A stretch of DNA of 64,000 nt, taken from positions 62,001 to 126,000 of the forward strand of contig JAPFBL010000379.1 of the NCBI GenBank assembly GCA_026182355.1, given 5' to 3'. The first letter of the stretch is position 1, and every line of letters starts with the position of its first letter. Origin of the DNA: Hermatobates lingyangjiaoensis. Lineage: Eukaryota > Arthropoda > Insecta > Hemiptera > Hermatobatidae. Made by a program: the position numbers and the translations under genes. Below the pieces are notes generated by a model. That model was not told where the DNA came from and did not search any database. It saw only the letters and a list, made by a program, of their open reading frames with translations. This document shows positions 1-64,000 of the stretch, piece by piece.

Positions 1-152
1 ACAGCTAGAGATACCTACTACATTCAACAGTAATTTTTTTAACTAATTATATTTTTCACATTATCTTAACCATGGCCTATTTTCAGGGGGAGGGCTTATA
101 GTCTAAAACGTCCCGAAAATCACGCTAGGAATTATTTTCGGAAAAAGACGGT
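1..152 (-). repeat. TIR DNA element, partial copy
   Basis: This is the reverse complement of the left part of the element at 19695-20262 (compare 19701-19865). It ends with the terminal motif GGAAAAAGACGGTA. The rest of the copy lies off the window. No coding sequence is visible. It is probably a non-autonomous TIR transposon; the superfamily was not settled. Confidence 0.7.
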
Positions 153-529
153 AGAACTCCCACTCTAGAATCTGTAGAACCACCGATCAAACAAAAAGGC
201 GGCGAACGGCTGATGTTTATCACCCGCCAGGGGATTGGTTGTATAAAAGAAATAATGGTTACTGCTTTAAACAATAATCTTATCTCCCTGATAAATTAGC
301 CAACTAGACAGCCCACATTGGAGTTTTTTCTCAATGCTTATCTAAGAGAATCCCTCCAAATGGTTTGACACTCAAACTATCCTAATCTGACATTCGTTAT
401 CAAATAAACATTCTCAGGCTGAAATATTCAGTGTAACTTCAACTTATTAACTATCTACAAATAACAGATTCTAATCTTTCTAAAGGTGTTTCATAAATAG
501 AAATTGCATTTACATTACATATTCGTAAA
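153..529. other. No recognisable feature
   Basis: AT-rich sequence with no open frame, RNA gene or repeat that I recognise. It may be the decayed upstream part of the PLE whose C-terminus follows. Confidence 0.5.
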
Positions 530-730
530 TTGCAAATTCGTAAATTACAAAATTTGCAAATTTTGGAAGCTATCTTGATCCTCGAAAAGCAACCTAGTAT
601 TAACAGCCAAGGAGGAGGATTTTCAAGAATTCTAAAATTATATGAAGGCAGTCAGAAGGCGAACCAGTCTGGGAGAGATATAGAAGTTAATCGATTACCT
701 TCCCAGATACAAATGACGGATGGAAGGTAA
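530..730 (+). pseudogene. PLE C-terminal fragment (end of GIY-YIG region)
   Basis: The frame contains ILEAILILEKQPSINSQ, matching the conserved tail after the GIY-YIG nuclease of Penelope-like elements (compare HILEALYIKEYDPSLNIQ at 30.75 kb and LTEAIIIQKTKPYINIQ on the minus strand near 50.55 kb). Reverse transcriptase and the nuclease core are missing. The order C-terminal tail, 3' untranslated stretch, hammerhead motif, N-terminal ORF start is repeated at 30.6-31.3 kb and, on the minus strand, at 50.6-50.1 kb. This is a PLE 3' end running into its terminal repeat. It is not functional. Confidence 0.7.
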
Positions 731-1050
731 CCAAGAGCCTGGTGAAACCTCAACATACCTTTACCTTTGATAACCTCCCTAGTTGTGAATATGTGTTATG
801 GACTCGTTATGTTTATTTTAGTTTATTTTAATTGTTATTCACTTTTCGATCATTAATAATTTTATATATTCTTTAACCTTGAAAATGGTCAACGATGACC
901 GAAACATGTCGGTGTATAGTAATAAAAATTTTGGTGAACTTATGTTTTTAGTTCCAGAACCATGGAAGTCAAGTATGAGAACACTTGAAAAACGGATAAG
1001 AAAAAGTGTAAAAGTTAAATTGGGCATTACTTTTAATAAAACGTGTATAT
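731..1050 (+). mobile_element. PLE 3' terminal repeat with hammerhead-like motif and ORF start
   Basis: After the coding tail comes AT-rich DNA, then a degenerate hammerhead at 876-913 (core read as CTTGAAAA, helix II GGTC/GACC, GAAA, stem III ACATGT). The beginning of the PLE N-terminal frame follows from about 906 (FLVPEPWKSSMRTLEKR). That frame stops at a (TA)n tract at about 1046. The same hammerhead-then-ORF-start order recurs throughout the window, so this is the pseudo-LTR, not a chance ORF. Confidence 0.65.
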
Positions 1051-1380
1051 ATATATATATATATATATTATTAAAAATTATGCCAATTTTAACTTTTGTT
1101 CTTTTTCGAGTTAATTTTTCAAGTTTTCTCACTATGGATTTCCACCTTTCTGGTAAAATGGTAAAATGGTAATGGTTTCTGGTAAAATGGTAAAATTTCT
1201 GGTAAAAATTAACTTTTGGTGAATTACTTTACATTTTACCAGAAAGGTGGAAATCCATAGTGAGAAAACTTGAAAAATTAACTCGGAAAAGAACAAAAGT
1301 TAAAATTGGCATAATTTTTAATAAAACATGTTTGATTGAAGGTCTGCTCCCAAAATACACACACATATATATATATATAT
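1046..1380. repeat. Inverted pair of PLE N-terminal segments
   Basis: About 1045-1158 (minus) and 1240-1345 (plus) encode nearly the same peptide, MRKLEKLTRKRTKVKIGII, in opposite directions. They are separated by a short spacer rich in GGTAAAATGG repeats. The plus arm continues to a GLLPKYTH motif and then a (TA)n tract. This is a head-to-head inverted duplication of the PLE terminal repeat. Confidence 0.7.
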
Positions 1381-1660
1381 ATAAACTAGAATTTAAAAAA
1401 GAACACATAGAAAGGAAACCACTGAACTCACTACTATATTTCGATGTCCTCGTCTTCAGGAAAAGAAGTGAATCGCTCCAAAGGCTGATAACGACTGATA
1501 TATATAAATTATATATATATATATATATATAAACTAGAATTTAAAAAGAACACATAGAAAAGAAATCACTGAACTCATATATATATATATATATATATAT
1601 ATTAAATATATATATATATATATATATATTGATAAAAGTATCGACCGTGGAATAGAAACA
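1381..1660 (-). mobile_element. Hammerhead-bearing small element with (TA)n tracts
   Basis: The sequence beginning AAACTAGAATTTAAAAAAG and ending at the hammerhead near 1460 recurs at 39.52-39.60 kb, partly at 1532-1580, and as a shorter piece near 18.75 kb. (TA)n tracts lie on both sides (1509-1530, 1578-1631). No coding sequence. It looks like a non-autonomous PLE derivative. Confidence 0.6.
1431..1462 (-). ncRNA. Hammerhead ribozyme motif, stem III ATAT
   Basis: On the minus strand: CTGAAGA, C, GA...TC helix II, GAAA, then TATAG. The ATAT stem III is followed by A as the cleavage-site nucleotide. Confidence 0.6.
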
Positions 1661-1699
1661 AAACTAAAATTTATCGGGACTCGGTAAGAAAAATTATAA

Positions 1700-1860
1700 G
1701 AGTCTTTAGAGTTGGTATTAAGACACAGTTTACAGTAACAGTTTAAAGTAGCTCTTGGTCCAAGTAAAAGTAAAAGGTTAAAGTAAAAGGACCAAGAGCT
1801 ACTTTAAACTGTTACTGTAAACTGTGTCTTAATACCAACTCTAAAGACTCTAATAATTTT
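1700..1860. repeat. Near-perfect palindrome
   Basis: About 1700-1765 is the reverse complement of about 1788-1856 (shared tract AGTCTTTAGAGTTGGTATTA). The spacer is AAGTAAAAG-rich. It sits directly upstream of a hammerhead and PLE ORF start, so it is probably the inverted arm of that terminal repeat. Confidence 0.75.
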
Positions 1861-1881
1861 TCTTTTTTTTTTTAATTAATT

Positions 1882-1921
1882 ACCCTGAAGATGACTGGAA
1901 GCCAGTCGAAACATGTCGGTT
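1882..1921 (+). ncRNA. Hammerhead ribozyme motif, stem III ACATGT
   Basis: CTGAAGA at 1885-1891, T, helix II GACTGG-aag-CCAGTC (six pairs), GAAA at 1908-1911, palindrome ACATGT at 1911-1916, C1917 as the expected cleavage nucleotide. ACC before the core can pair with GGT after the cut (helix I). It is one of the cleanest copies here. Confidence 0.75.
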
Positions 1922-2127
1922 CCCACTTAATTAACATTCTCCAACGTTTGGATGAAGGAAAGAAGAAGGTATTCAAAAACCTTGAAAAACTGGTGAAGAA
2001 AATGACATCAGTGAAATACTGTCAGTTGTTCAACGAAATATATATATTAGTGAAGGTGGTAGCAATCCTTCTTGCAAACATGTTTCTAAAAATTATATGC
2101 CAATTTCATGCTTGGTTACCGTTTTAG
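1891..2127 (+). pseudogene. PLE N-terminal segment (terminal-repeat copy)
   Basis: This open stretch of about 78 codons contains KVFKNLEKLVKKMTSVKYC, the basic, helical N-terminal pattern shared by about a dozen PLE copies in the window. Its first residues overlap the hammerhead, as in other copies, so the ribozyme lies at or upstream of the element's start codon. From about 2060 the sequence changes to a minus-strand fragment of the same segment, so the frame is a chimera of two insertions. No enzymatic domain remains. Confidence 0.5.
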
Positions 2128-2164
2128 AGTTTGGGCCTTCTTAGAGTTTACCTTTAAGTTTGGG

Positions 2165-2285
2165 CCAGTTGATTTTTTTATACCCCGAGGAACTGAGAAG
2201 AGCCTGTAGGACATTAGAGAAACTCTCTAGAAAGGAACCAAACATGAAATAGGCATAAAATTTTTAGAAATATATATATAGATTT
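2165..2285 (+). pseudogene. PLE N-terminal fragment
   Basis: The frame reads PEELRRACRTLEKLSRK, the same N-terminal pattern, and is broken by a stop before a short (TA)n. The reverse complement of the same sub-family lies at 35575-35710. Confidence 0.5.
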
Positions 2286-2450
2286 CACATTAACACGTGA
2301 AATAACAATCAATGATCAAACCACAATAAGAAAATGGGAAAACAAGACTAAGATCTTTCAACCGTAACAAGCGGTCTTCGTCAGAGTCAAAAACCCAACT
2401 GTCAGTTTTAACTCTGGTTTGATCATATATATATAATAAGTAAAACTTTA
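2286..2450 (-). mobile_element. AGATCT-class hammerhead element
   Basis: This matches the family with CACGTG...AATCAATGATCAAACCACAA, seen again near 31.7, 35.4, 36.1, 44.4, 47.5, 52.7, 53.1, 53.3 and 55.1-55.3 kb. The hammerhead lies at 2346-2390. The boundaries are (TA)n tracts. No ORF. Confidence 0.65.
2346..2392 (-). ncRNA. Hammerhead ribozyme motif, stem III AGATCT
   Basis: Minus strand: GACT, CTGACGA, A, helix II GACCG/CGGTT, GAAA, AGATCT, T, AGTC. GACT and AGTC form a four-pair helix I. Confidence 0.75.
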
Positions 2451-2454
2451 AATT

Positions 2455-2660
2455 ACGCAAAACACAATACAGAAAAAGATAAAATACACATATACTAAAT
2501 TCAATATTTTAAACCGTTGTTCCTCCTTCCTTCCAGTCTTCTCCTGATGATGAAAAACAGTTCGAAATATTGACTTTAGTAAGTGTGTATTTTATGTTTT
2601 TTCTGTGAGTGTGTTTTGTGTAATTTTAGTTTTATAGTCCGTGTAGACTGTTTCTTCAAT

Positions 2661-2700
<40 letters not shown>
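2455..2700 (+). mobile_element. Inverted-repeat hammerhead element, ATAT class
   Basis: About 2455-2525 and 2565-2625 are imperfect inverted repeats (CAAAACACAATACAG against its complement). The right arm carries the hammerhead at 2540-2576; the left arm holds a decayed one. A (TA)n tract follows at 2664-2697. Confidence 0.65.
2540..2576 (+). ncRNA. Hammerhead ribozyme motif, stem III ATAT
   Basis: CTGATGA at 2544-2550, T, GAA/TTC helix II, GAAA, ATAT, T, then GAC. Confidence 0.65.
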
Positions 2701-2701
<1 letters not shown>

Positions 2702-2734
2702 TAATAATCAACAATAACTCTTGATATAGTATAT

Positions 2735-2945
2735 GACTTAAATACCACAATAAACAATATATATATTAATTAAAATGCTCTAAGGCCTTTCATCACATCA
2801 TTCGAGAGCTAAATGAAACAACAAAAAAAAAGCAAGTGTTTTGTTTTGTTTTTTTTTTGTGGTTTCATTTAGCTCTCTGATGATGTTGTGACGAAAGGCC
2901 TTAGAATATTTTAATTTATATATATTGTTTATTGTGGTATATAAT
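2735..2945. repeat. Palindromic hammerhead unit, AGGCCT class
   Basis: The arms 2740-2822 and 2868-2940 are inverted copies around an A/T-homopolymer spacer. The right arm has an intact hammerhead; the left arm copy has lost the CUGANGA core. (TA)n tracts flank it on both sides. Confidence 0.8.
2873..2908 (+). ncRNA. Hammerhead ribozyme motif, stem III AGGCCT
   Basis: CTGATGA at 2877-2883, T, weak helix II GT/AC, GAAA at 2893-2896, AGGCCT, T, AGA. CT/AG pairing is available for helix I. Confidence 0.65.
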
Positions 2946-2951
2946 TCATAT

Positions 2952-2983
<32 letters not shown>

Positions 2984-2984
2984 C

Positions 2985-3115
2985 CATGATAAACGAAAAA
3001 CGGTCCGGCAGGACAGATAACACTTAAAATAAACTGTGACACACAGACTAAAACATAACAAAGACTCTTTGTTATGTTTCAGTCTATGTGTCACAGTTTA
3101 TTTTAAGTTAGACCA
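2985..3115. repeat. Palindromic fragment
   Basis: ATAACACTTAAAATAAACTG at about 3020 is mirrored by CAGTTTATTTTAAG at about 3098. The same sequence flanks the hammerheads at 9.40 and 18.9 kb, so this is the outer part of that ATAT-class family without the ribozyme. Confidence 0.65.
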
Positions 3116-3159
3116 AACTCCGAGAAAAAGAAAAAGTGTTGGTTATATATATATACACG

Positions 3160-3480
3160 AGTATAGTCGTCATCAAAGAAAACCAAAGTTTTTCAACATA
3201 TAATTAAAAATAATAAAAAAATTGTTTAACTAAATTAACTGGCTTTACAAACAAATATAATAAACTTTCAACCTATTTAAATAATTAATTATAAAAAAAT
3301 TATAATAAATTTATTTTTAAATTGTTAATATTAGTGTTTAAAAAATCTATTTAAAAACAGTATTATACATGTAAACATTAAAACAATTACGACCTTAAAA
3401 AAAATTTGGGATGAAATTTCAGATTTGTTGTCAGTGTTTTTTATTATTTCATTATTTCAATTTTTTTCTATTAAATGCTT
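3160..3480. repeat. Internal fragment of hAT MITE
   Basis: The sequence is diverged but collinear with the interior of the hAT MITE at 19209-19668 (shared AAATTAACTGG, CAATTACGACCTTAAAAA, CAATTTTTTTCTAT). Termini are missing. Confidence 0.55.
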
Positions 3481-3484
3481 ATTA

Positions 3485-4060
3485 GAGAATATAATGATGC
3501 CTAATTACGATACTTTGATTTGTAGCTGTAATTTAATTACAGCAATTAAGTTTGTCCAATTATCTTATTATGCCAATATTATTACCATCTTATTATTATG
3601 ACAAAGTGTGACACAGATAGTTTTTAACGTATTAATATATAGGATTAATATCATAATCAGGATGATGTAAGTATAATTCTTCGTAACTAAATTTAAATAT
3701 CACTAAAAGTTAACTAAAAAAAAGATGTTAAGAAATAACTAAGTCGTGAATAATGAATCTTCATTCTCAATCTTGATTTAATCAAAGAAACAAATGAACA
3801 ATCTTAATACTGTTAGCAGAACAACATTTGCCTTGCTTTAGAACAAAAGAAAACAAAGAGAAAAGATTTAAAATGACAAAGCAATTTACTGAATTAGGTC
3901 TTTTCATTTATAACCTCTCTCGCAATCACTCTTTCTTCATCCCATTTTATTAATCCATTCACTATTTCATTAAACTTTCCTCTCTCTGTCCCTTAAAATT
4001 GTCTATCTTTTATTGAAATGTCAGTGATTAATTACATAGATAAATGAAAGTAAAAACTAT
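3485..4060. other. No recognisable feature
   Basis: AT-rich intronic DNA without an ORF, RNA gene or repeat match that I can see within the window. Confidence 0.5.
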
Positions 4061-4061
4061 A

Positions 4062-4240
4062 AGAAAAAATTAAAAAAACAAACAGAAAATATGGTTTGAG
4101 AGGCATTTGAAAGTTATGTCATCAGAGAACAACTAGAAATTGAAAACCAATTGGGTTTTCAATTTCTAGTTGTTCTCTGATGACATAACTTTCAAATGCC
4201 TCTCAAACCATATTTTCTGTTTTGTTTTTTTTTTAATTTT
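4062..4240. repeat. Near-perfect 2 x ~85 bp palindrome
   Basis: The left arm (about 4062-4147) and right arm (about 4153-4238) are inverted copies with a spacer of only a few bases around CCAATTGGG. The right arm contains CTCTGATGACATAAC, a decayed hammerhead start. The near-identity of the arms suggests a young insertion. Confidence 0.8.
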
Positions 4241-4499
4241 CCATGTGGCTTTTAATTTCATTGTTTACCATGACGTGTTTATTATGATTATTAGTTTTTA
4301 CATAGGAAAAGTAGTAATCATGTATGTTATTTTATTCTTACATGAATAAATTATAAAATAAATCCATTATAGCGTAATTTCAAAAAACAATAAATCATGA
4401 TGACTTTTTTCATAATTTATTTTCTTTTTTTTTAAAAAAAAAATGCAATGTTTTTTATTTTGACCTCATATATTCACTACTATTTTCTTTGGGCTAACG

Positions 4500-5060
4500 C
4501 AGTGATGTCAAACCTTTTAAGATCGGTGTGTCAAAATGTTGAAAAATAAAGACATAATTTGCGTGGCGTGTCAGACATCTCAAAAGTAAAGACTGAAACG
4601 AAATATATAAATATTTATAATTTTTGAAAAAAATTAGTAATAAAAAAAAGAAATCTTCATGATTATAAAACTTAAAAGAATAGAAAATAAACAATTAATC
4701 AATAAAAAATAATAAAGAAATTAAAAAAATTAAATTTATGAGAAAAACATTAAATTTAGGAAGTATATAGTGTGACTTCTGCTGTTGGCTTCCGCGATGG
4801 AGGCTCTATTTTTATTTTTTGATTTGTTTTTTGTATTTTACCATTTAAGTCGTCTTTGTTCTGTCGATTAGACATAATATCTAAACCAATAAAAACATGA
4901 AAAGACGACAGGACGGACAGGACAAAGACGACTTAAATTGTAAACGACAAAAAACAGATTAAAAAAAAATAAAAATAAAATAAAACAAAACTATTAGGTA
5001 GAAATTAAGGCATATATTGGCAACATTGAGTTAAAATAGTTATTTATATCCGTGATTTTA
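4500..5060. repeat. Decayed repeat with inverted arms
   Basis: About 4808-4870 and 4914-4983 are inverted copies (AAGTCGTCTTTGTTC mirrored). CAGTGATGTCAAACC at about 4500 resembles a hAT end but no matching right end was found. No coding sequence. Confidence 0.35.
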
Positions 5061-5062
5061 GA

Positions 5063-5160
5063 AGGTAACGTTAGTCCCATTGATGATGCAGCCATTGCGA
5101 AACCGGTCGGGCGACTTCATCAGCGATAGACGAGGTATGACGGTTAATAATAATATCTTA
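5063..5160 (-). repeat. PLE terminal-repeat fragment (AGCGCT family)
   Basis: The sequence ACGAGGTATGACGGT followed by AT-rich DNA is shared with 28.04 and 38.76 kb, where it follows the AGCGCT-class hammerhead. Here the ribozyme portion is not conserved. Confidence 0.45.
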
Positions 5161-5262
5161 TTTGCTAACCTGTGACTTATTTGTGACACAACAAAATACA
5201 TGTATTTAATGAAGAAATGCTTAAGTCTGCTCAAGACTGAGTTGTTGGGGGATTGGTTGCAG

Positions 5263-5463
5263 GTCTATGTTGGCTTGAGCGAGCTGTTTGGCAGACTTCA
5301 AGACGCCGATAAAAGCGCTCGGTATGCCAGCAAAGCCTATGACTTGTCACGCAACCTCCAGATGGGCGATCTGAACTCTCGCTACCACCGCATTGCACTG
5401 CTTCAGATGGCGACATCGCTGCGCAAGCAAGGCGAGCTGGGAGATGCTCACGACTACTGCGCG
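5263..5463 (+). CDS. rapsn: Rapsyn-like (AChR clustering scaffold), internal exon
   Basis: A 201-bp exon, 67 codons, phase 0 at both ends. The upstream acceptor is GGTTGCAG and the donor GCG|GTAAGT. It encodes two helical TPR-like units: VYVGLSELFGRLQDADKSA, then YHRIALLQMATSLRKQGEL and DAHDYCA. This fits the middle TPR array of rapsyn, which binds the cytoplasmic side of nicotinic acetylcholine receptors and clusters them at synapses; the signature is the helix pairs followed by an E.C..EA-type junction into the next exon. Codon use and GC content are clearly higher than in the flanking DNA, as expected for a constrained exon. It joins in frame to 56248-56346. The start codon and N-terminal myristoylation site are outside the window. 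Other TPR scaffolds are possible but fit less well. Confidence 0.75.
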
Positions 5464-5485
5464 GTAAGTACTCACTCAACTGTTT
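5464..5485 (+). other. 5' splice site region of the 50.8-kb intron
   Basis: The donor GTAAGT matches the metazoan consensus. Only about 22 bp separate it from the first unit of a 2.7-kb minisatellite. Confidence 0.7.
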
Positions 5486-8157
5486 GTCACTATTGACATA
5501 GAATCAGTACCCAAACCTTCTCATAGTCACTATTGACATAGAATCAGTACCCAAACCTTCTCATAGTCACTATTGAAATAGAATCAGTACCCAAACCTTC
5601 TCATAGTCACTATTGACATAGAATCAGTACCCAAACCTTCTCATAATCACTATTGACATAGAATCGTACCCAAACCTTCTCATAGTCACTATTGACATAG
5701 AATCAGTACCCAAACCTTCTCATAATCACTATTGACATAGAATCGTACCCAAACCTTCTCATAGTCACTATTGACATAGAATCGTACCCAAACCTTCTCA
5801 TAGTCACTATTGACATAGAATCAGTACCCAAACCTTCTCATAGTCACTATTGACATAGAATCGTACCCAAACCTTCTCATAGTCACTATTGACATAGAAT
5901 CGTACCCAAACCTTCTCATAGTCACTATTGACATCGAATCGTACCCAAACCTTCTCATAATCACTATTGAAATAGAATCAGTACCCAAACATTCTCATAA
6001 TCACTATTGACATAGAATCAGTACCCAAACCTTCTCATAGTCACTATTGACATAGAATCAGTACCCAAACCTTCTCATAGTCACTATTGACATAGAATCA
6101 GTACCCAAACCTTCTCATAATCACTATTGACATAGAATCAGTACCCAAACCTTCTCATAATCACTATTGACATAGAATCAGTACCCAAACCTTCTCATAA
6201 TCACTATTGACATAGAATCAGTACCCAAACCTTCTCATAATCACTATTGAAATAGAATCAGTACCCAAACCTTCTCATAATCACTATTGACATAGAATCA
6301 GTACCCAAACCTTCTCATAGTCACTATTGACATAGAATCAGTACCAAAACCTTCTCATAGTCACTATTGACATAGAATCGTACCCAAACCTTCTCATAAT
6401 CACTATTGAAATAGAATCAGTACCCAAACCTTCTCATAATCACTATTGACATAGAATCAGTACCCAAACCTTCTCATAGTCACTATTGACATAGAATCAG
6501 TACCCAAACCTTCTCATAGTCACTATTGTCATAGAATCAGTACCCAAACCTTCTCATAGTCACTATTGACATAGAATCAGTACCCAAACCTTCTCATAAT
6601 CACTATTGACATAGAATCAGTACCCAAACCTTCTCATAGTCACTATTGACATAGAATCAGTACCCAAACCTTCTCATAGTCACTATTGACATAGAATCAG
6701 TACCCAAACCTTCTCATAATCACTATTGACATAGAATCAGTACCCAAACCTTCTCATAGTCACTATTGACATAGAATCAGTACCCAAACCTTCTCATAGT
6801 CACTATTGACATAAGAATCAGTACCCAAACCTTCTCATAATCACTATTGACATAGAATCAGTACCCAAACCTTCTCATAGTCACTATTGACATAGAATCA
6901 GTACCCAAACCTTCTCATAGTCACTATTGACATAGAATCAGTACCCAAACTTCTCATAATCACTATTGCATAGAATCAGTACCCAAACCTTCTCATATCA
7001 CTATTGACATAGAATCAGTACCCAAACCTTCTCATAATCACTATTGACATAGAATCAGTACCCAAACCTTCTCATAGTCACTATTGACATAGAATCAGTA
7101 CCCAAACCTTCTCATAGTCACTATTGACATAGTAATCAGTTACTCCAAAACCTTCTCATAGTCACTATTGACATAGAATCGTACCCAAACTCTTCTCATA
7201 GTCACTATTTTGAAATAGAATCAGTACCCAAACCTTCTCATATCACTATTGACATAGAATCAGTACCCAAACCTTCTAACATATCACTATTGACATAGAA
7301 TCAGTACCCAAACCTTCTCATAGTCACTATTGACATAGAATCAGTACCCAAACCTTCTCATAGTCACTATTGACATAGAATCAGTACCCAAACCTTCTCA
7401 TAGTCACTATTGACATAGAATCAGTACCCAAACCTTCTCATAGTCACTATTGAAATAGAATCAGTACCCAAACCTTCTCATAGTCACTATTGACATAGAA
7501 TCAGTACCCAAACCTTCTCATAATCACTATTGACATAGAATCGTACCCAAACCTTCTCATAGTCACTATTGAAATAGAATCAGTACCCAAACCTTCTCAT
7601 AGTCACTATTGACATAGAATCAGTACCCAAACCTTCTCATAGTCACTATTGACATAGAATCAGTACCCAAACCTTCTCATAGTCACTATTGACATAGAAT
7701 CAGTACCCAAACCTTCTCATAGTCACTATTGACATAGAATCAGTACCCAAACCTTCTCATAGTCACTATTGACATAGAATCAGTACCCAAACCTTCTCAT
7801 AATCACTATTGACATAGAATCGTACCCAAACCTTCTCATAGTCACTATTGAAATAGAATCAGTACCCAAACCTTCTCATAATCACTATTGACATAGAATC
7901 AGTACCCAAACCTTCTCATAATCACTATTGACATAGAATCAGTACCCAAACCTTCTCATAGTCTCTATTGACATAGAATCAGTACCCAAACCTTCTCATA
8001 ATCACTATTGACATAAAATCAGTACCCAAACCTTCTCATAGTCACTATTGACATAGAATCAGTACCCAAACCTTCTCATAGTCACTATTGACATAGAATC
8101 AGTACCCAAACCTTCTCATAGTCACTATTGACATTGAATCAGTACCAGAAACCTTCA
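5486..8157. repeat. 40-bp minisatellite, about 67 copies
   Basis: The unit reads GTCACTATTGACATAG then AATCAGTACCCAAACCTTCTCATA. Variants recur: G or A at position 1, GACATAG or GAAATAG, and a two-base shorter form AATCGTACC. The variants are mixed along the array. Between about 6945 and 7290 small indels cluster strongly. It lies wholly in the intron just after the rapsyn donor site and is non-coding. Confidence 0.95.
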
Positions 8158-8428
8158 AATATTCATGTTCAGAAACTTCAAAATTATTCATCAAACATTT
8201 AAGATTGATGAATTATGACGCAGAAATTACCTACGCACCAGAAGAAGGCAGGAAGTATCCACAGAATTCAAAATCCAAGCCTCTGATTGGCATTTTCACA
8301 GCTACTCAAAGGGACTACTTATGCCCGATGACGACGAATGTCGAAATTTCGTTGTGAGTTTTTTGTGTGTGTTTTTATCTGTTTTTCTCTTTCCTTTGTG
8401 AACTATATATATATATGATTGAAATAAA
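8158..8428 (+). mobile_element. Hammerhead-bearing PLE-derived segment
   Basis: A hammerhead-like motif at 8330-8362 has core CCGATGA (U4 replaced by C), helix II GAC/GTC, GAAA and a mutated ATTT stem III. Upstream DNA includes CACCAGAAGAAGGCAGGAAG. It ends at a short (TA)n. The ribozyme is probably inactive. Confidence 0.45.
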
Positions 8429-8600
8429 CGGCGGCTTCCGCATTCACGACTTTAATACTCGTCCTTTCCAGTCTCCTGACTATTTCTCTTTGAGTGGAGG
8501 GAACTTTCCACAAAAGTTGTCCTAATGACATGTTATAACACTTTAGGCACTCGGTCACTGTTAAAAAACAGTTCAGTAAAAATGTTGTATTGATATAAAA

Positions 8601-8647
8601 CAGTGGCGATTTCTCAGGGAATGCAACACATGCATTGCATGCTTAGA
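8601..8647 (+). mobile_element. hAT transposon terminus (solo end)
   Basis: CAGTGGCGATTTCTCAGGGA begins a 45-bp block almost identical to the inverted right end of the hAT at 39947-40751. The rest of the element is absent. It replaces about 20 bp of the PLE arm. Confidence 0.7.
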
Positions 8648-9009
8648 ATTGTCATAAATCATCATCAGGTTATAGTATAATATAGTATAGTCAGGATATA
8701 GTAATAATAAACTAAGCTAAAATGACAGTTACAGTGATAATAATCATAATAACTACGGCACAGTAAAGTTAACAATTTGAAAGTCCCGCTGAGGTTGAGG
8801 TTGCAAAACTGTTACTCATGTTAAGTTACTCCAGGCCCTGTTACTGATTGGGCCTTGATCAGCTGAGTAACAGTTTTGCAACCTCAACCTCAACGGGACT
8901 TTCGAATTGTTTACTTTACTGCGCCGTAGTTATTATGATTATTATCACTGTAATTGTCATTGTAGCTTAGTTTATTATTGCTATATCCTGATTATACTAT
9001 ATTATACTA

Positions 9010-9046
9010 TAACCTGACGATGATTTATGAAAATCGAAATCTAGTT
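9010..9046 (+). ncRNA. Hammerhead ribozyme motif
   Basis: CTGACGA at 9014-9020, T, helix II GATT/AATC, GAAA, then TCTAG. Stem III is not a clean palindrome in this copy. Confidence 0.55.
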
Positions 9047-9094
9047 AGTAATTTTTATATCAATACTACATTTTTACTGAAGTGTTTTTAAACA

Positions 9095-9340
9095 GTGACC
9101 GAGTGCCTAAAGTGTTATAACATGTCATTAGGACAACTTTTGTGGAAAGTTCCCTCCACTCAAAGAGAAATAATCAGGAGACTGGAAAGGACGTGTATTA
9201 AAGTCGTGAATGCGGAAGCTGCCGTTTATTTCAATCGAATATGTTTAAATGAGAATCTGCTGCCAACTTATACTAATCCTATCTTCAATTTTGAACTGTT
9301 ATTGTGTCCAGTTTGGACCGCCTTTCCGTTTATCAAGTGA
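9095..9340 (+). pseudogene. PLE N-terminal segment
   Basis: An 81-codon open frame: MSLGQLLWKVPSTQ, then RLERTCIKVVNAEAAVYFN, then ICLNENLLPTYTN. It is the best-preserved example of the N-terminal peptide found in about fifteen terminal-repeat copies here. The peptide is short, helical and basic and has no catalytic motif; the enzymes are encoded downstream in complete PLEs, which this copy lacks. After TYTN the frame runs into unrelated sequence and a (TA)n at 9342. Confidence 0.6.
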
Positions 9341-9354
9341 ATATATATATTAAT

Positions 9355-9505
9355 TAAAATAAGCAGTGACACATAAACAGAAACACAACAAAGACTCACT
9401 TTTCAATATTTCGACCGTAATGGTGGTCGTCCTCAGGAGAAGAAGTGAATTGATGGAGAGACGACAGTCAACAGAAAAACAGAATACCAACAGAATTTTG
9501 GTATA
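9355..9505 (-). mobile_element. ATAT-class hammerhead element
   Basis: Outer sequence AGTGACACATAAACAG is shared with the palindrome at 3.0 kb and the plus-strand copy at 18.9 kb. It contains the ribozyme below and ends near (TA)n. Confidence 0.6.
9402..9440 (-). ncRNA. Hammerhead ribozyme motif, stem III ATAT
   Basis: Minus strand: CTGAGGA, C, helix II GACC/GGTC with an eight-base loop, GAAA, ATAT, T, GAAAAG. Confidence 0.7.
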
Positions 9506-9514
9506 ATATATATA

Positions 9515-9670
9515 TATATATATTTATACACTTTAACACAGAGAAAAGAACATAGAAAGACACTATAGAACTCACTTCGATATTTCGACATCCGTCGTCA
9601 TCGGGAAGAAGTGCGAAGTACTCGCGTTGAGAAGCAAACTGCTACTATATATATATATATATATATATAA
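9515..9670 (-). mobile_element. Hammerhead element with CCGATGA core
   Basis: The motif at 9571-9606 (minus) has CCGATGA, C, GAC/GTC, GAAA, ATAT, C, GAAGTGAG. The core carries the same U4-to-C change as the copy at 8.33 kb, so the two are probably related. (TA)n tracts flank it. Confidence 0.5.
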
Positions 9671-9701
9671 TCTCCATAAATTGTTCTTGGCCTCTTTTTT
9701 T

Positions 9702-9795
9702 CTATTGTATGTTTTGTTATTGAGGGCTAGGCCTAGGAAGGAGTTTATTTTCTTTTATTTGACCTAGCCCTCAATAACAAAACATACAATATATA
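9702..9795. repeat. Short palindrome
   Basis: TGTATGTTTTGTTATTGAGG is mirrored by its complement at 9770-9790, with a CTAGGCCTAGG spacer. The arm resembles the tail of the ACGT-class element at 37.14-37.23 kb. Confidence 0.7.
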
Positions 9796-9839
9796 TATTC
9801 ATGGGTAAACACACTTAATATATATATTATTATATCGCA

Positions 9840-10058
9840 ATTGTTATATATATTCGTAAACGCTGGGAACAGTCCTTGGATACATAAATTTAAAAAATGA
9901 ATGTCCGATTTTACATTATTTAGTTTGGTAGAAAATATTTCCAATTTCCTAAAACTCTTTTTTAAATCCGGGTTTCTTAGGTCATGAATAAACTCACCAT
10001 ATTTCACAAAATATTTCTTACTATTAACACTAAAATAATAGCTAGAGAGAACAACCAT
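9840..10058 (-). pseudogene. PLE N-terminal segment
   Basis: A minus-strand frame contains FRKLEIFSTKLNNVKSDIHF and GLFPAFTN, the same N-terminal pattern in a diverged form. It ends at (TA)n near 9840. The upstream residues do not match other copies, so the true start is uncertain. Confidence 0.5.
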
Positions 10059-10059
10059 A

Positions 10060-10770
10060 AAAGGTTAAGAATACCAGAAGAGCTTTACACCTTTGAGAAA
10101 TGTCTAAGCATTAATGAACAGAGAGACAATTTTAGTGACCAGCTGTAACAAAGCCAAAAAGAAAGGAAGAAAACAAATTGAGGGAAGAATTAGTACACAA
10201 CCATACCAAAACACGCCAGATGAAAAACCTGATCAAGAAATAAAGAAAACAGCATCCACCCTAATATGTGTTAAATGGTTCGTACACTTCATATGCACTT
10301 GTTCATATTTTCGGTTTCAACTGTCTATGTATGTTTCTTTTAAATCAAATTATACATTCTAATGGCACTATTTGGCCTAAATTTACAAAAAAATAATATT
10401 AACAGCAGCCATATGCGATGTAAATTAAGGTTCATTTGTAAAATGGACATAACTTAATCTCAATTTATCTAGAAATAAACTTAAACCCTTTTTTGAGGTA
10501 ATACGGAATTTATGGCAGAGTTACGACTTCATTGCTGTTAAATATAGTCCAGTATATTTGACAAATAGTACTGTTCTTTTGTATATCATTTGGAATGCTT
10601 TTATTAATTGTGGAGGCAGTGTATAAATACACTAAAGAATTAAATCACTTTTTTGTCTTACCAAATATGTGATACTCAGATTGTTTACGTTTAAACTTTA
10701 AATTAAATAACAATAATAATTATTATAAAACGAGAAAAAGGATAAAATGGGAAAAGGAAATTATCACGAG
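10060..10770. other. No recognisable feature
   Basis: AT-rich DNA. A 10114-10362 open frame is short, unlike any family I know, and has no coding-like composition. I see no RNA gene. Confidence 0.45.
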
Positions 10771-10772
10771 AA

Positions 10773-10845
10773 ATGCACGCACACACACACGCACTTACAA
10801 ACACTTATACATACACACACGCACACACACACACACACACACCAT
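10773..10845. repeat. (CA)n-rich microsatellite
   Basis: Imperfect CACACA/CGCACA tract adjoining the aquaporin-like exon's donor side. Confidence 0.9.
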
Positions 10846-10904
10846 ATATACAAAGGACTTTACAGGAAGCCTACACCAGTAGCATTACATTGATCAGTGC
10901 TTAC

Positions 10905-11116
10905 CGCGATACAGCTGGCAATACCAAAGGCAAAGGACAAGACTGTGTTGAGGTGGCTAGGATCTCCTTCAGTAATGTGACTGATGACGTTGCCTCATCC
11001 GAGAAATACAAAGAAAGCTGTGCCCACAGTCTCAGCAAGAGCCATGTCTATGAGGCGTCTTACTTTCATTACGTCTATCCTTGTGAAGCTGTCGTCCTTG
11101 AGTAGGGATCTGTACT
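10905..11116 (-). pseudogene. Aquaporin-like exon with in-frame TGA
   Basis: The minus strand has acceptor TGTTTCAG|AG, 212 bp of sequence and donor GCG|GTAAGC. After a two-base split codon there are 70 codons: YRSLLKDDSFTRIDVMKV, RRLIDMALAETVGTAFFVFLG, then a TGA, GNVISHITEGDPSHL, and NTVLSFAFGIASCIA. This fits the first transmembrane helix and start of the second in MIP-family water/glycerol channels (ALAExxGTxxxVFxG.G, then LAFGxxxxxxA). The TGA sits where Cys or another small residue usually follows FxG. The NPA-coding exon was not found downstream. It may be a pseudogene exon nested in the rapsyn intron, a real gene with one base error, or a duplicated exon. The splice borders and GC content argue it was once functional. 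Confidence 0.65.
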
Positions 11117-11299
11117 CTGAAACAACATGGACAATTTACAGACCTGTATGCATGGATCATCACAGTCTGATGATTATATTTACACATGTATACCTAGCAA
11201 ATAATAGAAACGGTCCAGCGCAGTTTTAACTCAAAAAGACCTTTATAGCTATATATAAATGTATATATATATAAACTATATTGACACAAAGAACACACA

Positions 11300-11355
11300 A
11301 AAATGAAACAGAAACTCACTACTATATTTCGATGTTCTCGTCATCAAGAAGATAG
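11300..11355 (-). repeat. Hammerhead-like motif, ATAT class, decayed core
   Basis: Minus strand: TTGATGA (C3 lost), C, GAGAACATC, GAAA, TATAG. Otherwise like 1431-1462. Confidence 0.45.
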
Positions 11356-11392
11356 AAACGAAATCATCCAGATATCAGAGTCATTGTCTGCC

Positions 11393-11394
11393 TG

Positions 11395-11425
<31 letters not shown>

Positions 11426-11659
11426 ACTTACAAACACTTACACATACACACATGTACACGCGCACAGACAAACACACACGCACTTACACATACACACACG
11501 CGCACGTGTTCAGACACACACACCATGCACACACACACATACATTCATACACACATACACACTTACAAACACACATACACACGCGTACACGCGCACAGAC
11601 ACATACACACACGCACTTACACATACACACATGCACACGTGTTTTCAGACACACACACG

Positions 11660-11727
<68 letters not shown>

Positions 11728-11728
11728 T
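11393..11728. repeat. (CA)n compound microsatellite
   Basis: About 330 bp of CACACA interrupted by TACACTTACA and CGCGCA blocks. Long open frames across it are repeat artefacts. Confidence 0.95.
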
Positions 11729-11809
11729 GGAAACAAGTAAACACTGAAAAACAAGTATAGAAGAAAAACGAGATAAATGAAAACACTAGTTAAACTATAT
11801 ATAGCAGAA

Positions 11810-12375
11810 TTACCTAAACAGGAGAAATGATAGAAATTGAAAATTCAACACAAAAGCGAAGTTATTAACTTTTAACACGTGTTTTTGGGTAACTACATAG
11901 ACATGTTTATTTTGAAAATATGCAGGTAAACAAGTAGGAATTGTTAGTTTCATTTGCGCATATGAATATATTGCGTATTTGAACTTATCGACAAGGTGTT
12001 TCCCAGAGTTCAAGATGTACTATGTCTATTCAGAATAAATGGCTTTGAAAACGAGCAATTCTCAACCCTTAATAATGAATAGGCAGGAAAAATTAAACAA
12101 GTTTTTTACGCTGTATCAAGCCGAAGATAGAACTTAAAAGTCAGTAAACAAAGTGATTAGTAATGAGGTTCCAAGGGTCAGAGGTTCCAACTCTCTGTTC
12201 TTCCATGAACCTGAAGGACAGACAGCTAATGTGGTGTATACAGAGGCATTTGCTTAACATTGTACCAATAGTGATATTTTCTACTATTCTATAGTTTCTT
12301 ATGATATTTTGGAATACCATGTATCATCTCAGATTTTGTGAAAAAGTACGCGTCAAAGACGGGAAAGTTTGCTAG
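11810..12375 (+). mobile_element. Helitron, internally rearranged copy with 3' end
   Basis: It is collinear with the Helitron at 32.4-33.6 kb (11815-12150) and then jumps to the last helicase codons (FFHEPEGQTANVVYTEAF). It ends with hairpin CGTC-aaa-GACG and terminal CTAG at 12372-12375 followed by T, the expected Helitron 3' signature. No complete enzyme is encoded. Confidence 0.7.
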
Positions 12376-12379
12376 TTAG

Positions 12380-13300
12380 AATGTACATTTTTTTAATTTT
12401 TTTTTAAACATTTACAATCAAATTAAAGAAGTAGCTGTGTCAATGCTAACACCTAAATTAAATAACCATAACTGTAAGGTTTTGTTATAATTATTCAAAA
12501 ATTAAAAAAAGAACAGTTGTAATGTAAACAAACTTACAATGATATAATTTATAGAAATAATTCTATTTTGTTACTTGAAATTGATTTCAAGAATAATATG
12601 TTAATTCGATTTTGATAGTAACATATTTTAATATTAGTATGGAACTAAACTCAACAGCAATTTTATATGATGAATGTAAAAGAATAAGATGTAGTTTACA
12701 ATACCAAGTAAATTTGTTTTGAAAAACTATACAATGATAAGATTAATTTGAAGAGAATTAAAATTTGAAGAGAATACAAGAAATAAGACAGTACTTACTT
12801 AAGAAACGCAGCTTCAAAGCGTGAAAGCTTGGGAGACTAGTAAGTGACGCCATATTTAAAATCATACCTGCATTAAAACAAATGAATGACAAATACTTCC
12901 TTCCGTTGCCGCATTGAAACAAATGACCATCAAAATATAACTTCCGATAGTCAAAAGTCAAAACAATGTCCAAATAACTTTAAAATAACATTGAATATCA
13001 TATTTTAAAACCATTATAATAAGAAGCAATTAAAACTGAAGTTATACAATAAATACAACTAATTTAAAAAATGAGCAATTAGTTACAGTAAAATATTATT
13101 CCTCATTGCATAAATATTTTTTAAAGAACTAATTATATTCTCTACAATTTAAATTAATAATCACTACTAGCTAAATCGCTATGTATAAAGTTCGTGAGTT
13201 TGTTTGTTCACCCATTTTTCGTGGAGATAGAGACCCGAAATTATAATATATATTATTTATTGTCTGAATAATGTTAAATAAAAAAAATATTGTTTAATTC
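12380..13300. other. No recognisable feature
   Basis: AT-rich DNA with no coding signal that I accept. A minus-strand frame at 12758-12973 is unlike any known family. Confidence 0.45.
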
Positions 13301-13304
13301 CAAA

Positions 13305-13493
13305 ACTCTGAGCCAGGGTAGCCGGTGGCTTGCGTGCTCGCCGATGAAAGTAGTGCAAATATATTATAAATAAGTGTACAAATTTTTTTTTTAATTTAAT
13401 ATATGCGTAACATAAACACTGGTAATAAAGTAAGGTATGGAACCAGAGTAGCCCAGTGGCTTGAGTGTTCGCCCCTAACAGTAGCACAATATA
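13305..13493 (+). repeat. tRNA-SINE head fragments
   Basis: Two diverged box-A-like pieces (AGCCGGTGGCTTGCGTGCTC and GCCCAGTGGCTTGAGTG) resemble the SINE head seen intact at 17396. The second is cut by the Helitron at 13494. Confidence 0.45.
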
Positions 13494-14288
13494 TCTATAT
13501 AAATAAAACAAAGGTTTTGTCTGTACATTGCTTAGAACTGACTGATTTCAAGTTTTCTTTACGTTTCATACATTAGAGAAACCGAATCTACCCTTAGAAT
13601 AAGTTTTGCCTGTCGTTATGTCGGTTTGTCCGCAAAATTTTGTCACAAGTAAACTCAGCCACCATGAGACATAGCGAGCTGGAACTTTGACACTAGATTT
13701 GTGTATGTCTAACTTAAAATTAGTCTCTGAATGGATTAAAAATTCAGCGTTTTGAAGGGCAGTAATGAACTTTTATCATGAATTAATGTCATGTTATGAA
13801 ACTTGAGTGCCCCAAAAAATGTGCAACCGGACACGACTCTGAGTTCGTGTTCTGATACAGATACGCCATAGAAGCGGGCATCATGACTGGGTATGGAATG
13901 GGGAGTCTGTGTGTATACCACGCATACCATTGATTCCGAGGCACTATCCGTTTCCATTCAAACTATTGCAATGTCCCGTTTTGCAATCACAGTTACTAAG
14001 TGGGAAGCGGGAACTCTATCTACTGGAAGAATTGAAGTGAGTGAAACCAAGTTTTTCCCAGATGGTCAACTGTAGTTTGCTTTCACAAGAGTTAGAGGTT
14101 CCAACTCTTGGTTCTTTGATTTACCTAAAGGACAAGCAGCTAATGTGGGGTATACAGAGATACTTGGTTAAATTGTACTAATACTGGTATTTTCTATTAT
14201 TCTATGATTTCTAATGCTATTTTGGAATACCATGTATCATCTCCGATTTTTTAAAAAAGTACGCGTCAAAGACGGGAACGTTTGCTAG
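13494..14288 (+). mobile_element. Helitron, non-autonomous, both ends present
   Basis: It starts TCTATATAAATAAAAC just after an A and ends CTAG (14285-14288) just before a T, as expected for insertion between A and T. A CGTC-aaa-GACG hairpin lies about 12 bp before the end. The interior keeps a broken C-terminal part of the Helitron helicase (IEAGIMTGYGMG; later RWSTVV-like residues in shifted frames) with several stops. At 795 bp it cannot mobilise itself. Confidence 0.75.
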
Positions 14289-14555
14289 TATACAATAATA
14301 TCAATGACATACCCAAAGGAAGGAGTGGAGGACCTACAGCTATCCACATTCACTGAAAGGAGTTCAGGTCCTGTGAGATAGAGTGGGGAGTGGTAGTTAA
14401 GAGATAAGGTGACAAAGGAGTTGGGTACGCTTACAAACTGTGAAATGCAGTAAAGCAAGCCAGAAAAACTACTGTACAGGAAAGAGTCCTTTTTTTTGAT
14501 TGATCACATCTTATAGAAACAAATCTGGAGTGGCCTACACTCAACTTTACCAAAA
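14289..14555. other. Unassigned sequence
   Basis: No gene recognised. The phrase CTGGAGTGGCCTACACTCAAC near 14.53 kb recurs as CTGGAGTGGCCTGCACTTCAC near 17.36 kb, so at least the end belongs to a dispersed repeat. Confidence 0.4.
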
Positions 14556-15010
14556 GTAAACATACGAGTATATCATACTTCTTGGGTTTATAATACATAA
14601 TGTTCCATTTGGCTATAATATAAATGTCTTACATAGGTTATCTGATCTCCTTCTACATTGAAGATTTAAGATAAATTTTCCAATTTAAAACTAGAAAATC
14701 TTCCTATTATGTCTCAAAAATGCCGGAAACATCTAAAAAAAATTTTGTTTTAAGATAATTTTTAATTTAAGATGTAGGTTAATTTCATTTATTATTCTTC
14801 AAAGATTGTTTTCCGTTTTGAATTATGTTTTACTTTTTTGGTCTTTTATAGAATTATTATACTGGAATTTTATGGTTTCTTAGTATTTAATAAAATCATT
14901 TTCCTCTCCCTTTGTCAAAAATCATATTTATCAATTCACTCTGAGAGAGTGTTTATCTTTTTTCTGCGTACTGGTCAGTTTACAGATTCAAATCAAAGTC
15001 AAAACCGTAT
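14556..15010. repeat. Dispersed repeat, inverted copy of 21820-22310
   Basis: Shared blocks in opposite orientation include the leucine-free stretch around CTTCTTGGGTTTATAATAC/AATGTTCCATTTGG and the CACTCTGAGAGAG/CAGAGTGAATTGG end. The copies are diverged. No coding capacity; the class is unknown. Confidence 0.55.
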
Positions 15011-15825
15011 ATTCAGTATAATTTAAAACTTTTATAGCTGGAAGATTGATATTTAAAAATAATAGATATGAACTACTAGACTAGAATAGTTAAAAAACTG
15101 GATATTTGTCAAAAACATAGAAACTCTTCTATACGACGAAAAAGTTCATTTCAAAAACTTCAATATTACCCAAAAATAATGTCATTCATAAAGATAAGAA
15201 AATCTGAATCTGATATTAAGTTTTGTAGAATGGAGTAACATACAGATTGATTAGAACATTTTGTTAGACAAACCCATCATACCATGAAAAGAATAAGAAA
15301 TTATATGTTTGATATGCTCTATTGTCCATGATTTTTTACATATAAGAAATTTATTTATATATTCTGAATATATAAACGCCTTTCATCACATATAAGTCGT
15401 TAAATCATTTCAAAATGTTCATTATACCTCTAAACATAATATTATTTCAGTGGATTCACTCAACAAATTTCCAAGTCAATGTACGAAATACAAATAAATA
15501 TTAATAAATTCGACAAGTATAGTAGGTGATACGTTAGTCTAGGATAAACAATCAGTTTTATAGCTTTATTGTTCTTTGCCATGATTTAAATTTCGTTAAT
15601 TTTTTTTTATAATTTGCTAATTTTTTGTTACATTTTTGGGCAAATTATCATGAGTTTATTAATAACTCATTAAAAAAAAACTAAATATTTGTTTTTATAG
15701 AACCGTTTCGCGTCAAAAAAATATTTTCTGAAAACAGAAAATTTCCTGTAACAGCCCTTTGGTGAATGTAATTTAAAAACTATTATATCATATTATTCTC
15801 CACTAGGTATAGTTTTATTTTGATC
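15011..15825. other. No recognisable feature
   Basis: AT-rich DNA, no ORF or repeat that I can support. Confidence 0.5.
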
Positions 15826-16272
15826 CTTTAGACCAGTGTTTCCCAAAGTGGGCGGTGCATTGAAATCGGGGGGCGCTAATGCAAAAAGGAGCGAGAATTC
15901 TATTTCCATAAATTGAAAATGTTCATGCAATATAATTTCTAAATTTAAGTGTAAACACGACATGTAAACTTCTAGGAAACGTTTTCTTAAAATTATTTGT
16001 TTTGATAATTCATTTTTATGTTAAAAGTATCTTCACACCTAAGTTTCTTTTATTGTGTATTAATTCTTTTGCATGAATATACTATGAAACAATACATCTA
16101 TTAGATTCTAAATAAATATTCGATTAGTAATTATTTTAATTTAATTATTAAAATGTTACTCATTTCGTCATTTAGTCTAGGAATCTGATTATTGTTCAAG
16201 GGTGTTGAGTTATAGGTTTATGGACCCAAGGGGGCGGTCACTCGAAAAAGTTTGGGAAACACTGCTTTAGAC
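15826..16272. mobile_element. hAT MITE with 8-bp target duplication
   Basis: The element spans 15834-16264. It begins CAGTGTTTCCCAAAGTGGGC and ends with the inverted GTTTGGGAAACACTG. CTTTAGAC is duplicated at 15826-15833 and 16265-16272, the 8-bp duplication expected for hAT. The 431-bp interior is non-coding. Confidence 0.9.
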
Positions 16273-16900
16273 GATATGGCATACATCCCTTTCATGAGCT
16301 TTCAGATGTGACTTACAAGTCAAAATGTTTATATTTTATTGAAAAAAAAAAACTATTTCCCTTTCTATAAAAATCTGAGTATATTTTTCGTTGATTGCAT
16401 TTGTAATCTCAAAGATAATATCAAAATTTCATATCTCTAGAGTTAGTAGTTTATGAGAAAAAAAATTTAGTTTAAAAAAAGGTTTTTGGCAAAAAAAAGT
16501 GACTTCCCGCCATGCATATTTCCTTCCATACAATAGAGTTCATCTACACTATAAGGCCCATTTTTGTGTAAAATATCAACTTGATCCATCAAAGATTCTG
16601 GACCGTAGCGTGGTAACAACCAATGCTAACACACTCACCTCACCCACCAACACAGATATCATCGAAAAAACTTCATAAAACGACTTTTGGGACCTCAAAA
16701 CATATAATTCCGTCAAAATCTCGAGATCGAATTTTTCCACGATCACTATACTATACTTATAGTAAAGTAAAAATAGATCACATCAATCAAAAAAAAAAAA
16801 CCGCTCTATCTCAGATGACTTAACTACTTCAGTGATGGTTAGTTCTTTACTCCTTCCATTGTGTATGTCATTCTTTTTTTCATTTTATTGTACACAATTC
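16273..16900. other. Unassigned sequence
   Basis: No gene seen. The 16480-16800 stretch is less AT-rich and could be part of an unrecognised repeat ending at the hammerhead element downstream. Confidence 0.4.
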
Positions 16901-16937
16901 CGGTTATTTTTGTAATTTGTAATTCGTTTTGTAGAAG

Positions 16938-16982
16938 CTTAGCTGATGATGAACACGAAGTGTTCGAAACGCGCAGAATAAA
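16938..16982 (+). ncRNA. Hammerhead ribozyme motif, ACGCGT class (mutated)
   Basis: CTGATGA at 16943-16949, T, helix II GAACAC/GTGTTC, GAAA, then ACGCGC, so the stem III palindrome has lost its last base. The downstream sequence GTGGAGACTTTG matches the arms of the 23.4-kb palindrome family. Confidence 0.6.
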
Positions 16983-17344
16983 AGGGTTTTTTTGTTGGGT
17001 GGAGACTTTGTTTTATCCCATTTAAACCAGGATGAGACTGAAAGCTGAACAACCATATATATTTTACGATGCTCTCCAGGGTGATGGGTAGTTGTCTAGA
17101 GTGAATGGTGCAATCAATCTGTATATTGTAGCCTTCAACATATCACATTGTAAGACATATATTCTTTGTGTGCTTAACAGCTAGATTACTTCTGAGTAAT
17201 AGTGGAGGGTTGAAAAATGACTTTTTCAGTTTTTCTTTTATGATATAACCGCCTACTATTTGTAGGTCATTTCTCGTTTGATTCATTAAATTTGAAATTT
17301 TTCACACCATAAATATTTATTAGCTTATAATATTAAAATACATT

Positions 17345-17612
17345 TAAAAAAAAATAATCTGGAGTGGCCTGCACTTCACTTTACTATAAGTAGAGCCAGG
17401 TTAGCTCAGTGGTTAACGTATTCGCCTCTGAATTGTTAGGTCCATGGTTCGATACCCACCTGGCCCTCATTTATTTACGTGTGGGGTGAATAAATCAAGG
17501 TGCTAAGTCCATCGGTGAGGACGTTAAACCGTCGGTTCCAAGCCTGTACGATGTCAGGTATTACGTTAATGATCCATACTCTAAATAAACCTGAGTTAAG
17601 ACAAAATTTAGG
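17345..17612 (+). repeat. tRNA-derived SINE
   Basis: The head at 17396-17465 has a perfect seven-pair acceptor-like stem (GCCAGGT/ACCTGGC), box A TTAGCTCAGTGGTTAA and box B GGTTCGATACC. A body with GATTTATTCACGTG-like and GTTAAACCGTCGG motifs follows. Other copies lie at 28.98, 29.1, 38.3, 43.5, 51.5, 58.0, 58.3 and 62.5 kb. The D stem is eroded, so it is not an active tRNA gene. Confidence 0.8.
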
Positions 17613-17624
17613 ATTCCTAATGTA

Positions 17625-17735
17625 AATATATATATATATATATATATATGAAATTAAAGTTACAATAAGAAAAAACAAAAAAGAGACCAACACTCACGGT
17701 TTCGATCAATTCAGCTGTCTTGCCGCCTTCATTTA
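17625..17735. repeat. (TA)n tract and short repeat
   Basis: (TA)n at about 17627-17649 is followed by an AT-rich segment with a GGTTTCGATC block that may be a worn hammerhead family member on the minus strand. Confidence 0.35.
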
Positions 17736-18074
17736 TATTTATATATCAACTTAAAATAATCTGTGACTCATAGAAGAGACAGAACAATATTTTAAGTTTA
17801 ACCTGTCCTGCTGGATCGCATTTCGTTTATCAGGTTTATAATTATGTGGCACACTGTTTCAAGGTTATGTTTTTTTCTTGTTCAAGCAGGTCATTAGCAT
17901 CTCTGTTCCACGTCATTGTTTTATGTTTCTTTGATAAATACCAAGTATTAATTAGAATTGTAACCAAATATATAATGTTTTCATAATTCCCCAAAGTGGT
18001 TCGCTGTCCATGATTATTGTGTTCATTATGTCGTAGGGTGTTATTACTTTGGGGTGACTACATAATTTCACCAC

Positions 18075-18294
18075 ATAAATATATATATATATATATAACA
18101 TTATTTGTGTATGATGGCAGCAAATCCTCAAGTAAACATGTTTCATTAAAGTACACAGCAGCCTCTGCGTTAACGACTTTTAAGCTGGTCTGCTCCAATT
18201 TATGAACAGCTTTGCGGTGGGATGGTGTTAAAAGCCATACCAATTGCCCAAGAGATATCTTAATTTGGCATGAGCCAATGTAAAAGAAAATCAC
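18075..18294 (-). pseudogene. PLE N-terminal segment
   Basis: The minus-strand frame reads ISLGQLVWLLTPSH, then RKAVHKLEQTSLKVVNAEAA, then LLEDLLPSYTN, then a (TA)n-encoded tail. It is very close to the copies at 9.1, 31.1 and 50.8 kb. The frame is open but holds only the terminal-repeat portion of the ORF. Confidence 0.65.
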
Positions 18295-18424
18295 AACTTC
18301 AAGACGAAAGGCAAAACTTTATAATACGACACAAAATTCAAATAAAAAAGAATAAACAACAATTACAATGAATTAAAAACAAATACAGAAAATAAAAGCA
18401 ATTACAGTGACAAAAAACAAGTAC

Positions 18425-18700
18425 TTACAAAAATTAACATTATATATAATAATAGATATATTATAAAATATATATATATAATTATATATTATGATTATTA
18501 TAATTATATAATATATATAAAAAATATATTATATATATAATATATTAGTTTAATTAGGTAGCAGACCTTCATTAATACATACACAATTAAATAATTAATG
18601 GAAGTGTGAGATCAGAAAACTAGAGAAGCTAAATCGAAAAATCATCCATAGAGAAATCGACAAGAAATTTAATTGTATATATATATATAATCTTGTTTTT
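18425..18700. repeat. (TA)-rich region with short PLE fragment
   Basis: Long AT/TA tracts (18440-18545) are followed by GGTAGCAGACCTTCATTAATA, the minus-strand LLP-type end of a PLE N-terminal segment, which decays after about 80 bp. Confidence 0.5.
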
Positions 18701-18844
18701 TCCATTTCATATTGTGGTTTGATCATATATATAAATAAATAAATAAAATAGAATTTTCAAAAGAACACACAGAAAAGAAATCACTATATATCAATATATC
18801 AATATATCTATATATCAATAAATAAATAAATAAATATATATATA

Positions 18845-19015
18845 TATAGAGTTGAATGTCGTCCCTCCGTCAATTAACTTCAACTCCTGAGGACGACCGC
18901 CATGACGGTCAAAATATTGAAAAGTGAGTCTTTGTTATGTTTCTTTTTATGTGTCACAGTTTATATTAAGTGTAACCTTTCCTTTCGGACCGTTTTTCAT
19001 TTATCATGGTATATG
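18845..19015 (+). mobile_element. ATAT-class hammerhead element (decayed ribozyme)
   Basis: CTGAGGA at 18887-18893, helix II GACC/GGTC, then AAAA instead of GAAA, ATAT, T. The downstream sequence matches the 9.4-kb and 3.0-kb copies. Loss of G12 should kill cleavage. Confidence 0.6.
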
Positions 19016-19200
19016 GTATATAAATATATAGATATATACATCAAGTTAATTAAAAGATCCAACTGGATTTTCAATTTGATAAAATGGTTTTCAATAACGA
19101 AAAGAAAAAAAAAACTTAAACGTAGACATTCAAGACTAATACATTGACGGTCCTATATGTGTACAACCAACAAGAAAACGATATAAAAATAAAAACAAAC

Positions 19201-19676
19201 ATTTCAGACCGTGGCGTTGCAACTATTTTTGCCACCCAGGGCGGTCGTAAGATTTGCGCCCCCCCCCGCGGCTTGTCATTAATAACGCGTATAGATATAT
19301 ACAATCATCATGAAAGAAAAACAAAGATTTTTCAAAACAAAAACGTATAATTCAAATAAAAAAAAAATTGTTAAAATAAATTAACTGGTTTCGCAAATAA
19401 ACATAATAAATTTTCAACCCCATTAAAAAAACTAGTTTTGAAAAATGTAAAATACATATATTTTTAATTTGCAGATATTAGAATTGAAAATCCGTTTAAA
19501 AACAGTATTACACACAATAAAATATTAAAGCAATTACGACCTTAAAAACTCATTTTGGGTATTAAGTTACAGATTTTTTGTAAGCTTTTTATTATTTTAA
19601 TTTTTTTCTATGTTTGCCCCCTCAAAATGCCGCCTCCTGACGCTGCCCCCTCCCATGCTACGTCACTGCTTTCAGA
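19201..19676. mobile_element. hAT MITE with 8-bp target duplication
   Basis: The element spans 19209-19668. The right end, inverted, reads CAGTGACGTAGC; the left end is CCGTGGCGTTGC, a diverged match. ATTTCAGA and CTTTCAGA flank it. The subterminal DNA is rich in GCCCCC/GGGGG. Non-coding, 460 bp. Confidence 0.7.
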
Positions 19677-19694
19677 GTAAACGACAGGTACAAA

Positions 19695-20262
19695 TCGTCT
19701 TTTTCCGAAAATAAGACATCCCCTGAAAATAAGTCCTACAGTGATTTTCGGGACGTTTTGGACTATAAGCTCTCCCCTGAAAATAGGCCCTAGTTAAGAT
19801 AATGTGAAAAATATAATTCGTTAAAAAATTACTGTTGAATATAGTAGGTATCTCTAGCTGTCGTAATACTTCAGAGAATTATTTGGGAAAAAATATTCCA
19901 AGAAATTCCTTGTTTACCTCTAAAGTAAAGTTTCAAGGAAGCTACTTCGACAAGAAGTATTAATTAAAACACAGCTATATTGCAAGACATGAGAGATTCA
20001 GACTAATGATTCTAAAGGAAATAGATTTGGAGGAAAATCAGAACGGAATTCAAAATTTTGATAATTTATGATGTTCTTCCAGAAGATGACATGACCGTAA
20101 TCGAATAAATTTAAATTCCTGAATAAAAATAAATATTAAACAAAAATATGTAAATCTGCTTAATGTACTTGAAACCCTCCCCCGAGATAAGCCCTAGCAC
20201 TTTAGATTGATTTTGACCTAAAAATAAAGTAAAACAGTTTCTTATTTTCACAAAAAGACGGT
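19695..20262. mobile_element. TIR DNA element
   Basis: Inverted ends CGTCTTTTTCCGAAAATAAG and, inverted on the right, CCGTCTTTTTGTGAAAATAAG. It has subterminal CCCTGAAAATAAG/CCCGAGATAAG repeats. No ORF. The second, partial copy is at 1-152. Similar AAAATAAG-rich TIR elements are known in many animals; the superfamily is left open. Confidence 0.7.
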
Positions 20263-20639
20263 ATAAATAGAGAAACACACTCTTGCAGTCTCTAATGTTA
20301 AGCATATGTTAAAACTCTAGTGTTAAACTAGTATCACAATACATAACATAAGTTATAATATGAATGACATACCAGACAGAATAGTTGAATTTCTTTTGGT
20401 CATCCCTTAAAAATCTTCCCTTCTCCTGTTAGGCTGTATTACCTTTTACTTAAAATGCGTTGAAAGCAGCTCACAAAACTTGCAATTCATAACCTAAAAA
20501 AAAGGAAAAAAAAGTAGTTTCATTGATCAGAAGAGTGTGAAGACAGTTTGAATTAAATAAGAGAATATTTATCTCATATCTCAACCGATTTGATCTATTT
20601 ATAGTGTAGATAAAGATACCCATGTTCCCATGTTCGATT

Positions 20640-21115
20640 CTGCAAGGGTGTCCCTCCCCGTCCTTCACCTGTCTTCATTGGTTACCAGATCATTCCCTAC
20701 CAAACCCATGTAACATATCTGGGTCTTATTTTAGACTCTAGATTAACATTCAAGCAACACCTTCATAATAAATCCAAGCTTGGAGCAAGGAATTCTCCCG
20801 ATTCAGTCAAGGTCCTTGTCTATAAGGGGGTTGTTCGTTTAGTAATGACTTATGGATGCTCTGTCTGGTTTAGAGCTGCACCAACGAACAAGGCTTGTAT
20901 CAAGATTGTTCAAAATAAGTGTGTTCGCCTTATAGCCAGGGCTCCTTGGTACGCCCGTAATGTTGATATTCACCATGATTTGAAAATGTAATCCATAGAT
21001 AGTTACATAACCCGACTTACTACCAATGAAGATAATAAACTATCTACTCATCCAAACCTCCTGGTACAAACTCTAAATCCTGCCACCAACCTTCCTCAAC
21101 CTCACTGAACAATTA
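20640..21115 (+). pseudogene. Jockey-like LINE reverse transcriptase fragment
   Basis: From 20692 to 20991 an open 100-codon frame reads IPYQTHVTYLGLILDSRLTF, then VYKGVVRLVMTYGCSVWF, then KIVQNKCVRLIARAPWYARN and VDIHHDLKM. This matches the part of Jockey-clade reverse transcriptases after the catalytic domain (YLGxxLD..L.., YGCxVW, QNKxLR, APWYxRN). After the stop, related residues continue in frame to about 21105. The 5' two-thirds, including the YADD box, are missing. It is a typical 5'-truncated LINE copy. Confidence 0.8.
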
Positions 21116-21819
21116 CTTCATCCACTGACTATCTGACTACTTTTCCAACATCATGAAATTGCAATCCAGGATCTGACTTCAGACTGCTGTTATTAGTCCC
21201 AGGCTTCTTGACTAAAACCATTGAAAACCATAATAACAAGACCACACGACCGCGAATACATCATTACTGTACAGATGAACTTAATATCTGACATGAATTA
21301 CTGACATTCCAAGTTATAGTAGCACAGTAAGCAAGCAGTAGAAGGCCTGTGGTCTGGAGCTGCTAGTTACGACGTGCACTATAGTGCGCGGATAAAGTCG
21401 TCGGTCGTTGGTGATAAAGATGTTAACATGGAAAGAGATGCTAGTTATAAGGGTATTGGAGGCACATTTTACATTTATTGTGGCATACTTCTCCAGCATA
21501 CCATTTCAAAAGAAAAGAAAATGGATATTATTCATACAGCATGCTAAGTTATCAAGCATTGTATTAAGAATTGGCAGTACTACTTTAAAATTCACTGGTC
21601 ATGTAAGAGTTTCACTGGCTAAAAATATACATCAGTGGTGTGATACAGAAAAATAAGAGTGTATATTGATGACAATATGCTGAATAGCTGGCATCAACTT
21701 TGATTTGAGTATGTAAAATTGACTAATTGCTAATGTATTTTTTCTTAATATACATTCATAGCAACCATATAACAAAGTATAATAGGCAGGAAAAAAATAA
21801 CACCCACTCAGAGTGAATT
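21116..21819. other. No recognisable feature
   Basis: AT-rich. A 21408-21656 open frame lacks family resemblance and is probably random. Confidence 0.45.
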
Positions 21820-22320
21820 GGTATATATGATTTTTGACAAATGGAAAGAAAAGTGGTTTTTATTAAATACTGGTAACTCATGAAACTCCCAGTATAGTAA
21901 TTATGTAAAATACCAAAAATATAAAACATCATTCAAAACTGAAAACATCTTTAAAGAAAAATAAATTTAATTATATGACATCTTAAATTAAGAATTATCA
22001 TAAAACGACATTTTTTCTTAGATGTTTCTGACATTTGTCAGACAAAATAGAAATAATTTCAAGTTTTGAATGGGAAAATTTGCCTTAAATATTGAATGTA
22101 GAAGTAGGTCAGATTATACTAAGAATATTATATGCATCAGTGGTGTGATATTAAAAAATAAGCATATATATTGATAAGTGAATCAATCACTATATGAACT
22201 ACCTACAGGAATGAAAAAATAATAAACATCTTTCATTTAGACATTTATATTAAACCAAAATGGAACATTATATAGTATATACTCAAGAAGTTTTATAGTA
22301 TGTCTATTTTGTAACTTTCG
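21820..22320. repeat. Dispersed repeat, inverted copy of 14556-15010
   Basis: See the partner copy. The two lie about 7 kb apart in opposite orientation and could pair in the nascent transcript. Confidence 0.55.
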
Positions 22321-23385
22321 ATGTGTCCTAAGTATACGAGTAAAAGCTTGTTGAACACTGCTCTAAATGTAACTCTGTAATTGTTAAATAATTGACTTGA
22401 GTATCCATATTTAAAACAGTCAATTCATGCTTTATAAACATTCAATGAGAAGGTCATTTAATACCACTTTAATGATAACAAGTAGATGTATGATCACTGA
22501 GTTGTTCATTTGGTTTAGCTATAACTTCTCTTATCAGTAATCAACTTCATGAAACAAAATAACCTAATATTGTTAACCAAGAGTCGATTGATTTCTTATT
22601 TTTGTCAAAAATAAAAAAAGGAACGTTGTTTAGAATACTAATAGACATATTATTTAAGTTTAGTAATATTTTTCTAAATTAAGTAATATTTAAGCTTAGT
22701 TAGAATCCCACATAGCAAGATCAAATAAATAATTTGATCTTTATGACACATTAACTGCTCTAGATTTGTCTACAAATATCTTCTTTAAAAAAATATGAAA
22801 TTAAAAAATGTAATGTTAATTTCATGAAACATTTTAGTGAGATTTGTTAAACCTATAACACCACTTTCATGAATAATATCTAAAGAAGACCTTAAAAGTT
22901 ATATAAAACAAAAAGAATAATTATTGAAGTTTAAATAACCTTTGAAATATGAAAATGTTTTCCATTTGTGTTATTTCAATTTTTCAATTATAATATGTTG
23001 CATAGTTGTTTTATGAACTGTGAATTACAGTATAGAAATAAAGAAAAGCTTCAAAAACTGTTCAACTTTGAAAGAATGTACTCTATATCAATCATTTATT
23101 TGATTATGTTATGCCTCAATATTTGTATTAATTTATTTTAAATAGCTTAAAACCATTTCTTTATTCTTCATGAAATTGCTTTGTATCATTGTTATTAATT
23201 AATAACAAAATTCAATAACTATTAACACTTATAACGCTAAATTCTTGAACCATACTTGTATGTTGCAAGGTATAAGAAAAGAAGTTTAATAAAATTAATG
23301 TTATAAATGCATTTATTATAACTCATTACCAAATAGTTGTAAGACCAAAGAAATGTTCAATTTGGATTTATAACTGTCAAAATTC
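22321..23385. other. No recognisable feature
   Basis: Uniform AT-rich intronic DNA with no coding or repeat signal that I can identify. Confidence 0.5.
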
Positions 23386-23448
23386 AAACAATCTACTCAT
23401 TCTGAAGTAAAATGGATAAACCAACAAAAGTCTCCACACAAATGAAGT

Positions 23449-23494
23449 TTTATTCAACGCGTTTCGAACACTTTGTGTTCATCATCAGGAAGAC
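23449..23494 (-). ncRNA. Hammerhead ribozyme, stem III ACGCGT (left arm)
   Basis: Minus strand: CTGATGA, T, GAACAC-aaa-GTGTTC, GAAA, ACGCGT, T, GAATAAAAC. The core is intact. Confidence 0.8.
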
Positions 23495-23549
23495 ACTATA
23501 ATACAAATTATATCTAATTAGTTACAAAAATTAGAGTGAAAATTATAGT

Positions 23550-23598
23550 GTCTTCCTGATGATGAACACAAAGTGTTCGAAACGCGTTGAATAAAACT
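23550..23598 (+). ncRNA. Hammerhead ribozyme, stem III ACGCGT (right arm)
   Basis: CTGATGA at 23556-23562, T, six-pair helix II GAACAC/GTGTTC, GAAA, ACGCGT 23582-23587, T23588 as cleavage nucleotide. CTTC before the core pairs in part with GAA after the cut. Confidence 0.8.
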
Positions 23599-23700
23599 TC
23601 ATTTGTGTGAAGACTTTTGTTGGTTTATCCATTTTACCTCAGAATGAATAAATACCACACAATTACGGATTGCACAACTAATGATTTAAACAATCTACTC

Positions 23701-25206
23701 TTTTAACTGTTCTAAAGTAAATAATTACAATACTTAAAAGTATCTTCCTAACAAAATAATTTTTAAATTCATTATCATTGAAGTTAGTTCTTCCATATTT
23801 TAAAACCTTAATAATAAGCAGTATAATAAAACTCAACACAACTAAAAACAACCTGAAAAACCAAAGAAATTAAAAAAATGGTCAAAGTTTTAATTTACTT
23901 TCTTATCTAATTCAAACAAATAATTTAAGAGACTAAAACACTTGAAGAGCAATGTCATTCAAAACTAAATAAATTTAATTAAAACAAAGGTATAGATAAT
24001 ATTTCTTAAACATTTAACATTTCTTCAGTTAGAGTTATAAATTACAACATAGAAATAAACTAAAGGTACAAAAGTATGCAAGTATTGATTTGATCATGCT
24101 AAATTTCAATATTTGTATTAATTCATTTTTGATTATTTTAAAGTTAAAAAAAAAACAAAGTGAAAAGTTGAACCAGTGGGTTTCATTCTTTGCTCATGTG
24201 CATCGATGTTATTGTGTAATCTATTACTACATATGCTTGTTACGTAGAATATGCGTAGTTGTATATTTGTAAATAAAGATGTCAAAAAAAAAAGATTATT
24301 TTAAAGCAATTTTCTTATTCTCAAGGTAATAGATAAGAAATAGATAAAGGAAATAGGATATCATTGTTAATTAATTATTTAATAAAATAAGTACAGGTAT
24401 TGACTTCATGAAATGTTTAATATTAAGAAAACTAAACTAAAATTTTTAAAATAAATTCATATCACTGAATGAATCTGCAAGCTCAGGTTATACTTAGGTT
24501 AGGTTATACAATCATACTTATTAAGTGTTGAAATAAGTATAATTGAAACTAGGAACAGCCTTTATTAGTTTTAAATTACAAGAATTGTTGATAATGCAAC
24601 AACTGTCCATTCAATTGAATTAGCTTATTTTCTCTTTTATACAAACATCACAGCATAAAGGTATATCAAGTGGAAGAATTTGAATTGAATATTTTACATA
24701 ATGTTGTTTTCAATTTATTTGTTTTATTCTAATTAAACTCTGAATTTGTATTATTGTTTCAATGAAACAAAAATGTTTTAAACACAGCCAATCCAACAAA
24801 CTTAAATAAACTTAATTAAACTTTATTTAAATTTAAAATTAAATTCGGTTTAAACTATTTATTACAAACAATTTTTTTTAATAAAATATTTAACTTTTTT
24901 GATAAATAGACCATGTGTTTTTATATTTTGTTCTTTGAAAACTTGAAGAAACACAAATATATTGAAAATGTTTATATATGTATATTATAATTGAAAAGAA
25001 AAAGAAAATAGTTTAACTAACCTAGATTTAAAGCGGCCATATTGTTGGAAGATAATCTCTAAGTAAACTGCTTATTTTTTTCATCTTTTATTAATAATAA
25101 AGAAATTAAACAATAATAATAAATACGTAAATAACTGAAAACACTTTCGTACTTACTAAGTTACAGTAGTGGTATATTACATGTTTAGAGTCCAGAGGTT
25201 AGGTTT
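23701..25206. other. No recognisable feature
   Basis: AT-rich DNA with no supportable gene. A 24090-24272 open frame is probably random. Confidence 0.5.
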
Positions 25207-25990
25207 ATTACTAAAGATATCGAAACTATCATAACTGATACAGAACTAGCCATAAAATTAATACTAAAGATTTCGAAACTATCATAACTGATACAGAACT
25301 AGCCATAAAATTAATACTAAAGATTTCGAAACTATCATAACTGATACAGAACTAGCCATAAAATTAATACTAAAGATTTCGAAACTATCATAACTGATAC
25401 AGAACTAGCCATAAAATTAATACTAAAGATATCGAAACTATCATAACTGATACAGAACTAGCCATAAAATTAATACTAAAGATATCGAAACTATCATAAC
25501 TGATACAGAACTAGCCATAAAATTAATACTAAAGATATCGAAACTATCATAACTGATACAGAACTAGCCATAAAATTAATACTAAAGATTTCGAAACTAT
25601 CATAACTGATACAGAACTAGCCATAAAATTAATACTAAAGATATCGAAACTATCATAACTGATACAGAACTAGCCATAAAATTAATACTAAAGATATCGA
25701 AACTATCATAACTGATACAGAACTAGCCATAAAATTAATACTAAAGATATCGAAACTATCATAACTGATACAGAACTAGCCATAAAATTAATACTAAAGA
25801 TATCGAAACTATCATAACTGATACAGAACTAGCCATAAAATTAATACTAAAGATATCGAAACTATCATAACTGATACAGAACTAGCCATAAAATTAATAC
25901 TAAAGATATCGAAACTATCATAACTGATACAGAACTAGCCATAAAATTAATACTAAAGATATCGAAACTATCATAACCGATACAGAAATA
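25207..25990 (+). repeat. 53-bp minisatellite, about 15 copies, within PLE coding DNA
   Basis: The unit starts ACTAAAGATATCGAAACTAT and continues CATAACTGATACAGAACTAG, CCATAAAATTAAT. A few units have ATTTCG for ATATCG. The last unit runs straight into PLE reverse transcriptase sequence (TIITDTEIAIKLIPINEEN), so the array arose by amplifying part of the ORF. As 53 is not a multiple of three, each added copy shifts the frame. Confidence 0.9.
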
Positions 25991-27833
25991 GCCATAAAAT
26001 TAATACCAATCAATGAAGAAAACCACGTTAGGCACTTAGCATCGGAAATAATAGATAAAACCATAAATAACAGCAAAAATAACGAAATTAAAAACCAAGA
26101 AAGTTATATTCTTAGAAATATCAAAAAGAAAATAAAAAAGTCAACGCGATTACAACTAAAGCGGACAAAGGTAACTCTATAATAGTGATAAATAAAGCAG
26201 AATACATTAAAAAAACGCTCGAATTTATAGGTAAAAACAAATAAGAAAAACTAAAGAACGACCCAACTAAAAAATTGCAGAATGAAATTAGGAACGTAAT
26301 CAACAAATCCAAAAATATAATAAAACCTAACGAATCATATAAGTATTTAAACATGAATCCAAATGCCCCTCAGTTAAAAGCTCAAATCAAAGAACATAAG
26401 GTAGGAGAGCCTATTAGGCCGGTTATAAATTATAGGAACGCACCCGCATATAAAATCTCAAAAGAATTAGCTAAAATAATAAAAAATAACGTTAATCTAC
26501 CAAATAGTTATAATATTAAAAACTCGGTTGATTTAGTAAATAAAATAAAATATATAAATATAAATGAAAAAACTAAATTAGTATCATTCGATATAGAAAA
26601 TCTGTATACATCAATCCCCGGTTCGGAAGTAATAAAACTAATAGAAAAATAGATAAACAAAATGGTCAGAATAAAAATATAGATGAAATAATAAAATTAA
26701 CTACTACAACTTTAAAGCAAAACTATTTTAAATTTAATAATGAGTTCTATTTAGCGAAAGATGGATTAGGAATGGGACACCCAACATCTGCTATTCTATC
26801 AGAAATATTCTTACAGGAACTAGAAGGAGTATTTGTCAATATTTTAAAAGAGAAATTCAATGTAATTCATTATAACAGAGACGTGGATGACTCCTTCCTA
26901 ATTATAAATAACCCTAGCGAAGAGAATATAATAAAAATAAAAAATTATCTCAATTCGATAAATAATAAAATTAAATTCACTCAATAAATAGAATCAAACA
27001 ATAAAATAAATTTTCTAGACCTAACTATTGAAAAAACCGAAAATAAACTTAAATTTAAAATATTTAGAAAACCAACCGCGATTGATATAACCATACATAA
27101 TTCTTCAATTCATTCGAAGCCACAAAAAATTTCTGCCTTTCGGTATACGATAGATCGATGAATCAAAACAACTATAATAAGGAATTAAATAAAATTAAAA
27201 AATTGCAACGAATAACGGTTATAATGCAAGCTTAATAGAAAAAATAAAATTAATGACAAATACTAAAGCTCTAACAATAATGAAAACGCGTCTATAACAT
27301 ACCTAGGAAATATTAGTTAAAAAATAGCGAACCTAATAAAACGATACAACATAAATGTAGGATTTAAAACTAATAATTCTATATGTCAAATATTAACTTG
27401 CTCAACCGAAAATGTAATTAATAAATATGAAAAAAGCGGGGTATATAAATTAAAGTGTAGTGATTGTAATCAAATATATATTGGACAGACCCTAGGGAAG
27501 AACCCTAAAAATAAGATTTAAAGAACATCTTAAGGACTATTTAAATAATACAAATAAATCAAATTTGCAAACCACTTGACTGAACACGGACATACCATCT
27601 GACAGCTTAGAAAACACAATGTACTTACTACAGACAGGACAGAAAGGACAGCGACTCAACATAACTGAACAGATAGAAATATATAAACATAAAAATGGGG
27701 GTAAATTAATAAAAGAACAAATAAATTACCAATCCGATATTTTATGTAAATTACTAATAAAAATAAAAAGACGATTAGACAGGCAGGATGACGAAGTTAA
27801 AAAATATAAAAAACCCAAACTAGATAATAGCTA
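25991..27833 (+). pseudogene. Penelope-like element 1: RT plus GIY-YIG
   Basis: Read in order with frameshifts and stops: AITTKADKGNSIIVINKAEY (start of RT, about 26135-26240), KAQIKEHKVGEPIRPVINYR (26370-26440), TKLVSFDIENLYTSIPGSE (26570-26630), GLGMGHPTSAILSEIFLQELE (26766-26825), NRDVDDSFLI where YVDD is expected (26875-26905), INFLDLTIEK and FRKPTAIDIT (27000-27090), then GVYKLKCSDCNQIYIGQTLG (27440-27500), the GIY-YIG start, and a C-terminal EQIEIYKHKNGGKLI. Such enzymes copy the element at a nicked target. The Tyr-to-Asp change next to the catalytic aspartates and at least five frame breaks make it dead. It is more AT-rich than element 3. Confidence 0.85.
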
Positions 27834-28140
27834 AAAACCAAAAAAATCAAAATAACTAAATAAAAAAAAATAATAATATCAGGATAGCAGTGGACTTAAC
27901 AGATAACCAACCCCCTATATAACAGCTCAATAGGTGTGGACTTAACAGATACCAACACGGTATATACCATAACAGCTCAGTAGGTTTGTTGCGATCGAAG
28001 ATGGACAACGTCCGAAAGCGTTCCAACTCCAGAATCATCTTACGAGGTATGACGGTTTTACCTATTTCTAATATAAATCATACTAACCTCAGTGGTATTA
28101 ACAATATGCATGTATTAAACATATATTTTCTGATGCATTC
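27834..28140 (+). mobile_element. PLE 1 3' terminal repeat with AGCGCT-class hammerhead
   Basis: It contains CAGTGGACTTAACAGATA direct repeats (27885 and 27930) and a hammerhead-like motif at 27990-28028 (core TCGAAGA, helix II GGAC/GTCC, GAAA, AGCGTT), then ACGAGGTATGACGG. The tail and ribozyme match the palindrome at 38.46-38.79 kb. C3 and U4 of the core are lost and stem III is mutated. Confidence 0.6.
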
Positions 28141-28439
28141 ATGGTGCGGTGGATGGGTGTCGAACAAGTGTGACTAATTAAATAATAAATAATATAAGTT
28201 GGTTGTTAACAAAGTTGAGTGTGGGTCTCTCCAGATATTTTAACTTAGTTTTTATTTCTGTTCGAATCGACAGTGTCTGTCGGGTCAGCTATAATGTTAA
28301 TAATTAAATACCAAATTAAGCTTTGCTAAAGGTATCACGACATTCACTAACAGTTAGTGAAGTTTGCCGGGTCAGTTTCTATAAATACTGAATTCCAATT
28401 TATATTAAAAACACTTCAGCTATGTAAGCAGTTACTGCT

Positions 28440-28900
28440 TAGTATTTACTCATGACTACATAGGAAAAGAAACACAAAAAGGATGTAATCAAACGTCGCG
28501 TTTCGAACACTTTGGTTCATCTATATCTACTATTATCTATAATACAAAGAAAAATATGTATAACAATTTAGAAATTGAATCGAGGAAAACAAGAAAAATT
28601 TAAACTTATATATAACCTAAAATTAGTTACATACCTGCCTCTGTAAGGTAATGTTGACTGATTAGGAAGTCATATTACCTTACTAAGGCAGTGATATAAC
28701 TTCTTTTAATTGTTTTCCTTTATTGTATATCTATTTTGTTTGTATTACAGATGGAACCTGATGATGAACACTAAGTGTTCGAAACGCCTTCGTTTTTTTT
28801 AATCATTGTATGATTAAATCCTTTTTGTGTGTGAAGGTTTAGTGTTTCTTTTCCCATGTAATAATGAAGATACTTGTTTTTGAATCTAAGTTTGATTACT
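28440..28900. mobile_element. Inverted-pair hammerhead element, ACGCGT class
   Basis: The left arm (28450-28560, minus) and right arm (28735-28860, plus) are inverted relatives of the 23.4-kb unit, with a longer centre containing another short inverted repeat (GTAAGGTAAT/ATTACCTTAC). The left-arm ribozyme is broken. Confidence 0.65.
28752..28796 (+). ncRNA. Hammerhead ribozyme motif, ACGCGT class (mutated)
   Basis: CTGATGA at 28758-28764, T, GAACAC/GTGTTC, GAAA, then ACGCCT instead of ACGCGT. Confidence 0.6.
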
Positions 28901-28974
28901 TAGAAAATATACAATTACGTACTACAGTATAAAAGTCCAAGATTATAGAGTCCAACTAGAACTACTACATTATA

Positions 28975-29050
28975 GAGTCCAAGGTAACGCAGTGGCTTGC
29001 GTGCTCGTCTCTGGTATGGTAGGTCCGGGGTTCGATTATGTTAAGAATTG
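28975..29050 (+). repeat. tRNA-SINE head fragment
   Basis: TCCAAGGTAACGCAGTGGCTT, then GGTCCGGGGTTCGATTA (box B). It is cut off soon after. Confidence 0.6.
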
Positions 29051-29059
29051 TGTTTAATC

Positions 29060-29312
29060 ACACAAATACACACAATGAACATTCTACTTTTGGAGTCCTA
29101 AAGTTTGCATAACTCAAGTGCGATTCGAGTAGGGGTCTTTAACGAGTACCTGACATCATACAGGCTCGGGACAGACGGCTTACGACTTCGTACTCAGATT
29201 TATTCACCTTTCACGTGAATAAATCAAGTTACAGGAGGGGATTGAACCCCTGACTACCAGTTCAGAGGCAAGTACATTAACCACTGAGCTAACCTGGCCT
29301 GCAAGGCAGCCA
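29060..29312 (-). repeat. tRNA-derived SINE
   Basis: Minus-strand head GGCCAGGTTAGCTCAGTGG at 29283-29302, box B GGTTCAATCCC, then body with TTCACGTG and the CGTAAGCCGT region, ending near 29060. Collinear with the copies at 58 kb. Confidence 0.75.
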
Positions 29313-29434
29313 TCCATGATTCAAAAGCTACAGGATTTGGTTGAAACTCACCAAGTCTTAGCCACAGACGATACAAGTCATCAAACAATGACTTGTCATA
29401 TAGTATTTTTATCGATAGACTGAAAGAGTAGAAT

Positions 29435-29700
29435 TTCTTATATATATATAGTTCAATATAGACAAAGAAACATAGAGAAATCAAAAGAACACACTTACAG
29501 TCTCTAATTTTCGGTTTGAACCGTCTTTAGGAGAGATAAGAGAGGGAAACCAAGCGCACTGGTTCAGAGACGGTTGGAGACCCAGTGTTCTTTTGATTTC
29601 TCTATGTTTCTTTGTCTATATTGAACTATATTTGTCATTTTTGGATCGTATTTCCAGCGGAAAAGTATATATATATATATATACGAGCCTTATGCGTTAG
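29435..29700 (-). mobile_element. AATT-class hammerhead element, inverted arms
   Basis: The arms 29448-29500 and 29585-29635 are inverted copies of AGACAAAGAAACATAGAGAA. The ribozyme at 29505-29535 has CTAAAGA for CTGAAGA (G5 lost), so it should be inactive. The right side continues ATTTTTGGATCGTATTTCC and ends at (TA)n. Confidence 0.65.
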
Positions 29701-29701
29701 A

Positions 29702-30060
29702 TTTTTTTTTTTTTTTTTGACTAACGTCAGGTTTAATGGTATTTCATACAGTTGATATGATTGAATGAATGCCTTTCTGACCGATTCAAAACGTGAGAAA
29801 TGTTTTCCTTGATTGGGAGTCTATCTCCTACCCTAACCCCCACCGCACCCCCTGAAGGAAGCAACCCTTGGCCGCCTGCCAATGCTGCCATTTGGCTAGC
29901 CGGCCAGCTCCTAAATCGCATTGCTGCCCCCACCCCCACGGGGGGCGACGCCAAAATCAATCCCTCAACGCCTCCAGCCCCATAGTAATGCCTCATTGAT
30001 TTCAGTAAACAAAATAACTTCTCAGGCATAAATTTCAAAAGCAAGCCAATAATTCAAATT
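29702..30060 (-). other. GC-rich insert with poly-A tail on minus strand
   Basis: A run of about 18 T at 29703-29720 would be a poly-A tail for a minus-strand transcript. Next to it is a 29810-29990 stretch far richer in G and C than anything nearby. The minus-strand frame 29733-30044 (GAGGVEGLILASPPVGVGA) has no family I recognise; the plus frame is proline-rich. It could be a retroposed transcript, part of a LINE, or foreign sequence. No function is claimed. Confidence 0.4.
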
Positions 30061-30094
30061 TAGGCTTATCTTTCAGGATAAGCATGTTTAGGAA

Positions 30095-30200
30095 TTTAAA
30101 AAAAAAATTACGTCTCCACATAAAAGATGTTAAAAAACATAACGCATTTCGAACACTTACTGTCTTCTTCAGGTTTACATCTAAAAAAGAAACATTCATA
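30095..30200 (-). mobile_element. ACGCGT-class hammerhead half-element
   Basis: The minus arm of the 23.4-kb family: CGTCTCCACATAAAAG, then the ribozyme at 30138-30172 (CTGAAGA, A, helix II partial GACA...TGTTC, GAAA, ATGCGT). The opposite arm is missing. Confidence 0.55.
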
Positions 30201-30886
30201 TCAATAAATTAATTAAGTCCAAGAAGCCTTGGCTTCTCCAACCAAGAGGTTACGAGAGCTATTAAAATGTACCTGGATAAGTGGTACACTACTAACCCAC
30301 CTACAATCCCAAGTACATACGTCTGTACTACCGAGGATACATGAACTCCCAGTACCAACAAGACGAGATGGCCCTCCAAAAATTAATAGTTAATAATGTA
30401 CAAACTGTCAACCCAGATGATCAAATTTAACTCACTATTTTCTACAAAAACCAGACTACAAAGAACCTACTAATATACAATAGACCTAAACAAGAAACCG
30501 CCGAGCTGCAGCGTAGCCACCTCATATATGAATATAAATGTACCACAGGGGACTGTGCAACCCTGCCTTCCAAGTATATAGGGCTGACTACGACGAAGCT
30601 TTTGCGGCGATTGACTCTACACCTTGCAGGAGGAGCACCGAAGAGCCATGCTGAAGAGGTTCATAAACAGAAATTAACAAGAGAGAACCTGACTGAGGGG
30701 ACAACTATTTTGCAAAGCTTACAAGACGACGTCAGACTACATATACTTGAAGCCCTCTACATTAAGGAATACGACCCTTCATTAAACATACAAAACAGTG
30801 ACCTTAAAGCTATACCCAGTTCAAAAAATTTTGATACCACCTATAAGTTTGTAAGAGAGGTAGGTGAAGGGACACGTCACAGGTAG
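30201..30886 (+). pseudogene. Penelope-like element 2: RT end plus GIY-YIG
   Basis: The upstream part (30240-30480) is a broken link region (YRGYMNSQYQQDEMALQKLI, stop, then LLIYNRPKQETAEL). From about 30510 a good frame reads HLIYEYKCTTGDCATLPSKY, IGLTTTKLLRRLTLHLAGGA, LTRENLTEGTTILQSL, HILEALYIKEYDPSLNIQ. This is the PLE GIY-YIG nuclease (Y..KC.....Y.IG.T....R...H) with its usual C-terminal helix. The nuclease is thought to nick the target to prime reverse transcription. The RT palm is missing, so the copy cannot act alone. It ends with TAG at 30885. Confidence 0.8.
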
Positions 30887-31049
30887 ATGGGTTCAGTGCC
30901 CTGCCCTGCATGCCTACACAGGCCCTCCCACCTACACCTCCCTCTCTTCTCCATACTTTATTTCCTTAGTTAGTTGTTAACTGTACCATAGTTAAGTTGT
31001 TCTCTATACCATAGCCTTAGTTTTGATTATAATTTTAGTTTATAGATTT

Positions 31050-31096
31050 TTTACCTGAAGATGGCTAATGTAAGCCGAAAGATCGTGTTTTAGATT
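31050..31096 (+). ncRNA. Hammerhead ribozyme motif, AGATCT class (mutated)
   Basis: CTGAAGA at 31055-31061, T, helix II GGCT/AGCC, GAAA, AGATCG. Confidence 0.6.
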
Positions 31097-31139
31097 AAGT
31101 CGTAAATTATAGTGTTAGAATAAAGTTTTAAAGTGTTTA

Positions 31140-31302
31140 GTGTTTACCTTCATGTCGTTACCAGAACTCCTCTGGAAAATACCCGAGAGTTACCGTAAAC
31201 TAGTGAGGAAACTAGAAAAAATCAGCCATAAATTGGTCAACGCAGAAGCTGCTGCCAACTTTAATAAAATATGTTTACAAGAAAATCTGCTGCCAATATA
31301 CA

Positions 31303-31310
<8 letters not shown>
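31140..31310 (+). pseudogene. PLE N-terminal segment
   Basis: An open frame in the terminal repeat of PLE 2: MSLPELLWKIPESYRKLV, RKLEKISHKLVNAEAAANFN, ICLQENLLPIYTN, then (TA)n-encoded Ile-Tyr. It is almost the same peptide as at 9.1 and 18.1 kb, which ties those solo copies to the PLE 2 lineage. Confidence 0.65.
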
Positions 31311-31346
<36 letters not shown>

Positions 31347-31355
31347 CTATATATG

Positions 31356-31391
<36 letters not shown>

Positions 31392-31392
31392 T
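31306..31392. repeat. (TA)n tract
   Basis: About 85 bp of near-pure TA between two oppositely oriented PLE ends. Confidence 0.95.
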
Positions 31393-31705
31393 GTATATTG
31401 GCAGCAGATTTTCTTGTAAACATATTTTAAAGTAGACGGCAGCTTCCGCATTCACGACCTTTTTTGCTGATGTTTTCCAGTTTTCTAACTAGTTTTCCTT
31501 GGTAGGGAGTCATTTCGTGAAGGAGTTGTCCCAGAGACATCGAAGAATGCTTGTAAGTAAAAATATATTATTGAGTAACCTACGAAATTATTTCTTCGAT
31601 GTCTCTGAGACAACTCCTTCACGAAATCACTCCCTGCTAAAGAAAACTAGAAAACACCAGCAAAAAGGTCGTCAATGCGGAAGCTGCCGTCTACTTTAAT
31701 ATATA
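31393..31705. mobile_element. Inverted pair of PLE ends
   Basis: The minus copy (31393-31545: TNxxLPPSKRTFM-type N-terminal segment reversed) and plus copy (31595-31700: SLRQLLHEITPC, KKVVNAEAAVYFN with a stop) face away from a 50-bp spacer. A (TA)n tract follows at 31701. Confidence 0.65.
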
Positions 31706-31711
31706 TATATA

Positions 31712-31870
31712 TATCAATGATCAAACCACAATATGAAAAGAGAAAATAAAACTAAGATCTCTCAACCTTAACAAGCGGTCTTCGTCAGAGTCAAATAAAA
31801 AGCCATCTGAAACAATAGATGTAGAAAACATCTGGTGAGGGGTTGAGAAGAGTGGGAAGGAAGAGTGATA
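31712..31870 (-). mobile_element. AGATCT-class hammerhead element (decayed ribozyme)
   Basis: Same family as 2286-2450, with an extra body AACATCTGGTGAGGGGTTGAG shared with 35.46 and 36.0 kb. On the minus strand GAAA has become GAGA. Confidence 0.6.
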
Positions 31871-32404
31871 TTTTAAAAGGGTGAAAGTGCAGGAAAGAAC
31901 AAATGTTCAGAAAGGGATGTTTGGGGAAACAAAGGAATACAGTAAGTATGAGTAAAAAAGTATCTGCTAGCTGTCAATCCTGTTAGAAGTTTGAACTGTA
32001 CAGGGAATATATCGCGGCTTACAATAGGAAACAGATTTTTTAAATTAATATCCCAGGAAATCCCCAAAGGCCCCTGAAGGGAAAGTGACCAAGAGACTTA
32101 TTGTTGTGAATTACTCTAGTGACTTATAAATTTAATCTAAGTTTTATAACTTATTTTTCACACCAGGAAGTATAATTATTGGATTATCTCTTCCCTCCTG
32201 CCTCCATGTGCAAATATATATACTTCTTTCATAATTATCACTGGTAATGTTAGATTTACGTTGTTATGACTAAGTAAAATAAATAAATAAATAAAAAATT
32301 AAACAAGTTTTTTAAAGAAGTTACGGACAACTCGGTATTTGAACCTTCAGACACAGGGAGAAATTCCTCCATATGTCTGAATCCTGTCCTCGATGGAAAT
32401 TCAA
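31871..32404. other. No recognisable feature
   Basis: Includes a (TAAA)n-like tract at 32278-32302. No gene supported. Confidence 0.45.
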
Positions 32405-33612
32405 TCTTTATAAATATAATAATGATTTTGTCTGTACATTGCTTAGAACTGACTCATTTCAAGTTTTCTTTACGTTTCATACATTGGAGAAACCGAATCC
32501 ACCCTTAGAAAAATTTCTGTCGGTTTGTCTGTTTGTCCGCAAAACTTTGTCACAGGTAAACTCAGCTACCATAAGACATATAAAGCTGAAACTTTTACAG
32601 TAGATTTGTGTAGGTCTAACTTAAAATATAGGCTATGAATTGATTGGAAATTCAACGTAGAAGTGAAGTTATGGACGTTTAACGCAAAAATGTTTGTCAC
32701 AAGTAAACTCAGCCACCGTAAGACATAGCGAGCTGAAACATTGACACTGGATTTGTGTGTGCCTATCTTAAAATATGGGCTCTAAGTAGATTCATAATTC
32801 AGTACAGAAGCGAAGTTATGGGGCTTTTAGCTGTATTTTCCTAACTTCACAGACAAATTTGTTTTGAAAATACACAGGTGTGGCAAGTGGGTATTGTTAG
32901 TTGATTTTAATTTCAATTGAGCATATGAATATATTGCGTATTTGACATCATTGAAATGGTGTTTCACAGAGTTAAGGATGTACTATCTATTGAGAATAAA
33001 TGCTTTGTAAACGAGCAATTCTCAGCCCTTAATATGAACAGGCATGAGGAATCAACAAACAAGTTCTTACGCTATATGAAGCCGAGGAAAGAACTTACAA
33101 GTCAGTAAAGAGATTGGATTAGTGATGAAGAAGCAGTTCATTATCTAATTGAATTTCTTGACTCTGAATTTATTTCTCCTGGACTGCCTGCTCATGAGTA
33201 AAAACTTAAAGTAGGAGCACCAATGATGCTGCAATTTATAGCAGTAACAAATTTCATGTTACGAAACATGAGTGACCCAAAAACTGTGCAACGGGACACG
33301 ACTCTGAGTTCGTGCTCTACACAGATATGCCATAGAGGCGGACATAATGACTGGATGTGGTATTGGGGAGTCTGTGTGTATACCACGCATACCATTGATT
33401 CCGAGCCACTGTCTGTTTCCATTCAAATGATTGCAAGGTCCCCTCAGAGTCTATTTCGCAATGACGTTAACTAAGTCGCAAAGGGAGACTTTATCTAACG
33501 CAGGAATTCAAGTTAGCGAAACCAAGTTTTTCTCACATGGTCAACTGTAGTTTACTTGCTCAATAGTCAGAGGTTTCAACTGATTGTTCTTCCATGAACC
33601 TGAAGGACATTC
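32405..33612 (+). mobile_element. Helitron, 5' end and internal part
   Basis: It starts TCTTTATAAATATAATAATG after an A and is collinear with 13494-13750 and 11815-12150. It breaks off near 33612, before the CTAG 3' end seen in the other copies. Confidence 0.7.
33130..33610 (+). pseudogene. Helitron helicase (Pif1-like) C-terminal remnant
   Basis: Read with one frameshift and several stops: FLDSEFISPGLPAHE, stop, KLKVGAPMML; then KLCNGTRL, IEADIMTGCGIGESVCIPRI, PLIPSHCLFPFK, FAMTLTKSQRETLSNAGIQV, FFSHGQL, FFHEPEG. These are the ordered C-terminal motifs of Helitron Rep/helicases (GLPPHELKLKVG.PVMLLRN, FP(V)R.AFAMTINKSQGQ, FSHGQLYVA.SR). The Rep domain and helicase motifs I-IV are missing. 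Clearly non-functional. Confidence 0.8.
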
Positions 33613-34275
33613 ATAATATTTAGTACTAAACCATAAACATATTTACATATATTTCAAACAAGAGTTATTATTTTCGTAAAGTTTATTCAAATACCATTCT
33701 GTGAAGTTTCTTGTCTAAAAGTTTTTTTTTTTCTTATATTAAAAGTCAATTAAATATCTTGTTTCGATGAAATTTACTATAAGTCTATATCTTTTATCCT
33801 TAAACAAAGTATAAAATGTAGGGGGTGCGAGATAAGAGCAAATTTGTTTAGGGGTGCAGGAGTAAAAAGAACACTGTCCTTGGTTAATGTCTGAAGAAGA
33901 GTACTATGTGTCCAAAGCGCGTTGATGTATTGTTAAGTAGATTATTTAATTAGCTTTTCTACCCTACATTAACAATGTACATTTGTGGCATCCAACTGAC
34001 AACTCATCCCACTACATCGCTTGCCGACTTTATTGCTATAAATGACATGATTAGTAATATTTCTATTAAATCCGTGACATTGTGACATTAAAAGATTGAG
34101 AAAATAACAATAATTCTTTTAAATGTCGGAATGTCTGGAGACCATCCTCCGGAAGCCGGGAGAGTCCAAAAGCGCTAATTAGAGGGAGCTAACCTCCCAC
34201 AAGTGCACCTAAGGACCCGAAAGACCGTCCCGACGAAGGAGAAAGGAAGTTACTTTGTCCCAAAACATAGGGAGC
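33613..34275. other. Mostly unassigned; one decayed hammerhead
   Basis: At 33891-33930 GTCTGAAGAAGAGTAC...CCAAAGCGCGTTGA resembles an ACGCGT-class hammerhead with GAAA changed to CAAA. The rest has no supportable feature. Confidence 0.35.
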
Positions 34276-34279
34276 CTGA

Positions 34280-34390
34280 ATGGGCATTATCAATGATGGT
34301 TTGTGCAGATTCTGCAAAGAAGAGAAAGAAACACTGTTGCACCTGCTGGATGACTGTCAGGTAATAGATGACTTTGTTGAACAGAAGTAG
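34280..34390 (+). pseudogene. LINE C-terminal CCHC fragment
   Basis: A 36-codon frame MGIINDGLCRFCKEEKETLL, HLLDDCQVIDD with the CxxC...H....C spacing found at the C-terminus of many non-LTR retrotransposons. The upstream LINE coding sequence is decayed. Confidence 0.65.
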
Positions 34391-34409
34391 ATGCTTCGGA
34401 ACACTTATC

Positions 34410-34553
34410 AAACTGAGCTTCTTCGAGGCGTTGAAGCTAACTGTGAAACTGAGCTTCTTCGAGGCGTTGAAGCTAACTGTGAAACTGAGCTTCTTCGAGG
34501 CGTTGAAGCTAACTGTGAAACTGAGCTTCTTCGAGGCGTTGAAGCTAACTGTG
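34410..34553 (+). repeat. 36-bp tandem repeat, four copies
   Basis: The unit AAACTGAGCTTCTTCGAGGC plus GTTGAAGCTAACTGTG is repeated four times without a visible difference. In the LINE frame it gives ETELLRGVEANC four times, so it duplicated 12 codons of the LINE tail. Confidence 0.95.
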
Positions 34554-34595
34554 GAGTACTTTAGTAAAGAAGGGGGGAAGTACAATAGTTTTTAA

Positions 34596-35340
34596 GACTC
34601 TCTAGTATAGTCACCCTTAAATAATAATATTAATAAATGTCGGTATTTTTAAGAAACTCAACTGTTTTAAAATTCTCACTATTAAGGAAGAACTAAACTA
34701 AGAACCGTCAAGGAGTATCGACATACAATCAAACTGAGTGACTCTTCTCCTTAGAGAACTTGTGAAATACATGTTGAAACCCTGGAAAGAGTCTCACTTC
34801 TCAGCGAAATACTAAAGATGAGAAGAGTTAAAGAAAGATTTTGATGAGTTATTTAAAAGCGTTTATAGAACTTCTAGATAATTATTTTAAGTTTGTTTCA
34901 CGTAAACAAGGAAACTACACTTGAAGTATAGAGTCAGGAAATTAATCTGACAAACCACTCCAAACCATCTAAAACTTTTAAGTGATGAATACATACTTCA
35001 AAGTTCTAATCAGTTTAAATTGCTTCTAAAGTTATACAAGCTATTCAAATTCCAATTTAAAAATAACTTTTAACTTAGAATTGTTACAATAAGTTATTTA
35101 TATATTATTTATTTATAACAAATTTACCTGAACATACTTGGTGAAACAGTTATTGGAAAAGATGTTGACCAGGGAGAAGTTTCTCACGGTGTCAAAGTAA
35201 AAAAAAAAGGTCAACAGATTTCGATGGGTAGAACTCGGACTCCACGCAACTCGACCACTTCCTGAAAACAGAGGAACAACCTATATAGACAGATAGATTA
35301 TAAATGTCAACGAATGGGACATTACTTTTTAAACAGGCTT
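34596..35340. other. No recognisable feature
   Basis: AT-rich DNA. A small block near 35.2 kb (GATTTCGATGGGTAGAAC) may be repeat-derived but was not placed. Confidence 0.45.
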
Positions 35341-35344
35341 GTAT

Positions 35345-35570
35345 ATATATAATATATCAATGATCAAACCACAATAAGAAAATGGGAAAACAAGACTAAG
35401 ATCTTTCAACCGTAACAAGCGGTCTTCGTCAGAGTCAAAAACCCAACTGAAACACTAGATGCAGAGAACATCTGGTGAGGGGTTGAGAACACCCCTCTTA
35501 GTCTTGTTTTCCTATTTTCTTATTATGGTTTGATCATTGATTGTCATTTCACGTGTTTATGTGAAATCTT
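35345..35570. mobile_element. AGATCT-class hammerhead element, inverted arms
   Basis: The minus arm (35355-35440) with the ribozyme is followed by body and a plus arm (35500-35570) that has lost its ribozyme. It ends at a short TA tract. Confidence 0.7.
35390..35440 (-). ncRNA. Hammerhead ribozyme motif, stem III AGATCT
   Basis: Minus strand: GACT, CTGACGA, A, GACCG/CGGTT, GAAA, AGATCT, T, AGTC. Same sequence as the 2.35-kb copy. Confidence 0.75.
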
Positions 35571-35574
35571 TTTA

Positions 35575-35745
35575 TATATAATATATTAGTGAAGGTTGGT
35601 AGCAATCCTTCTTGCAAACATGTTTCTAACATTTTATGCCAATTTCATGCTTGGTTACCTTTTTAGCGAGTTTCGCTAATGTCCTACAGGCTCTTCTGTA
35701 AGAAGAGTTTATTGTTCGGGGAATAAAAAAATCAACTGGCCCAGT
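35575..35745 (-). pseudogene. PLE N-terminal fragment
   Basis: Minus-strand residues RACRTLAKL and KHEIGIK match the 2.2-kb fragment and end at a TFTN-like motif beside TA repeats. It is frameshifted. Confidence 0.5.
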
Positions 35746-35752
35746 TATTTTA

Positions 35753-35953
35753 CAAAGAAAAATAATTTGTAATGTAATACTTAGTTTTTCTGTTTCAAAA
35801 TTTATACTTCTGTATATACAAAAGAAAAATAATTTGTAATGTAATACTTAGTTTTTCTGTTTCAAAATTTATACTTCTGTATATACAAAAGAAAAATAAT
35901 TTGTAATGTAATACTTAGTTTTTCTGTTTCAAAATTTATACTTTTGCCTATGA
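35753..35953. repeat. 67-bp tandem repeat, three copies
   Basis: The unit begins AATAATTTGTAATGTAATAC and includes TTTCAAAATTTATACTTCTG. Copies start at 35761, 35828 and 35895. Inside a PLE-derived segment; non-coding. Confidence 0.9.
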
Positions 35954-35974
35954 AAAAGGTTATAAATAAAAACT

Positions 35975-36140
35975 CTTCCCTCCCACTCTTCTCAACCCCT
36001 CACCAGATGTTTACTGCAACTAGTGTTTTAGTTGGGTTTTTGACTCTGACGAAGACCGCTTGTTACCGTTGAAAGATCTTAGTCTTGTTTTCCCATTTCT
36101 TATTGTGGTTTGATCATTGATTGTTATTTCACGTGTGTAT
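35975..36140 (+). mobile_element. AGATCT-class hammerhead element, plus strand
   Basis: Body CTCAACCCCTCACCAGATGT, the ribozyme, and the outer sequence TGTGGTTTGATCATTGATTG. Confidence 0.65.
36040..36088 (+). ncRNA. Hammerhead ribozyme motif, stem III AGATCT
   Basis: CTGACGA at 36046-36052, A, helix II GACCG.../CCGTT (one mismatch), GAAA, AGATCT, T, AGTC. Confidence 0.7.
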
Positions 36141-36149
36141 GAGAAATCT

Positions 36150-36500
36150 TTACATATATATATATATATATATATATATACACTTTTTCGTTGGAAATAC
36201 GATACAAAACGGACAAAAATAGTTCAATATAGACAAAGAAACATAGAGAAATCAAAAGAACACACTTAAAGTCTCTAATTTTTGGTTTGAACCGTCTTCA
36301 GGAGAAGTCTTCAGCTTATTTTCTGTGACCGGGCGCGCATGCGGCAACACTGTTGGTCTCCAACCGTCTCTGAACCAGTGCGCTTGGTTTCCCTCTCTTA
36401 TCTCTCCTGAAGACGGTTCAAACCGAAAATTAGAGACTGTAAGTGTGTTCTTTTGATTTCTCTATGTTTCTTTGTCTATATTGATATATATATATATATA
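36150..36500. mobile_element. AATT-class palindromic hammerhead element
   Basis: The arms 36215-36305 and 36400-36480 are inverted copies; the centre contains GC-rich GACCGGGCGCGCATGCGGC. (TA)n tracts lie at both ends (36155-36180, 36485-36508). The right-arm ribozyme is intact; the left has AAAA for GAAA. Confidence 0.75.
36400..36440 (+). ncRNA. Hammerhead ribozyme motif, stem III AATT
   Basis: CTCTC, CTGAAGA at 36407-36413, C, GGTT/AACC, GAAA at 36425-36428, AATT, A, GAGAC. CTCTC pairs with GAGA as helix I. Confidence 0.75.
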
Positions 36501-36509
36501 TATATAAAT

Positions 36510-37130
36510 ATACCCATCCATTTCAAATGAATTCGGATCCGAAGGGACAATGTATTTTGAAACAGAAAGAAACACGAATAAAAACCAAAGTATGATTCAT
36601 AATATAACATGTTATTTGTTATATTAAGTTATTTTATATTATTAAATCATTATATTACTCATTCTACATTATGTTATATGTTATTTATTTAGTTTCATAC
36701 ATTATTTATAGGTAACGAAAGAAAACTCCGAGCAGGAAAAATCCACTGTGCCGTATTTATTCACGTTGTTATAAATCAAATAGGATTGAAATGTATTTTT
36801 CATATATTCGAAAAGTGTATTCTATCAGAATGCTCATAATATGTGTGCTTCGATAAGAATTTTATTAATATTGTCTCGGCTGGAAAGAAGCAGTATTAAG
36901 GCAGAAATTTCCCTACCTGTACCTATTCTTCCTCTCTGCCTGAAGGAGTGTATATATTAGATCAAGTATTTACTTTAATATTAAAAGCAAATACAAAGAG
37001 GAGAACTGTTTTAAGGTAGAAACGGGACGACCTTATGGCTAGGGTGCAATGTTTAATGGTTATTATTGCAATCAGCATTGATGAAATTAAACAATTTGGA
37101 TGATTAACTTGAAAAAAATTACATATATAT
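36510..37130. other. No recognisable feature
   Basis: AT-rich DNA, no supportable gene or repeat. Confidence 0.45.
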
Positions 37131-37134
37131 ATTG

Positions 37135-37260
37135 TATTAGGTAGGTTTTCTTTTTTGAGGGCTAGATCATATAAAAGAAAATAAACTCCTTCCTAGGCCA
37201 ACGTTTCGATATATTTGTACATCATCTTCAGGGCTTGGAATGTGTGCTATTGGTTATTTA
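37135..37260 (-). mobile_element. ACGT-class hammerhead element
   Basis: The minus-strand ribozyme at 37195-37236 is preceded by GAGGGCTAG and TAAACTCCTTCCTAGGCC, which recur in the palindrome at 9.7 kb. Confidence 0.6.
37195..37238 (-). ncRNA. Hammerhead ribozyme motif, stem III ACGT
   Basis: Minus strand: CTGAAGA, T, GAT...ATC helix II, GAAA, ACGT, T, GG. Confidence 0.65.
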
Positions 37261-37744
37261 TGTTTCATGTGAATTATTTGGTTATTGGTATGAAAAACAC
37301 TATTTTGTTACAATCATGTATCATTTTAAAAACAAGGCCGTCTGTCCCGAGGCTGTAGGCTTCTAAGATAAAAAATACAGCATTACCTAGAATTGATCTA
37401 CAAGATAGGCAAATTTACGAAGACTATGGGATGTTAGAAAAATATAGACATCAGAAACAACATTGTAGTATAAGTCTGCAGCCATTTTAGGCAGTGGGTA
37501 AAATAGGAGTTCGGCGGTTTCAATATATCAAGTCGTGATGTTATTTAACAAACTTTCCATATAATACTTTGATAATTCAAAAAAAATTATAAAACTCATG
37601 AAAACTATATCAAAAATGAAACTGAAAACTACAAACATATTTTTTAATTACTAATTAAATAGCATTGTAGTTTCTAGTTTTTTACTGATTTGAATACAAC
37701 GGTTATATAGTTACTTTTTTGCAATAGGAAAATACCAAGGTAAT

Positions 37745-37880
37745 TATATATATTAATTAAATAATGTAATATTATTACTTTTCGTGTTATTGTAATTAAA
37801 TTCTGTATTGAAGATGTCTACAAATATAGACGAAACATTGGCTTAAAGGTATTGTATTGTTTGAAGCTAGAGCAAACCTC
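37745..37880 (+). mobile_element. ACGT-class hammerhead element, decayed
   Basis: TGTAATTAAATTCTGTATTG leads into TTGAAGA (C3 lost), T, GTCTA/TAGAC, GAAA, ACATTGG. Same family as 39.1-39.5 and 49.1 kb. Confidence 0.55.
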
Positions 37881-38300
37881 CATAAAAAAATAGTGTTAAA
37901 TACATGTTGTGGAGATATGAAAATATTTTTTAACTTCAGAAAGGATGGAAAGTAACTTATGTCTAGTTTTTGTGTAATAATGCAAATCATTTAATCCCCG
38001 TAATTAAAAACGGCGATTTAATTCAGGTTGTGCAATCTAATTATTTTGTTGATATGGATTTATAGATATGTCTTGAAATAGAATCCGAGAGAGTTAGGGT
38101 GGCAAGCCTGATTTTAATATCCCAGCTGTATTAGATAATTATTTGACTCTGTTTTGTTTACATACTTTTATTTAGCTTTTGTGGTATCTCGCCCACCTCG
38201 AGGTCTAGTTTGGCGTATTTCTGAGAGATTTTCAGTTTGAAATTCTGATCTTCTGGTTTGTGTTCTTTCAGAATAAAGCCATAAGAGATTTAACGTAAAA
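37881..38300 (+). repeat. Dispersed repeat, direct copy of 59085-59430
   Basis: Shared blocks include GAGTTAGGGTGG(C/T)AAGCCTGA and CACTCTGTTTTGTTTACATA-like sequence. Non-coding; class unknown. The copies are about 21 kb apart in the same orientation. Confidence 0.6.
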
Positions 38301-38329
38301 AAAGTTTCGGCCTGGTTCGTTATAATATG

Positions 38330-38455
38330 AGGATATGGTCGAAAGGCTTAGCCACGATATGTTACACCAAAAGAGGTCCCAAGTCCTGTGCCATGCCAGG
38401 TACTCGTTAAAGATCCCTACTCTCAATACAATTGAAGTAGACAAAATTTAAGGCT
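38330..38455 (+). repeat. tRNA-SINE body fragment
   Basis: CATGCCAGGTACTCGTTAAAG and TAGACAAAATTTA are in the same order as in the SINE body at 17.5 kb. The tRNA head is missing. Confidence 0.55.
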
Positions 38456-38458
38456 TAA

Positions 38459-38787
38459 TATTAGAATTAGAAAAAACCGTCATACCTCGTAAGTTGATAT
38501 CGGAGATGTTGGAGCGCTTTCGGATCTGGTCCATCTTCATTCGCAACTAATCTATGGGGCTATTGTCGAGAGGTTTTATAGTCGTGTCCACTGCTATCTA
38601 GATATTGTTATTTCAAATTATGACGTTAATTTGAAATAACAATATCTAGATAGCAGTGGACACGACTATAAAACCTCTCGACAATAGCCCCATAGATTAG
38701 TTGCGAATGAAGATGGACCAGATCCGAAAGCGCTCCAACATCTCCGATATCAACTTACGAGGTATGACGGTTTTTTCTAATTCTAAT
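38459..38787. mobile_element. Perfect ~160-bp-arm palindrome, AGCGCT-class hammerheads
   Basis: Arms 38459-38620 and 38627-38787 are inverted copies with a centre of about six bases (TGACGT). Each contains GAAGATGGACC, TCCGAAAGCGCTCC: helix II GGA/TCC, GAAA, AGCGCT, C, but ATGAAGA in place of CTGANGA. The outer CCGTCATACCTCGT ties it to the terminal repeat of PLE 1 (28.0 kb) and to 5.1 kb. The arm identity suggests recent insertion. Confidence 0.8.
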
Positions 38788-38934
38788 ATTAATCTTACTA
38801 ACCTCAGTGGTAAAAACAATATGCAAAATTTAAGGCCTTTATTGTTATAATTTTTATACAAATGCAGTATGCAGAATGTTGTAATTTTGTTTAACAATGA
38901 ATCCCAATGTAGATGCTGTTTGCGTTGTAACACA

Positions 38935-39000
38935 AATAGCTAATCTTTGGCCTATGTATGTTCTCTCGTGGGACGGCCACTGCAACCTAACCTAACCTGT
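38935..39000 (+). repeat. LINE 3' end with (CCTAA)n tail
   Basis: GGCCTATGTATGTTCTCTCG, GGACGGCCACTGCAACC, then TAACCTAACC. It matches the 3' end of the LINE at 60.42-60.48 kb. Confidence 0.7.
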
Positions 39001-39011
39001 ATTGTATAACT

Positions 39012-39082
39012 TAGTGTGTGTGTGTGTGTGTGTGTGCGTGCGTATGTATGTATGTATTTGTGTGTGTGTGTGTATGTGTTTT
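39012..39082. repeat. (TG)n microsatellite
   Basis: TG repeats with GTATGTATG interruptions. Confidence 0.9.
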
Positions 39083-39149
39083 TCAACACGTATCACTTTA
39101 TTGTACACTTTTTTCTTTTTTATCGACGTTTGGTCTAGCTTCAATAATA

Positions 39150-39193
39150 CAACACCGACGTTTCGTCTGTATTTGTGGACATCTTCAGGGCTA
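39150..39193 (-). ncRNA. Hammerhead ribozyme motif, stem III ACGT
   Basis: Minus strand: CCCTGAAGA, T, GTC...GAC helix II, GAAA, ACGT, C, GG. Confidence 0.65.
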
Positions 39194-39391
39194 CATCAAT
39201 ACAGAATTTAATTACAATAACATGAAAAGTAATTATATTACATTAATTAATTAATATAATTATGTATAATATATTAAGGTAATTATGGCAATACTGTACA
39301 GTATTATGTATATAAGGTAATTATGTATATTAATTAAATAATGTAATATAATTGCTTTTGATGTTATTGTAATTAAATTCTGTATTGATGT

Positions 39392-39432
39392 AGCCCTGAA
39401 GATGTCTACAAGTAGAGATGAAACGTCGGATT
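39392..39432 (+). ncRNA. Hammerhead ribozyme motif, stem III ACGT
   Basis: CTGAAGA at 39396-39402, T, GTCTAC/GTAGA(G)AT (one disturbed pair), GAAA, ACGT, C, GG. Confidence 0.6.
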
Positions 39433-39487
39433 AAAGGTGTTGTATTATTGAAGCTAGACCAAACGTCGATAAAAAAGAAAAATTGTG

Positions 39488-39521
<34 letters not shown>

Positions 39522-39527
<6 letters not shown>

Positions 39528-39690
39528 GATTTAAAAAAGAATACATAGAAAGGAAACCACTGAACTCACTACTATATTTCGATGTCCTCGTCTTCAGGAA
39601 AAGAAGTGAAGCGATTCACTTTTATGTGAATGTTTTTTCACTCCTTTCTATGTGTTCTTTTTTAAATTCTAGTTTATTCAGTTCGAAGAA
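39522..39690. mobile_element. ATAT-class hammerhead element, inverted arms
   Basis: AAACTAGATTTAAAAAAGAA at 39523 is mirrored by TTTTTTAAATTCTAGTTT at 39657-39674. The ribozyme is in the left (minus) arm only. Confidence 0.7.
39568..39602 (-). ncRNA. Hammerhead ribozyme motif, stem III ATAT
   Basis: Minus strand: CTGAAGA, C, GA...TC, GAAA, ATAT, A, GTAG. Same as 1431-1462. Confidence 0.6.
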
Positions 39691-39715
39691 TCGTTTCTGC
39701 TAATTGTATATATAT

Positions 39716-39946
39716 ATACTTTTTTTCGTTGAAAATACGATCCAAAACGGACAAATATAGTTCAATATAAACAAAGAAACATACAGAAATCAAAAGAACA
39801 CACTTACAGTCTCTAATTTTCGGTTTGAACCGTCTTCAGGAGAGATAAGAGAGGGAAACCAAGCGCACTGGATCAGAGACGGTTGGAGACTGTAAGTGTG
39901 TTCTTTTGATTTCTCTATGTTTCTTTGTTTATATATATATATATAT
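39716..39946. mobile_element. AATT-class hammerhead element, inverted arms
   Basis: Same design as the 29.4-kb and 36.2-kb copies, with CCAGTGCGCTTGG-type central sequence. Bounded by (TA)n tracts. Confidence 0.7.
39809..39845 (-). ncRNA. Hammerhead ribozyme motif, stem III AATT
   Basis: Minus strand: CTCTC, CTGAAGA, C, GGTT/AACC, GAAA, AATT, A, GAGAC. Intact core. Confidence 0.75.
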
Positions 39947-40748
39947 CAGTGGCGACTCCTGACCTTTTTCTTTAGGCATGCAATTTTCAAAGAATAAAAG
40001 AAATACAGAGAAATACCCTTCTAATTCTCATGTTCAGTCTTTTCATGTTGCACAAAAGGATAATGATGTATTAAAAACATTTTATGGGGATTTGAATCAG
40101 GTTTTATTTGGAAATACTTTTAACATTAACTTTTATTAACCGATACAATAAAAATAGGCAAAAAATGTTTTTATTAAAGAAAGAGATACACAATACATCA
40201 TTTGAATAAAAACTTCTTGCAAAATTCTTCGATAACAAAACCATAAAACTTCTCTCTATCTGCCATGTGATCTTTAAGTAAATGTCTTTCAATTGAAATT
40301 AGGGATAAATTAGACAATCGCTCTTCACTTTGGGAGCTTTGTAAATAACTTTTAATTCTTTTGAGGGCAGAAAACGATCTCTCAACACTTGCTGTCGTTA
40401 TGGGAATAGTCATAACCAAATTCATGAGTTTATAAATTTCCGGAAGACCTGTGTGCAAATCACTTTCCAGTATGTATTTGAGGAGCTCAGCAAGCCTGAG
40501 TTGCAGTGTATGCAAACTTCGTTCTTGTTTCTCTTGGCAATTAAGACCATTTTCATTAACCAGAAATGATAAGAGTAAACCCCTGCATTGGGAAGCTTAG
40601 CGCAATCATAGAAAATGGTTCCTTAGCGTGTAGTGGAATAAAAAAAAAAGGGGTTCCTTTAAATATTTCGAGTCTCGAACATTTTGGTTTCTGTAAAGAT
40701 GAATTCTATGCATGCAATGCATGTGTTGCACTCCCTGAGAAATCGCCA

Positions 40749-40751
<3 letters not shown>
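39947..40751 (-). mobile_element. hAT transposon, truncated inside, TIRs present
   Basis: The left end CAGTGGCGACTCCTGA and the inverted right end CAGTGGCGATTTCTCA are matching terminal repeats. ATATATAT on both sides is compatible with an 8-bp duplication but lies in TA repeats, so this is not proof. The element contains the transposase C-terminus on the minus strand. The hAT tip at 8601 belongs to this family. Confidence 0.75.
40198..40515 (-). pseudogene. hAT transposase C-terminal dimerisation region
   Basis: A minus-strand frame of 105 codons holds YKLMNLVMTIPITTASVER, SFSALKRIKSYLQSSQSEE, RLSNLSLISIERHLL. The TxxSVERSFSALKRIK...L.S.....RLS.LxLLSIE pattern is the hAT dimerisation domain, needed for transposase oligomers. 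The BED zinc finger and RNase-H-like catalytic core are not present within this 805-bp element, so it is non-autonomous. Its end residues resemble ZMYM/hAT-5-type transposases. Confidence 0.8.

Positions 40752-40806
<55 letters not shown>
40752..40806. repeat. (TA)n tract
   Basis: Pure TA between the hAT end and the left arm of PLE 3. Confidence 0.95.
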
Positions 40807-40807
<1 letters not shown>

Positions 40808-40887
40808 CACAATTAAAAGAAACGGTCCAGCGGACTTTTTTACAATAAAATAAAAAACGAAGGAAACACACAGAAAGACACAGACAT

Positions 40888-40932
40888 AACTCACATCGAT
40901 ATTTCGACAATCGTCGTCATCAGGAGGTGCGA
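40888..40932 (-). ncRNA. Hammerhead ribozyme, stem III ATAT (left arm of PLE 3)
   Basis: Minus strand: CACCTC, CTGATGA, C, GAC-gatt-GTC, GAAA, ATAT, C, GATGTGAG. Helix I has five or more pairs with one mismatch. Confidence 0.75.
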
Positions 40933-41014
40933 AGAGCGAAGAGTCCCGCAGGAAGACAGGGCGGTACTGAACTCGGAAACCGCAGCCAGTACCCCACCAC
41001 TGTATCCCCGATGT

Positions 41015-42603
41015 CCTGTTTTCTACCTGCTCCCTAAAGTCCACAAGCCCTTCAACATGCCTGACTCCCCTCCCGCCGGTAGACCTATCGTTTCCAGTTA
41101 TGGCTGCCTTACAGAAAGACTTTCCGCCTTCATTGATCACTTCCTACAGCCTCTAGTTCGGAACCAACCTTCTTTCTGCAAAGACACTTTCCATTTTCTC
41201 CAAATTCTTAAAAATCTTTCTCTTCCCTCTACCCTTGATCATCCTCTTCTCATGGTTGCCATGGACGTCACTTCTCTCTATACTTCAATCATTCATTCTG
41301 AAGGTCTGGACGCTCTGCGATACTTTCTTGATGGCAGAACCGCACCCCCTTAATCCTTCCACATCCTTTCTAGTCTCTTTGGCTGATTTCGTGCTACAGC
41401 ATAATGTCTTTCAGTTTGAGGGTCGTTATTACCTTCAAACCAGAGGCACAGCTATGGGTACGATTATGGCCCCTTCTTACGCTAATCTTTTCATGGCCAG
41501 ATTAGAGCAGGATTTCCTGGCCACCTGTCAACTTCTTCCACTCCTTTATCTCCGTTTTATTGATGATATTTTCTTCATTTGGCCCCATGGCAAACATAAC
41601 TTAGAACTTTTCCTACACTACTTTCAAAATTTCTGCCCCTCCATCACTTTCACTTACGACATCTCCGACAGACTTATCACCTTTCTTGACGTTGACGTTA
41701 CTTTTGACAATGGACACTTCTTGACTTCCGTACATATAAAACCCACCAACTCCCAACAGTACCTCCATTACAATAGTTGCCATCCATCCCATGTTAAAAA
41801 GTCTATACCTCGATCCTTGTCCCTCCGTATTCACAATATCTGCAATAATCTCCAAGACCGCAGACATCACCTTAACCTCTTAAAGGACAAATTTTCTGAA
41901 CGAGGATATCCTCGCTCCTTCATTGATAGTCGTGTTTTACCGGCTGACATCTCCCACCAACCAGACCCAAGAGGGATAGAAGTAACACTTCCTTCTTCCT
42001 GACAACCTACTTCCCTGGCGCTTATAAGCTTCGTGCTGTTATTAAGGAGTCTTTTCCGATTCTGTCTACTTCTACTTCTACTTCTTCCATCTTTAATCAC
42101 CCCCCTTCTATTTCCTACCGTAAACCTGCCAATCTAAAAAGCATTTTCTCTCATATTTCCCCTCAGCCTTCCAATCCTGTTCTGGAATGAAACAATGTGG
42201 ACGCCGTGGCTGTCAAACTTGCCTGATTGTAAATCCTAATCCTTCCTTCGATTCCCCTCTCCACCATAGTTCCTACCCGGTTCAGGTCAATTCCTCCTGT
42301 ACCTCGAGCAACTGTGTTTACCGACTGGATTGCACTCAGTGTGACTCCTTTTGCGTTGGCTTAACTTCTAATAAGTTGAGCCTTCGTATGAATGGTCATA
42401 GGGCTTCAGTCGGTCAACGCAGTAACTATCCTGTAGCCATCCATGCGAACTCGCATGGACTCAGTTTCAATGACTGTTTCAGGGTTCAGATCCTGAAACA
42501 GATCCCCGAATCCAACAATAAAGTTACCCTAAGAGCTTCAGAGGAGGCATACATATGCTTACTTGATGCTCGCTCTTCCCCCGGACTCAACCTCAACCGA
42601 TAA
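41015..42603 (+). pseudogene. PLE 3 reverse transcriptase and GIY-YIG endonuclease
   Basis: Nearly complete apart from the N-terminus. In order: PVFYLLPKVHKPFN and PPAGRPIVSS (41015-41100), LLMVAMDVTSLYTSI (41245-41290; frameshift near 41350), YYLQTRGTAMGTIMAPSYAN (41428-41485), YLRFIDDIFFIW with both catalytic aspartates (41550-41585), ITFLDVDVTF (41676-41705), ISYRKPANLKS (42110-42140, another frame after a stop at 42000), then CGRRGCQTC, NCVYRLDCTQC, FCVGLTSNKLSLRMNGHR and a conserved Glu-bearing tail SEEAYICLLDARSSPGLNLN (42190-42600). This combination is diagnostic of Penelope-like retroelements. The GIY-YIG half is open for 138 codons. Two or three frame breaks make it non-coding today, but it is the best consensus source here. 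It is richer in C and T than element 1. Confidence 0.9.
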
Positions 42604-42780
42604 TTTATTTATGATTTATTTATTTATTTATTTATTATTTATTTATTTATTATTTTTTTTTTATTTATTTATTTATTATTTTTTATTTTACTTTTTATTT
42701 ATTATTTTTATTAATTTTAATTTGATTTATCTACTTTTTTATAATTTTTTATAGTTATAATTTTTACTCGTTCCTTTTAC
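42604..42780. repeat. (TTTA)n / T-rich tract
   Basis: ATTTATTTATTTATT repeats and T runs directly after the PLE 3 stop codon, inside its 3' untranslated region. Confidence 0.9.
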
Positions 42781-42904
42781 GTCTTAATTTGGCTCTTCAT
42801 TTCCTTCCCTCCCTTCCCCCGCTTGGTGGTAAGTGGTGGGGTACTGGCTGCGGTTTCCGAGTTCAGTACCGCCCTGTCTTCCTGCGGGACTCTTCGCTCT
42901 TCGC

Positions 42905-42953
42905 TCTTCGCACCTCCTGATGACGACGATTGTCGAAATATCGATGTGAGTTA
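42905..42953 (+). ncRNA. Hammerhead ribozyme, stem III ATAT (right repeat of PLE 3)
   Basis: CGCACCTC, CTGATGA at 42917-42923, C, GAC-gatt-GTC, GAAA, ATAT, C, GATGTGAG. Helix I pairs CGCACCTC with GATGTGAG with two mismatches. Confidence 0.8.
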
Positions 42954-42987
42954 TGTCTGTGTCTTTCTGTGTGTTTCCTTCGTTTTT

Positions 42988-42989
<2 letters not shown>

Positions 42990-43077
<88 letters not shown>

Positions 43078-43082
43078 GTGTA
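42990..43082. repeat. (TA)n(TG)n microsatellite
   Basis: TA repeat to about 43032, then TG repeat. Confidence 0.95.
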
Positions 43083-43525
43083 TCTCTGACAACACCTGTG
43101 CGTGTTGTTTTTCTTTTTTCAATGTCATGGTTCAACATGTCTTACTCTGCATGGATATATTTACGTTTGACAGTCAGCATGTGAGAATGACGTGTTATTT
43201 TGTTTATTTGCTCTGAATTGATAAATAAATACCACACATTTAAAGATATTTCTAATAGACTTCTAGGAATATGTCAGCAAGTCGGCGCAGTCTTCCTAGA
43301 ACAAGACTTTCTCTTGTACTGTCATTGAACCTATCAGTATGTCACTCTATTGCGTCACCGAGCGCTTTCTATTCCCAAGAAAGCGGTTGGCACATTCTAT
43401 CAATTACTAGAACCAACCATGGATATAATTTATACTCTTCATATTTTTACTGCAAATATAAATAAATTAAGAGATCAGAGGAAATTATAGTAATTTAAAT
43501 TCATTGTAAAGTAAAAAAAGTTAAT
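43083..43525. other. No recognisable feature
   Basis: No coding or repeat signal that I can support, apart from AAATAAATACCACACATT near 43.22 kb, which resembles the tail of the ACGCGT-class palindromes. Confidence 0.4.
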
Positions 43526-43534
43526 GCAATAATT

Positions 43535-43880
43535 GTTTGTTGTTTGTTTGTTCCCAAACTTATCAGGTTTTTACCTTTTAGTGCTGTTATAGAGGTTGAA
43601 ATTGTGGCTCATTTATAATTTGGCCCCCATTCTAGTAATGGCTGAGCCATATTACCTGTTGATTTTACATTCCGAGTCCTAAATTTTGCCTAATTCAAGT
43701 TAATTTAGACTAGGGATCTTTAAAAGTAATTGACATCGTGCAGGCTCGGGACTAACGCCTTAATGTCCTCTCTGATGAGCAACGTGCTAAGATTTATTCA
43801 TCTCACGCATGAGGATCGAACCTGGGATCTACAAGTTCATGAGTGCGTACGTTAACCAGTGATCTAACCTGGCCCCCCAG
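43535..43880 (-). repeat. tRNA-derived SINE
   Basis: The minus-strand head ends GGCCAGGTTAGATCACTGG near 43875. The body includes GTGTGAGATGAATAAATC-like, CAGGCTCGGGACTAACG and CACCTTTTAGTGCTG-type tail blocks near 43.57 kb. Confidence 0.75.
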
Positions 43881-43884
43881 TTAA

Positions 43885-44200
43885 TGAAACAGTCTCCACA
43901 TATAGAAGTTTAATAATATAAACAAACAACGCGTTTCGTACACGATGTGTTCTTCTTTAGGCATAAAAATAAACAAATACATTGGCATCAGGGAGTTATC
44001 TACAGTATAAAGACATCTTTTATGCTATAGATAACTCATTGATGGCATTGTATTTTTTTATTTTTATGCCTGAAGAAGACACTGCGTGTTCAAAATGCGT
44101 TGTTTATATTGTTAAACTTCTAATGTGGAGACTATGTCATTCACTTTTTTTTATCCAATGTCTAAATACCACAAAATAACTGATTGCACTGCCTTAGGAA
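43885..44200. mobile_element. ACGCGT-class palindromic hammerhead unit
   Basis: The arms 43890-43990 and 44035-44140 mirror each other around ACAGTATAAAGACATC. Both ribozymes are damaged: CTAAAGA core on the left (minus), and AAAA for GAAA on the right (plus, CTGAAGA at 44082). The GATTGCAC tail at 44184 is as in the 23.4-kb unit. No clear TSD. Confidence 0.7.
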
Positions 44201-44249
44201 TAATTTTAAACTCCATATTTTTGCTTTTTACATCACTCTCATATCACTT

Positions 44250-44400
44250 CATACGAAATTAATTCGTACGGGAAGCGGCTTCGTTTGACGAGTTTTTCGT
44301 AAGACGAGTTTTTCGTAAGGCGAATCACTAATTACATGTAGCCTAGTGCTTCCCAGCTCCCAGTACTACCCCAATATGTACATGATAAAGTAAAATAACC
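44250..44400. repeat. TIR element fragment, left part
   Basis: CGTTTGACGAGTTTTTCGTAAGACGAGTTTTTCGTAAGG resembles in part the right-hand segment at 45.23-45.37 kb in inverted sense. It may be the other side of one element split by later insertions. Confidence 0.35.
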
Positions 44401-44540
44401 AATATATGTAATAATCAATGATCAAACCACAATAGCAAATGTGAAAACAATGATTTATATATTCATATTCTGGTTTGATCATTGATTGTTATTTCACGTG
44501 TTTATGTGAAATCTTTTTATGTATGTAATAATCAATATAA
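44401..44540. repeat. AGATCT-class element remnants
   Basis: ATCAATGATCAAACCACAAT near 44.42 kb and its inverted partner near 44.47 kb, without a ribozyme. Confidence 0.6.
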
Positions 44541-44544
44541 TAAT

Positions 44545-44715
44545 TACTTTTCCGGTGAAAATACAATCCGAAATGGACAAATAATGTTCAATGTAGATAA
44601 AGAAATATAGAGAAATTAAACACTTACAGTCTCTAGTTTTCGGTTTGAACAGTCTTCAGCAGAGATAAGAGAGGGAAACCAAGCACATTGGTATGGAGAC
44701 GGTTCAAGACCGAAT
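44545..44715 (-). mobile_element. AATT-class hammerhead element
   Basis: GAAAATACAATCCGAAATGG outer sequence, ribozyme at 44630-44663 (CTGAAGA, C, TGTT/AACC, GAAA, AACT so stem III is mutated), then the usual GAGAGGGAAACCAAGC block. Confidence 0.6.
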
Positions 44716-45019
44716 AATATATAATCATATTATTTAATTATAAAATTAAATAATAATAATACATAACAATATGTAAAGTCATGTACTTTTGGATATGAGC
44801 AACCGGGTGGGTGAGGATACAGATATTTCTTAAGTGCAAAACCAACACCCATGTACTGCACGAACAACGAACACAACTTAATTTAAATTTTAAAGTGAAA
44901 AAGAAATTTTTTTTTAGCATTTTAGAACTTATATTCATATTTTTTTTAAATTTCAGATCTTTTGTCACATTTTTTTACTTTTCTGTTTTTATTTTTCACT
45001 TGTTTCAAATGCCATCGTC

Positions 45020-45375
45020 TGAGATAAGCTTCCCCTTGTTTGAGGGAATGCCCTGATCATGAGAGCCCTGACCAATGCGATAACAATTAGATAAAGTCAC
45101 TTTCAAAACAAGATAAAACGAAGCTATCTGTGTTACAAAAAACCTCATAATCTTGGGAAAACGATAAGAAAAAAACCCCCTATATTTTAAAGGTATGTTT
45201 ATGTTTGTGAGCTGAGAAAACATTTTTTCGTATTTTTTTGATTTTGGCCTTTCGTATAATGAAATACAGTTCGTCAAAAAAAATGAGAAACTTTTTTTTT
45301 TCCCAGAAAGGCCTTTCGAAAGATTGAAATTTCGTAAGAAAAAGTTTTCATATCAAGAGGTACCTCTGTATGTAT
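45020..45375. repeat. TIR element fragment, right part
   Basis: It ends TATCAAGAGGTACCTCTGTA; inverted this reads TACAGAGGTACCTCTTGATA, a TA-flanked end typical of pogo/Tigger-type elements. Interior TTTCGTA repeats. No ORF accepted. Confidence 0.5.
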
Positions 45376-45436
45376 AGAGGTTTATGAGGTACAAGGTTCT
45401 ACCACGTAAATAATATTTCGTCATTTTTTCAAGATA

Positions 45437-46083
45437 TACAGTAATTCCTCATTTTTCGCGGATAATGGGGACCGAAGACACCCGCGAAAAGCGAAAATCC
45501 GCGAATAATGGACGCGCTTTTATAAAAGCCTCTAAAGCTCAAACAACGGCCTTTCCAACAAAGAGAGAATCCTGACCTTACTGAATACTGCAATGTGTGG
45601 TAAATAAAAATGAAAAACGAAAAGAAAAAAATCAGAAATAATTCTGAACAAAGACTAATGTTTAGTGCGTAGATTCACAAGGGCGTGGGTGGCGTGGTAA
45701 ACTGGAAGTTGGGCGATATGAATTAGCCAATCAGATCAAAGGAAAACTTCTATTTTTTGATATTTTTATTATTCTCTTGTTACAATTGATTATGTTTTAA
45801 TATTTTTCATTAATTTTTAGTCTTTATTGAATATTTTTTAATAGCTTTTATTAGCCTTTAATTTAATACTGTAAAATATATTTTGACCCAGCAAGTCACT
45901 GGTTGTTTTATATCTTTCTCGATTGTACAAGAAGAATCCTGTATATTTTCTTCTCTAATACTAACTACTGTACTTTTTCATTACTCTTGTATTTTTTTTT
46001 ATTTTTTACTGCAATTACAGTTGAATATTTTTTTATATTTTTTAATTTTTAATTAAACCGCGAACTAGCGAGGGGTTACTGTA
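45437..46083. mobile_element. pogo/Tigger-like MITE
   Basis: The element spans 45439-46081 between TA dinucleotides. Left end CAGTAATTCCTCATTTTTCG; right end inverted CAGTAACCCCTCGCTAGTTCG. Subterminal CCGCGAAAAGCGAAAATCCGC is in the style of Tigger elements. Non-coding, 643 bp. Confidence 0.8.
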
Positions 46084-46223
46084 TTCAACCTGACCAAAAT
46101 TCTGAGAAGAAGAAAAAGTGTTTATAAAGCATAACGTTATGGTAAGATTACACCGCGATAGCACTTATATCAGATCCACATTCATGTTGGTTAGAAATCC
46201 TTTAAATGTAGACTAGCTTTATC

Positions 46224-46938
46224 TTAACTCTTTCGTGGTCCATCAAGCAAAACTCGCCGTGCACAAAAGCGACAGACGTCTATATCCGTCCTTTTCTTAG
46301 CCTGCATAAATGACCCAGACGTGCCATGCCGTCGTGTTCCAATGCTATTTAGGGCCAAAATATTAAAGGTGTTTATGTTGTGCACTGCTTTAGCCCACTC
46401 AGTGGAAATTTTGTACAGATTTCAGTAGCAACTATGTCATTTCTCCTAAAGGATTAGAGTGCGCTCTACAAGGTCAGTGCGCTCCCAGCTATTGATGGGT
46501 GGGGTTGTGCTTCGCGTGCGCCCCGTATCAACCTTTGTTGTTGTTTAACAAGAAGTAACCCGGTTTATCATCTGAATTTTGACGTATACATTTTAAATTA
46601 CTAATTTTTTCTATTTTATAGGTATTTTATCAATTATAAACCTAGAATAATGGCTAAAAGAAGTCTAAATGATACAGAAATTAGTGAAATGTTATTCATA
46701 TGATCAAATGTAGACGACTCCGATATTGACAAAACTTTTGGGTCAAATGAGAGTAGCAGTGACAGCACTGATGTATCAGAGGATTGTTAATTTGTTAAAT
46801 TAATTATTGATATTAATTAGTTTATCAATGTGACAAAAAACTACTTGTTTGCGTCTGTTATAAATACATGTAATGAGTGGCATCAATTGTGCAAAATGTT
46901 ACGACGGTTACAGCCGTAATGGACCACGAAAGAGTTAA
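46224..46938 (+). mobile_element. piggyBac-type element, internally deleted
   Basis: TTAA at 46224-46227 and 46935-46938 flank a 707-bp element whose 16-bp ends are perfectly inverted: CTCTTTCGTGGTCCAT. TTAA duplication and short TIRs are diagnostic of the piggyBac superfamily. It retains a 5' leader and the first codons of the transposase. Confidence 0.9.
46650..46790 (+). pseudogene. piggyBac transposase N-terminal remnant
   Basis: ATG at 46650 begins MAKRSLNDTEISEMLFI, a TGA, then SNVDDSDIDKTFGSNESSSD, STDVSEDC and a stop. The acidic Ser/Asp-rich start is usual for piggyBac transposases; the DDD catalytic domain is deleted, so the element depends on an outside enzyme. An acceptor-like TTTTATAG lies just upstream. 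Confidence 0.65.
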
Positions 46939-46939
46939 G

Positions 46940-47445
46940 TTCTTTTTTCTATATTTCTTCTTGATGTATACCCAGGTAGCAAAATACATTCTCCAAAAGT
47001 TTCCTCTTCTATTTTACAGTATGCATCCGTAAAAGAATCACACGACACACTTCAAGAATAACGCGGCACAGTGGTTCGAGTATCACTGTACAAGATACTA
47101 GTATTTCATTACTTGAATCCTGTTTAGATTTGCCAGCACTGAGTATAGTAAGGCCATACTAAATACGAAAAGCCTTCTCCGAACGCATCCCAAACTGTTT
47201 TATTTCCCATCTCATTTAAAGTTCCAGTCACGTAAAAGTCCATCGCATTCCTCACTCCACCCAAACTCTCCTTATTGCTAAATTACTTCTGCCTAACTTG
47301 CCAAAAAACACATAGGTTTTAATCTAAAGATCCAGGGAAATAATAATTTCTGGCGTCTTTCCACTTTCCATGTGACAACTTCAGATAACCAATGCTTTGC
47401 AAACGGGAGAACTGATATATTGAAGATATGAAGATATATATATAT
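46940..47445. other. No recognisable feature
   Basis: No gene or repeat that I can support. Confidence 0.45.
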
Positions 47446-47447
47446 AT

Positions 47448-47580
47448 ATGATCAAACCACAATAAGAAAATGGGAAAACAAGGATAGTCTTGTCTTTAGT
47501 CTTCTTTTCCCATTTTCTTATTGTGGTTTGATCATTGATTGTTTTTTCACGTGTTTATGTGAAATCTTTATATAATATAT
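47448..47580. repeat. AGATCT-class palindrome without ribozyme
   Basis: TGATCAAACCACAATAAGAA and its mirror TTCTTATTGTGGTTTGATCA flank a short centre (GATAGTCTTGTC). The hammerhead has been deleted. Confidence 0.7.
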
Positions 47581-47659
47581 ATATAACTGATATACTGAAG
47601 ATATAATATATTGAAGAACTGATATATTGAAGATATAATGGTATACAACTGATATATAT

Positions 47660-47800
47660 ATAACTGATATATTTGTAAAAGTAGGAAGCAGTCCTTCATT
47701 TAAACATATATTGTTAAATAACACCCCATATTTGGCTTGTATCTGTTTCTTACACAATTTCTCCAGTTTCCGGGATTCCTTCCTTGTCCTTTCATTAAAA
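47660..47800 (-). pseudogene. PLE N-terminal segment
   Basis: Minus-strand residues KLCKKQIQAKYGVLFNN and ICLNEGLLPTFTN, then TA-rich DNA. Close to the copies at 50.1 and 52.3 kb. Confidence 0.6.
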
Positions 47801-47849
47801 CTATAAATTTATAAATTAATAATTTTAATATATAAATTTAATATTAATT

Positions 47850-48060
47850 TATATTTTATAAATTGAATTATTTCTTATATTTCCTTTGTTTTGTAGGCCT
47901 ATGAAAAAGATTTGAAATAAAAACCGAAACGTTGGCAATGAGAGTTTAATTTGAACCTGAAGAACTGACGGAGTCCTGATAAAATTTAATTTTAAACGTC
48001 TTAAATCAGCAGCAGGTCGTCTTGTAAACGCATATTTACGAGTACCAAGAAAGAAGTGGA
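47850..48060 (+). repeat. PLE-family terminal sequence, ACGT class, ribozyme lost
   Basis: GGCCTATGAAAAAGATTTG, CCGAAACGTTGGCAATGAG: the 3' half of a hammerhead (GAAA, ACGT, T, GG) without the CUGANGA half. An inverted relative lies at 52.82-53.04 kb. Confidence 0.45.
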
Positions 48061-48334
48061 ACAAAAACGGAAACTGAAACCTGTGCTCTGATTGGCCAAC
48101 AAGATAAGTTTATTGGATCAATCAGAAAAACACCTTTGACCAAGGATTTGATGGCCGAAAGCTCAAACATTTCTATAATGCTACTTGAACAATTGATATG
48201 GCAACTCCAGCCAGAAGAAAAAAAAATTGGCTACAAATTTTCACGATGAAAATCGTGAGATCTGTTTTGTTCAAAAAACACATGAAAAAAAAAACAAAAC
48301 AAAATGTTGAAAATAAATACCTTATTTTCGCAAT

Positions 48335-48830
48335 TAAAACCCCACTTAACCTGGGGTTTTAATTACACACAAAGTAAAGAAATACACTTCAAACTTAAAT
48401 TTTTGGCCAATCCGTCTTCAGGAGGGAAACAAAGGGGAGGGAGACCAAAGAGTAAATAAAGAATAAATAAGAGTAAATAAGGAGTAAATAACGAACTTAC
48501 ATCTAATGAAACTAAACGTTATCCATCTGTAGTAATATTATATATTCAACTCCGTGTGAAAATTGCGATGCAGTTTACATTGGTCAAACAAAACAGTATT
48601 TAAAAGATAGCAACATAAATATGATATTAAATAAAAAAAATCATATTGTGCTTTAGCCTATCACTCAATGAACAATAGACATAACTTTAATCTAGACGAC
48701 ACGAAGATTATAGATTATGAACATGGATTATAATAGAAATTATACAAATTCAGAAAAAAAATGTATGTACAAAAGAACGGATACTGATAACCTAAGTAAA
48801 ATATATAGCTTATTAATTAGGAATTAAAAA
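48335..48830 (+). pseudogene. Penelope-like element 5, GIY-YIG remnant
   Basis: A minus-strand decayed hammerhead at 48398-48425 (CTGAAGA, C, GG/CC, AAAA, AATTT) caps the left side. From about 48530 residues NIIYSTPCENCDAVYIGQTK then QYLKDS match the GIY-YIG start (IY..PC..C...YIGQT). Downstream frames are broken by stops (NLDDTKIIDY-like, then SLLIRN). No RT is seen. It is an old, 5'-truncated copy. Confidence 0.65.
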
Positions 48831-49019
48831 TTGTGTCTGTAGTTTCCATTTTCTTTTTTGATGTAGTTTTCATGGGTTTTTTAAATTTTTTTTGACTTAT
48901 CAAGTCTAATAATATAGAATGTTGGTTAAACTGTCGCTAGGGGCAGCACAATAGGATTATTTGAATACAATGGTATGAAATTATTTTTTTTTTGCAATAG
49001 AAAAATACCAGTATAATTA

Positions 49020-49170
49020 TATACATTAATTAAAAAATGTAACTTAAAAAAATTGTTTCATGTTACTGTAATTAAAGTCTGTATGGATGTAGCCTTGAAG
49101 ATGTCTACAAACATAGACGAAACGTCGGCTTAAAGGTGTGTTGTTTCAAACTGGACTAAACCAGGATAAA
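49020..49170 (+). mobile_element. ACGT-class hammerhead element
   Basis: TTACTGTAATTAAAGTCTGTA, then TTGAAGA (C3 lost), T, GTCTA/TAGAC, GAAA, ACGT, C, GGC. Otherwise intact. Confidence 0.6.
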
Positions 49171-49329
49171 AAAAAATATATTAAATATATTGCTAAATAG
49201 CAGACCAGATTCTGCTATGTTTTTGTAATTGTTCTTTTTCGTAATTTCTTTTCTATTCTGCAAAGGTAATAACAATAACAAATTTCCGAGGGACATACTG
49301 GCGGCAATAACATATACTAATAACTGATA

Positions 49330-49440
49330 CTGTATATGAACAGACTAACTTGTAACTTGTGTTTATAGGAGAAAACACAGGCTTTCGACCTCTTAGGTCA
49401 TCTTCAGGTGAATGAAAATAAATAACAGCCTAATAAGAAT
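49330..49440 (-). mobile_element. Hammerhead-bearing segment
   Basis: Minus strand at 49379-49412: CTGAAGA, T, GACCT-aag-AGGTC (five pairs), GAAA, AGCCTG. The strong helix II supports a former ribozyme; stem III is no longer a palindrome. Confidence 0.55.
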
Positions 49441-49509
49441 AAAGGAAGTTAAAAGAATACGAAATATAACATAGACACTTCAAACACATAGAGATAACAA
49501 TTGATAAAC

Positions 49510-49925
49510 CCACGTCACACTAGCGCTCCTAGTGTACGGGAAGTTAACCACATATCACTCATTTTTTATTAATATAATTTTAGGATCAAAGGATCGTTAT
49601 AAGTTTATGTTATTGCCTCCAGTATGTCTCTAGGAAATTTATTATTTTTATTTTCTTTGCAGCATAGAAAAGTTATTACAAAAAAAAGTAATTACTGAAA
49701 AAAATCGTGAATGCAGAATCTGCTTTGCTATTTAATAATGCAATTCATTATGTATTTAATATTTAATTTACTTTTTTAGGTAGAACTGTTGGAACACAAG
49801 GCCAAATAGATCCGGCCCAGGTAATAACAGGGACCCCTTATGTCACTCACCCTCTCCCCCCCCCCCCTCGCAAGGCTTTGAACAAACAACCTTAATCCCT
49901 CTAATTGACTCTAGTTTGCTTATAT
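49510..49925. other. No recognisable feature
   Basis: Includes a 15-base C run at about 49853-49867. No supportable gene. Confidence 0.4.
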
Positions 49926-49944
49926 AAAAGGAAAAAGCAATTGA

Positions 49945-50135
49945 GAATCATTCTCCTCCTGAAGATGGCTTTATGATGGAGATTAAAAATGTTGACTGTT
50001 AACTGTGTAGGAAGTTTGTTATATATTTTAGTTACAACAACGAAATCCTTATTTAGGATAATAGAGAAACTTATAAAGGAGAAAGTTTCTGTCAATCATG
50101 GATATGTTTTTAATAATAATTATATATATATATAT
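49945..50135 (+). pseudogene. PLE terminal repeat with N-terminal segment
   Basis: A decayed hammerhead at 49957-49990 (CTGAAGA, T, GGCTT..., AAAA) precedes MLTVNCVGSLLYILVTTTK, SLFRIIEKLIKEKVSVNHGY, ending at (TA)n. Its mirror copy follows on the other strand. Confidence 0.55.
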
Positions 50136-50300
50136 ATATATATAATAAAAAATATGACCATATTTTGCTGAAACTTGCTTCTTAATAAGTTTTTCAAGTT
50201 TTCTGAATAGAGTTCTTGTTACTATATCAACAGTATATAATATACTTCCGATAGTCGACATGTTACATGTTTCTGCTGTCCTCAGCCATTATCAAGACAT
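50135..50300 (-). pseudogene. PLE N-terminal segment and decayed hammerhead
   Basis: Minus strand: hammerhead remnant at 50250-50290 (TTGATAA, helix II GGCTG/CAGC, GAAACATGT), then MSTIGSILYTVDIVTR, TLFRKLEKLIKKQVSAKYGH, and (TA)n. Together with the next feature it shows the order C-terminus, hammerhead, ORF start. Confidence 0.6.
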
Positions 50301-50384
50301 AACTGAGTTTGAAATAGATTGTTCCATTATATAAGAGAAGTGAAATGTGTTGAGGAGGTTGGGGGATTAAAGTTGTTTTTCTGA

Positions 50385-50612
50385 ATCCTTTGGGTTGAGT
50401 GACCAGGTTAGGAGTTTTGTTGCCTCTACCTGGAGAGGTCCCACTAGACCTGGGGTTGATCTAAATAGTTTTAACACTTTCTCGCTATTTTCTAACTGGA
50501 TATTAATATATGGCTTCGTTTTCTGTATGATTATGGCTTCTGTTAATTTGAGTCTATGCTGGTCCTGTTCTTTTTTTTTGTGGTACGACCACAACGGAAC
50601 TCTGTAAACCAT
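50385..50612 (-). pseudogene. PLE C-terminal fragment (after GIY-YIG)
   Basis: The minus-strand frame includes QDQHRLKLTEAIIIQKTKPY and INIQLENSEKVLKLF, equivalent to the tails at 0.6 and 30.75 kb. The GIY-YIG core upstream (toward 50.7 kb) is missing. Confidence 0.7.
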
Positions 50613-50734
50613 TTCTTAACCATTGAAAGTGTTAGTTGTCCACTAATAGATTACAGATGACGGCAAAACTGTTGCATTTGGAGTAACTGCGCGGGAAATT
50701 TAAAAAGTCACTGACTTATCAACCCGCCCTCATG

Positions 50735-50900
50735 TATATATATATTGGTATAAATAGGCAGCAGATCCTCTTTTAAACAGGTATCATTAAAATTAACCGC
50801 AGTCTCGGCATTCACGATCTTAAGACTGAGAGATTCGATCCTACGAACTAACCTCCTGCTAACAGGGTTCAACTGGAAAAGGAGTTGGCCAAGTGACATG
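50735..50900 (-). pseudogene. PLE N-terminal segment
   Basis: Minus strand: MSLGQLLFQLNPVSRRLVRR, IESLSLKIVNAETAVNFND, CLKEDLLPIYTN, then (TA)n. Open frame, solo copy. Confidence 0.65.
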
Positions 50901-51037
50901 TTAAATTAAAATCGATGACTCATGCTTAGTCATTGCTATTAATAGATTAAAAGGATTAGTACAGGTTAATATAAAGAGAAGGTCAAAGGTCAATAATGAA
51001 CAAGAAACAAGCGGTTAGAATAAAAGAATATATAAAA

Positions 51038-51076
51038 GAGTATATATATATATATATATATATGTACACAAACATA

Positions 51077-51117
<41 letters not shown>

Positions 51118-51132
51118 ACACACACACACATG
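51038..51132. repeat. (TA)n(CA)n microsatellite
   Basis: TA to about 51063 then CA repeats with TACACA interruptions. Confidence 0.95.
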
Positions 51133-51460
51133 CAGAAATCATTGACAATATGTCAAAAACCTATTTTGGGGACTTCGAATCATTTAAATCTCTCGAAGTT
51201 CAAATCAATTGTTTTATGACTACTATAGTTACTTATGGAGATATAAAAGTATGGTATACATTAGGAAAACAGTGTTCCATTAATTATAGTAAAGTTGCTT
51301 GAAATTTTAATAACTTTTATTCTCAGGTGTGATGAGATATAAGAGGTGTTTATGAAGCATAGTATGTGTGTTTGTGTAGTGAAAAGAAATACACTATTGA
51401 GTAAATATATTAGAAAATACATGCGGAGTTCAATACAATTTATTGCTTTGCGTATTTTCC
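51133..51460. other. No recognisable feature
   Basis: No supportable gene or repeat. Confidence 0.45.
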
Positions 51461-51464
51461 AATG

Positions 51465-51800
51465 CCTACACTTAAAGGCTTCCACCTTTCAGGGCTGATC
51501 TACGGGCGGGAAGTGTGGCTCATTTATCATTTGGCACCCATTTCAGTTAATGTTTACGTAATGTTTACTACATTATCTGGTTGATTCAGCGCTGGGAGTC
51601 GTACGTTTTTCTTAACTCAAATGGATTTTGAATAGGAGATCTTTAACGAGTGGCTGACAGTCAGCTTCACATTCTCTCAGACTGTCAACGACGTGATCTG
51701 ATTTATTCATCTCACTCGTGAATAAATTTAGGTCCAGACTGGGTATTGAACCCACGATTTACCATTCTAGAGGCACGCACGTTGACACCGGGCAACACTG
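51465..51800 (-). repeat. tRNA-derived SINE, diverged head
   Basis: Tail block CACCTTTCAGGGCTGATCTACG, then GTGTGGCTCATTTATCATTTG, GATCTTTAACGAGTGGCTGAC and GGTATTGAACCCACGATTTACC (box B on minus). The head is damaged (ACGTTGACACCGGG). Confidence 0.7.
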
Positions 51801-51876
51801 ACAACTAAACCAAAGGTAGTTAATGCATCGAAACTAACACTGAAACATTGAAACTCGTTTCTATTTTATTTTTCAA

Positions 51877-51879
<3 letters not shown>

Positions 51880-51938
<59 letters not shown>

Positions 51939-51945
51939 CATATAC
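51880..51945. repeat. (TA)n tract
   Basis: About 50 bp of TA next to unassigned DNA with ACATGTTTCGTATCC (52.07 kb), a possible remnant of an ACATGT-class ribozyme. Confidence 0.85.
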
Positions 51946-52164
51946 ATATTCTCAACTTGCTCTTGACCTCTTAATTCAACACAATATTTGATAAGTTTTT
52001 TGAGAGCTACGTATTGGAAGTGATTTCTCCTTATTACGCCAATATTTTCATGTATTTATTCACCAACATGTTTCGTATCCCTGGTAATGATGTATAAGTG
52101 CATCGAATCGTTGGCCTAATAACGAGAGGTTCATTTCCCAGACACATCGCTCAAAAAAAACTTA

Positions 52165-52670
52165 TCAAATATATATATATATTCGTAAATTTTGGTAGCA
52201 GTCCTTCTTTGACACACACATTGAAAATGACACCAAATTTAGCTGATACCTGTTCCTTAACAAGTTTCTCAATTTTCCTAAATAACACTCTCGTTATTTC
52301 GTCTACACAATAAAGTATATCTCCTATGGTGGACATGTTTCGAATGATCAACATTCATCATCAGGACATGAATAAGATCTAAGGTGAAATATCTGGTTTA
52401 TATATACATGGAGAAAGTAGAAGGGTTTGTTTTCCATAAAGTTTAAGAATGGTGGGCGTTAATCCTTATTTCAGATAAGGATTCAGATAACCAGATATTT
52501 CACCTTAGATCTTATTCACGTCCTGATAATGAATGTTGATCATTCGAAACATGTCCACCATAGGAGATGTACTTTATTGTGTAGACGAAATAACGAGAGT
52601 GTTATTTAGAAAAATTGAGAAACTTGTTAAGAAACAGGTATCAGCTAAATTTGGTGTCATTTTAAATAAT

Positions 52671-52690
<20 letters not shown>
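52165..52690. mobile_element. Inverted pair of PLE terminal repeats, ACATGT class
   Basis: The arms 52172-52410 (minus) and 52486-52670 (plus) are nearly identical inverted copies. Each carries a hammerhead followed by the same N-terminal peptide (MSTIGDILYCVDEITRVLFR, KIEKLVKEQVSAKFG). (TA)n tracts close both ends. There is no further PLE sequence between them. Confidence 0.8.
52326..52372 (-). ncRNA. Hammerhead ribozyme motif, stem III ACATGT
   Basis: Minus strand: CTGATGA, T, GAATG/CATTC (five pairs), GAAA, ACATGT, C. The plus-arm twin at 52523-52560 has CTGATAA, losing G8. Confidence 0.75.
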
Positions 52691-52699
<9 letters not shown>

Positions 52700-52706
<7 letters not shown>

Positions 52707-52815
52707 ACTATCAATGATTAAACCACAATATGAAATGGGAAAACAAGACTAAGATCGTTCAATCGTAACAAGAGGTCTTCTTCAGAGACAAAAACCCAAC
52801 TGAGTTGAATATATA
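52700..52815 (-). mobile_element. AGATCT-class hammerhead element, decayed
   Basis: AATGATTAAACCACAATATG outer end; ribozyme with CTGAAGA core but GAACGATCTT for GAAAGATCTT. Confidence 0.55.
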
Positions 52816-53050
52816 TTTATATAAACAAAATTAAAGTTTATCGGGACTCGGTCAGTTCTTAAGGTTCAAATTAAACTCTCATGACCAATGTTTCAGTTTT
52901 TATTTAAAAACTTTTTCATAGGTCTACAAAACAGAGAAAATATAAGAAATAATTCAATTATTCAAAAATCAAAGATACATAGAAAGCGCAATTAGTTACA
53001 AATTCTGATACATCCAGATAAACTTTAATTTTGTTTTATTTCACTGTCAA
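52816..53050 (-). repeat. PLE-family terminal sequence
   Basis: TTATCGGGACTCGGTCAGTTC, CAATGTTTCAGTTTTTATTT: an inverted relative of 47.86-48.0 kb and, at its start, of 1.67 kb. Confidence 0.5.
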
Positions 53051-53068
53051 TACTTTTATATATATATA

Positions 53069-53099
<31 letters not shown>

Positions 53100-53109
<10 letters not shown>

Positions 53110-53310
53110 TTTCACATAAACACGTGAAATAACAATCAATGATCAAACCACAATATGAAATGGGAAAACAAGACTAAGAGTTTTCCAGTATGGTTTTTGA
53201 CTCGGATGCGGACCGCTTGTTACGTTTGAAAGATCTTAATCTTGTTTTCCCATTTCATATTGTGGTTTATCATTGATTGTTATTTCACGTGTTTATATGG
53301 AATCTTTATA
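53100..53310. mobile_element. AGATCT-class palindrome, decayed
   Basis: ATTTCACATAAACACGTGAAA to AAGACTAAG (left) and AAGATCTTAATCTTG to TTTCACGTGTTTATATGG (right). The plus ribozyme at 53195-53240 has CTCGGATGC for CTGACGA. Confidence 0.65.
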
Positions 53311-53325
53311 TATTTATATATATGT

Positions 53326-53480
53326 ATATGGACTAATTTACCACAATGAAACAATTTTGTTAAACAATGCTCTAAGGTCTTTCGTCAACACATCGTCACT
53401 TGCTCTCTGACGATGTGTTGACGAAAGGTCTTAGAGCATTGTTTTACAAAATTGTTTCATTGTGGTAAATTAGTCCATCT
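53326..53480. mobile_element. AGGCCT-class palindromic hammerhead unit
   Basis: Arms 53328-53400 and 53408-53479 are near-perfect inverted copies with a centre of a few bases (TCACTTGCTC). It has no coding sequence. (TA)n lies on the left. Confidence 0.8.
53403..53440 (+). ncRNA. Hammerhead ribozyme motif, AGGCCT class
   Basis: CTGACGA at 53407-53413, T, weak GT/AC helix II, GAAA, AGGTCT (self-pairing only with G-U), T, AGAG. Confidence 0.55.
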
Positions 53481-53514
53481 ATGACATCAAGTGTTATTTT
53501 GATTATATGTATAT

Positions 53515-53985
53515 ATCATTTTGGACACTTCTTATTGGTTGTGAGTGTTTTTTTCGTTAGACACCTTTCTCCTTCGCACACTTCGTCTGCTTGGCCGCCT
53601 CAGCCTTCACTCCAGAGGAGGGCTCACAGTCCCTACTTAATTCCTCTCCAGGAAGGACGGCGGAGGAGGCCAAGCGTACGAGGGAGACGAAGAGGAAAGA
53701 TGGTTCTCCATACACCCACAACAATAGAATCTACAGAAAACACCAACAACCAGTATCTTATGAAATCCACTAAGCCCATAGGAAACACCAAATTCGACGA
53801 GGTACACTTCCAAGCAAGGACGCCAAGACCTTCATCTAACTCTATTGGAAAATTAAGTAGGGACTTTGAGCCCTCCCCTGGAGTGAAGGCTGAGGCGGCC
53901 AAGCAGACGGAGTGTGCGAAGGAGAAAGGTGTCTAACGGAAAAAAAACACCCACAACCAATAAGAAGTGTCCAAAATGATACGCA
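53515..53985. mobile_element. Foldback element with unassigned centre
   Basis: Arms of roughly 120 bp, 53519-53640 and 53850-53977, are inverted copies (TTTTGGACACTTCTTATTGG mirrored). The unique centre (53700-53850) can be read as MVLHTPTTIESTENTNNQYL and further Thr/Ser/Asn-rich residues on the plus strand, of no known family. There is no hammerhead core. It could be a TIR transposon or a further PLE-type palindrome. Confidence 0.55.
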
Positions 53986-54029
53986 ACAGGGATTGGCTCG
54001 TCTTTTTCAATATCTACTCTGGCATTAAA

Positions 54030-54034
<5 letters not shown>

Positions 54035-54080
<46 letters not shown>
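54035..54080. repeat. (TA)n(GATA)n tract
   Basis: TA repeats then GATAGATAGATAG. Confidence 0.9.
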
Positions 54081-54082
<2 letters not shown>

Positions 54083-54089
54083 GTAACTG

Positions 54090-54240
54090 TTAAATAAGTA
54101 TAACACATAAATGTACTAAATACTTACTAGAATCAATATTTTGAACCGCAGTTTGTCATCAGGTAGAGACCAGAAGAGAAGAAGAAGAAGAAGAGGCACA
54201 ATCGTTCCAGAGGGGTGGTGCAAAGTTGAGCCTGCTCTCT
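54090..54240 (-). mobile_element. ATAT-class hammerhead element, decayed
   Basis: Minus strand at 54128-54170: CTGATGA, C, AAAC...GTTC, AAAA (GAAA lost), ATAT, T, GATTC. Related to the 2.54-kb copy. Confidence 0.5.
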
Positions 54241-54679
54241 GCATGCTATATAAAGTTCTATAGAATGCCAGATTTCGAACTTTGCCTGTAACATATTCAT
54301 ACTTAAAAGTTAAATTCCTATTCAATTTGATATTGATACAATAACATTTCCTCTAAAATACTCTCTTATTTCATTTAGTGTTCGACGTTAAGGGTTACTA
54401 AGATCTTATGATGGTTTCAAAGTTTTTTATTAACAGATGTAAGTGCAGATTGTTTTGCAATATTATAAAGATAATTTGATTGATATCGTAGAAAAACTGT
54501 TTATGTTACAAATATATTAGATTATAATAAACTATTTTTAAGTTTATTACAAATATTTATCTGGTAAAACAAGGTGTAGTTGATAAGATATACAGGTTAT
54601 TGACCTACGTCGTTTCGAGTAAAAATATACGTCGGTTTTAAAAAAAATGTAGTTGAAAAAATAGAATTAAAATTAAGTC

Positions 54680-54915
54680 AGATATTCAACTTTACTTTTA
54701 ACTGCTACAAATAATAGAATCATAATATTACTTAGAAAACCATTATAATCAGGAATCACAATTGTATGCACGAGAGGATATTTTATGACGCTATTGAGTA
54801 GCTGCAGGAGAATGAGTGTTTATCTATGACGAAGTCTTGCTGGTTATTTACAATTACGAGTATATCCTATTTCAGAATTATCTCAAAAATTTGAGGGACA
54901 TAATTTTGTCTCATG
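54680..54915 (+). repeat. Direct repeat, copy 1 (partner 56449-56672)
   Basis: AATCAGGAATCACAATT, TGCACGAGAGG, GAGTAGCTGCAGGAGAATGA, and AGAATTATCTCA are shared in the same order with the copy just after the second rapsyn exon. Non-coding. Confidence 0.7.
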
Positions 54916-55012
54916 ATAAATTTTTAATTTTTTTTTCTAGCCTTATTTTTGCTAAAATAATTATTTCTGTGTTTATATTTAACATCAAAACCTCTATTTT
55001 CATATTGTGGTT

Positions 55013-55013
<1 letters not shown>

Positions 55014-55068
<55 letters not shown>
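55014..55068. repeat. (TA)n tract
   Basis: About 55 bp of pure TA bordering the next palindrome. Confidence 0.95.
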
Positions 55069-55069
<1 letters not shown>

Positions 55070-55280
55070 CCAAACCACAATAAGAATGGGAAAACAAGAC
55101 CAAGATCCCCCAACCGCAACAAGCAGTCCTCGTCAGAGTCAAAAACCCAACTGAGTTGGGTTTTTGACTCTGACGAGGACCGCTTGTTGCGGTTGGGGGA
55201 TCTTGGTCTTGTTTTCCCATTCTTATTGTGGTTTGGTCATTGATTGTTGTTTCGCGTGTTTATGTGAAATCTTCATATAT
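55069..55280. mobile_element. AGATCT-class palindrome with A-to-G changes
   Basis: Arms 55070-55148 and 55150-55230 are inverted copies of the hammerhead family. In the right arm the ribozyme region reads CTGACGAGGACCGC, TTGTTGCGGTTGGGGGATC, TTGG. Compared with the 36.05-kb copy, almost every difference is A to G, including GAAA to GGGG. The left arm carries the complementary T-to-C changes. Both ribozymes must be dead. Confidence 0.75.
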
Positions 55281-55480
55281 ATATTGTAAACAGGAAAACG
55301 ATCCAAAAGGACAAAAAACGTTTCACGATGAATCACGAACACAGAACTAAGGAACAAACACATTTACTGTCTCTAATTTTCGGTTGAACCGTCATCAGGA
55401 GAGTTGAGATAGGGACACCAAGCGCACTTGTGAAGCGACGGTGGGAGACCAACCGTCTCCATATATATATATATAGAAAA
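55281..55480 (-). mobile_element. AATT-class hammerhead element
   Basis: GGAAAACGATCCAAAAGGACA outer sequence, ribozyme, then AAGCGCACTTG and a GACGGTGGGAGACC block; ends at (TA)n. Confidence 0.65.
55368..55404 (-). ncRNA. Hammerhead ribozyme motif, stem III AATT
   Basis: Minus strand: CTCTC, CTGATGA, C, GGTT/AACC, GAAA, AATT, A, GAGAC. Core intact. Confidence 0.7.
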
Positions 55481-55567
55481 TTGTCACAATAACACGTGAT
55501 ATAAATATTCAGGTAACTCACCACAAATTAGAGAAGATAGTCGCTCTAAGGCCTTTCGTTTTCACGT

Positions 55568-55963
55568 TCATACAGAATTCCTTGCAAGGATTGCGAGTTG
55601 GCTTATATTGGACAGACGGGAAAAGGAATGGATACAAGGATTAAGCAACATCAGTATTCAGTTAGAAGACAAGATGATAAAAGTGCCTTGTTCCTACACA
55701 TTAGAGACAAAAATCACATAATTAACTGGAAAGAAGCAAAGGAGTTGGTTTTTATGTCATGTGAAAGAAGAAGAAACATTGTTGAAAGCGCCCTCATAAA
55801 AGACTTTTCTAAGAACTTGGTCAACACTAGTCCAGGCCTTTTTAAATTAGATGAATTTCTAATTGAAGGAATTATCAAACAAATCAAGACTATTTCAACA
55901 GTTATAGGGAAAAATACTGTCAATGATGCCAATCTTACTCCTTCTTTAAATCAAAATTCATAA
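55568..55963 (+). CDS. PLE 4 GIY-YIG endonuclease domain (open, 5'-truncated)
   Basis: An uninterrupted frame of about 132 codons ending TAA: SYRIPCKDCELAYIGQTGKG, MDTRIKQHQYSVRRQDDKSA, LFLHIRDKNHIINWKEAKEL, then ERRRNIVESALIKDF and a C-terminal tail. The signatures are (Y)RIPC..C...YIGQTG with R in xxRIKQH, and the downstream E in ESALI, together the GIY-YIG active-site pattern of PLE nucleases. It starts inside the gene with no proper start codon or RT, so it is not expected to work, but the absence of stops suggests a recent insertion. The AGGCCT-class hammerhead lies 30 bp after the stop. Confidence 0.8.
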   Translation, partial: SYRIPCKDCELAYIGQTGKGMDTRIKQHQYSVRRQDDKSALFLHIRDKNHIINWKEAKELVFMSCERRRNIVESALIKDFSKNLVNTSPGLFKLDEFLIEGIIKQIKTISTVIGKNTVNDANLTPSLNQNS

Positions 55964-55987
55964 CCTGCTTACAACTTGTATTCACTT

Positions 55988-56028
55988 GCTCTCTGACGAC
56001 GTGAAAACGAAAGGCCTTAGAGCGACTA
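55988..56028 (+). ncRNA. Hammerhead ribozyme, stem III AGGCCT (PLE 4)
   Basis: CTGACGA at 55993-55999, C, GT-gaaa-AC helix II, GAAA, AGGCCT, T, AGAG. TCT/AGA pairing is possible for helix I. The mirror arm at 55.55 kb keeps GAAAGGCCTTAG but not CUGANGA. Confidence 0.65.
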
Positions 56029-56247
56029 TCTTCTCTAATTTGTGGTGAGTTACCTGAATATATATATATATATATATATAATTTGTGGATGGGGGAGGCC
56101 CCGCAGTGGTTGAGCTGCCACAGTCCCCACACCTTCTTAGGGACAGCCCTGTCTATAGGGATGGTTTACCTGATGAAGAAGTAGAACAGATATGATAAGA
56201 GTGAGCTGGTTTTGATATGAAAATAACAGAGGATGTGTTTGTTTCAG

Positions 56248-56346
56248 GAGGCAACTCGCTTAGCCCTGGTGTCTGGGGACCAGTGCAGCTACGCCAAGAG
56301 TATCAGGATCATGGGGGATATCTACAGGAAGAAGTCTGAGATCAGC
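56248..56346 (+). CDS. rapsn: Rapsyn-like, next internal exon
   Basis: A 99-bp exon, 33 codons, phase 0 at both ends. Acceptor TTTGTTTCAG|GAG and donor AGC|GTCAGT. It encodes EATRLALVSGDQCSYAKSIR, IMGDIYRKKSEIS. Joined to the exon at 5263-5463 it gives HDYCA-EATRLALVSGDQ, which continues the TPR helix exactly as in rapsyn (C..EA..LAL..GD....A..L...ADI...). No later exon (further TPRs, coiled coil, RING-H2) is visible before the window end. The intron between the two exons is 50,784 bp. Confidence 0.75.
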
Positions 56347-56448
56347 GTCAGTATTCTCATACTATAACACCTGACGATCATGTCATCAGAGCTATATCAA
56401 GTAGTCTTTATCAGAATGTGTAAATGTTTGAAAAAGTAACCTCATGTA

Positions 56449-56672
56449 TTCAACTTTACGTTTTTCTTTTTCAAATATTAGGATCATAACATCACTAGAA
56501 AAACATAATCAGGAATCACAATTCCTGCACGAGAGGGTATTTTATCACTCACCGAGTAGCTGCAGGAGAATGAAAGTTTATTCATGACGAAATCTTACTG
56601 GCTATTTATTATTATATCACATTTGAGAATTATCTCAGAAATTTGAGGAACGTAATTTCTCCTCACGGTATA
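56449..56672 (+). repeat. Direct repeat, copy 2 (partner 54680-54915)
   Basis: It begins about 100 bp after the rapsyn donor. It is roughly 80% alike to copy 1 by eye. It could be a dispersed repeat or part of a local duplication. Confidence 0.7.
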
Positions 56673-56838
56673 TATAAAATATTTTTTTACCGTTTTCGGA
56701 ATTTTAGCCTAGGCTGGACTAGATACCTGTAAGAAGTCGTTTTTCGACTAAGTCGAATCAGCTGGTTCGAATTAACGATCTTGGGTGAAGTATACGGTAA
56801 GCATTGTTAAATACATGCATATTGGTAGTACCACAGAG

Positions 56839-57171
56839 GTTAGTAAACATCTTAGGAAAAGTATTAAGTCTTCACATAAAAAAGTTTATTACAAGAAACT
56901 AAACAACGCGTTTCGAACACTGATGTTCTTCTTCGGGTTGCATCTGCTCTACTGGGGCCGTTGTTCGGGAGGTCAGTCCTTGCTTGGTCTCACCTTCCGA
57001 ACAACCACCCCAGGCAGAGCAGATGTAACCTGAAGAAGAAACACTAAGTGTTTGAAACGCGCTGTTTAGTTTCTTGGAATGAACTTTTTTGCGTGAAGAC
57101 TTAATACTTTTCCTAACATGAGTAAATACCACGTTATAACAGATTGCACAGTTAAGGAAGTTAGTAAACAT
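56839..57171. mobile_element. Palindromic hammerhead retro-unit with 12-bp TSD
   Basis: The 309-bp unit 56851-57159 is flanked by GTTAGTAAACAT at 56839-56850 and 57160-57171. The arms (56855-56945, 57020-57115) mirror each other. The centre holds an inner inverted GC-rich pair (GCATCTGCTCTACTGGGG / CCCCAGGCAGAGCAGATG). The tail AGATTGCACAG is shared with the 23.4-kb unit. Confidence 0.85.
57026..57066 (+). ncRNA. Hammerhead ribozyme motif, ACGCGT class (mutated)
   Basis: CTGAAGA at 57030-57036, two bases, AAACAC-taa-GTGTTT, GAAA, ACGCGC. Its left-arm twin (56920-56950) has CGAAGA for CTGANGA. Confidence 0.6.
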
Positions 57172-57324
57172 GATATTATGAAAATCCGACTTACGTCGTG
57201 AATTGTTGCTGTAAACGTTTGACCGGTTTCACGCGTTGTGTATCTTTAACTGGAACTAATGGATTATTAATTTAATGGATTTTTATAATAATTTGAGGAA
57301 ACATTGCGTGTGCAATGACCAATA

Positions 57325-57425
57325 CAACAATAGGTTAGGTTGCAGTGACAGTCCCACAAGAATGCACACATAGGCCGAATACATTAGCTTTTTGTGATAC
57401 TACACAATAGATAATAAACAAACAG
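57325..57425 (-). repeat. LINE 3' end with (CCTAA)n tail
   Basis: On the plus strand AGGTTAGGTTGCAGTGACAG then CACACATAGGCCGAATAC; on the minus strand this is the same end as at 38.95 and 60.45 kb. Confidence 0.7.
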
Positions 57426-57439
57426 TTGCTGTTGGCCAG

Positions 57440-57545
57440 CCAAACAGAACACCTCTTCTTCTTTTCCTTCTCCTGAAGACGACGGGTTCGAAATATTGAA
57501 ATATGTTGTGTGTTGTTTCTACATGATCTTTTGTTGTAACCGTTT
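57440..57545 (+). mobile_element. ATAT-class hammerhead element
   Basis: Ribozyme followed by GTGTGTTGTTTCTACATGATC, shared with the copy at 57.78 kb. Confidence 0.6.
57469..57508 (+). ncRNA. Hammerhead ribozyme motif, stem III ATAT
   Basis: CTGAAGA at 57473-57479, C, GA...TC helix II, GAAA, ATAT, T, GAAAT. Confidence 0.6.
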
Positions 57546-57584
57546 AAAATATAAATGTAATTCAAAACATGAAACAATCTGTTG

Positions 57585-57860
57585 GGACAACCTTTCAAAG
57601 ATTACAAGAGAAGAACAGTAGAAACATTCAAAACTCACTTCAATATTTCGACCTCATCGTCATTAAGAGAAGAAGATGTTCATGACAACTCGAGTTCAAC
57701 TCTGAGTTGCTGTTTACTAGCCGAGCAGAACTTATCTTATTCTTCTTCTCCTGATGACGATGAGGTCGAAATATTGAAGTGAATTGTGTGTGGTTTCTAC
57801 GGATCTTTTCTTGTAATAGTTTGAACTTATACATATTCAACTGTATCTCATATCTACAGA
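57585..57860. mobile_element. ATAT-class palindromic hammerhead element
   Basis: Arms 57590-57690 and 57735-57850 mirror each other. The left ribozyme (minus, 57645-57675) has TTAATGA for CTGATGA; the right is intact. Confidence 0.7.
57745..57788 (+). ncRNA. Hammerhead ribozyme motif, stem III ATAT
   Basis: CTTCTC, CTGATGA at 57751-57757, C, GA...TC, GAAA, ATAT, T, GAAGTGA. Confidence 0.65.
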
Positions 57861-57984
57861 TTAAACATAATAACATGCACACAAACTTAAGATAGTGGTT
57901 TGAGAATGTAAAGAAAAAGCATTACTAAGGTAAAAAGCAAATGAAATATTATAAGGAAGACAATATAAATTAAAGTGTTATTTG

Positions 57985-58292
57985 TTTATTTGTTTTCCAA
58001 TGCTCACACTTATAGGATTTCACCTTTCAGTGCTGTTCTAGGGGCAGAAAGTGTGGCTCATTTGTTATTTGGCACCCATTTTAGTAATGGGCGAGCCACA
58101 TTACCTGTTGATTCTACATTCGGAGTTCTAGCTTTTAATATATTTTTCCTACTATTATCGTATTTATCGTCTCTAATGGACGACGCACTCAGATTTATTC
58201 ATCTCCACGTGAATAAATCGAGGGCCAGAGTGGGTATCGAACCCCAGACCTACCAGTTTAGATACGAGCACCTTAACCATTGATATCTAATA
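57985..58292 (-). repeat. tRNA-derived SINE
   Basis: Tail CACTTATAGGATTTCACCTTTC at low coordinates, body with CACGTGAATAAATCGAGGGCC, box B (minus) GGTATCGAACCCCAGACC. The middle is partly deleted. The head is cut at about 58285. Confidence 0.75.
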
Positions 58293-58309
58293 TATGAAAT
58301 CTTATATTA

Positions 58310-58668
58310 TAAAGAAGGCAACATAAATTTAAGTGTTATTTGTTTGTTGTTTTCCAATGTTACACTTATAGGCTTTCACCTTTTAGTGAATTCATGAGGG
58401 GGAAGTGGGGCTCATTTATTATTTGGCACCCATTTTACTAATGTGCTAGCATCATTACTTGTTGATTCTACATTGGGAGTCCTATGTGTATCTAGAGTAG
58501 ATATCTTTAATGAGTAAAGGCTCAAGACTGACGGTTTAACGTCTTCTCCGAGGGACGACATATTCCGATTATTCCACGTGAATAAATCGAGGGCCAGAGT
58601 GAGTATCGAACCCCGAACCTACCAGTTCAAGGGCGAGCACCTTAACCACTGAGCTAACCTGGACATCT
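58310..58668 (-). repeat. tRNA-derived SINE, nearly complete
   Basis: Same order as the previous copy, with head CCAGGTTAGCTCAGTGGTTAA (minus) at 58641-58661. The two copies lie in tandem, 20 bp apart, in the same orientation. Confidence 0.8.
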
Positions 58669-59080
58669 ATATATAAATTAAAATAGGATTAGTCCATCGC
58701 AGTATATCTGTTGAGCACATTTTGTGACACCGTTGAGAATTCCCGGTGATATTAAGGGGAAAAAAAAATTCAATTCTTGTGACAACTTTAAGAATTTCCT
58801 GTGATATTAGAGGAGAAAAAACATTCAACCTAAATATTTAAATTGTAAGGAATGATCTGATTCTAGAATGTATAATGAAATATGTCTACCTGTTGAACTG
58901 TTTGCATCTTGACGCCCCAATAGATGTATACATTCACGATTGTAAAATCAAGTCAATGATTTTGAATAACAAATAGCCGGAGTATTAAACGACTTTTTAC
59001 TCCCCTATACATAATTCTAGATATTGAAGTATATATGATCACATATTTACATTATAGTATTTTCTTGTTAGTCGTTTAAT
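58669..59080. other. No recognisable feature
   Basis: AT-rich DNA. The AATTCCCGGTGATATTA / ATTTCCTGTGATATTAG duplication near 58.74 and 58.79 kb is the only local pattern. Confidence 0.4.
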
Positions 59081-59084
59081 TTTG

Positions 59085-59430
59085 AAATTTTATAGACGGA
59101 AGAAGTTAAAGAGGAGCATATAAGTAAATGCATTTATCTCCAGAAAGGACGAAAAATAACTTTTTACGTCTAGTATTCGTATAATAATTTAAGACATTTA
59201 ATCCTTCTACTTCAAAATAGCGCAATAATGGATAGAAAACGAGATTAATTAGAAAACACGATTATAATCCAGGTTCTCCAACCTAATCATTTTATTGATA
59301 TCGATATTTCAATTCGAAGAGAAATAAGATCGGGAAGAGTTAGGGTGGTAAGCCTGATTTTTAAATCCCAGCTCTATTTCATATTATTCCACTCTGTTTT
59401 GTTTACATAATTTTATTTAGCTTTCTTAAA
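59085..59430 (+). repeat. Dispersed repeat, direct copy of 37881-38300
   Basis: Shares GAGTTAGGGTGG, AAGCCTGATTTTTAAATCCC and flanking blocks with the 38-kb copy. No coding capacity. Confidence 0.6.
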
Positions 59431-59839
59431 CCTTTATTTTGGATTATTATGAGTTATTATTCATTGCTTTTCTATTAATTTATTTAATAATTTATTATTG
59501 AACAATTATAAATAAAATAATAATTATATAAATAATAAAAATAATTTGCTATTATTTATTTAATAAATTAAGACAGATCTGTCTAATTTCTTTTCTTTTT
59601 GGCCTGAATAATTAATAAAAAGTAATTATGTTTAAACAAAACATGCTTCTATTAAAAAACAATAAGACTGGCTGGCTGTGTTTGTGGTTTTCTTTTACTT
59701 TATACCTGTATGGTGTATATTGTTTGTGTTCACTATTTATGCATCAATAAGTTGATTAAAGCCTTCAAAATGGCAAACGGGTTGAGATGAAGTAGGCAGT
59801 ATGGTGAAAGGTCGTCAAGAGTGGTAGTATAATTGTGGT

Positions 59840-60485
59840 AGAGCTAGTGAAGTCCTCTTATCGTCACAAAACCCCTTAAATCTGTCACAAACTACACTTT
59901 CTCTCCCTAATGAGAGTTTCCCTATTAACTCTGCCAGTCAAAGGCACACTTTACTGACATTTCAAACAGGTTAGCATCCCATTGCTTCAAACCAATCCTC
60001 TTCGCACCATTTATTTGACTGGCCTCCTACTAGGTCTACAGTTTAAGGACTACCACAGGATCCGTGAGGATTCGATCGTCCCCATCCGAAGAGGGAAAAT
60101 TTCCCGTTACCCCGGGAGTAGGGGTTGCAATGAAACACCATTTATTTGTGTAAAATCAAAAACAAGAAATCAGTTAGTAAAAGTTACTTCTTAAGGCAAG
60201 GAAGAAAAAGAGACAATTCCTCACTTTCTCTGTTAATGCCCTGGTTTGGCTCAAAGAAGAAAAGGAGCATTAGGAGATTATTTCTTTGACCATCTTCAGA
60301 ACTTAGCATCCATTGGTATTAGGGATCTGTCTGGATTTATTGTTCTCTCGAGATGGGTTCGAGTGGACCAGGGACGGGGGAGAATAGCCCCAATTCTTCT
60401 TTGTGGTATCACAAGAGGCCGGCTTGCGGCCTATGTGTGTTCTCTTTCGGGACGTCCACTGTAACCTAACCTAACCTAACCTACT
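59840..60485 (+). pseudogene. LINE C-terminal remnant with (CCTAA)n 3' tail
   Basis: From about 60208: ETIPHFLC, a stop, CPGLAQRRKGALGDYFFDHL, QNLASIGIRDLSGFIVLSRW. HFLxxCP...RR...LG followed by a hydrophobic helix is the usual tail of Jockey/I-type LINE ORF2. A TAA stands where an acidic residue is expected. Upstream frames (59982-60194) are probably the decayed RNase H/RT region. The 3' end GGCCTATGTGTGTTCTC, CACTGTAACC leads into TAACCTAACCTAACCTAACC. Confidence 0.7.
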
Positions 60486-60905
60486 GCTTAAGGCTTTTTC
60501 ATGATTAAAAGTAAGAAAGTAAACATGATATTCGACAAAATACATTACGAAAATTAATCAAAACTTAGCTAAGTTGGCAGAAAAGGTATCACACATGGTA
60601 AATAGGCAATGAATGAAGTACATTTATTGAAAAGGTGAGTTCAAGAAGTCTTTTTTGTTACTGTCTGCTTGTTTGCTTGAATGCTCTGTTAGAGGTATCC
60701 TCGTAGAATTATTTTGAAATTTATGCTTATCTGTTTGAAAATTATGTTTTTTCGTCTCAATAAGTAATTATGTTTAAACAATAAATGTTTGTTTTTAAAT
60801 AAGAACAATTAAACTGGATATTTTAACATCCTTTTGTGGTTTTCTTTCTTTTTACTGTATTTTTGTTTGATTTTGTTTTCTGGTTTCCCTTGATTGATAT
60901 ACTTA
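60486..60905. other. No recognisable feature
   Basis: AT-rich with long T-rich runs (60840-60900). No gene supported. Confidence 0.45.
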
Positions 60906-60909
60906 CTTC

Positions 60910-61145
60910 TTACTTCTTAGTTCGAGCTTCTAAAGCTCTCCGTTTCGATGCTCGGTGTCTCCGGTATAGGTTGGCAGCTATTTGCCAGACTTTGGTGTTG
61001 GTCAGGATTCTTTTCAGAGTGATCTCATCTCCTAGCTTCTTCTTTAGTACTTCTCGCTCGCGCAGGAAATGCGAGCACTGGAGAAGAATATGTTCTAGAC
61101 TTCTTGGTTGATATTCCGTGGATATATTTGTTTTTGCTCTACTTA
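60910..61145 (-). pseudogene. LINE C-terminal fragment
   Basis: The minus-strand frame reads EYQPRSLEHILLQCSHFLRE, REVLKKKLGDEITLKRILTN, TKVWQIAANLYRR. (S)xEHILLxCxxxxxxRxxL is the non-LTR retrotransposon C-terminal motif. It is a different LINE family from the one at 60.2 kb. The upstream reverse transcriptase is absent. Confidence 0.7.
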
Positions 61146-61164
61146 TTCCTTTAATAAATTGTTT

Positions 61165-61210
61165 TTTAGCCTTGAAAATGCCAAACAATTTTTGGCAAAA
61201 CGTCGGCGAA
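61165..61210 (+). repeat. Decayed hammerhead, ACGT class
   Basis: CCTTGAAAATGCCAAACAAT, TTTTGGCAAAACGTCGGCG: helix II GCCAAA/TTTGGC, AAAA for GAAA, ACGT, C, GG. The core CTTGAAAA has the same form as the copy at 0.88 kb. Confidence 0.45.
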
Positions 61211-62033
61211 AAAAAACAGGAGTTTAATTTTCTTCAGACCAAAATCCTCAAGAATGTCTTCTTTGAACTTGATAAATCAATGGTCGAGAAGCTCTATCAA
61301 TCTGAATGATGGTATTATTCAGATATAGTTTTCATATATATAGTGTTCATATATTCATGTATAGTTTTCCTTGTATGTAAAAGTCTAGTATATGAAGTAT
61401 GCAGTATAGGTATTATCCAGTATATTTATATTCATTGTATCCATTGTATTATTTCATTAACGACCACTGATAAAGACGTATCAAAATTTTCCCTTTCACT
61501 GTTGCCAAACAGTATCACTTCATGTTCTTGAAGGCTGAATTTCAAAACATGATTTTTTGACTCTGTGCTAAATTTTTTTTTGAAGAACCTGAAATTTCCA
61601 TCCTTTTTTTTTGATCAGGTATATGTATACCTAATCAAAAATACGTATATAATATATATATATATATACGTAGATATGCTGGTGATGCATAATTGTATGA
61701 CGTAGATATACGTCATTAACACTGAAAGAGTTAAGCACGTCAATATAATTGATTTCAATAAACAAATTTCTATCATTTGAAACGGAAATTTAAAACATTT
61801 TTTATAGGTCTAGAAAGGAAAAGAATAACTTAATAAATTATATAACAATAACAGATTATAAACATATCATGGATCCATTAACTTTGGAGAAGTGATAAAC
61901 CTGGAACAGAGTCACGATGAAAATACGAATTTTATATAATTCTACGAAAGATTATAGAAATAAAATGAAAAACATGCGGGAAAGTACAAAAACGTGTTCC
62001 ATTTTTTTGTACTATGCATACGAATAGAAATAG
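61211..62033. other. Mostly unassigned
   Basis: A TTAACACTGAAAGAGTTAA at 61717-61735 resembles a piggyBac right end with TTAA, but no left end was found. (TA)n at 61650-61668. No gene. Confidence 0.35.
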
Positions 62034-62403
62034 TACAGTGTTCCCTTCCATTTCACAGTTTTTGGGGACCAGGACACCCCCCGAAAAGTAGGAAAATCCG
62101 CGAAGTAGCGTCGCCCCCCCCTTTAACTTACAAACTTTTTCCAGTCATAAATGATATAAATAAGTATATATATTATCATTAAACAACCTAAACAAATCAT
62201 AGAATAGTGTTTGTTTATACTTAACCTAGCCTAAAGAAACAATTCGCCTTCATATCGTAAGAAAAAAAAGTTTCCTGTGTGTATATATATATATATATAT
62301 ATCGGTCGAAAAAAAGTTTTACATTTTAATTTTTTTTAACTTTTAAATGAATATTTTTCAACCCACGATGCACTGAAACCGCGAAGTAGCGAAGAACCCT
62401 GTA
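62034..62403. mobile_element. pogo/Tigger-like MITE
   Basis: The element spans 62036-62401 between TA dinucleotides; left CAGTGTTCCCTTCCATTTC, right inverted CAGGGTTCTTCGCTACTTCG. Interior GGGGACCAGGACACCCCCCG and AAAATCCGCGAAGTAGCG. Related to, but shorter than, 45439-46081. Non-coding. Confidence 0.8.
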
Positions 62404-62499
62404 TTACTCGTTTGTATTATGTATTTTAAAAAATAAATTATTTATGAAAAAAATAATATTTTTTAATTTTTTTATTAGTTTGTTTAGGGTGTTTAGGTC

Positions 62500-62818
62500 A
62501 GTTTGCTGTGGTATTCCTTCAAGGGAGCACACATAGGCCGAATATATGCCCTTTGTGATAACACACAATGAACATTCATTCTGCCAATGGGAGTCGTAAA
62601 TTTTGCCTAACCCAAGTGTATTTGAAGTAGGTATCTTTAATCAGTACCTGACATCGTACAAGCTCGGGGTTGACAGTTTAATGTCCACTCCGAGGAATAA
62701 CGTGCTCAGATTTATTCACTTCCCTAGTAAACAAATCGAGGGTTAGGGTGGATATTGAACCCCGGACCTACCAGTCTAGAAGTGTGTACGTTGTCACTAT
62801 TCTAACCAGGCAACCTTT
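62500..62818 (-). repeat. tRNA-derived SINE with LINE-like tail
   Basis: Minus-strand head near 62815 (GGTTAGAATAGTGAC), box B GGTTCAATATCC, body GTTAATGTCC/TCGGGGTTGACAG. Its tail (62500-62570) is the LINE 3' end GGCCTATGTGTGCTCCC and a degenerate TTTAGGGTGTTTAGG. Confidence 0.7.
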
Positions 62819-63682
62819 AAGTGTTTTAAGTAATAATACAATGAAAACTGTTTAAAATAGATAAATATAATTAATACTATTAAAATACGATGTTTTAATA
62901 GATCAACTTCAATTGTTGATCCTTTGATATTAATTTATATAAAAAAAATCATGAGAATATTTAATTCTTTCTTACTTAAGTCAATTCTTGAAATTCAATC
63001 CTGAAACTTTCTGAGTGAGATTAAAATTATTATCAAGTTTTGATCATAACCATCTTCAAGATGAAATTTGAAAAGAATTGAAATTCAAATTAGGCTGTAT
63101 ACAGTCTGAAACTTAACAGATAAAGACAGATATCGCTAATTTGATTCTAATAGACGGCGTGACAAAGGAATATTCATTTCATTACAAAAGAGCCATTTTT
63201 TTTTTTGTATATTCATCTAAATATTTTAAACCACTTTCTTCTTTGAAAAAGGTAATGGAAGGAAAAGGTTTGAATATTTTAGAGAGTTGGAATGCGTTTT
63301 CCTTCGTGCCCCTGGGGCTCTGCCTCTGGCTAATGGTGACAGAACAGTAGTAAAGAATTAATAAACTTCCTTCTTGCTTTGGATTTGTCACCTGTTTTAG
63401 ATTTTAAAAAAAATGGCACTCCTTAGAGGGCTTGTAGCTATTAGATGGAACAAGTCGTGGGGATTCAAACGATGGAATATCTCGAGACCAAAGTATCTAT
63501 TAGAGCATCTAAATTAATGCATTTGTTTTTATTTGTTAGCTCGTGATCATTCCATTCTGACCATAGAGTAAAACACCGCCACCGCGATCCGTGACGGCGG
63601 AACTGACAATTCGGAAATGATGAGGTACCTAACGCGAGATACTTCATATCTTGAAACCTAAGTATTTATTAGAACTTATAAA
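62819..63682. other. No recognisable feature
   Basis: AT-rich DNA. Open frames at 63141-63391 on both strands are unlike known families. A possible very worn hammerhead lies near 63.05 kb (minus, CTTGAAGATGGTTATGATCA). Confidence 0.4.
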
Positions 63683-63683
63683 T

Positions 63684-64000
63684 CAGGGTTTCTCAAAGTT
63701 TGTTTGCCTGTGGGTTCCCTCAGAGATATCTTGTCATCTGCTGACACTCTAAGAGATGTCTTGTCATCATTGGGCTCCCTAAGAGATATCTTGTCATCTG
63801 TGGACTCTCTAAGAGAAATCTTGTCATCTGTTGAGAGTCTAAGAGATATCTTGTCATCATTGGACTCACTAACAGATATCTTGTCATCTGTTGACCCTCT
63901 AAGAGATACGTTGTCATCATTGGACTCCCTAAGAGATATCTTGTCATTTGTAGACTCTCTAAGAGATATCTTGCCATCTGTTGGTCCTCTAGAGATATCT
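63684..64000 (+). mobile_element. hAT-type terminus with 30-bp minisatellite (runs off window)
   Basis: CAGGGTTTCTCAAAGTTTG at 63684 looks like a hAT end. From about 63718 a 30-bp unit, AGAGATATCTTGTCATCTGT plus TGACTCTCTA, repeats about nine times, with an alternating ATCATTGG/ATCTGTTG form giving a 60-bp higher order. The right end is outside the window. The open minus frame across it is a repeat artefact. Confidence 0.7.

Follow-up and report, generated by a model that had tools for sequence, protein, structure and literature searches.

Hammerhead motifs, host gene and PLE remains

The window (the whole 64,000-nucleotide stretch of Hermatobates lingyangjiaoensis DNA analyzed here) contains two rapsyn-like exons, remains of Penelope-like elements (PLEs) and numerous hammerhead motifs (Table 1). 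Copies that combine CTGANGA, a base-paired stem II of at least 2 bp and GAAA number 33, 19 on the forward and 14 on the reverse strand, and the same scan found none in either the reversed or the complemented window. The sequence-only reading of this DNA had estimated about thirty copies with both core boxes, followed by a short palindrome and then A, C or T; the palindrome continues 24 of the 33 copies, in 22 of which A, C or T comes next. A separate scan for palindrome-type motifs found 20 in the window, whereas the reversed sequence had none and 30 dinucleotide shuffles averaged 0.5 (maximum, 3). A covariance model trained solely on copies from outside the window yielded 53 matches in it at E ≤ 1 and 47 at E ≤ 0.1, spanning positions 871 to 63067, which fits the earlier figure of more than fifty motifs. 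This model recovered 32 of the 33 core copies; the missed one, at 10981, is probably a chance occurrence. The hammerhead motifs in the window are real. Rfam models gave no hammerhead match in the window at the gathering score, and no hammerhead family was among their 62 matches at E ≤ 10.

Table 1. Features of the window. E values in the last column are those of the covariance model (CM) trained outside the window.
Feature	Position	Strand	Details	CM E value
Rapsyn-like exon	5263..5463	+	host gene	
Rapsyn-like exon	56248..56346 (about)	+	donor end approximate	
PLE reverse transcriptase remains	26131..27212	+	RVT_1 E 0.0021 on 26577-26984, under Pfam cut-off	
PLE GIY-YIG coding piece	30431..30883	+	GIY-YIG E 0.0014, under Pfam cut-off	
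PLE coding remains	40958..42600	+	reverse transcriptase to endonuclease part; RVT_1 E 1.7e-6 on 41157-41999, just under Pfam cut-off	
PLE GIY-YIG coding piece	55550..55960	+	GIY-YIG E 5.5e-4, under Pfam cut-off	
Hammerhead	1423..1467	-	GAGGACATC subfamily (family 0)	4.9e-4
Hammerhead	1877..1927	+	palindrome ACATGT, H17 = C, singleton	1e-4
Hammerhead	2340..2392	-	family 1 (AGATCT), long tail	2.9e-5
Hammerhead	2536..2583	+	inside inverted-repeat element 2441-2634	1.2e-4
Hammerhead	2869..2912	+	AGGCCT; inside inverted-repeat element 2724-2957	0.044
Hammerhead	9006..9055	+	core, no palindromic stem III	2.5e-4
Hammerhead	9393..9444	-	GACCRCC-type subfamily (family 0)	8e-7 (best of window)
Hammerhead	16935..16985	+	family 2 (GAACAC stem II)	7.6e-4
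Hammerhead	18879..18930	+	family 0	1.2e-4
Hammerhead	23446..23496	-	family 2 (ACGCGT), left arm of head-to-head pair	1.3e-6
Hammerhead	23548..23598	+	family 2 (ACGCGT), right arm, pair with 23446..23496	1.3e-6
Hammerhead	28750..28800	+	family 2	4.4e-5
Hammerhead	30131..30180	-	family 2, decayed	0.023
Hammerhead	31047..31096	+	172 nt 3' of same-strand GIY-YIG piece	3.9e-6
Hammerhead	35388..35440	-	family 1, arm without tail, paired with 36046	2.9e-5
Hammerhead	36038..36090	+	family 1, arm with tail, paired with 35432	9e-4
Hammerhead	36264..36309	-	decayed, inverted partner of 36407	2.6e-4
Hammerhead	36399..36444	+	GGTTCAAACC subfamily (family 0, AATT)	7.6e-6
Hammerhead	37188..37239	-	ACGT	3.7e-4
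Hammerhead	39145..39196	-	ACGT; left arm, head-to-head element 39110-39482	2.1e-5
Hammerhead	39388..39439	+	ACGT; right arm, head-to-head element 39110-39482	1.9e-4
Hammerhead	39561..39605	-	GAGGACATC subfamily	4.9e-4
Hammerhead	39802..39847	-	GGTTCAAACC subfamily, with tail	7.6e-6
Hammerhead	40886..40931	-	inverted left terminal repeat of PLE 40845-42995, long tail	1.4e-4
Hammerhead	42909..42954	+	right terminal repeat of PLE 40845-42995; short end at TA repeat	1.4e-4
Hammerhead	49367..49415	-	no palindromic stem III	9.2e-4
Hammerhead	52322..52372	-	ACATGT; inverted repeat 52220-52398 / 52489-52667	5.6e-6
Hammerhead	53399..53442	+	no palindromic stem III	0.07
Hammerhead	55362..55406	-	GGTTCAACC subfamily (AATT)	4.1e-5
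Hammerhead	55985..56028	+	33 nt 3' of GIY-YIG piece; 7-bp stem I; AGGCCT	0.55
Hammerhead	57022..57073	+	family 2, in inverted repeat 56848-57120	0.15
Hammerhead	57465..57509	+	ATAT; direct neighbor of 57751	2.1e-4
Hammerhead	57743..57787	+	ATAT	2e-5

The copies had been assigned to a single intron, and the rapsyn-like exons split them: 5 precede the first exon, 25 lie in the 50.8-kb intron and 3 follow the second exon. Nor is a special standing of this intron supported: the flanks of the window hold 38 copies in 80 kb (30.4 per 64 kb), ten spread 5-kb genome samples hold 14 (17.9 per 64 kb; 1 in the reversed control), and the strict pattern matches the 910-Mb genome 125,937 times versus 388 for the reversed-pattern control. 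The motifs are genome-wide, with no swarm confined to one intron.

Among non-redundant copies, stem II pairs 2 and 3 are formed in 41 and 36 of 50, respectively (shuffle maxima, 31 and 30), and pair 1, which is not informative, in 39 of 50. Stem I pair 1 is formed in 21 of 25 copies (shuffle maximum, 19); the levels of pairs 2 and 3 were each equalled in 1 of 500 shuffles and that of pair 4, which is weak, in 14, and pair 5 is without covariation support (181 of 500). Judged from these pairs, stems I and II show covariation among copies not related to one another, in keeping with the hammerhead-type fold that had been proposed. In 128 of 138 unique copies (collected from 297 kb), a single unpaired nucleotide separates CTGANGA from stem II, so that stem II does not directly follow CUGANGA as in the canonical Rfam form; the stem II paired fractions are 0.87, 0.86 and 0.79 with the extra nucleotide and 0.29, 0.77 and 0.40 without it. 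Stem III is palindromic in 81 of 122 core matches (25 of 54 non-redundant ones), with H17 being G in 5 of the 81 (1 of 25 non-redundant); it is mostly a bare palindrome, i.e., diminished. A core above chance, covarying stems I and II, and a diminished stem III followed by U and an H17 other than G are the marks of the minimal type I hammerheads of PLEs.

Such an origin had been suggested from the PLE pieces in the window, and the arrangement of coding intervals agrees with it. A hammerhead lies within 900 nt downstream of 13 of 23 PLE-like coding intervals, and in every one of these 13 cases the first such motif shares the strand of the interval; the other 10 intervals have none within this distance, at least 3 of them being second views, from overlapping loci, of intervals counted before. 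The coding remains at 40958..42600, with 106 relatives that are for the most part RT-domain proteins, are followed after 317 nt by the motif at 42909..42954, and no hammerhead was found within 900 nt downstream of the reverse transcriptase remains at 26131..27212. The reverse transcriptase (RT) and GIY-YIG pieces linked to the motifs, with Pfam scores all under the curated cut-offs, are joined by other PLE hallmarks: an AT-rich target, an optional tail of ~30 to 40 bp and head-to-head inverted repeats. The hammerhead motifs are PLE parts, likely the leftover front ends of these elements.

The proposal that the motifs offer many self-cleavage sites in the rapsyn pre-mRNA fared less well. Sense copies could cut this transcript, lowering or timing expression, and in 10 of the 19 sense copies a palindrome is present and A, C or T comes after it. 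Minimal forms with a bare-palindrome stem III are said to cleave via dimers (PMC7761336). However, the sense copies are neither depleted nor clearly enriched relative to the 14 antisense ones, the density is alike in the flanks and the motif abounds genome-wide. The sole inverted pair that was folded, at 23380-23670, is predicted to be shut, a long hairpin of -175.5 kcal/mol (z, -31.9) burying the hammerhead, and the one lizard PLE hammerhead whose testing is described in PMC11167929 cleaved only in the presence of its own protein. These counts and predictions lend no support to self-cleavage of the rapsyn pre-mRNA, and an action of this kind is very improbable.

Families, inverted neighbors and 3' ends

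The earlier claim that the motifs are not one copied repeat holds in part: flanking similarity divides the 138 copies into 30 groups, but three of these account for 101 copies. An inverted neighbor lies upstream only (outward-facing) in 71 of the 138 copies, downstream only in 6, on both sides in 7 and on neither in 53, with 1 other case; the refined count is 67 outward versus 4 inward. An inverted neighbor is present within 1.5 kb of 21 of the 33 window copies. The inward-facing (6 of 138) and two-way (7 of 138) inverted neighbors do occur, and they are a point against the explanation favored below.

Direct neighbors within 1.5 kb are seen in 28 of the 138 copies, as might be expected of non-LTR retrozymes, small tandem repeats whose hammerheads cut the transcripts into circular RNAs. 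Their ribozyme class is identical, and retrozymes and PLEs are reported to be found together in animal genomes (PMC7229834, PMC7761336). Retrozymes, however, are 150- to 450-bp tandem repeats with a hammerhead in each, and all 33 window copies lie outside tandem arrays; the prevailing arrangement is inverted and outward-facing, stem III is minimal and PLE coding pieces lie upstream of some copies, which makes retrozymes a most doubtful source.

The distance from the core to the 3' edge is near-constant inside each of the three big families, and the outer edges of inverted pairs lie at medians of +85, +75 and +91 nt from the core in families 0, 1 and 2, respectively. A TA repeat of at least 5 units is found at +40 to +160 in 75 of 134 copies and at -160 to -40 in 37 of 133 (584 of 5,000 random windows). 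There are two discrete 3' end points among the copies, adjoining TA repeats, and the longer one fits the known PLE "tail." Once duplicate views of a pair from overlapping loci had been removed, 17 fresh head-to-head pairs comprised 16 with one tail, 0 with two and 1 with none, and 44 earlier pairs comprised 23, 1 and 20, respectively, the tail probes being from families 0 and 1 only. Thus, exactly one tail is present in 39 of the 40 pairs with any tail (16 of 16 fresh and 23 of 24 earlier ones), the lone exception being borderline. In the whole genome, 4,581 head-to-head places were found for family 1 (control, 0), and among the 50 that were listed, 41 have arms with differing end points. The 5' edges of this family fall at -14 to -20, the position of TCAGT, in 23 of 82 cases; 5' edges gather at a TCA[GCT]T word in 4 of 8 subfamilies examined and not in the other 4, as counted without a random control.

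Proposed insertion of PLE stubs

The window motifs are best read, with a probability of about 0.77, as PLE-type hammerhead cores whose copies are short cDNA stubs, often two head to head. The PLE reverse transcriptase would start ~40 to 90 nt 3' of the predicted cut, yielding a short stub, and priming would often take place on both flanks of a TA-rich target, with the two stubs joined head to head. A lizard PLE is known to have two start sites of reverse transcription, to which the two 3' ends may correspond, and the 5' edges, a short way before the hammerhead, may be RNA 5' ends or stops. Its place between the RNA 5' end and the RT start would explain why the hammerhead is so common, as almost all insertions, short ones included, would carry a copy. 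The cDNA extends across the cleavage site; the template would thus have been intact at that point, which argues for uncut RNA as the template. Counting against this explanation are the 4 subfamilies whose 5' edges do not gather at the TCA[GCT]T word, the 20 earlier pairs with no tail and the Pfam scores under the curated cut-offs.

Head-to-head pairs could also come from snap-back self-priming of one cDNA, or from an antisense template, with the second arm copying the first, as put forward for rotifer PLEs in PMC3846280, where head-to-head pLTRs with palindromic junctions are described as the commonest arrangement and interpreted as self-priming. Consistent with this, 58 of the 67 outward copies belong to a nearly uninterrupted palindrome with no long spacer, and a snap-back loop could likewise give unequal arm ends. 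An arm copied from an arm should nevertheless share its 3' end, yet tailed pairs almost invariably have one tail, and self-priming is considered unlikely. The single tail per tailed pair argues, at the level of sequence, for two separate primings at two RNA sites in each insertion, against the published self-priming. An asymmetric rule, in which priming at one break end uses the outer start site and leaves the tail, priming at the other end uses the inner site, and the cDNAs are then joined head to head, would replace self-priming and explain more than 120,000 motifs in a 0.9-Gb genome; it is given an even chance. The PAc assays in PMC11167929, with a start site alike on both strands, do not predict such a one-tail rule. 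Stubs in host introns are predicted to be mostly silent passengers.

Thousands of short insertions in the genome make both ends of each comparable, and the one-tail pattern tells two-ended priming from self-priming by sequence alone. Such stubs would record PLE insertion from both sides of the DNA break. A dense set of hammerheads in an intron does not necessarily mark a regulated gene, which corrects a natural misreading.

Comparison with known systems

The role of PLE hammerheads was called "still a mystery" in PMC7761336, and PMC3846280 did not settle the replication model of PLEs. The motifs described here resemble the minimal type I PLE hammerheads of Cervera and de la Pena 2014 (as related in PMC7761336 and PMC10085705) in the CUGANGA/GAAA core, diminished stem III, PLE association and mostly dispersed occurrence in non-coding DNA. 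A possible point of difference is the one unpaired nucleotide that most copies have between CUGANGA and stem II; the description of PAc, the Poseidon PLE of Anolis carolinensis, with the start codon after G8 and stem II at the ORF start (PMC11167929), suggests the same nucleotide there. According to the same source, PAc also has the hammerhead at the pLTR-ORF junction with the RT start downstream, an AT-rich target, an optional tail between two start sites, and cutting and extension of both DNA strands. Unlike PAc, where the start site is reported to be the same on both strands, the tail here is nearly always on one arm, and short stubs are common. The Penelope families of Adineta vaga, described as having few copies and fitted with a self-priming model (PMC3846280), contrast with the thousands of pairs found here, whose tail states favor two primings. 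Type I hammerheads at very high copy are likewise reported for the non-LTR retrozymes of axolotl (126,247 motifs) and mussel (about 5000) in PMC7229834; those are tandem repeats, whereas the 125,937 strict matches in this 0.91-Gb genome are PLE-linked and often inverted.

Hammerhead motifs in the window and across the genome

A pattern scan of the two strands, requiring CTGANGA, no more than 2 unpaired nucleotides, a stem II with 2 or more base pairs, and then GAAA, identified 33 motif copies in the window, 24 of them with a palindromic stem III; the reversed and the complemented window each yielded none. The covariance-model search proposed along with the sequence-only reading had a divided outcome. 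The Rfam hammerhead models gave no match on the window at the gathering score, and none of the 62 Rfam matches at E ≤ 10 came from a hammerhead family; the matches listed at that level were for the most part hits of miRNA models to palindromic or simple-repeat sequence and were taken as chance. A purpose-built model of the core and stem II, trained on 20 copies that all lie outside the window (some in its flanks and in the spread samples), produced 53 matches at E ≤ 1, of which 47 remain at E ≤ 0.1; at the stricter level, it also produced 51 matches in 80 kb of flank and 18 in the spread samples (ten of 5 kb each). The suggestion of more than 50 hammerheads in one intron thus holds for the number but not for the placement: the pattern-scan copies are distributed 5 before, 25 between, and 3 after the two rapsyn-like exons of the window, with 19 in sense and 14 in antisense orientation.

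Nor do these copies form a local swarm, as that reading had it. Pattern-scan density is 30.4 per 64 kb in the window flanks, and in the 910-Mb assembly the strict pattern CTGANGAYGN{4,20}CGAAA occurs 125,937 times versus 388 for the reversed pattern (92,201 versus 8,856 in the control for the looser CTGATGAN{4,20}GAAA). The ten spread samples contain 17.9 copies per 64 kb (14 copies; reversed control, 1), so that the window and its flanks are each about twice as dense as this sample; extrapolation from only these 14 copies gives some 255,000 in the genome. Chance origin of the motifs is ruled out by the reversed, complemented, shuffled, and genome-wide controls. A 2017 paper on small hammerheads of Penelope-like elements (PLEs) reportedly put the number of such variants at about 150,000 across all genomes. 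The axolotl genome is some 35 times larger than the one analyzed here. Motif density in this genome is notable beside that of axolotl, for which 126,247 type I motifs are given (PMC7229834).

Pairing was evaluated on 122 unique core matches obtained with no stem demanded, which reduced to 54 nonredundant sequences, 50 long enough for stem II and 25 palindromic for stem I. With one extra nucleotide ahead of stem II, its pairs 2 and 3 form in 41/50 and 36/50 sequences (in 500 shuffles, pair 2 has a mean of 24.0 and a maximum of 31, and pair 3 a mean of 20.8 and a maximum of 30). Pair 1 (39/50; shuffle mean, 37.1) is uninformative, because some of the loci had been retrieved by a pattern that prescribes a pyrimidine and the first G-C pair. 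In stem I, pairs 1 to 3 form in 21/25, 21/25, and 16/25 copies (shuffle means, 14.8, 14.3, and 8.9). Pairing is weak at position 4 and at chance level at position 5; H17 is G in one of the 25. Stem III words are ATAT, ACGT, ACATGT, AGGCCT, AGATCT, AATT, ACGCGT, and ATTAAT. A descriptor placing stem II directly after CUGANGA mostly missed that stem; the extra nucleotide is present in 128 of the 138 unique copies collected from 297 kb.

Association with Penelope-like elements and the host gene

Pieces of PLE coding sequence, that is, of the reverse transcriptase (RT) or GIY-YIG parts, are found within the window (see the table), and 106 relatives, most of them RT-domain proteins, were identified for the RT piece at 41157-41999. 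Among 23 PLE-like intervals in the window and the fetched loci, a hammerhead follows no more than 900 nt downstream in 13, and the first one is on the same strand in all 13; the other 10 have none in range, at least 3 of these each being a second view of an already counted interval in overlapping loci. Hammerhead content was the selection criterion for most loci; it biases the presence count and leaves the strand result unaffected.

Three large groups of copies (families 0, 1, and 2) were distinguished by flanking similarity. In family 0, 44 of 50 copies have the 5' splice-site word GTRAGT no more than 40 nt after GAAA (41 of them at 7 to 12 nt), compared with 103 of 5,000 random windows; the other families mostly lack it (0/36 copies of family 1 and 0/15 of family 2). 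Judging from sequence, the family 0 hammerhead may adjoin a PLE intron donor.

Features in the window
Feature	Position	Strand	Basis or remark
PLE coding piece (RT or GIY-YIG)	26131-27212		Pfam score under curated cutoff
PLE coding piece (RT or GIY-YIG)	30431-30883		Pfam score under curated cutoff
PLE coding piece (RT or GIY-YIG)	40958-42600		Pfam score under curated cutoff
PLE coding piece (RT or GIY-YIG)	55550-55960		Pfam score under curated cutoff
Family 0 copy cited for GTRAGT	1459		
Family 0 copy cited for GTRAGT	9436		
Family 0 copy cited for GTRAGT	36407		
Family 0 copy cited for GTRAGT	42917		
Rapsyn-like exon	5263-5463	+	Exon translation
Rapsyn-like exon	about 56248-56346	+	Neighbor of the 5263-5463 exon in the protein
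40-bp minisatellite	5486-8156		67 copies; starts 22 nt past the rapsyn-like exon end
53-bp tandem repeat	25205-26006		15 copies, 99% match; shortly ahead of the PLE RT piece at 26131
Near-perfect palindrome	38455-38792		Arms of 166 nt, 100% complementary, 6 nt apart; source of the top Rfam miRNA-model matches
hAT transposase dimerization domain	40198-40596	-	E = 4.9e-11
30-bp tandem repeat	63708-64000		Open frame to the window end, encoding a degenerate 10-residue repeat

Further rapsyn-like exons lie in the window flank, and the joined exon translations best match insect proteins. The two best named matches are both hemipteran, a Diaphorina citri protein (annotated as "43 kDa receptor-associated protein of the synapse homolog"; 76% across the full query) and one from Ranatra chinensis (86% across 86% of the query), so that a hemipteran source is likely. 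At 2950-3260 of L012, a fetched locus outside the window, the 3' end of a RING-type rapsyn-like exon is present in about four tandem copies. The inverted, outward-facing (head-to-head) pair at 23380-23670, the sole pair folded, has a predicted energy of -175.5 kcal/mol (z = -31.9), with the hammerhead within the duplex; by this model, head-to-head pairs in host-gene transcripts should fold on themselves. Self-cleavage of the rapsyn pre-mRNA by lone copies is possible, though unsupported.

Head-to-head pairs and their single tails

Among the 138 copies, 71 have an inverted neighbor upstream only (outward facing), 6 downstream only, 7 on both sides, 53 have none, and 1 is arranged otherwise; a refined count gave 67 outward-facing versus 4 inward-facing copies. 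In the window, 21 of 33 copies have an inverted neighbor within 1.5 kb. Measured from C3 of the core, the median position of the outer edge is +85 (n = 23), +75 (n = 23), and +91 (n = 8) in families 0, 1, and 2, respectively. TA repeats (at least 5 units) are common just past this edge: they occur at +40 to +160 in 75/134 copies and at -160 to -40 in 37/133 (random windows, 584/5,000). In the locus L011 (1096-1409), also outside the window, four hammerheads with identical cores form a doubled head-to-head arrangement, with stretches up to 100% alike, which is possibly recent.

The aligned copies listed have, as read by eye, two discrete 3' ends, a short one and one about 30 nt longer, whose extra stretch (the tail) consists of a small hairpin (family 1, TTTCAC..GTGAAA; family 0, GTCC..GGAC). 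Minimal PLE hammerheads, tails, and head-to-head PLE terminal repeats (pLTRs) are already known: earlier reports describe PLEs with an optional tail of 30 to 40 bp that lies between two RT start sites (PMC11167929) and inverted pLTRs of which one has a 31-bp tail (PMC3846280). No statement of an exclusive one-tail rule was found in the open-license literature searched.

Search words detected one tail in 20 of 27 family 0 and family 1 pairs, two in 0, and none in 7, of which 3 have a diverged tail visible by eye. Tail probes were then applied at a threshold of 16; of random windows, 95% score ≤12 and 99% ≤30, the latter value being so high because some of these windows contain true tails. After 7 repeats in overlapping loci were dropped from 51 pairs (a step that left the fresh set unaffected), the earlier set comprises 44 pairs, 23 with one tail, 1 with two, and 20 with none. 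The fresh set, 17 pairs from forty newly fetched stretches, contains 16, 0, and 1, respectively, and is the cleaner test, because the earlier set also supplied the probes. In the sole two-tailed pair (window position 39848), which was still counted, one arm scores exactly at the threshold and has TA right after its short end. Thus, a tail is present on at least one arm in 40 pairs, and 39 of these have a single tail. If the arms were independent and each had a tail in half of the cases, two-thirds would be expected, and the probability of the observed counts is then 2e-6 for all pairs and 0.0015 for the fresh ones (16/16). Tails are found on 4/8 solo copies in family 1 and 3/19 in family 0.

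Edges, junctions, and a proposed insertion mechanism

The genome contains 4,581 places (control, 0) where two family 1 arms, each an exact 17-nt match, lie head to head no more than 30 nt apart. Among the 50 of these that were listed, the arms end at different points in 41, and 61 of the 100 arm ends are at -14 to -18 from C3; the junctions comprise 33 with filler, some of which may represent diverged arm sequence, 4 blunt, and 13 with overlap. In the loci examined, 23/82 family 1 5' edges are at -14 to -20, with TCAGT, presumably an initiator word, at -18. Edges also coincide with TCAGT-like words in CGACGATTGTC copies (8/33, at -54), GAGGACATC copies (4 or 5 of 15, at -39), and AACAACAGTTC copies (5/10, at two such words), these edge counts, like that for family 1, being without a random control. 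Among the subfamily edges examined, those of GGTTCAAACC, GGATTACCC, GACCGCC, and GAACACAAAG copies are not gathered at such words. Edges at these words are interpreted as putative RNA 5' ends, a reading that fits 4 of 8 subfamilies. Cleaved RNA as the template was considered and rejected: edges form no clear peak at the cut (+34/+35 from C3), and 5/87 family 1 edges are at +31 to +35, although edges downstream of the core are undersampled because many loci were fetched by hammerhead patterns.

In the likely mechanism, the PLE protein would cut TA-rich DNA, and copying of PLE RNA would begin shortly downstream of the hammerhead. The RNA start, or the point where the enzyme stops, would often be just upstream of the hammerhead; the product would therefore be a stub that includes the entire ribozyme and measures some 100 nt or more. 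The inverted partner would come from a second priming, which uses the other DNA end and the other start site. RNA left uncut at the cleavage site would account for every stub running through it. If the hammerhead abuts a PLE intron donor, stubs may therefore also carry in cryptic splice sites. The uncut-template reading of the stubs agrees with findings on PAc, the Poseidon PLE of Anolis carolinensis, whose insertion was unaffected by ribozyme mutations and whose ribozyme needed protein in order to cut (PMC11167929).
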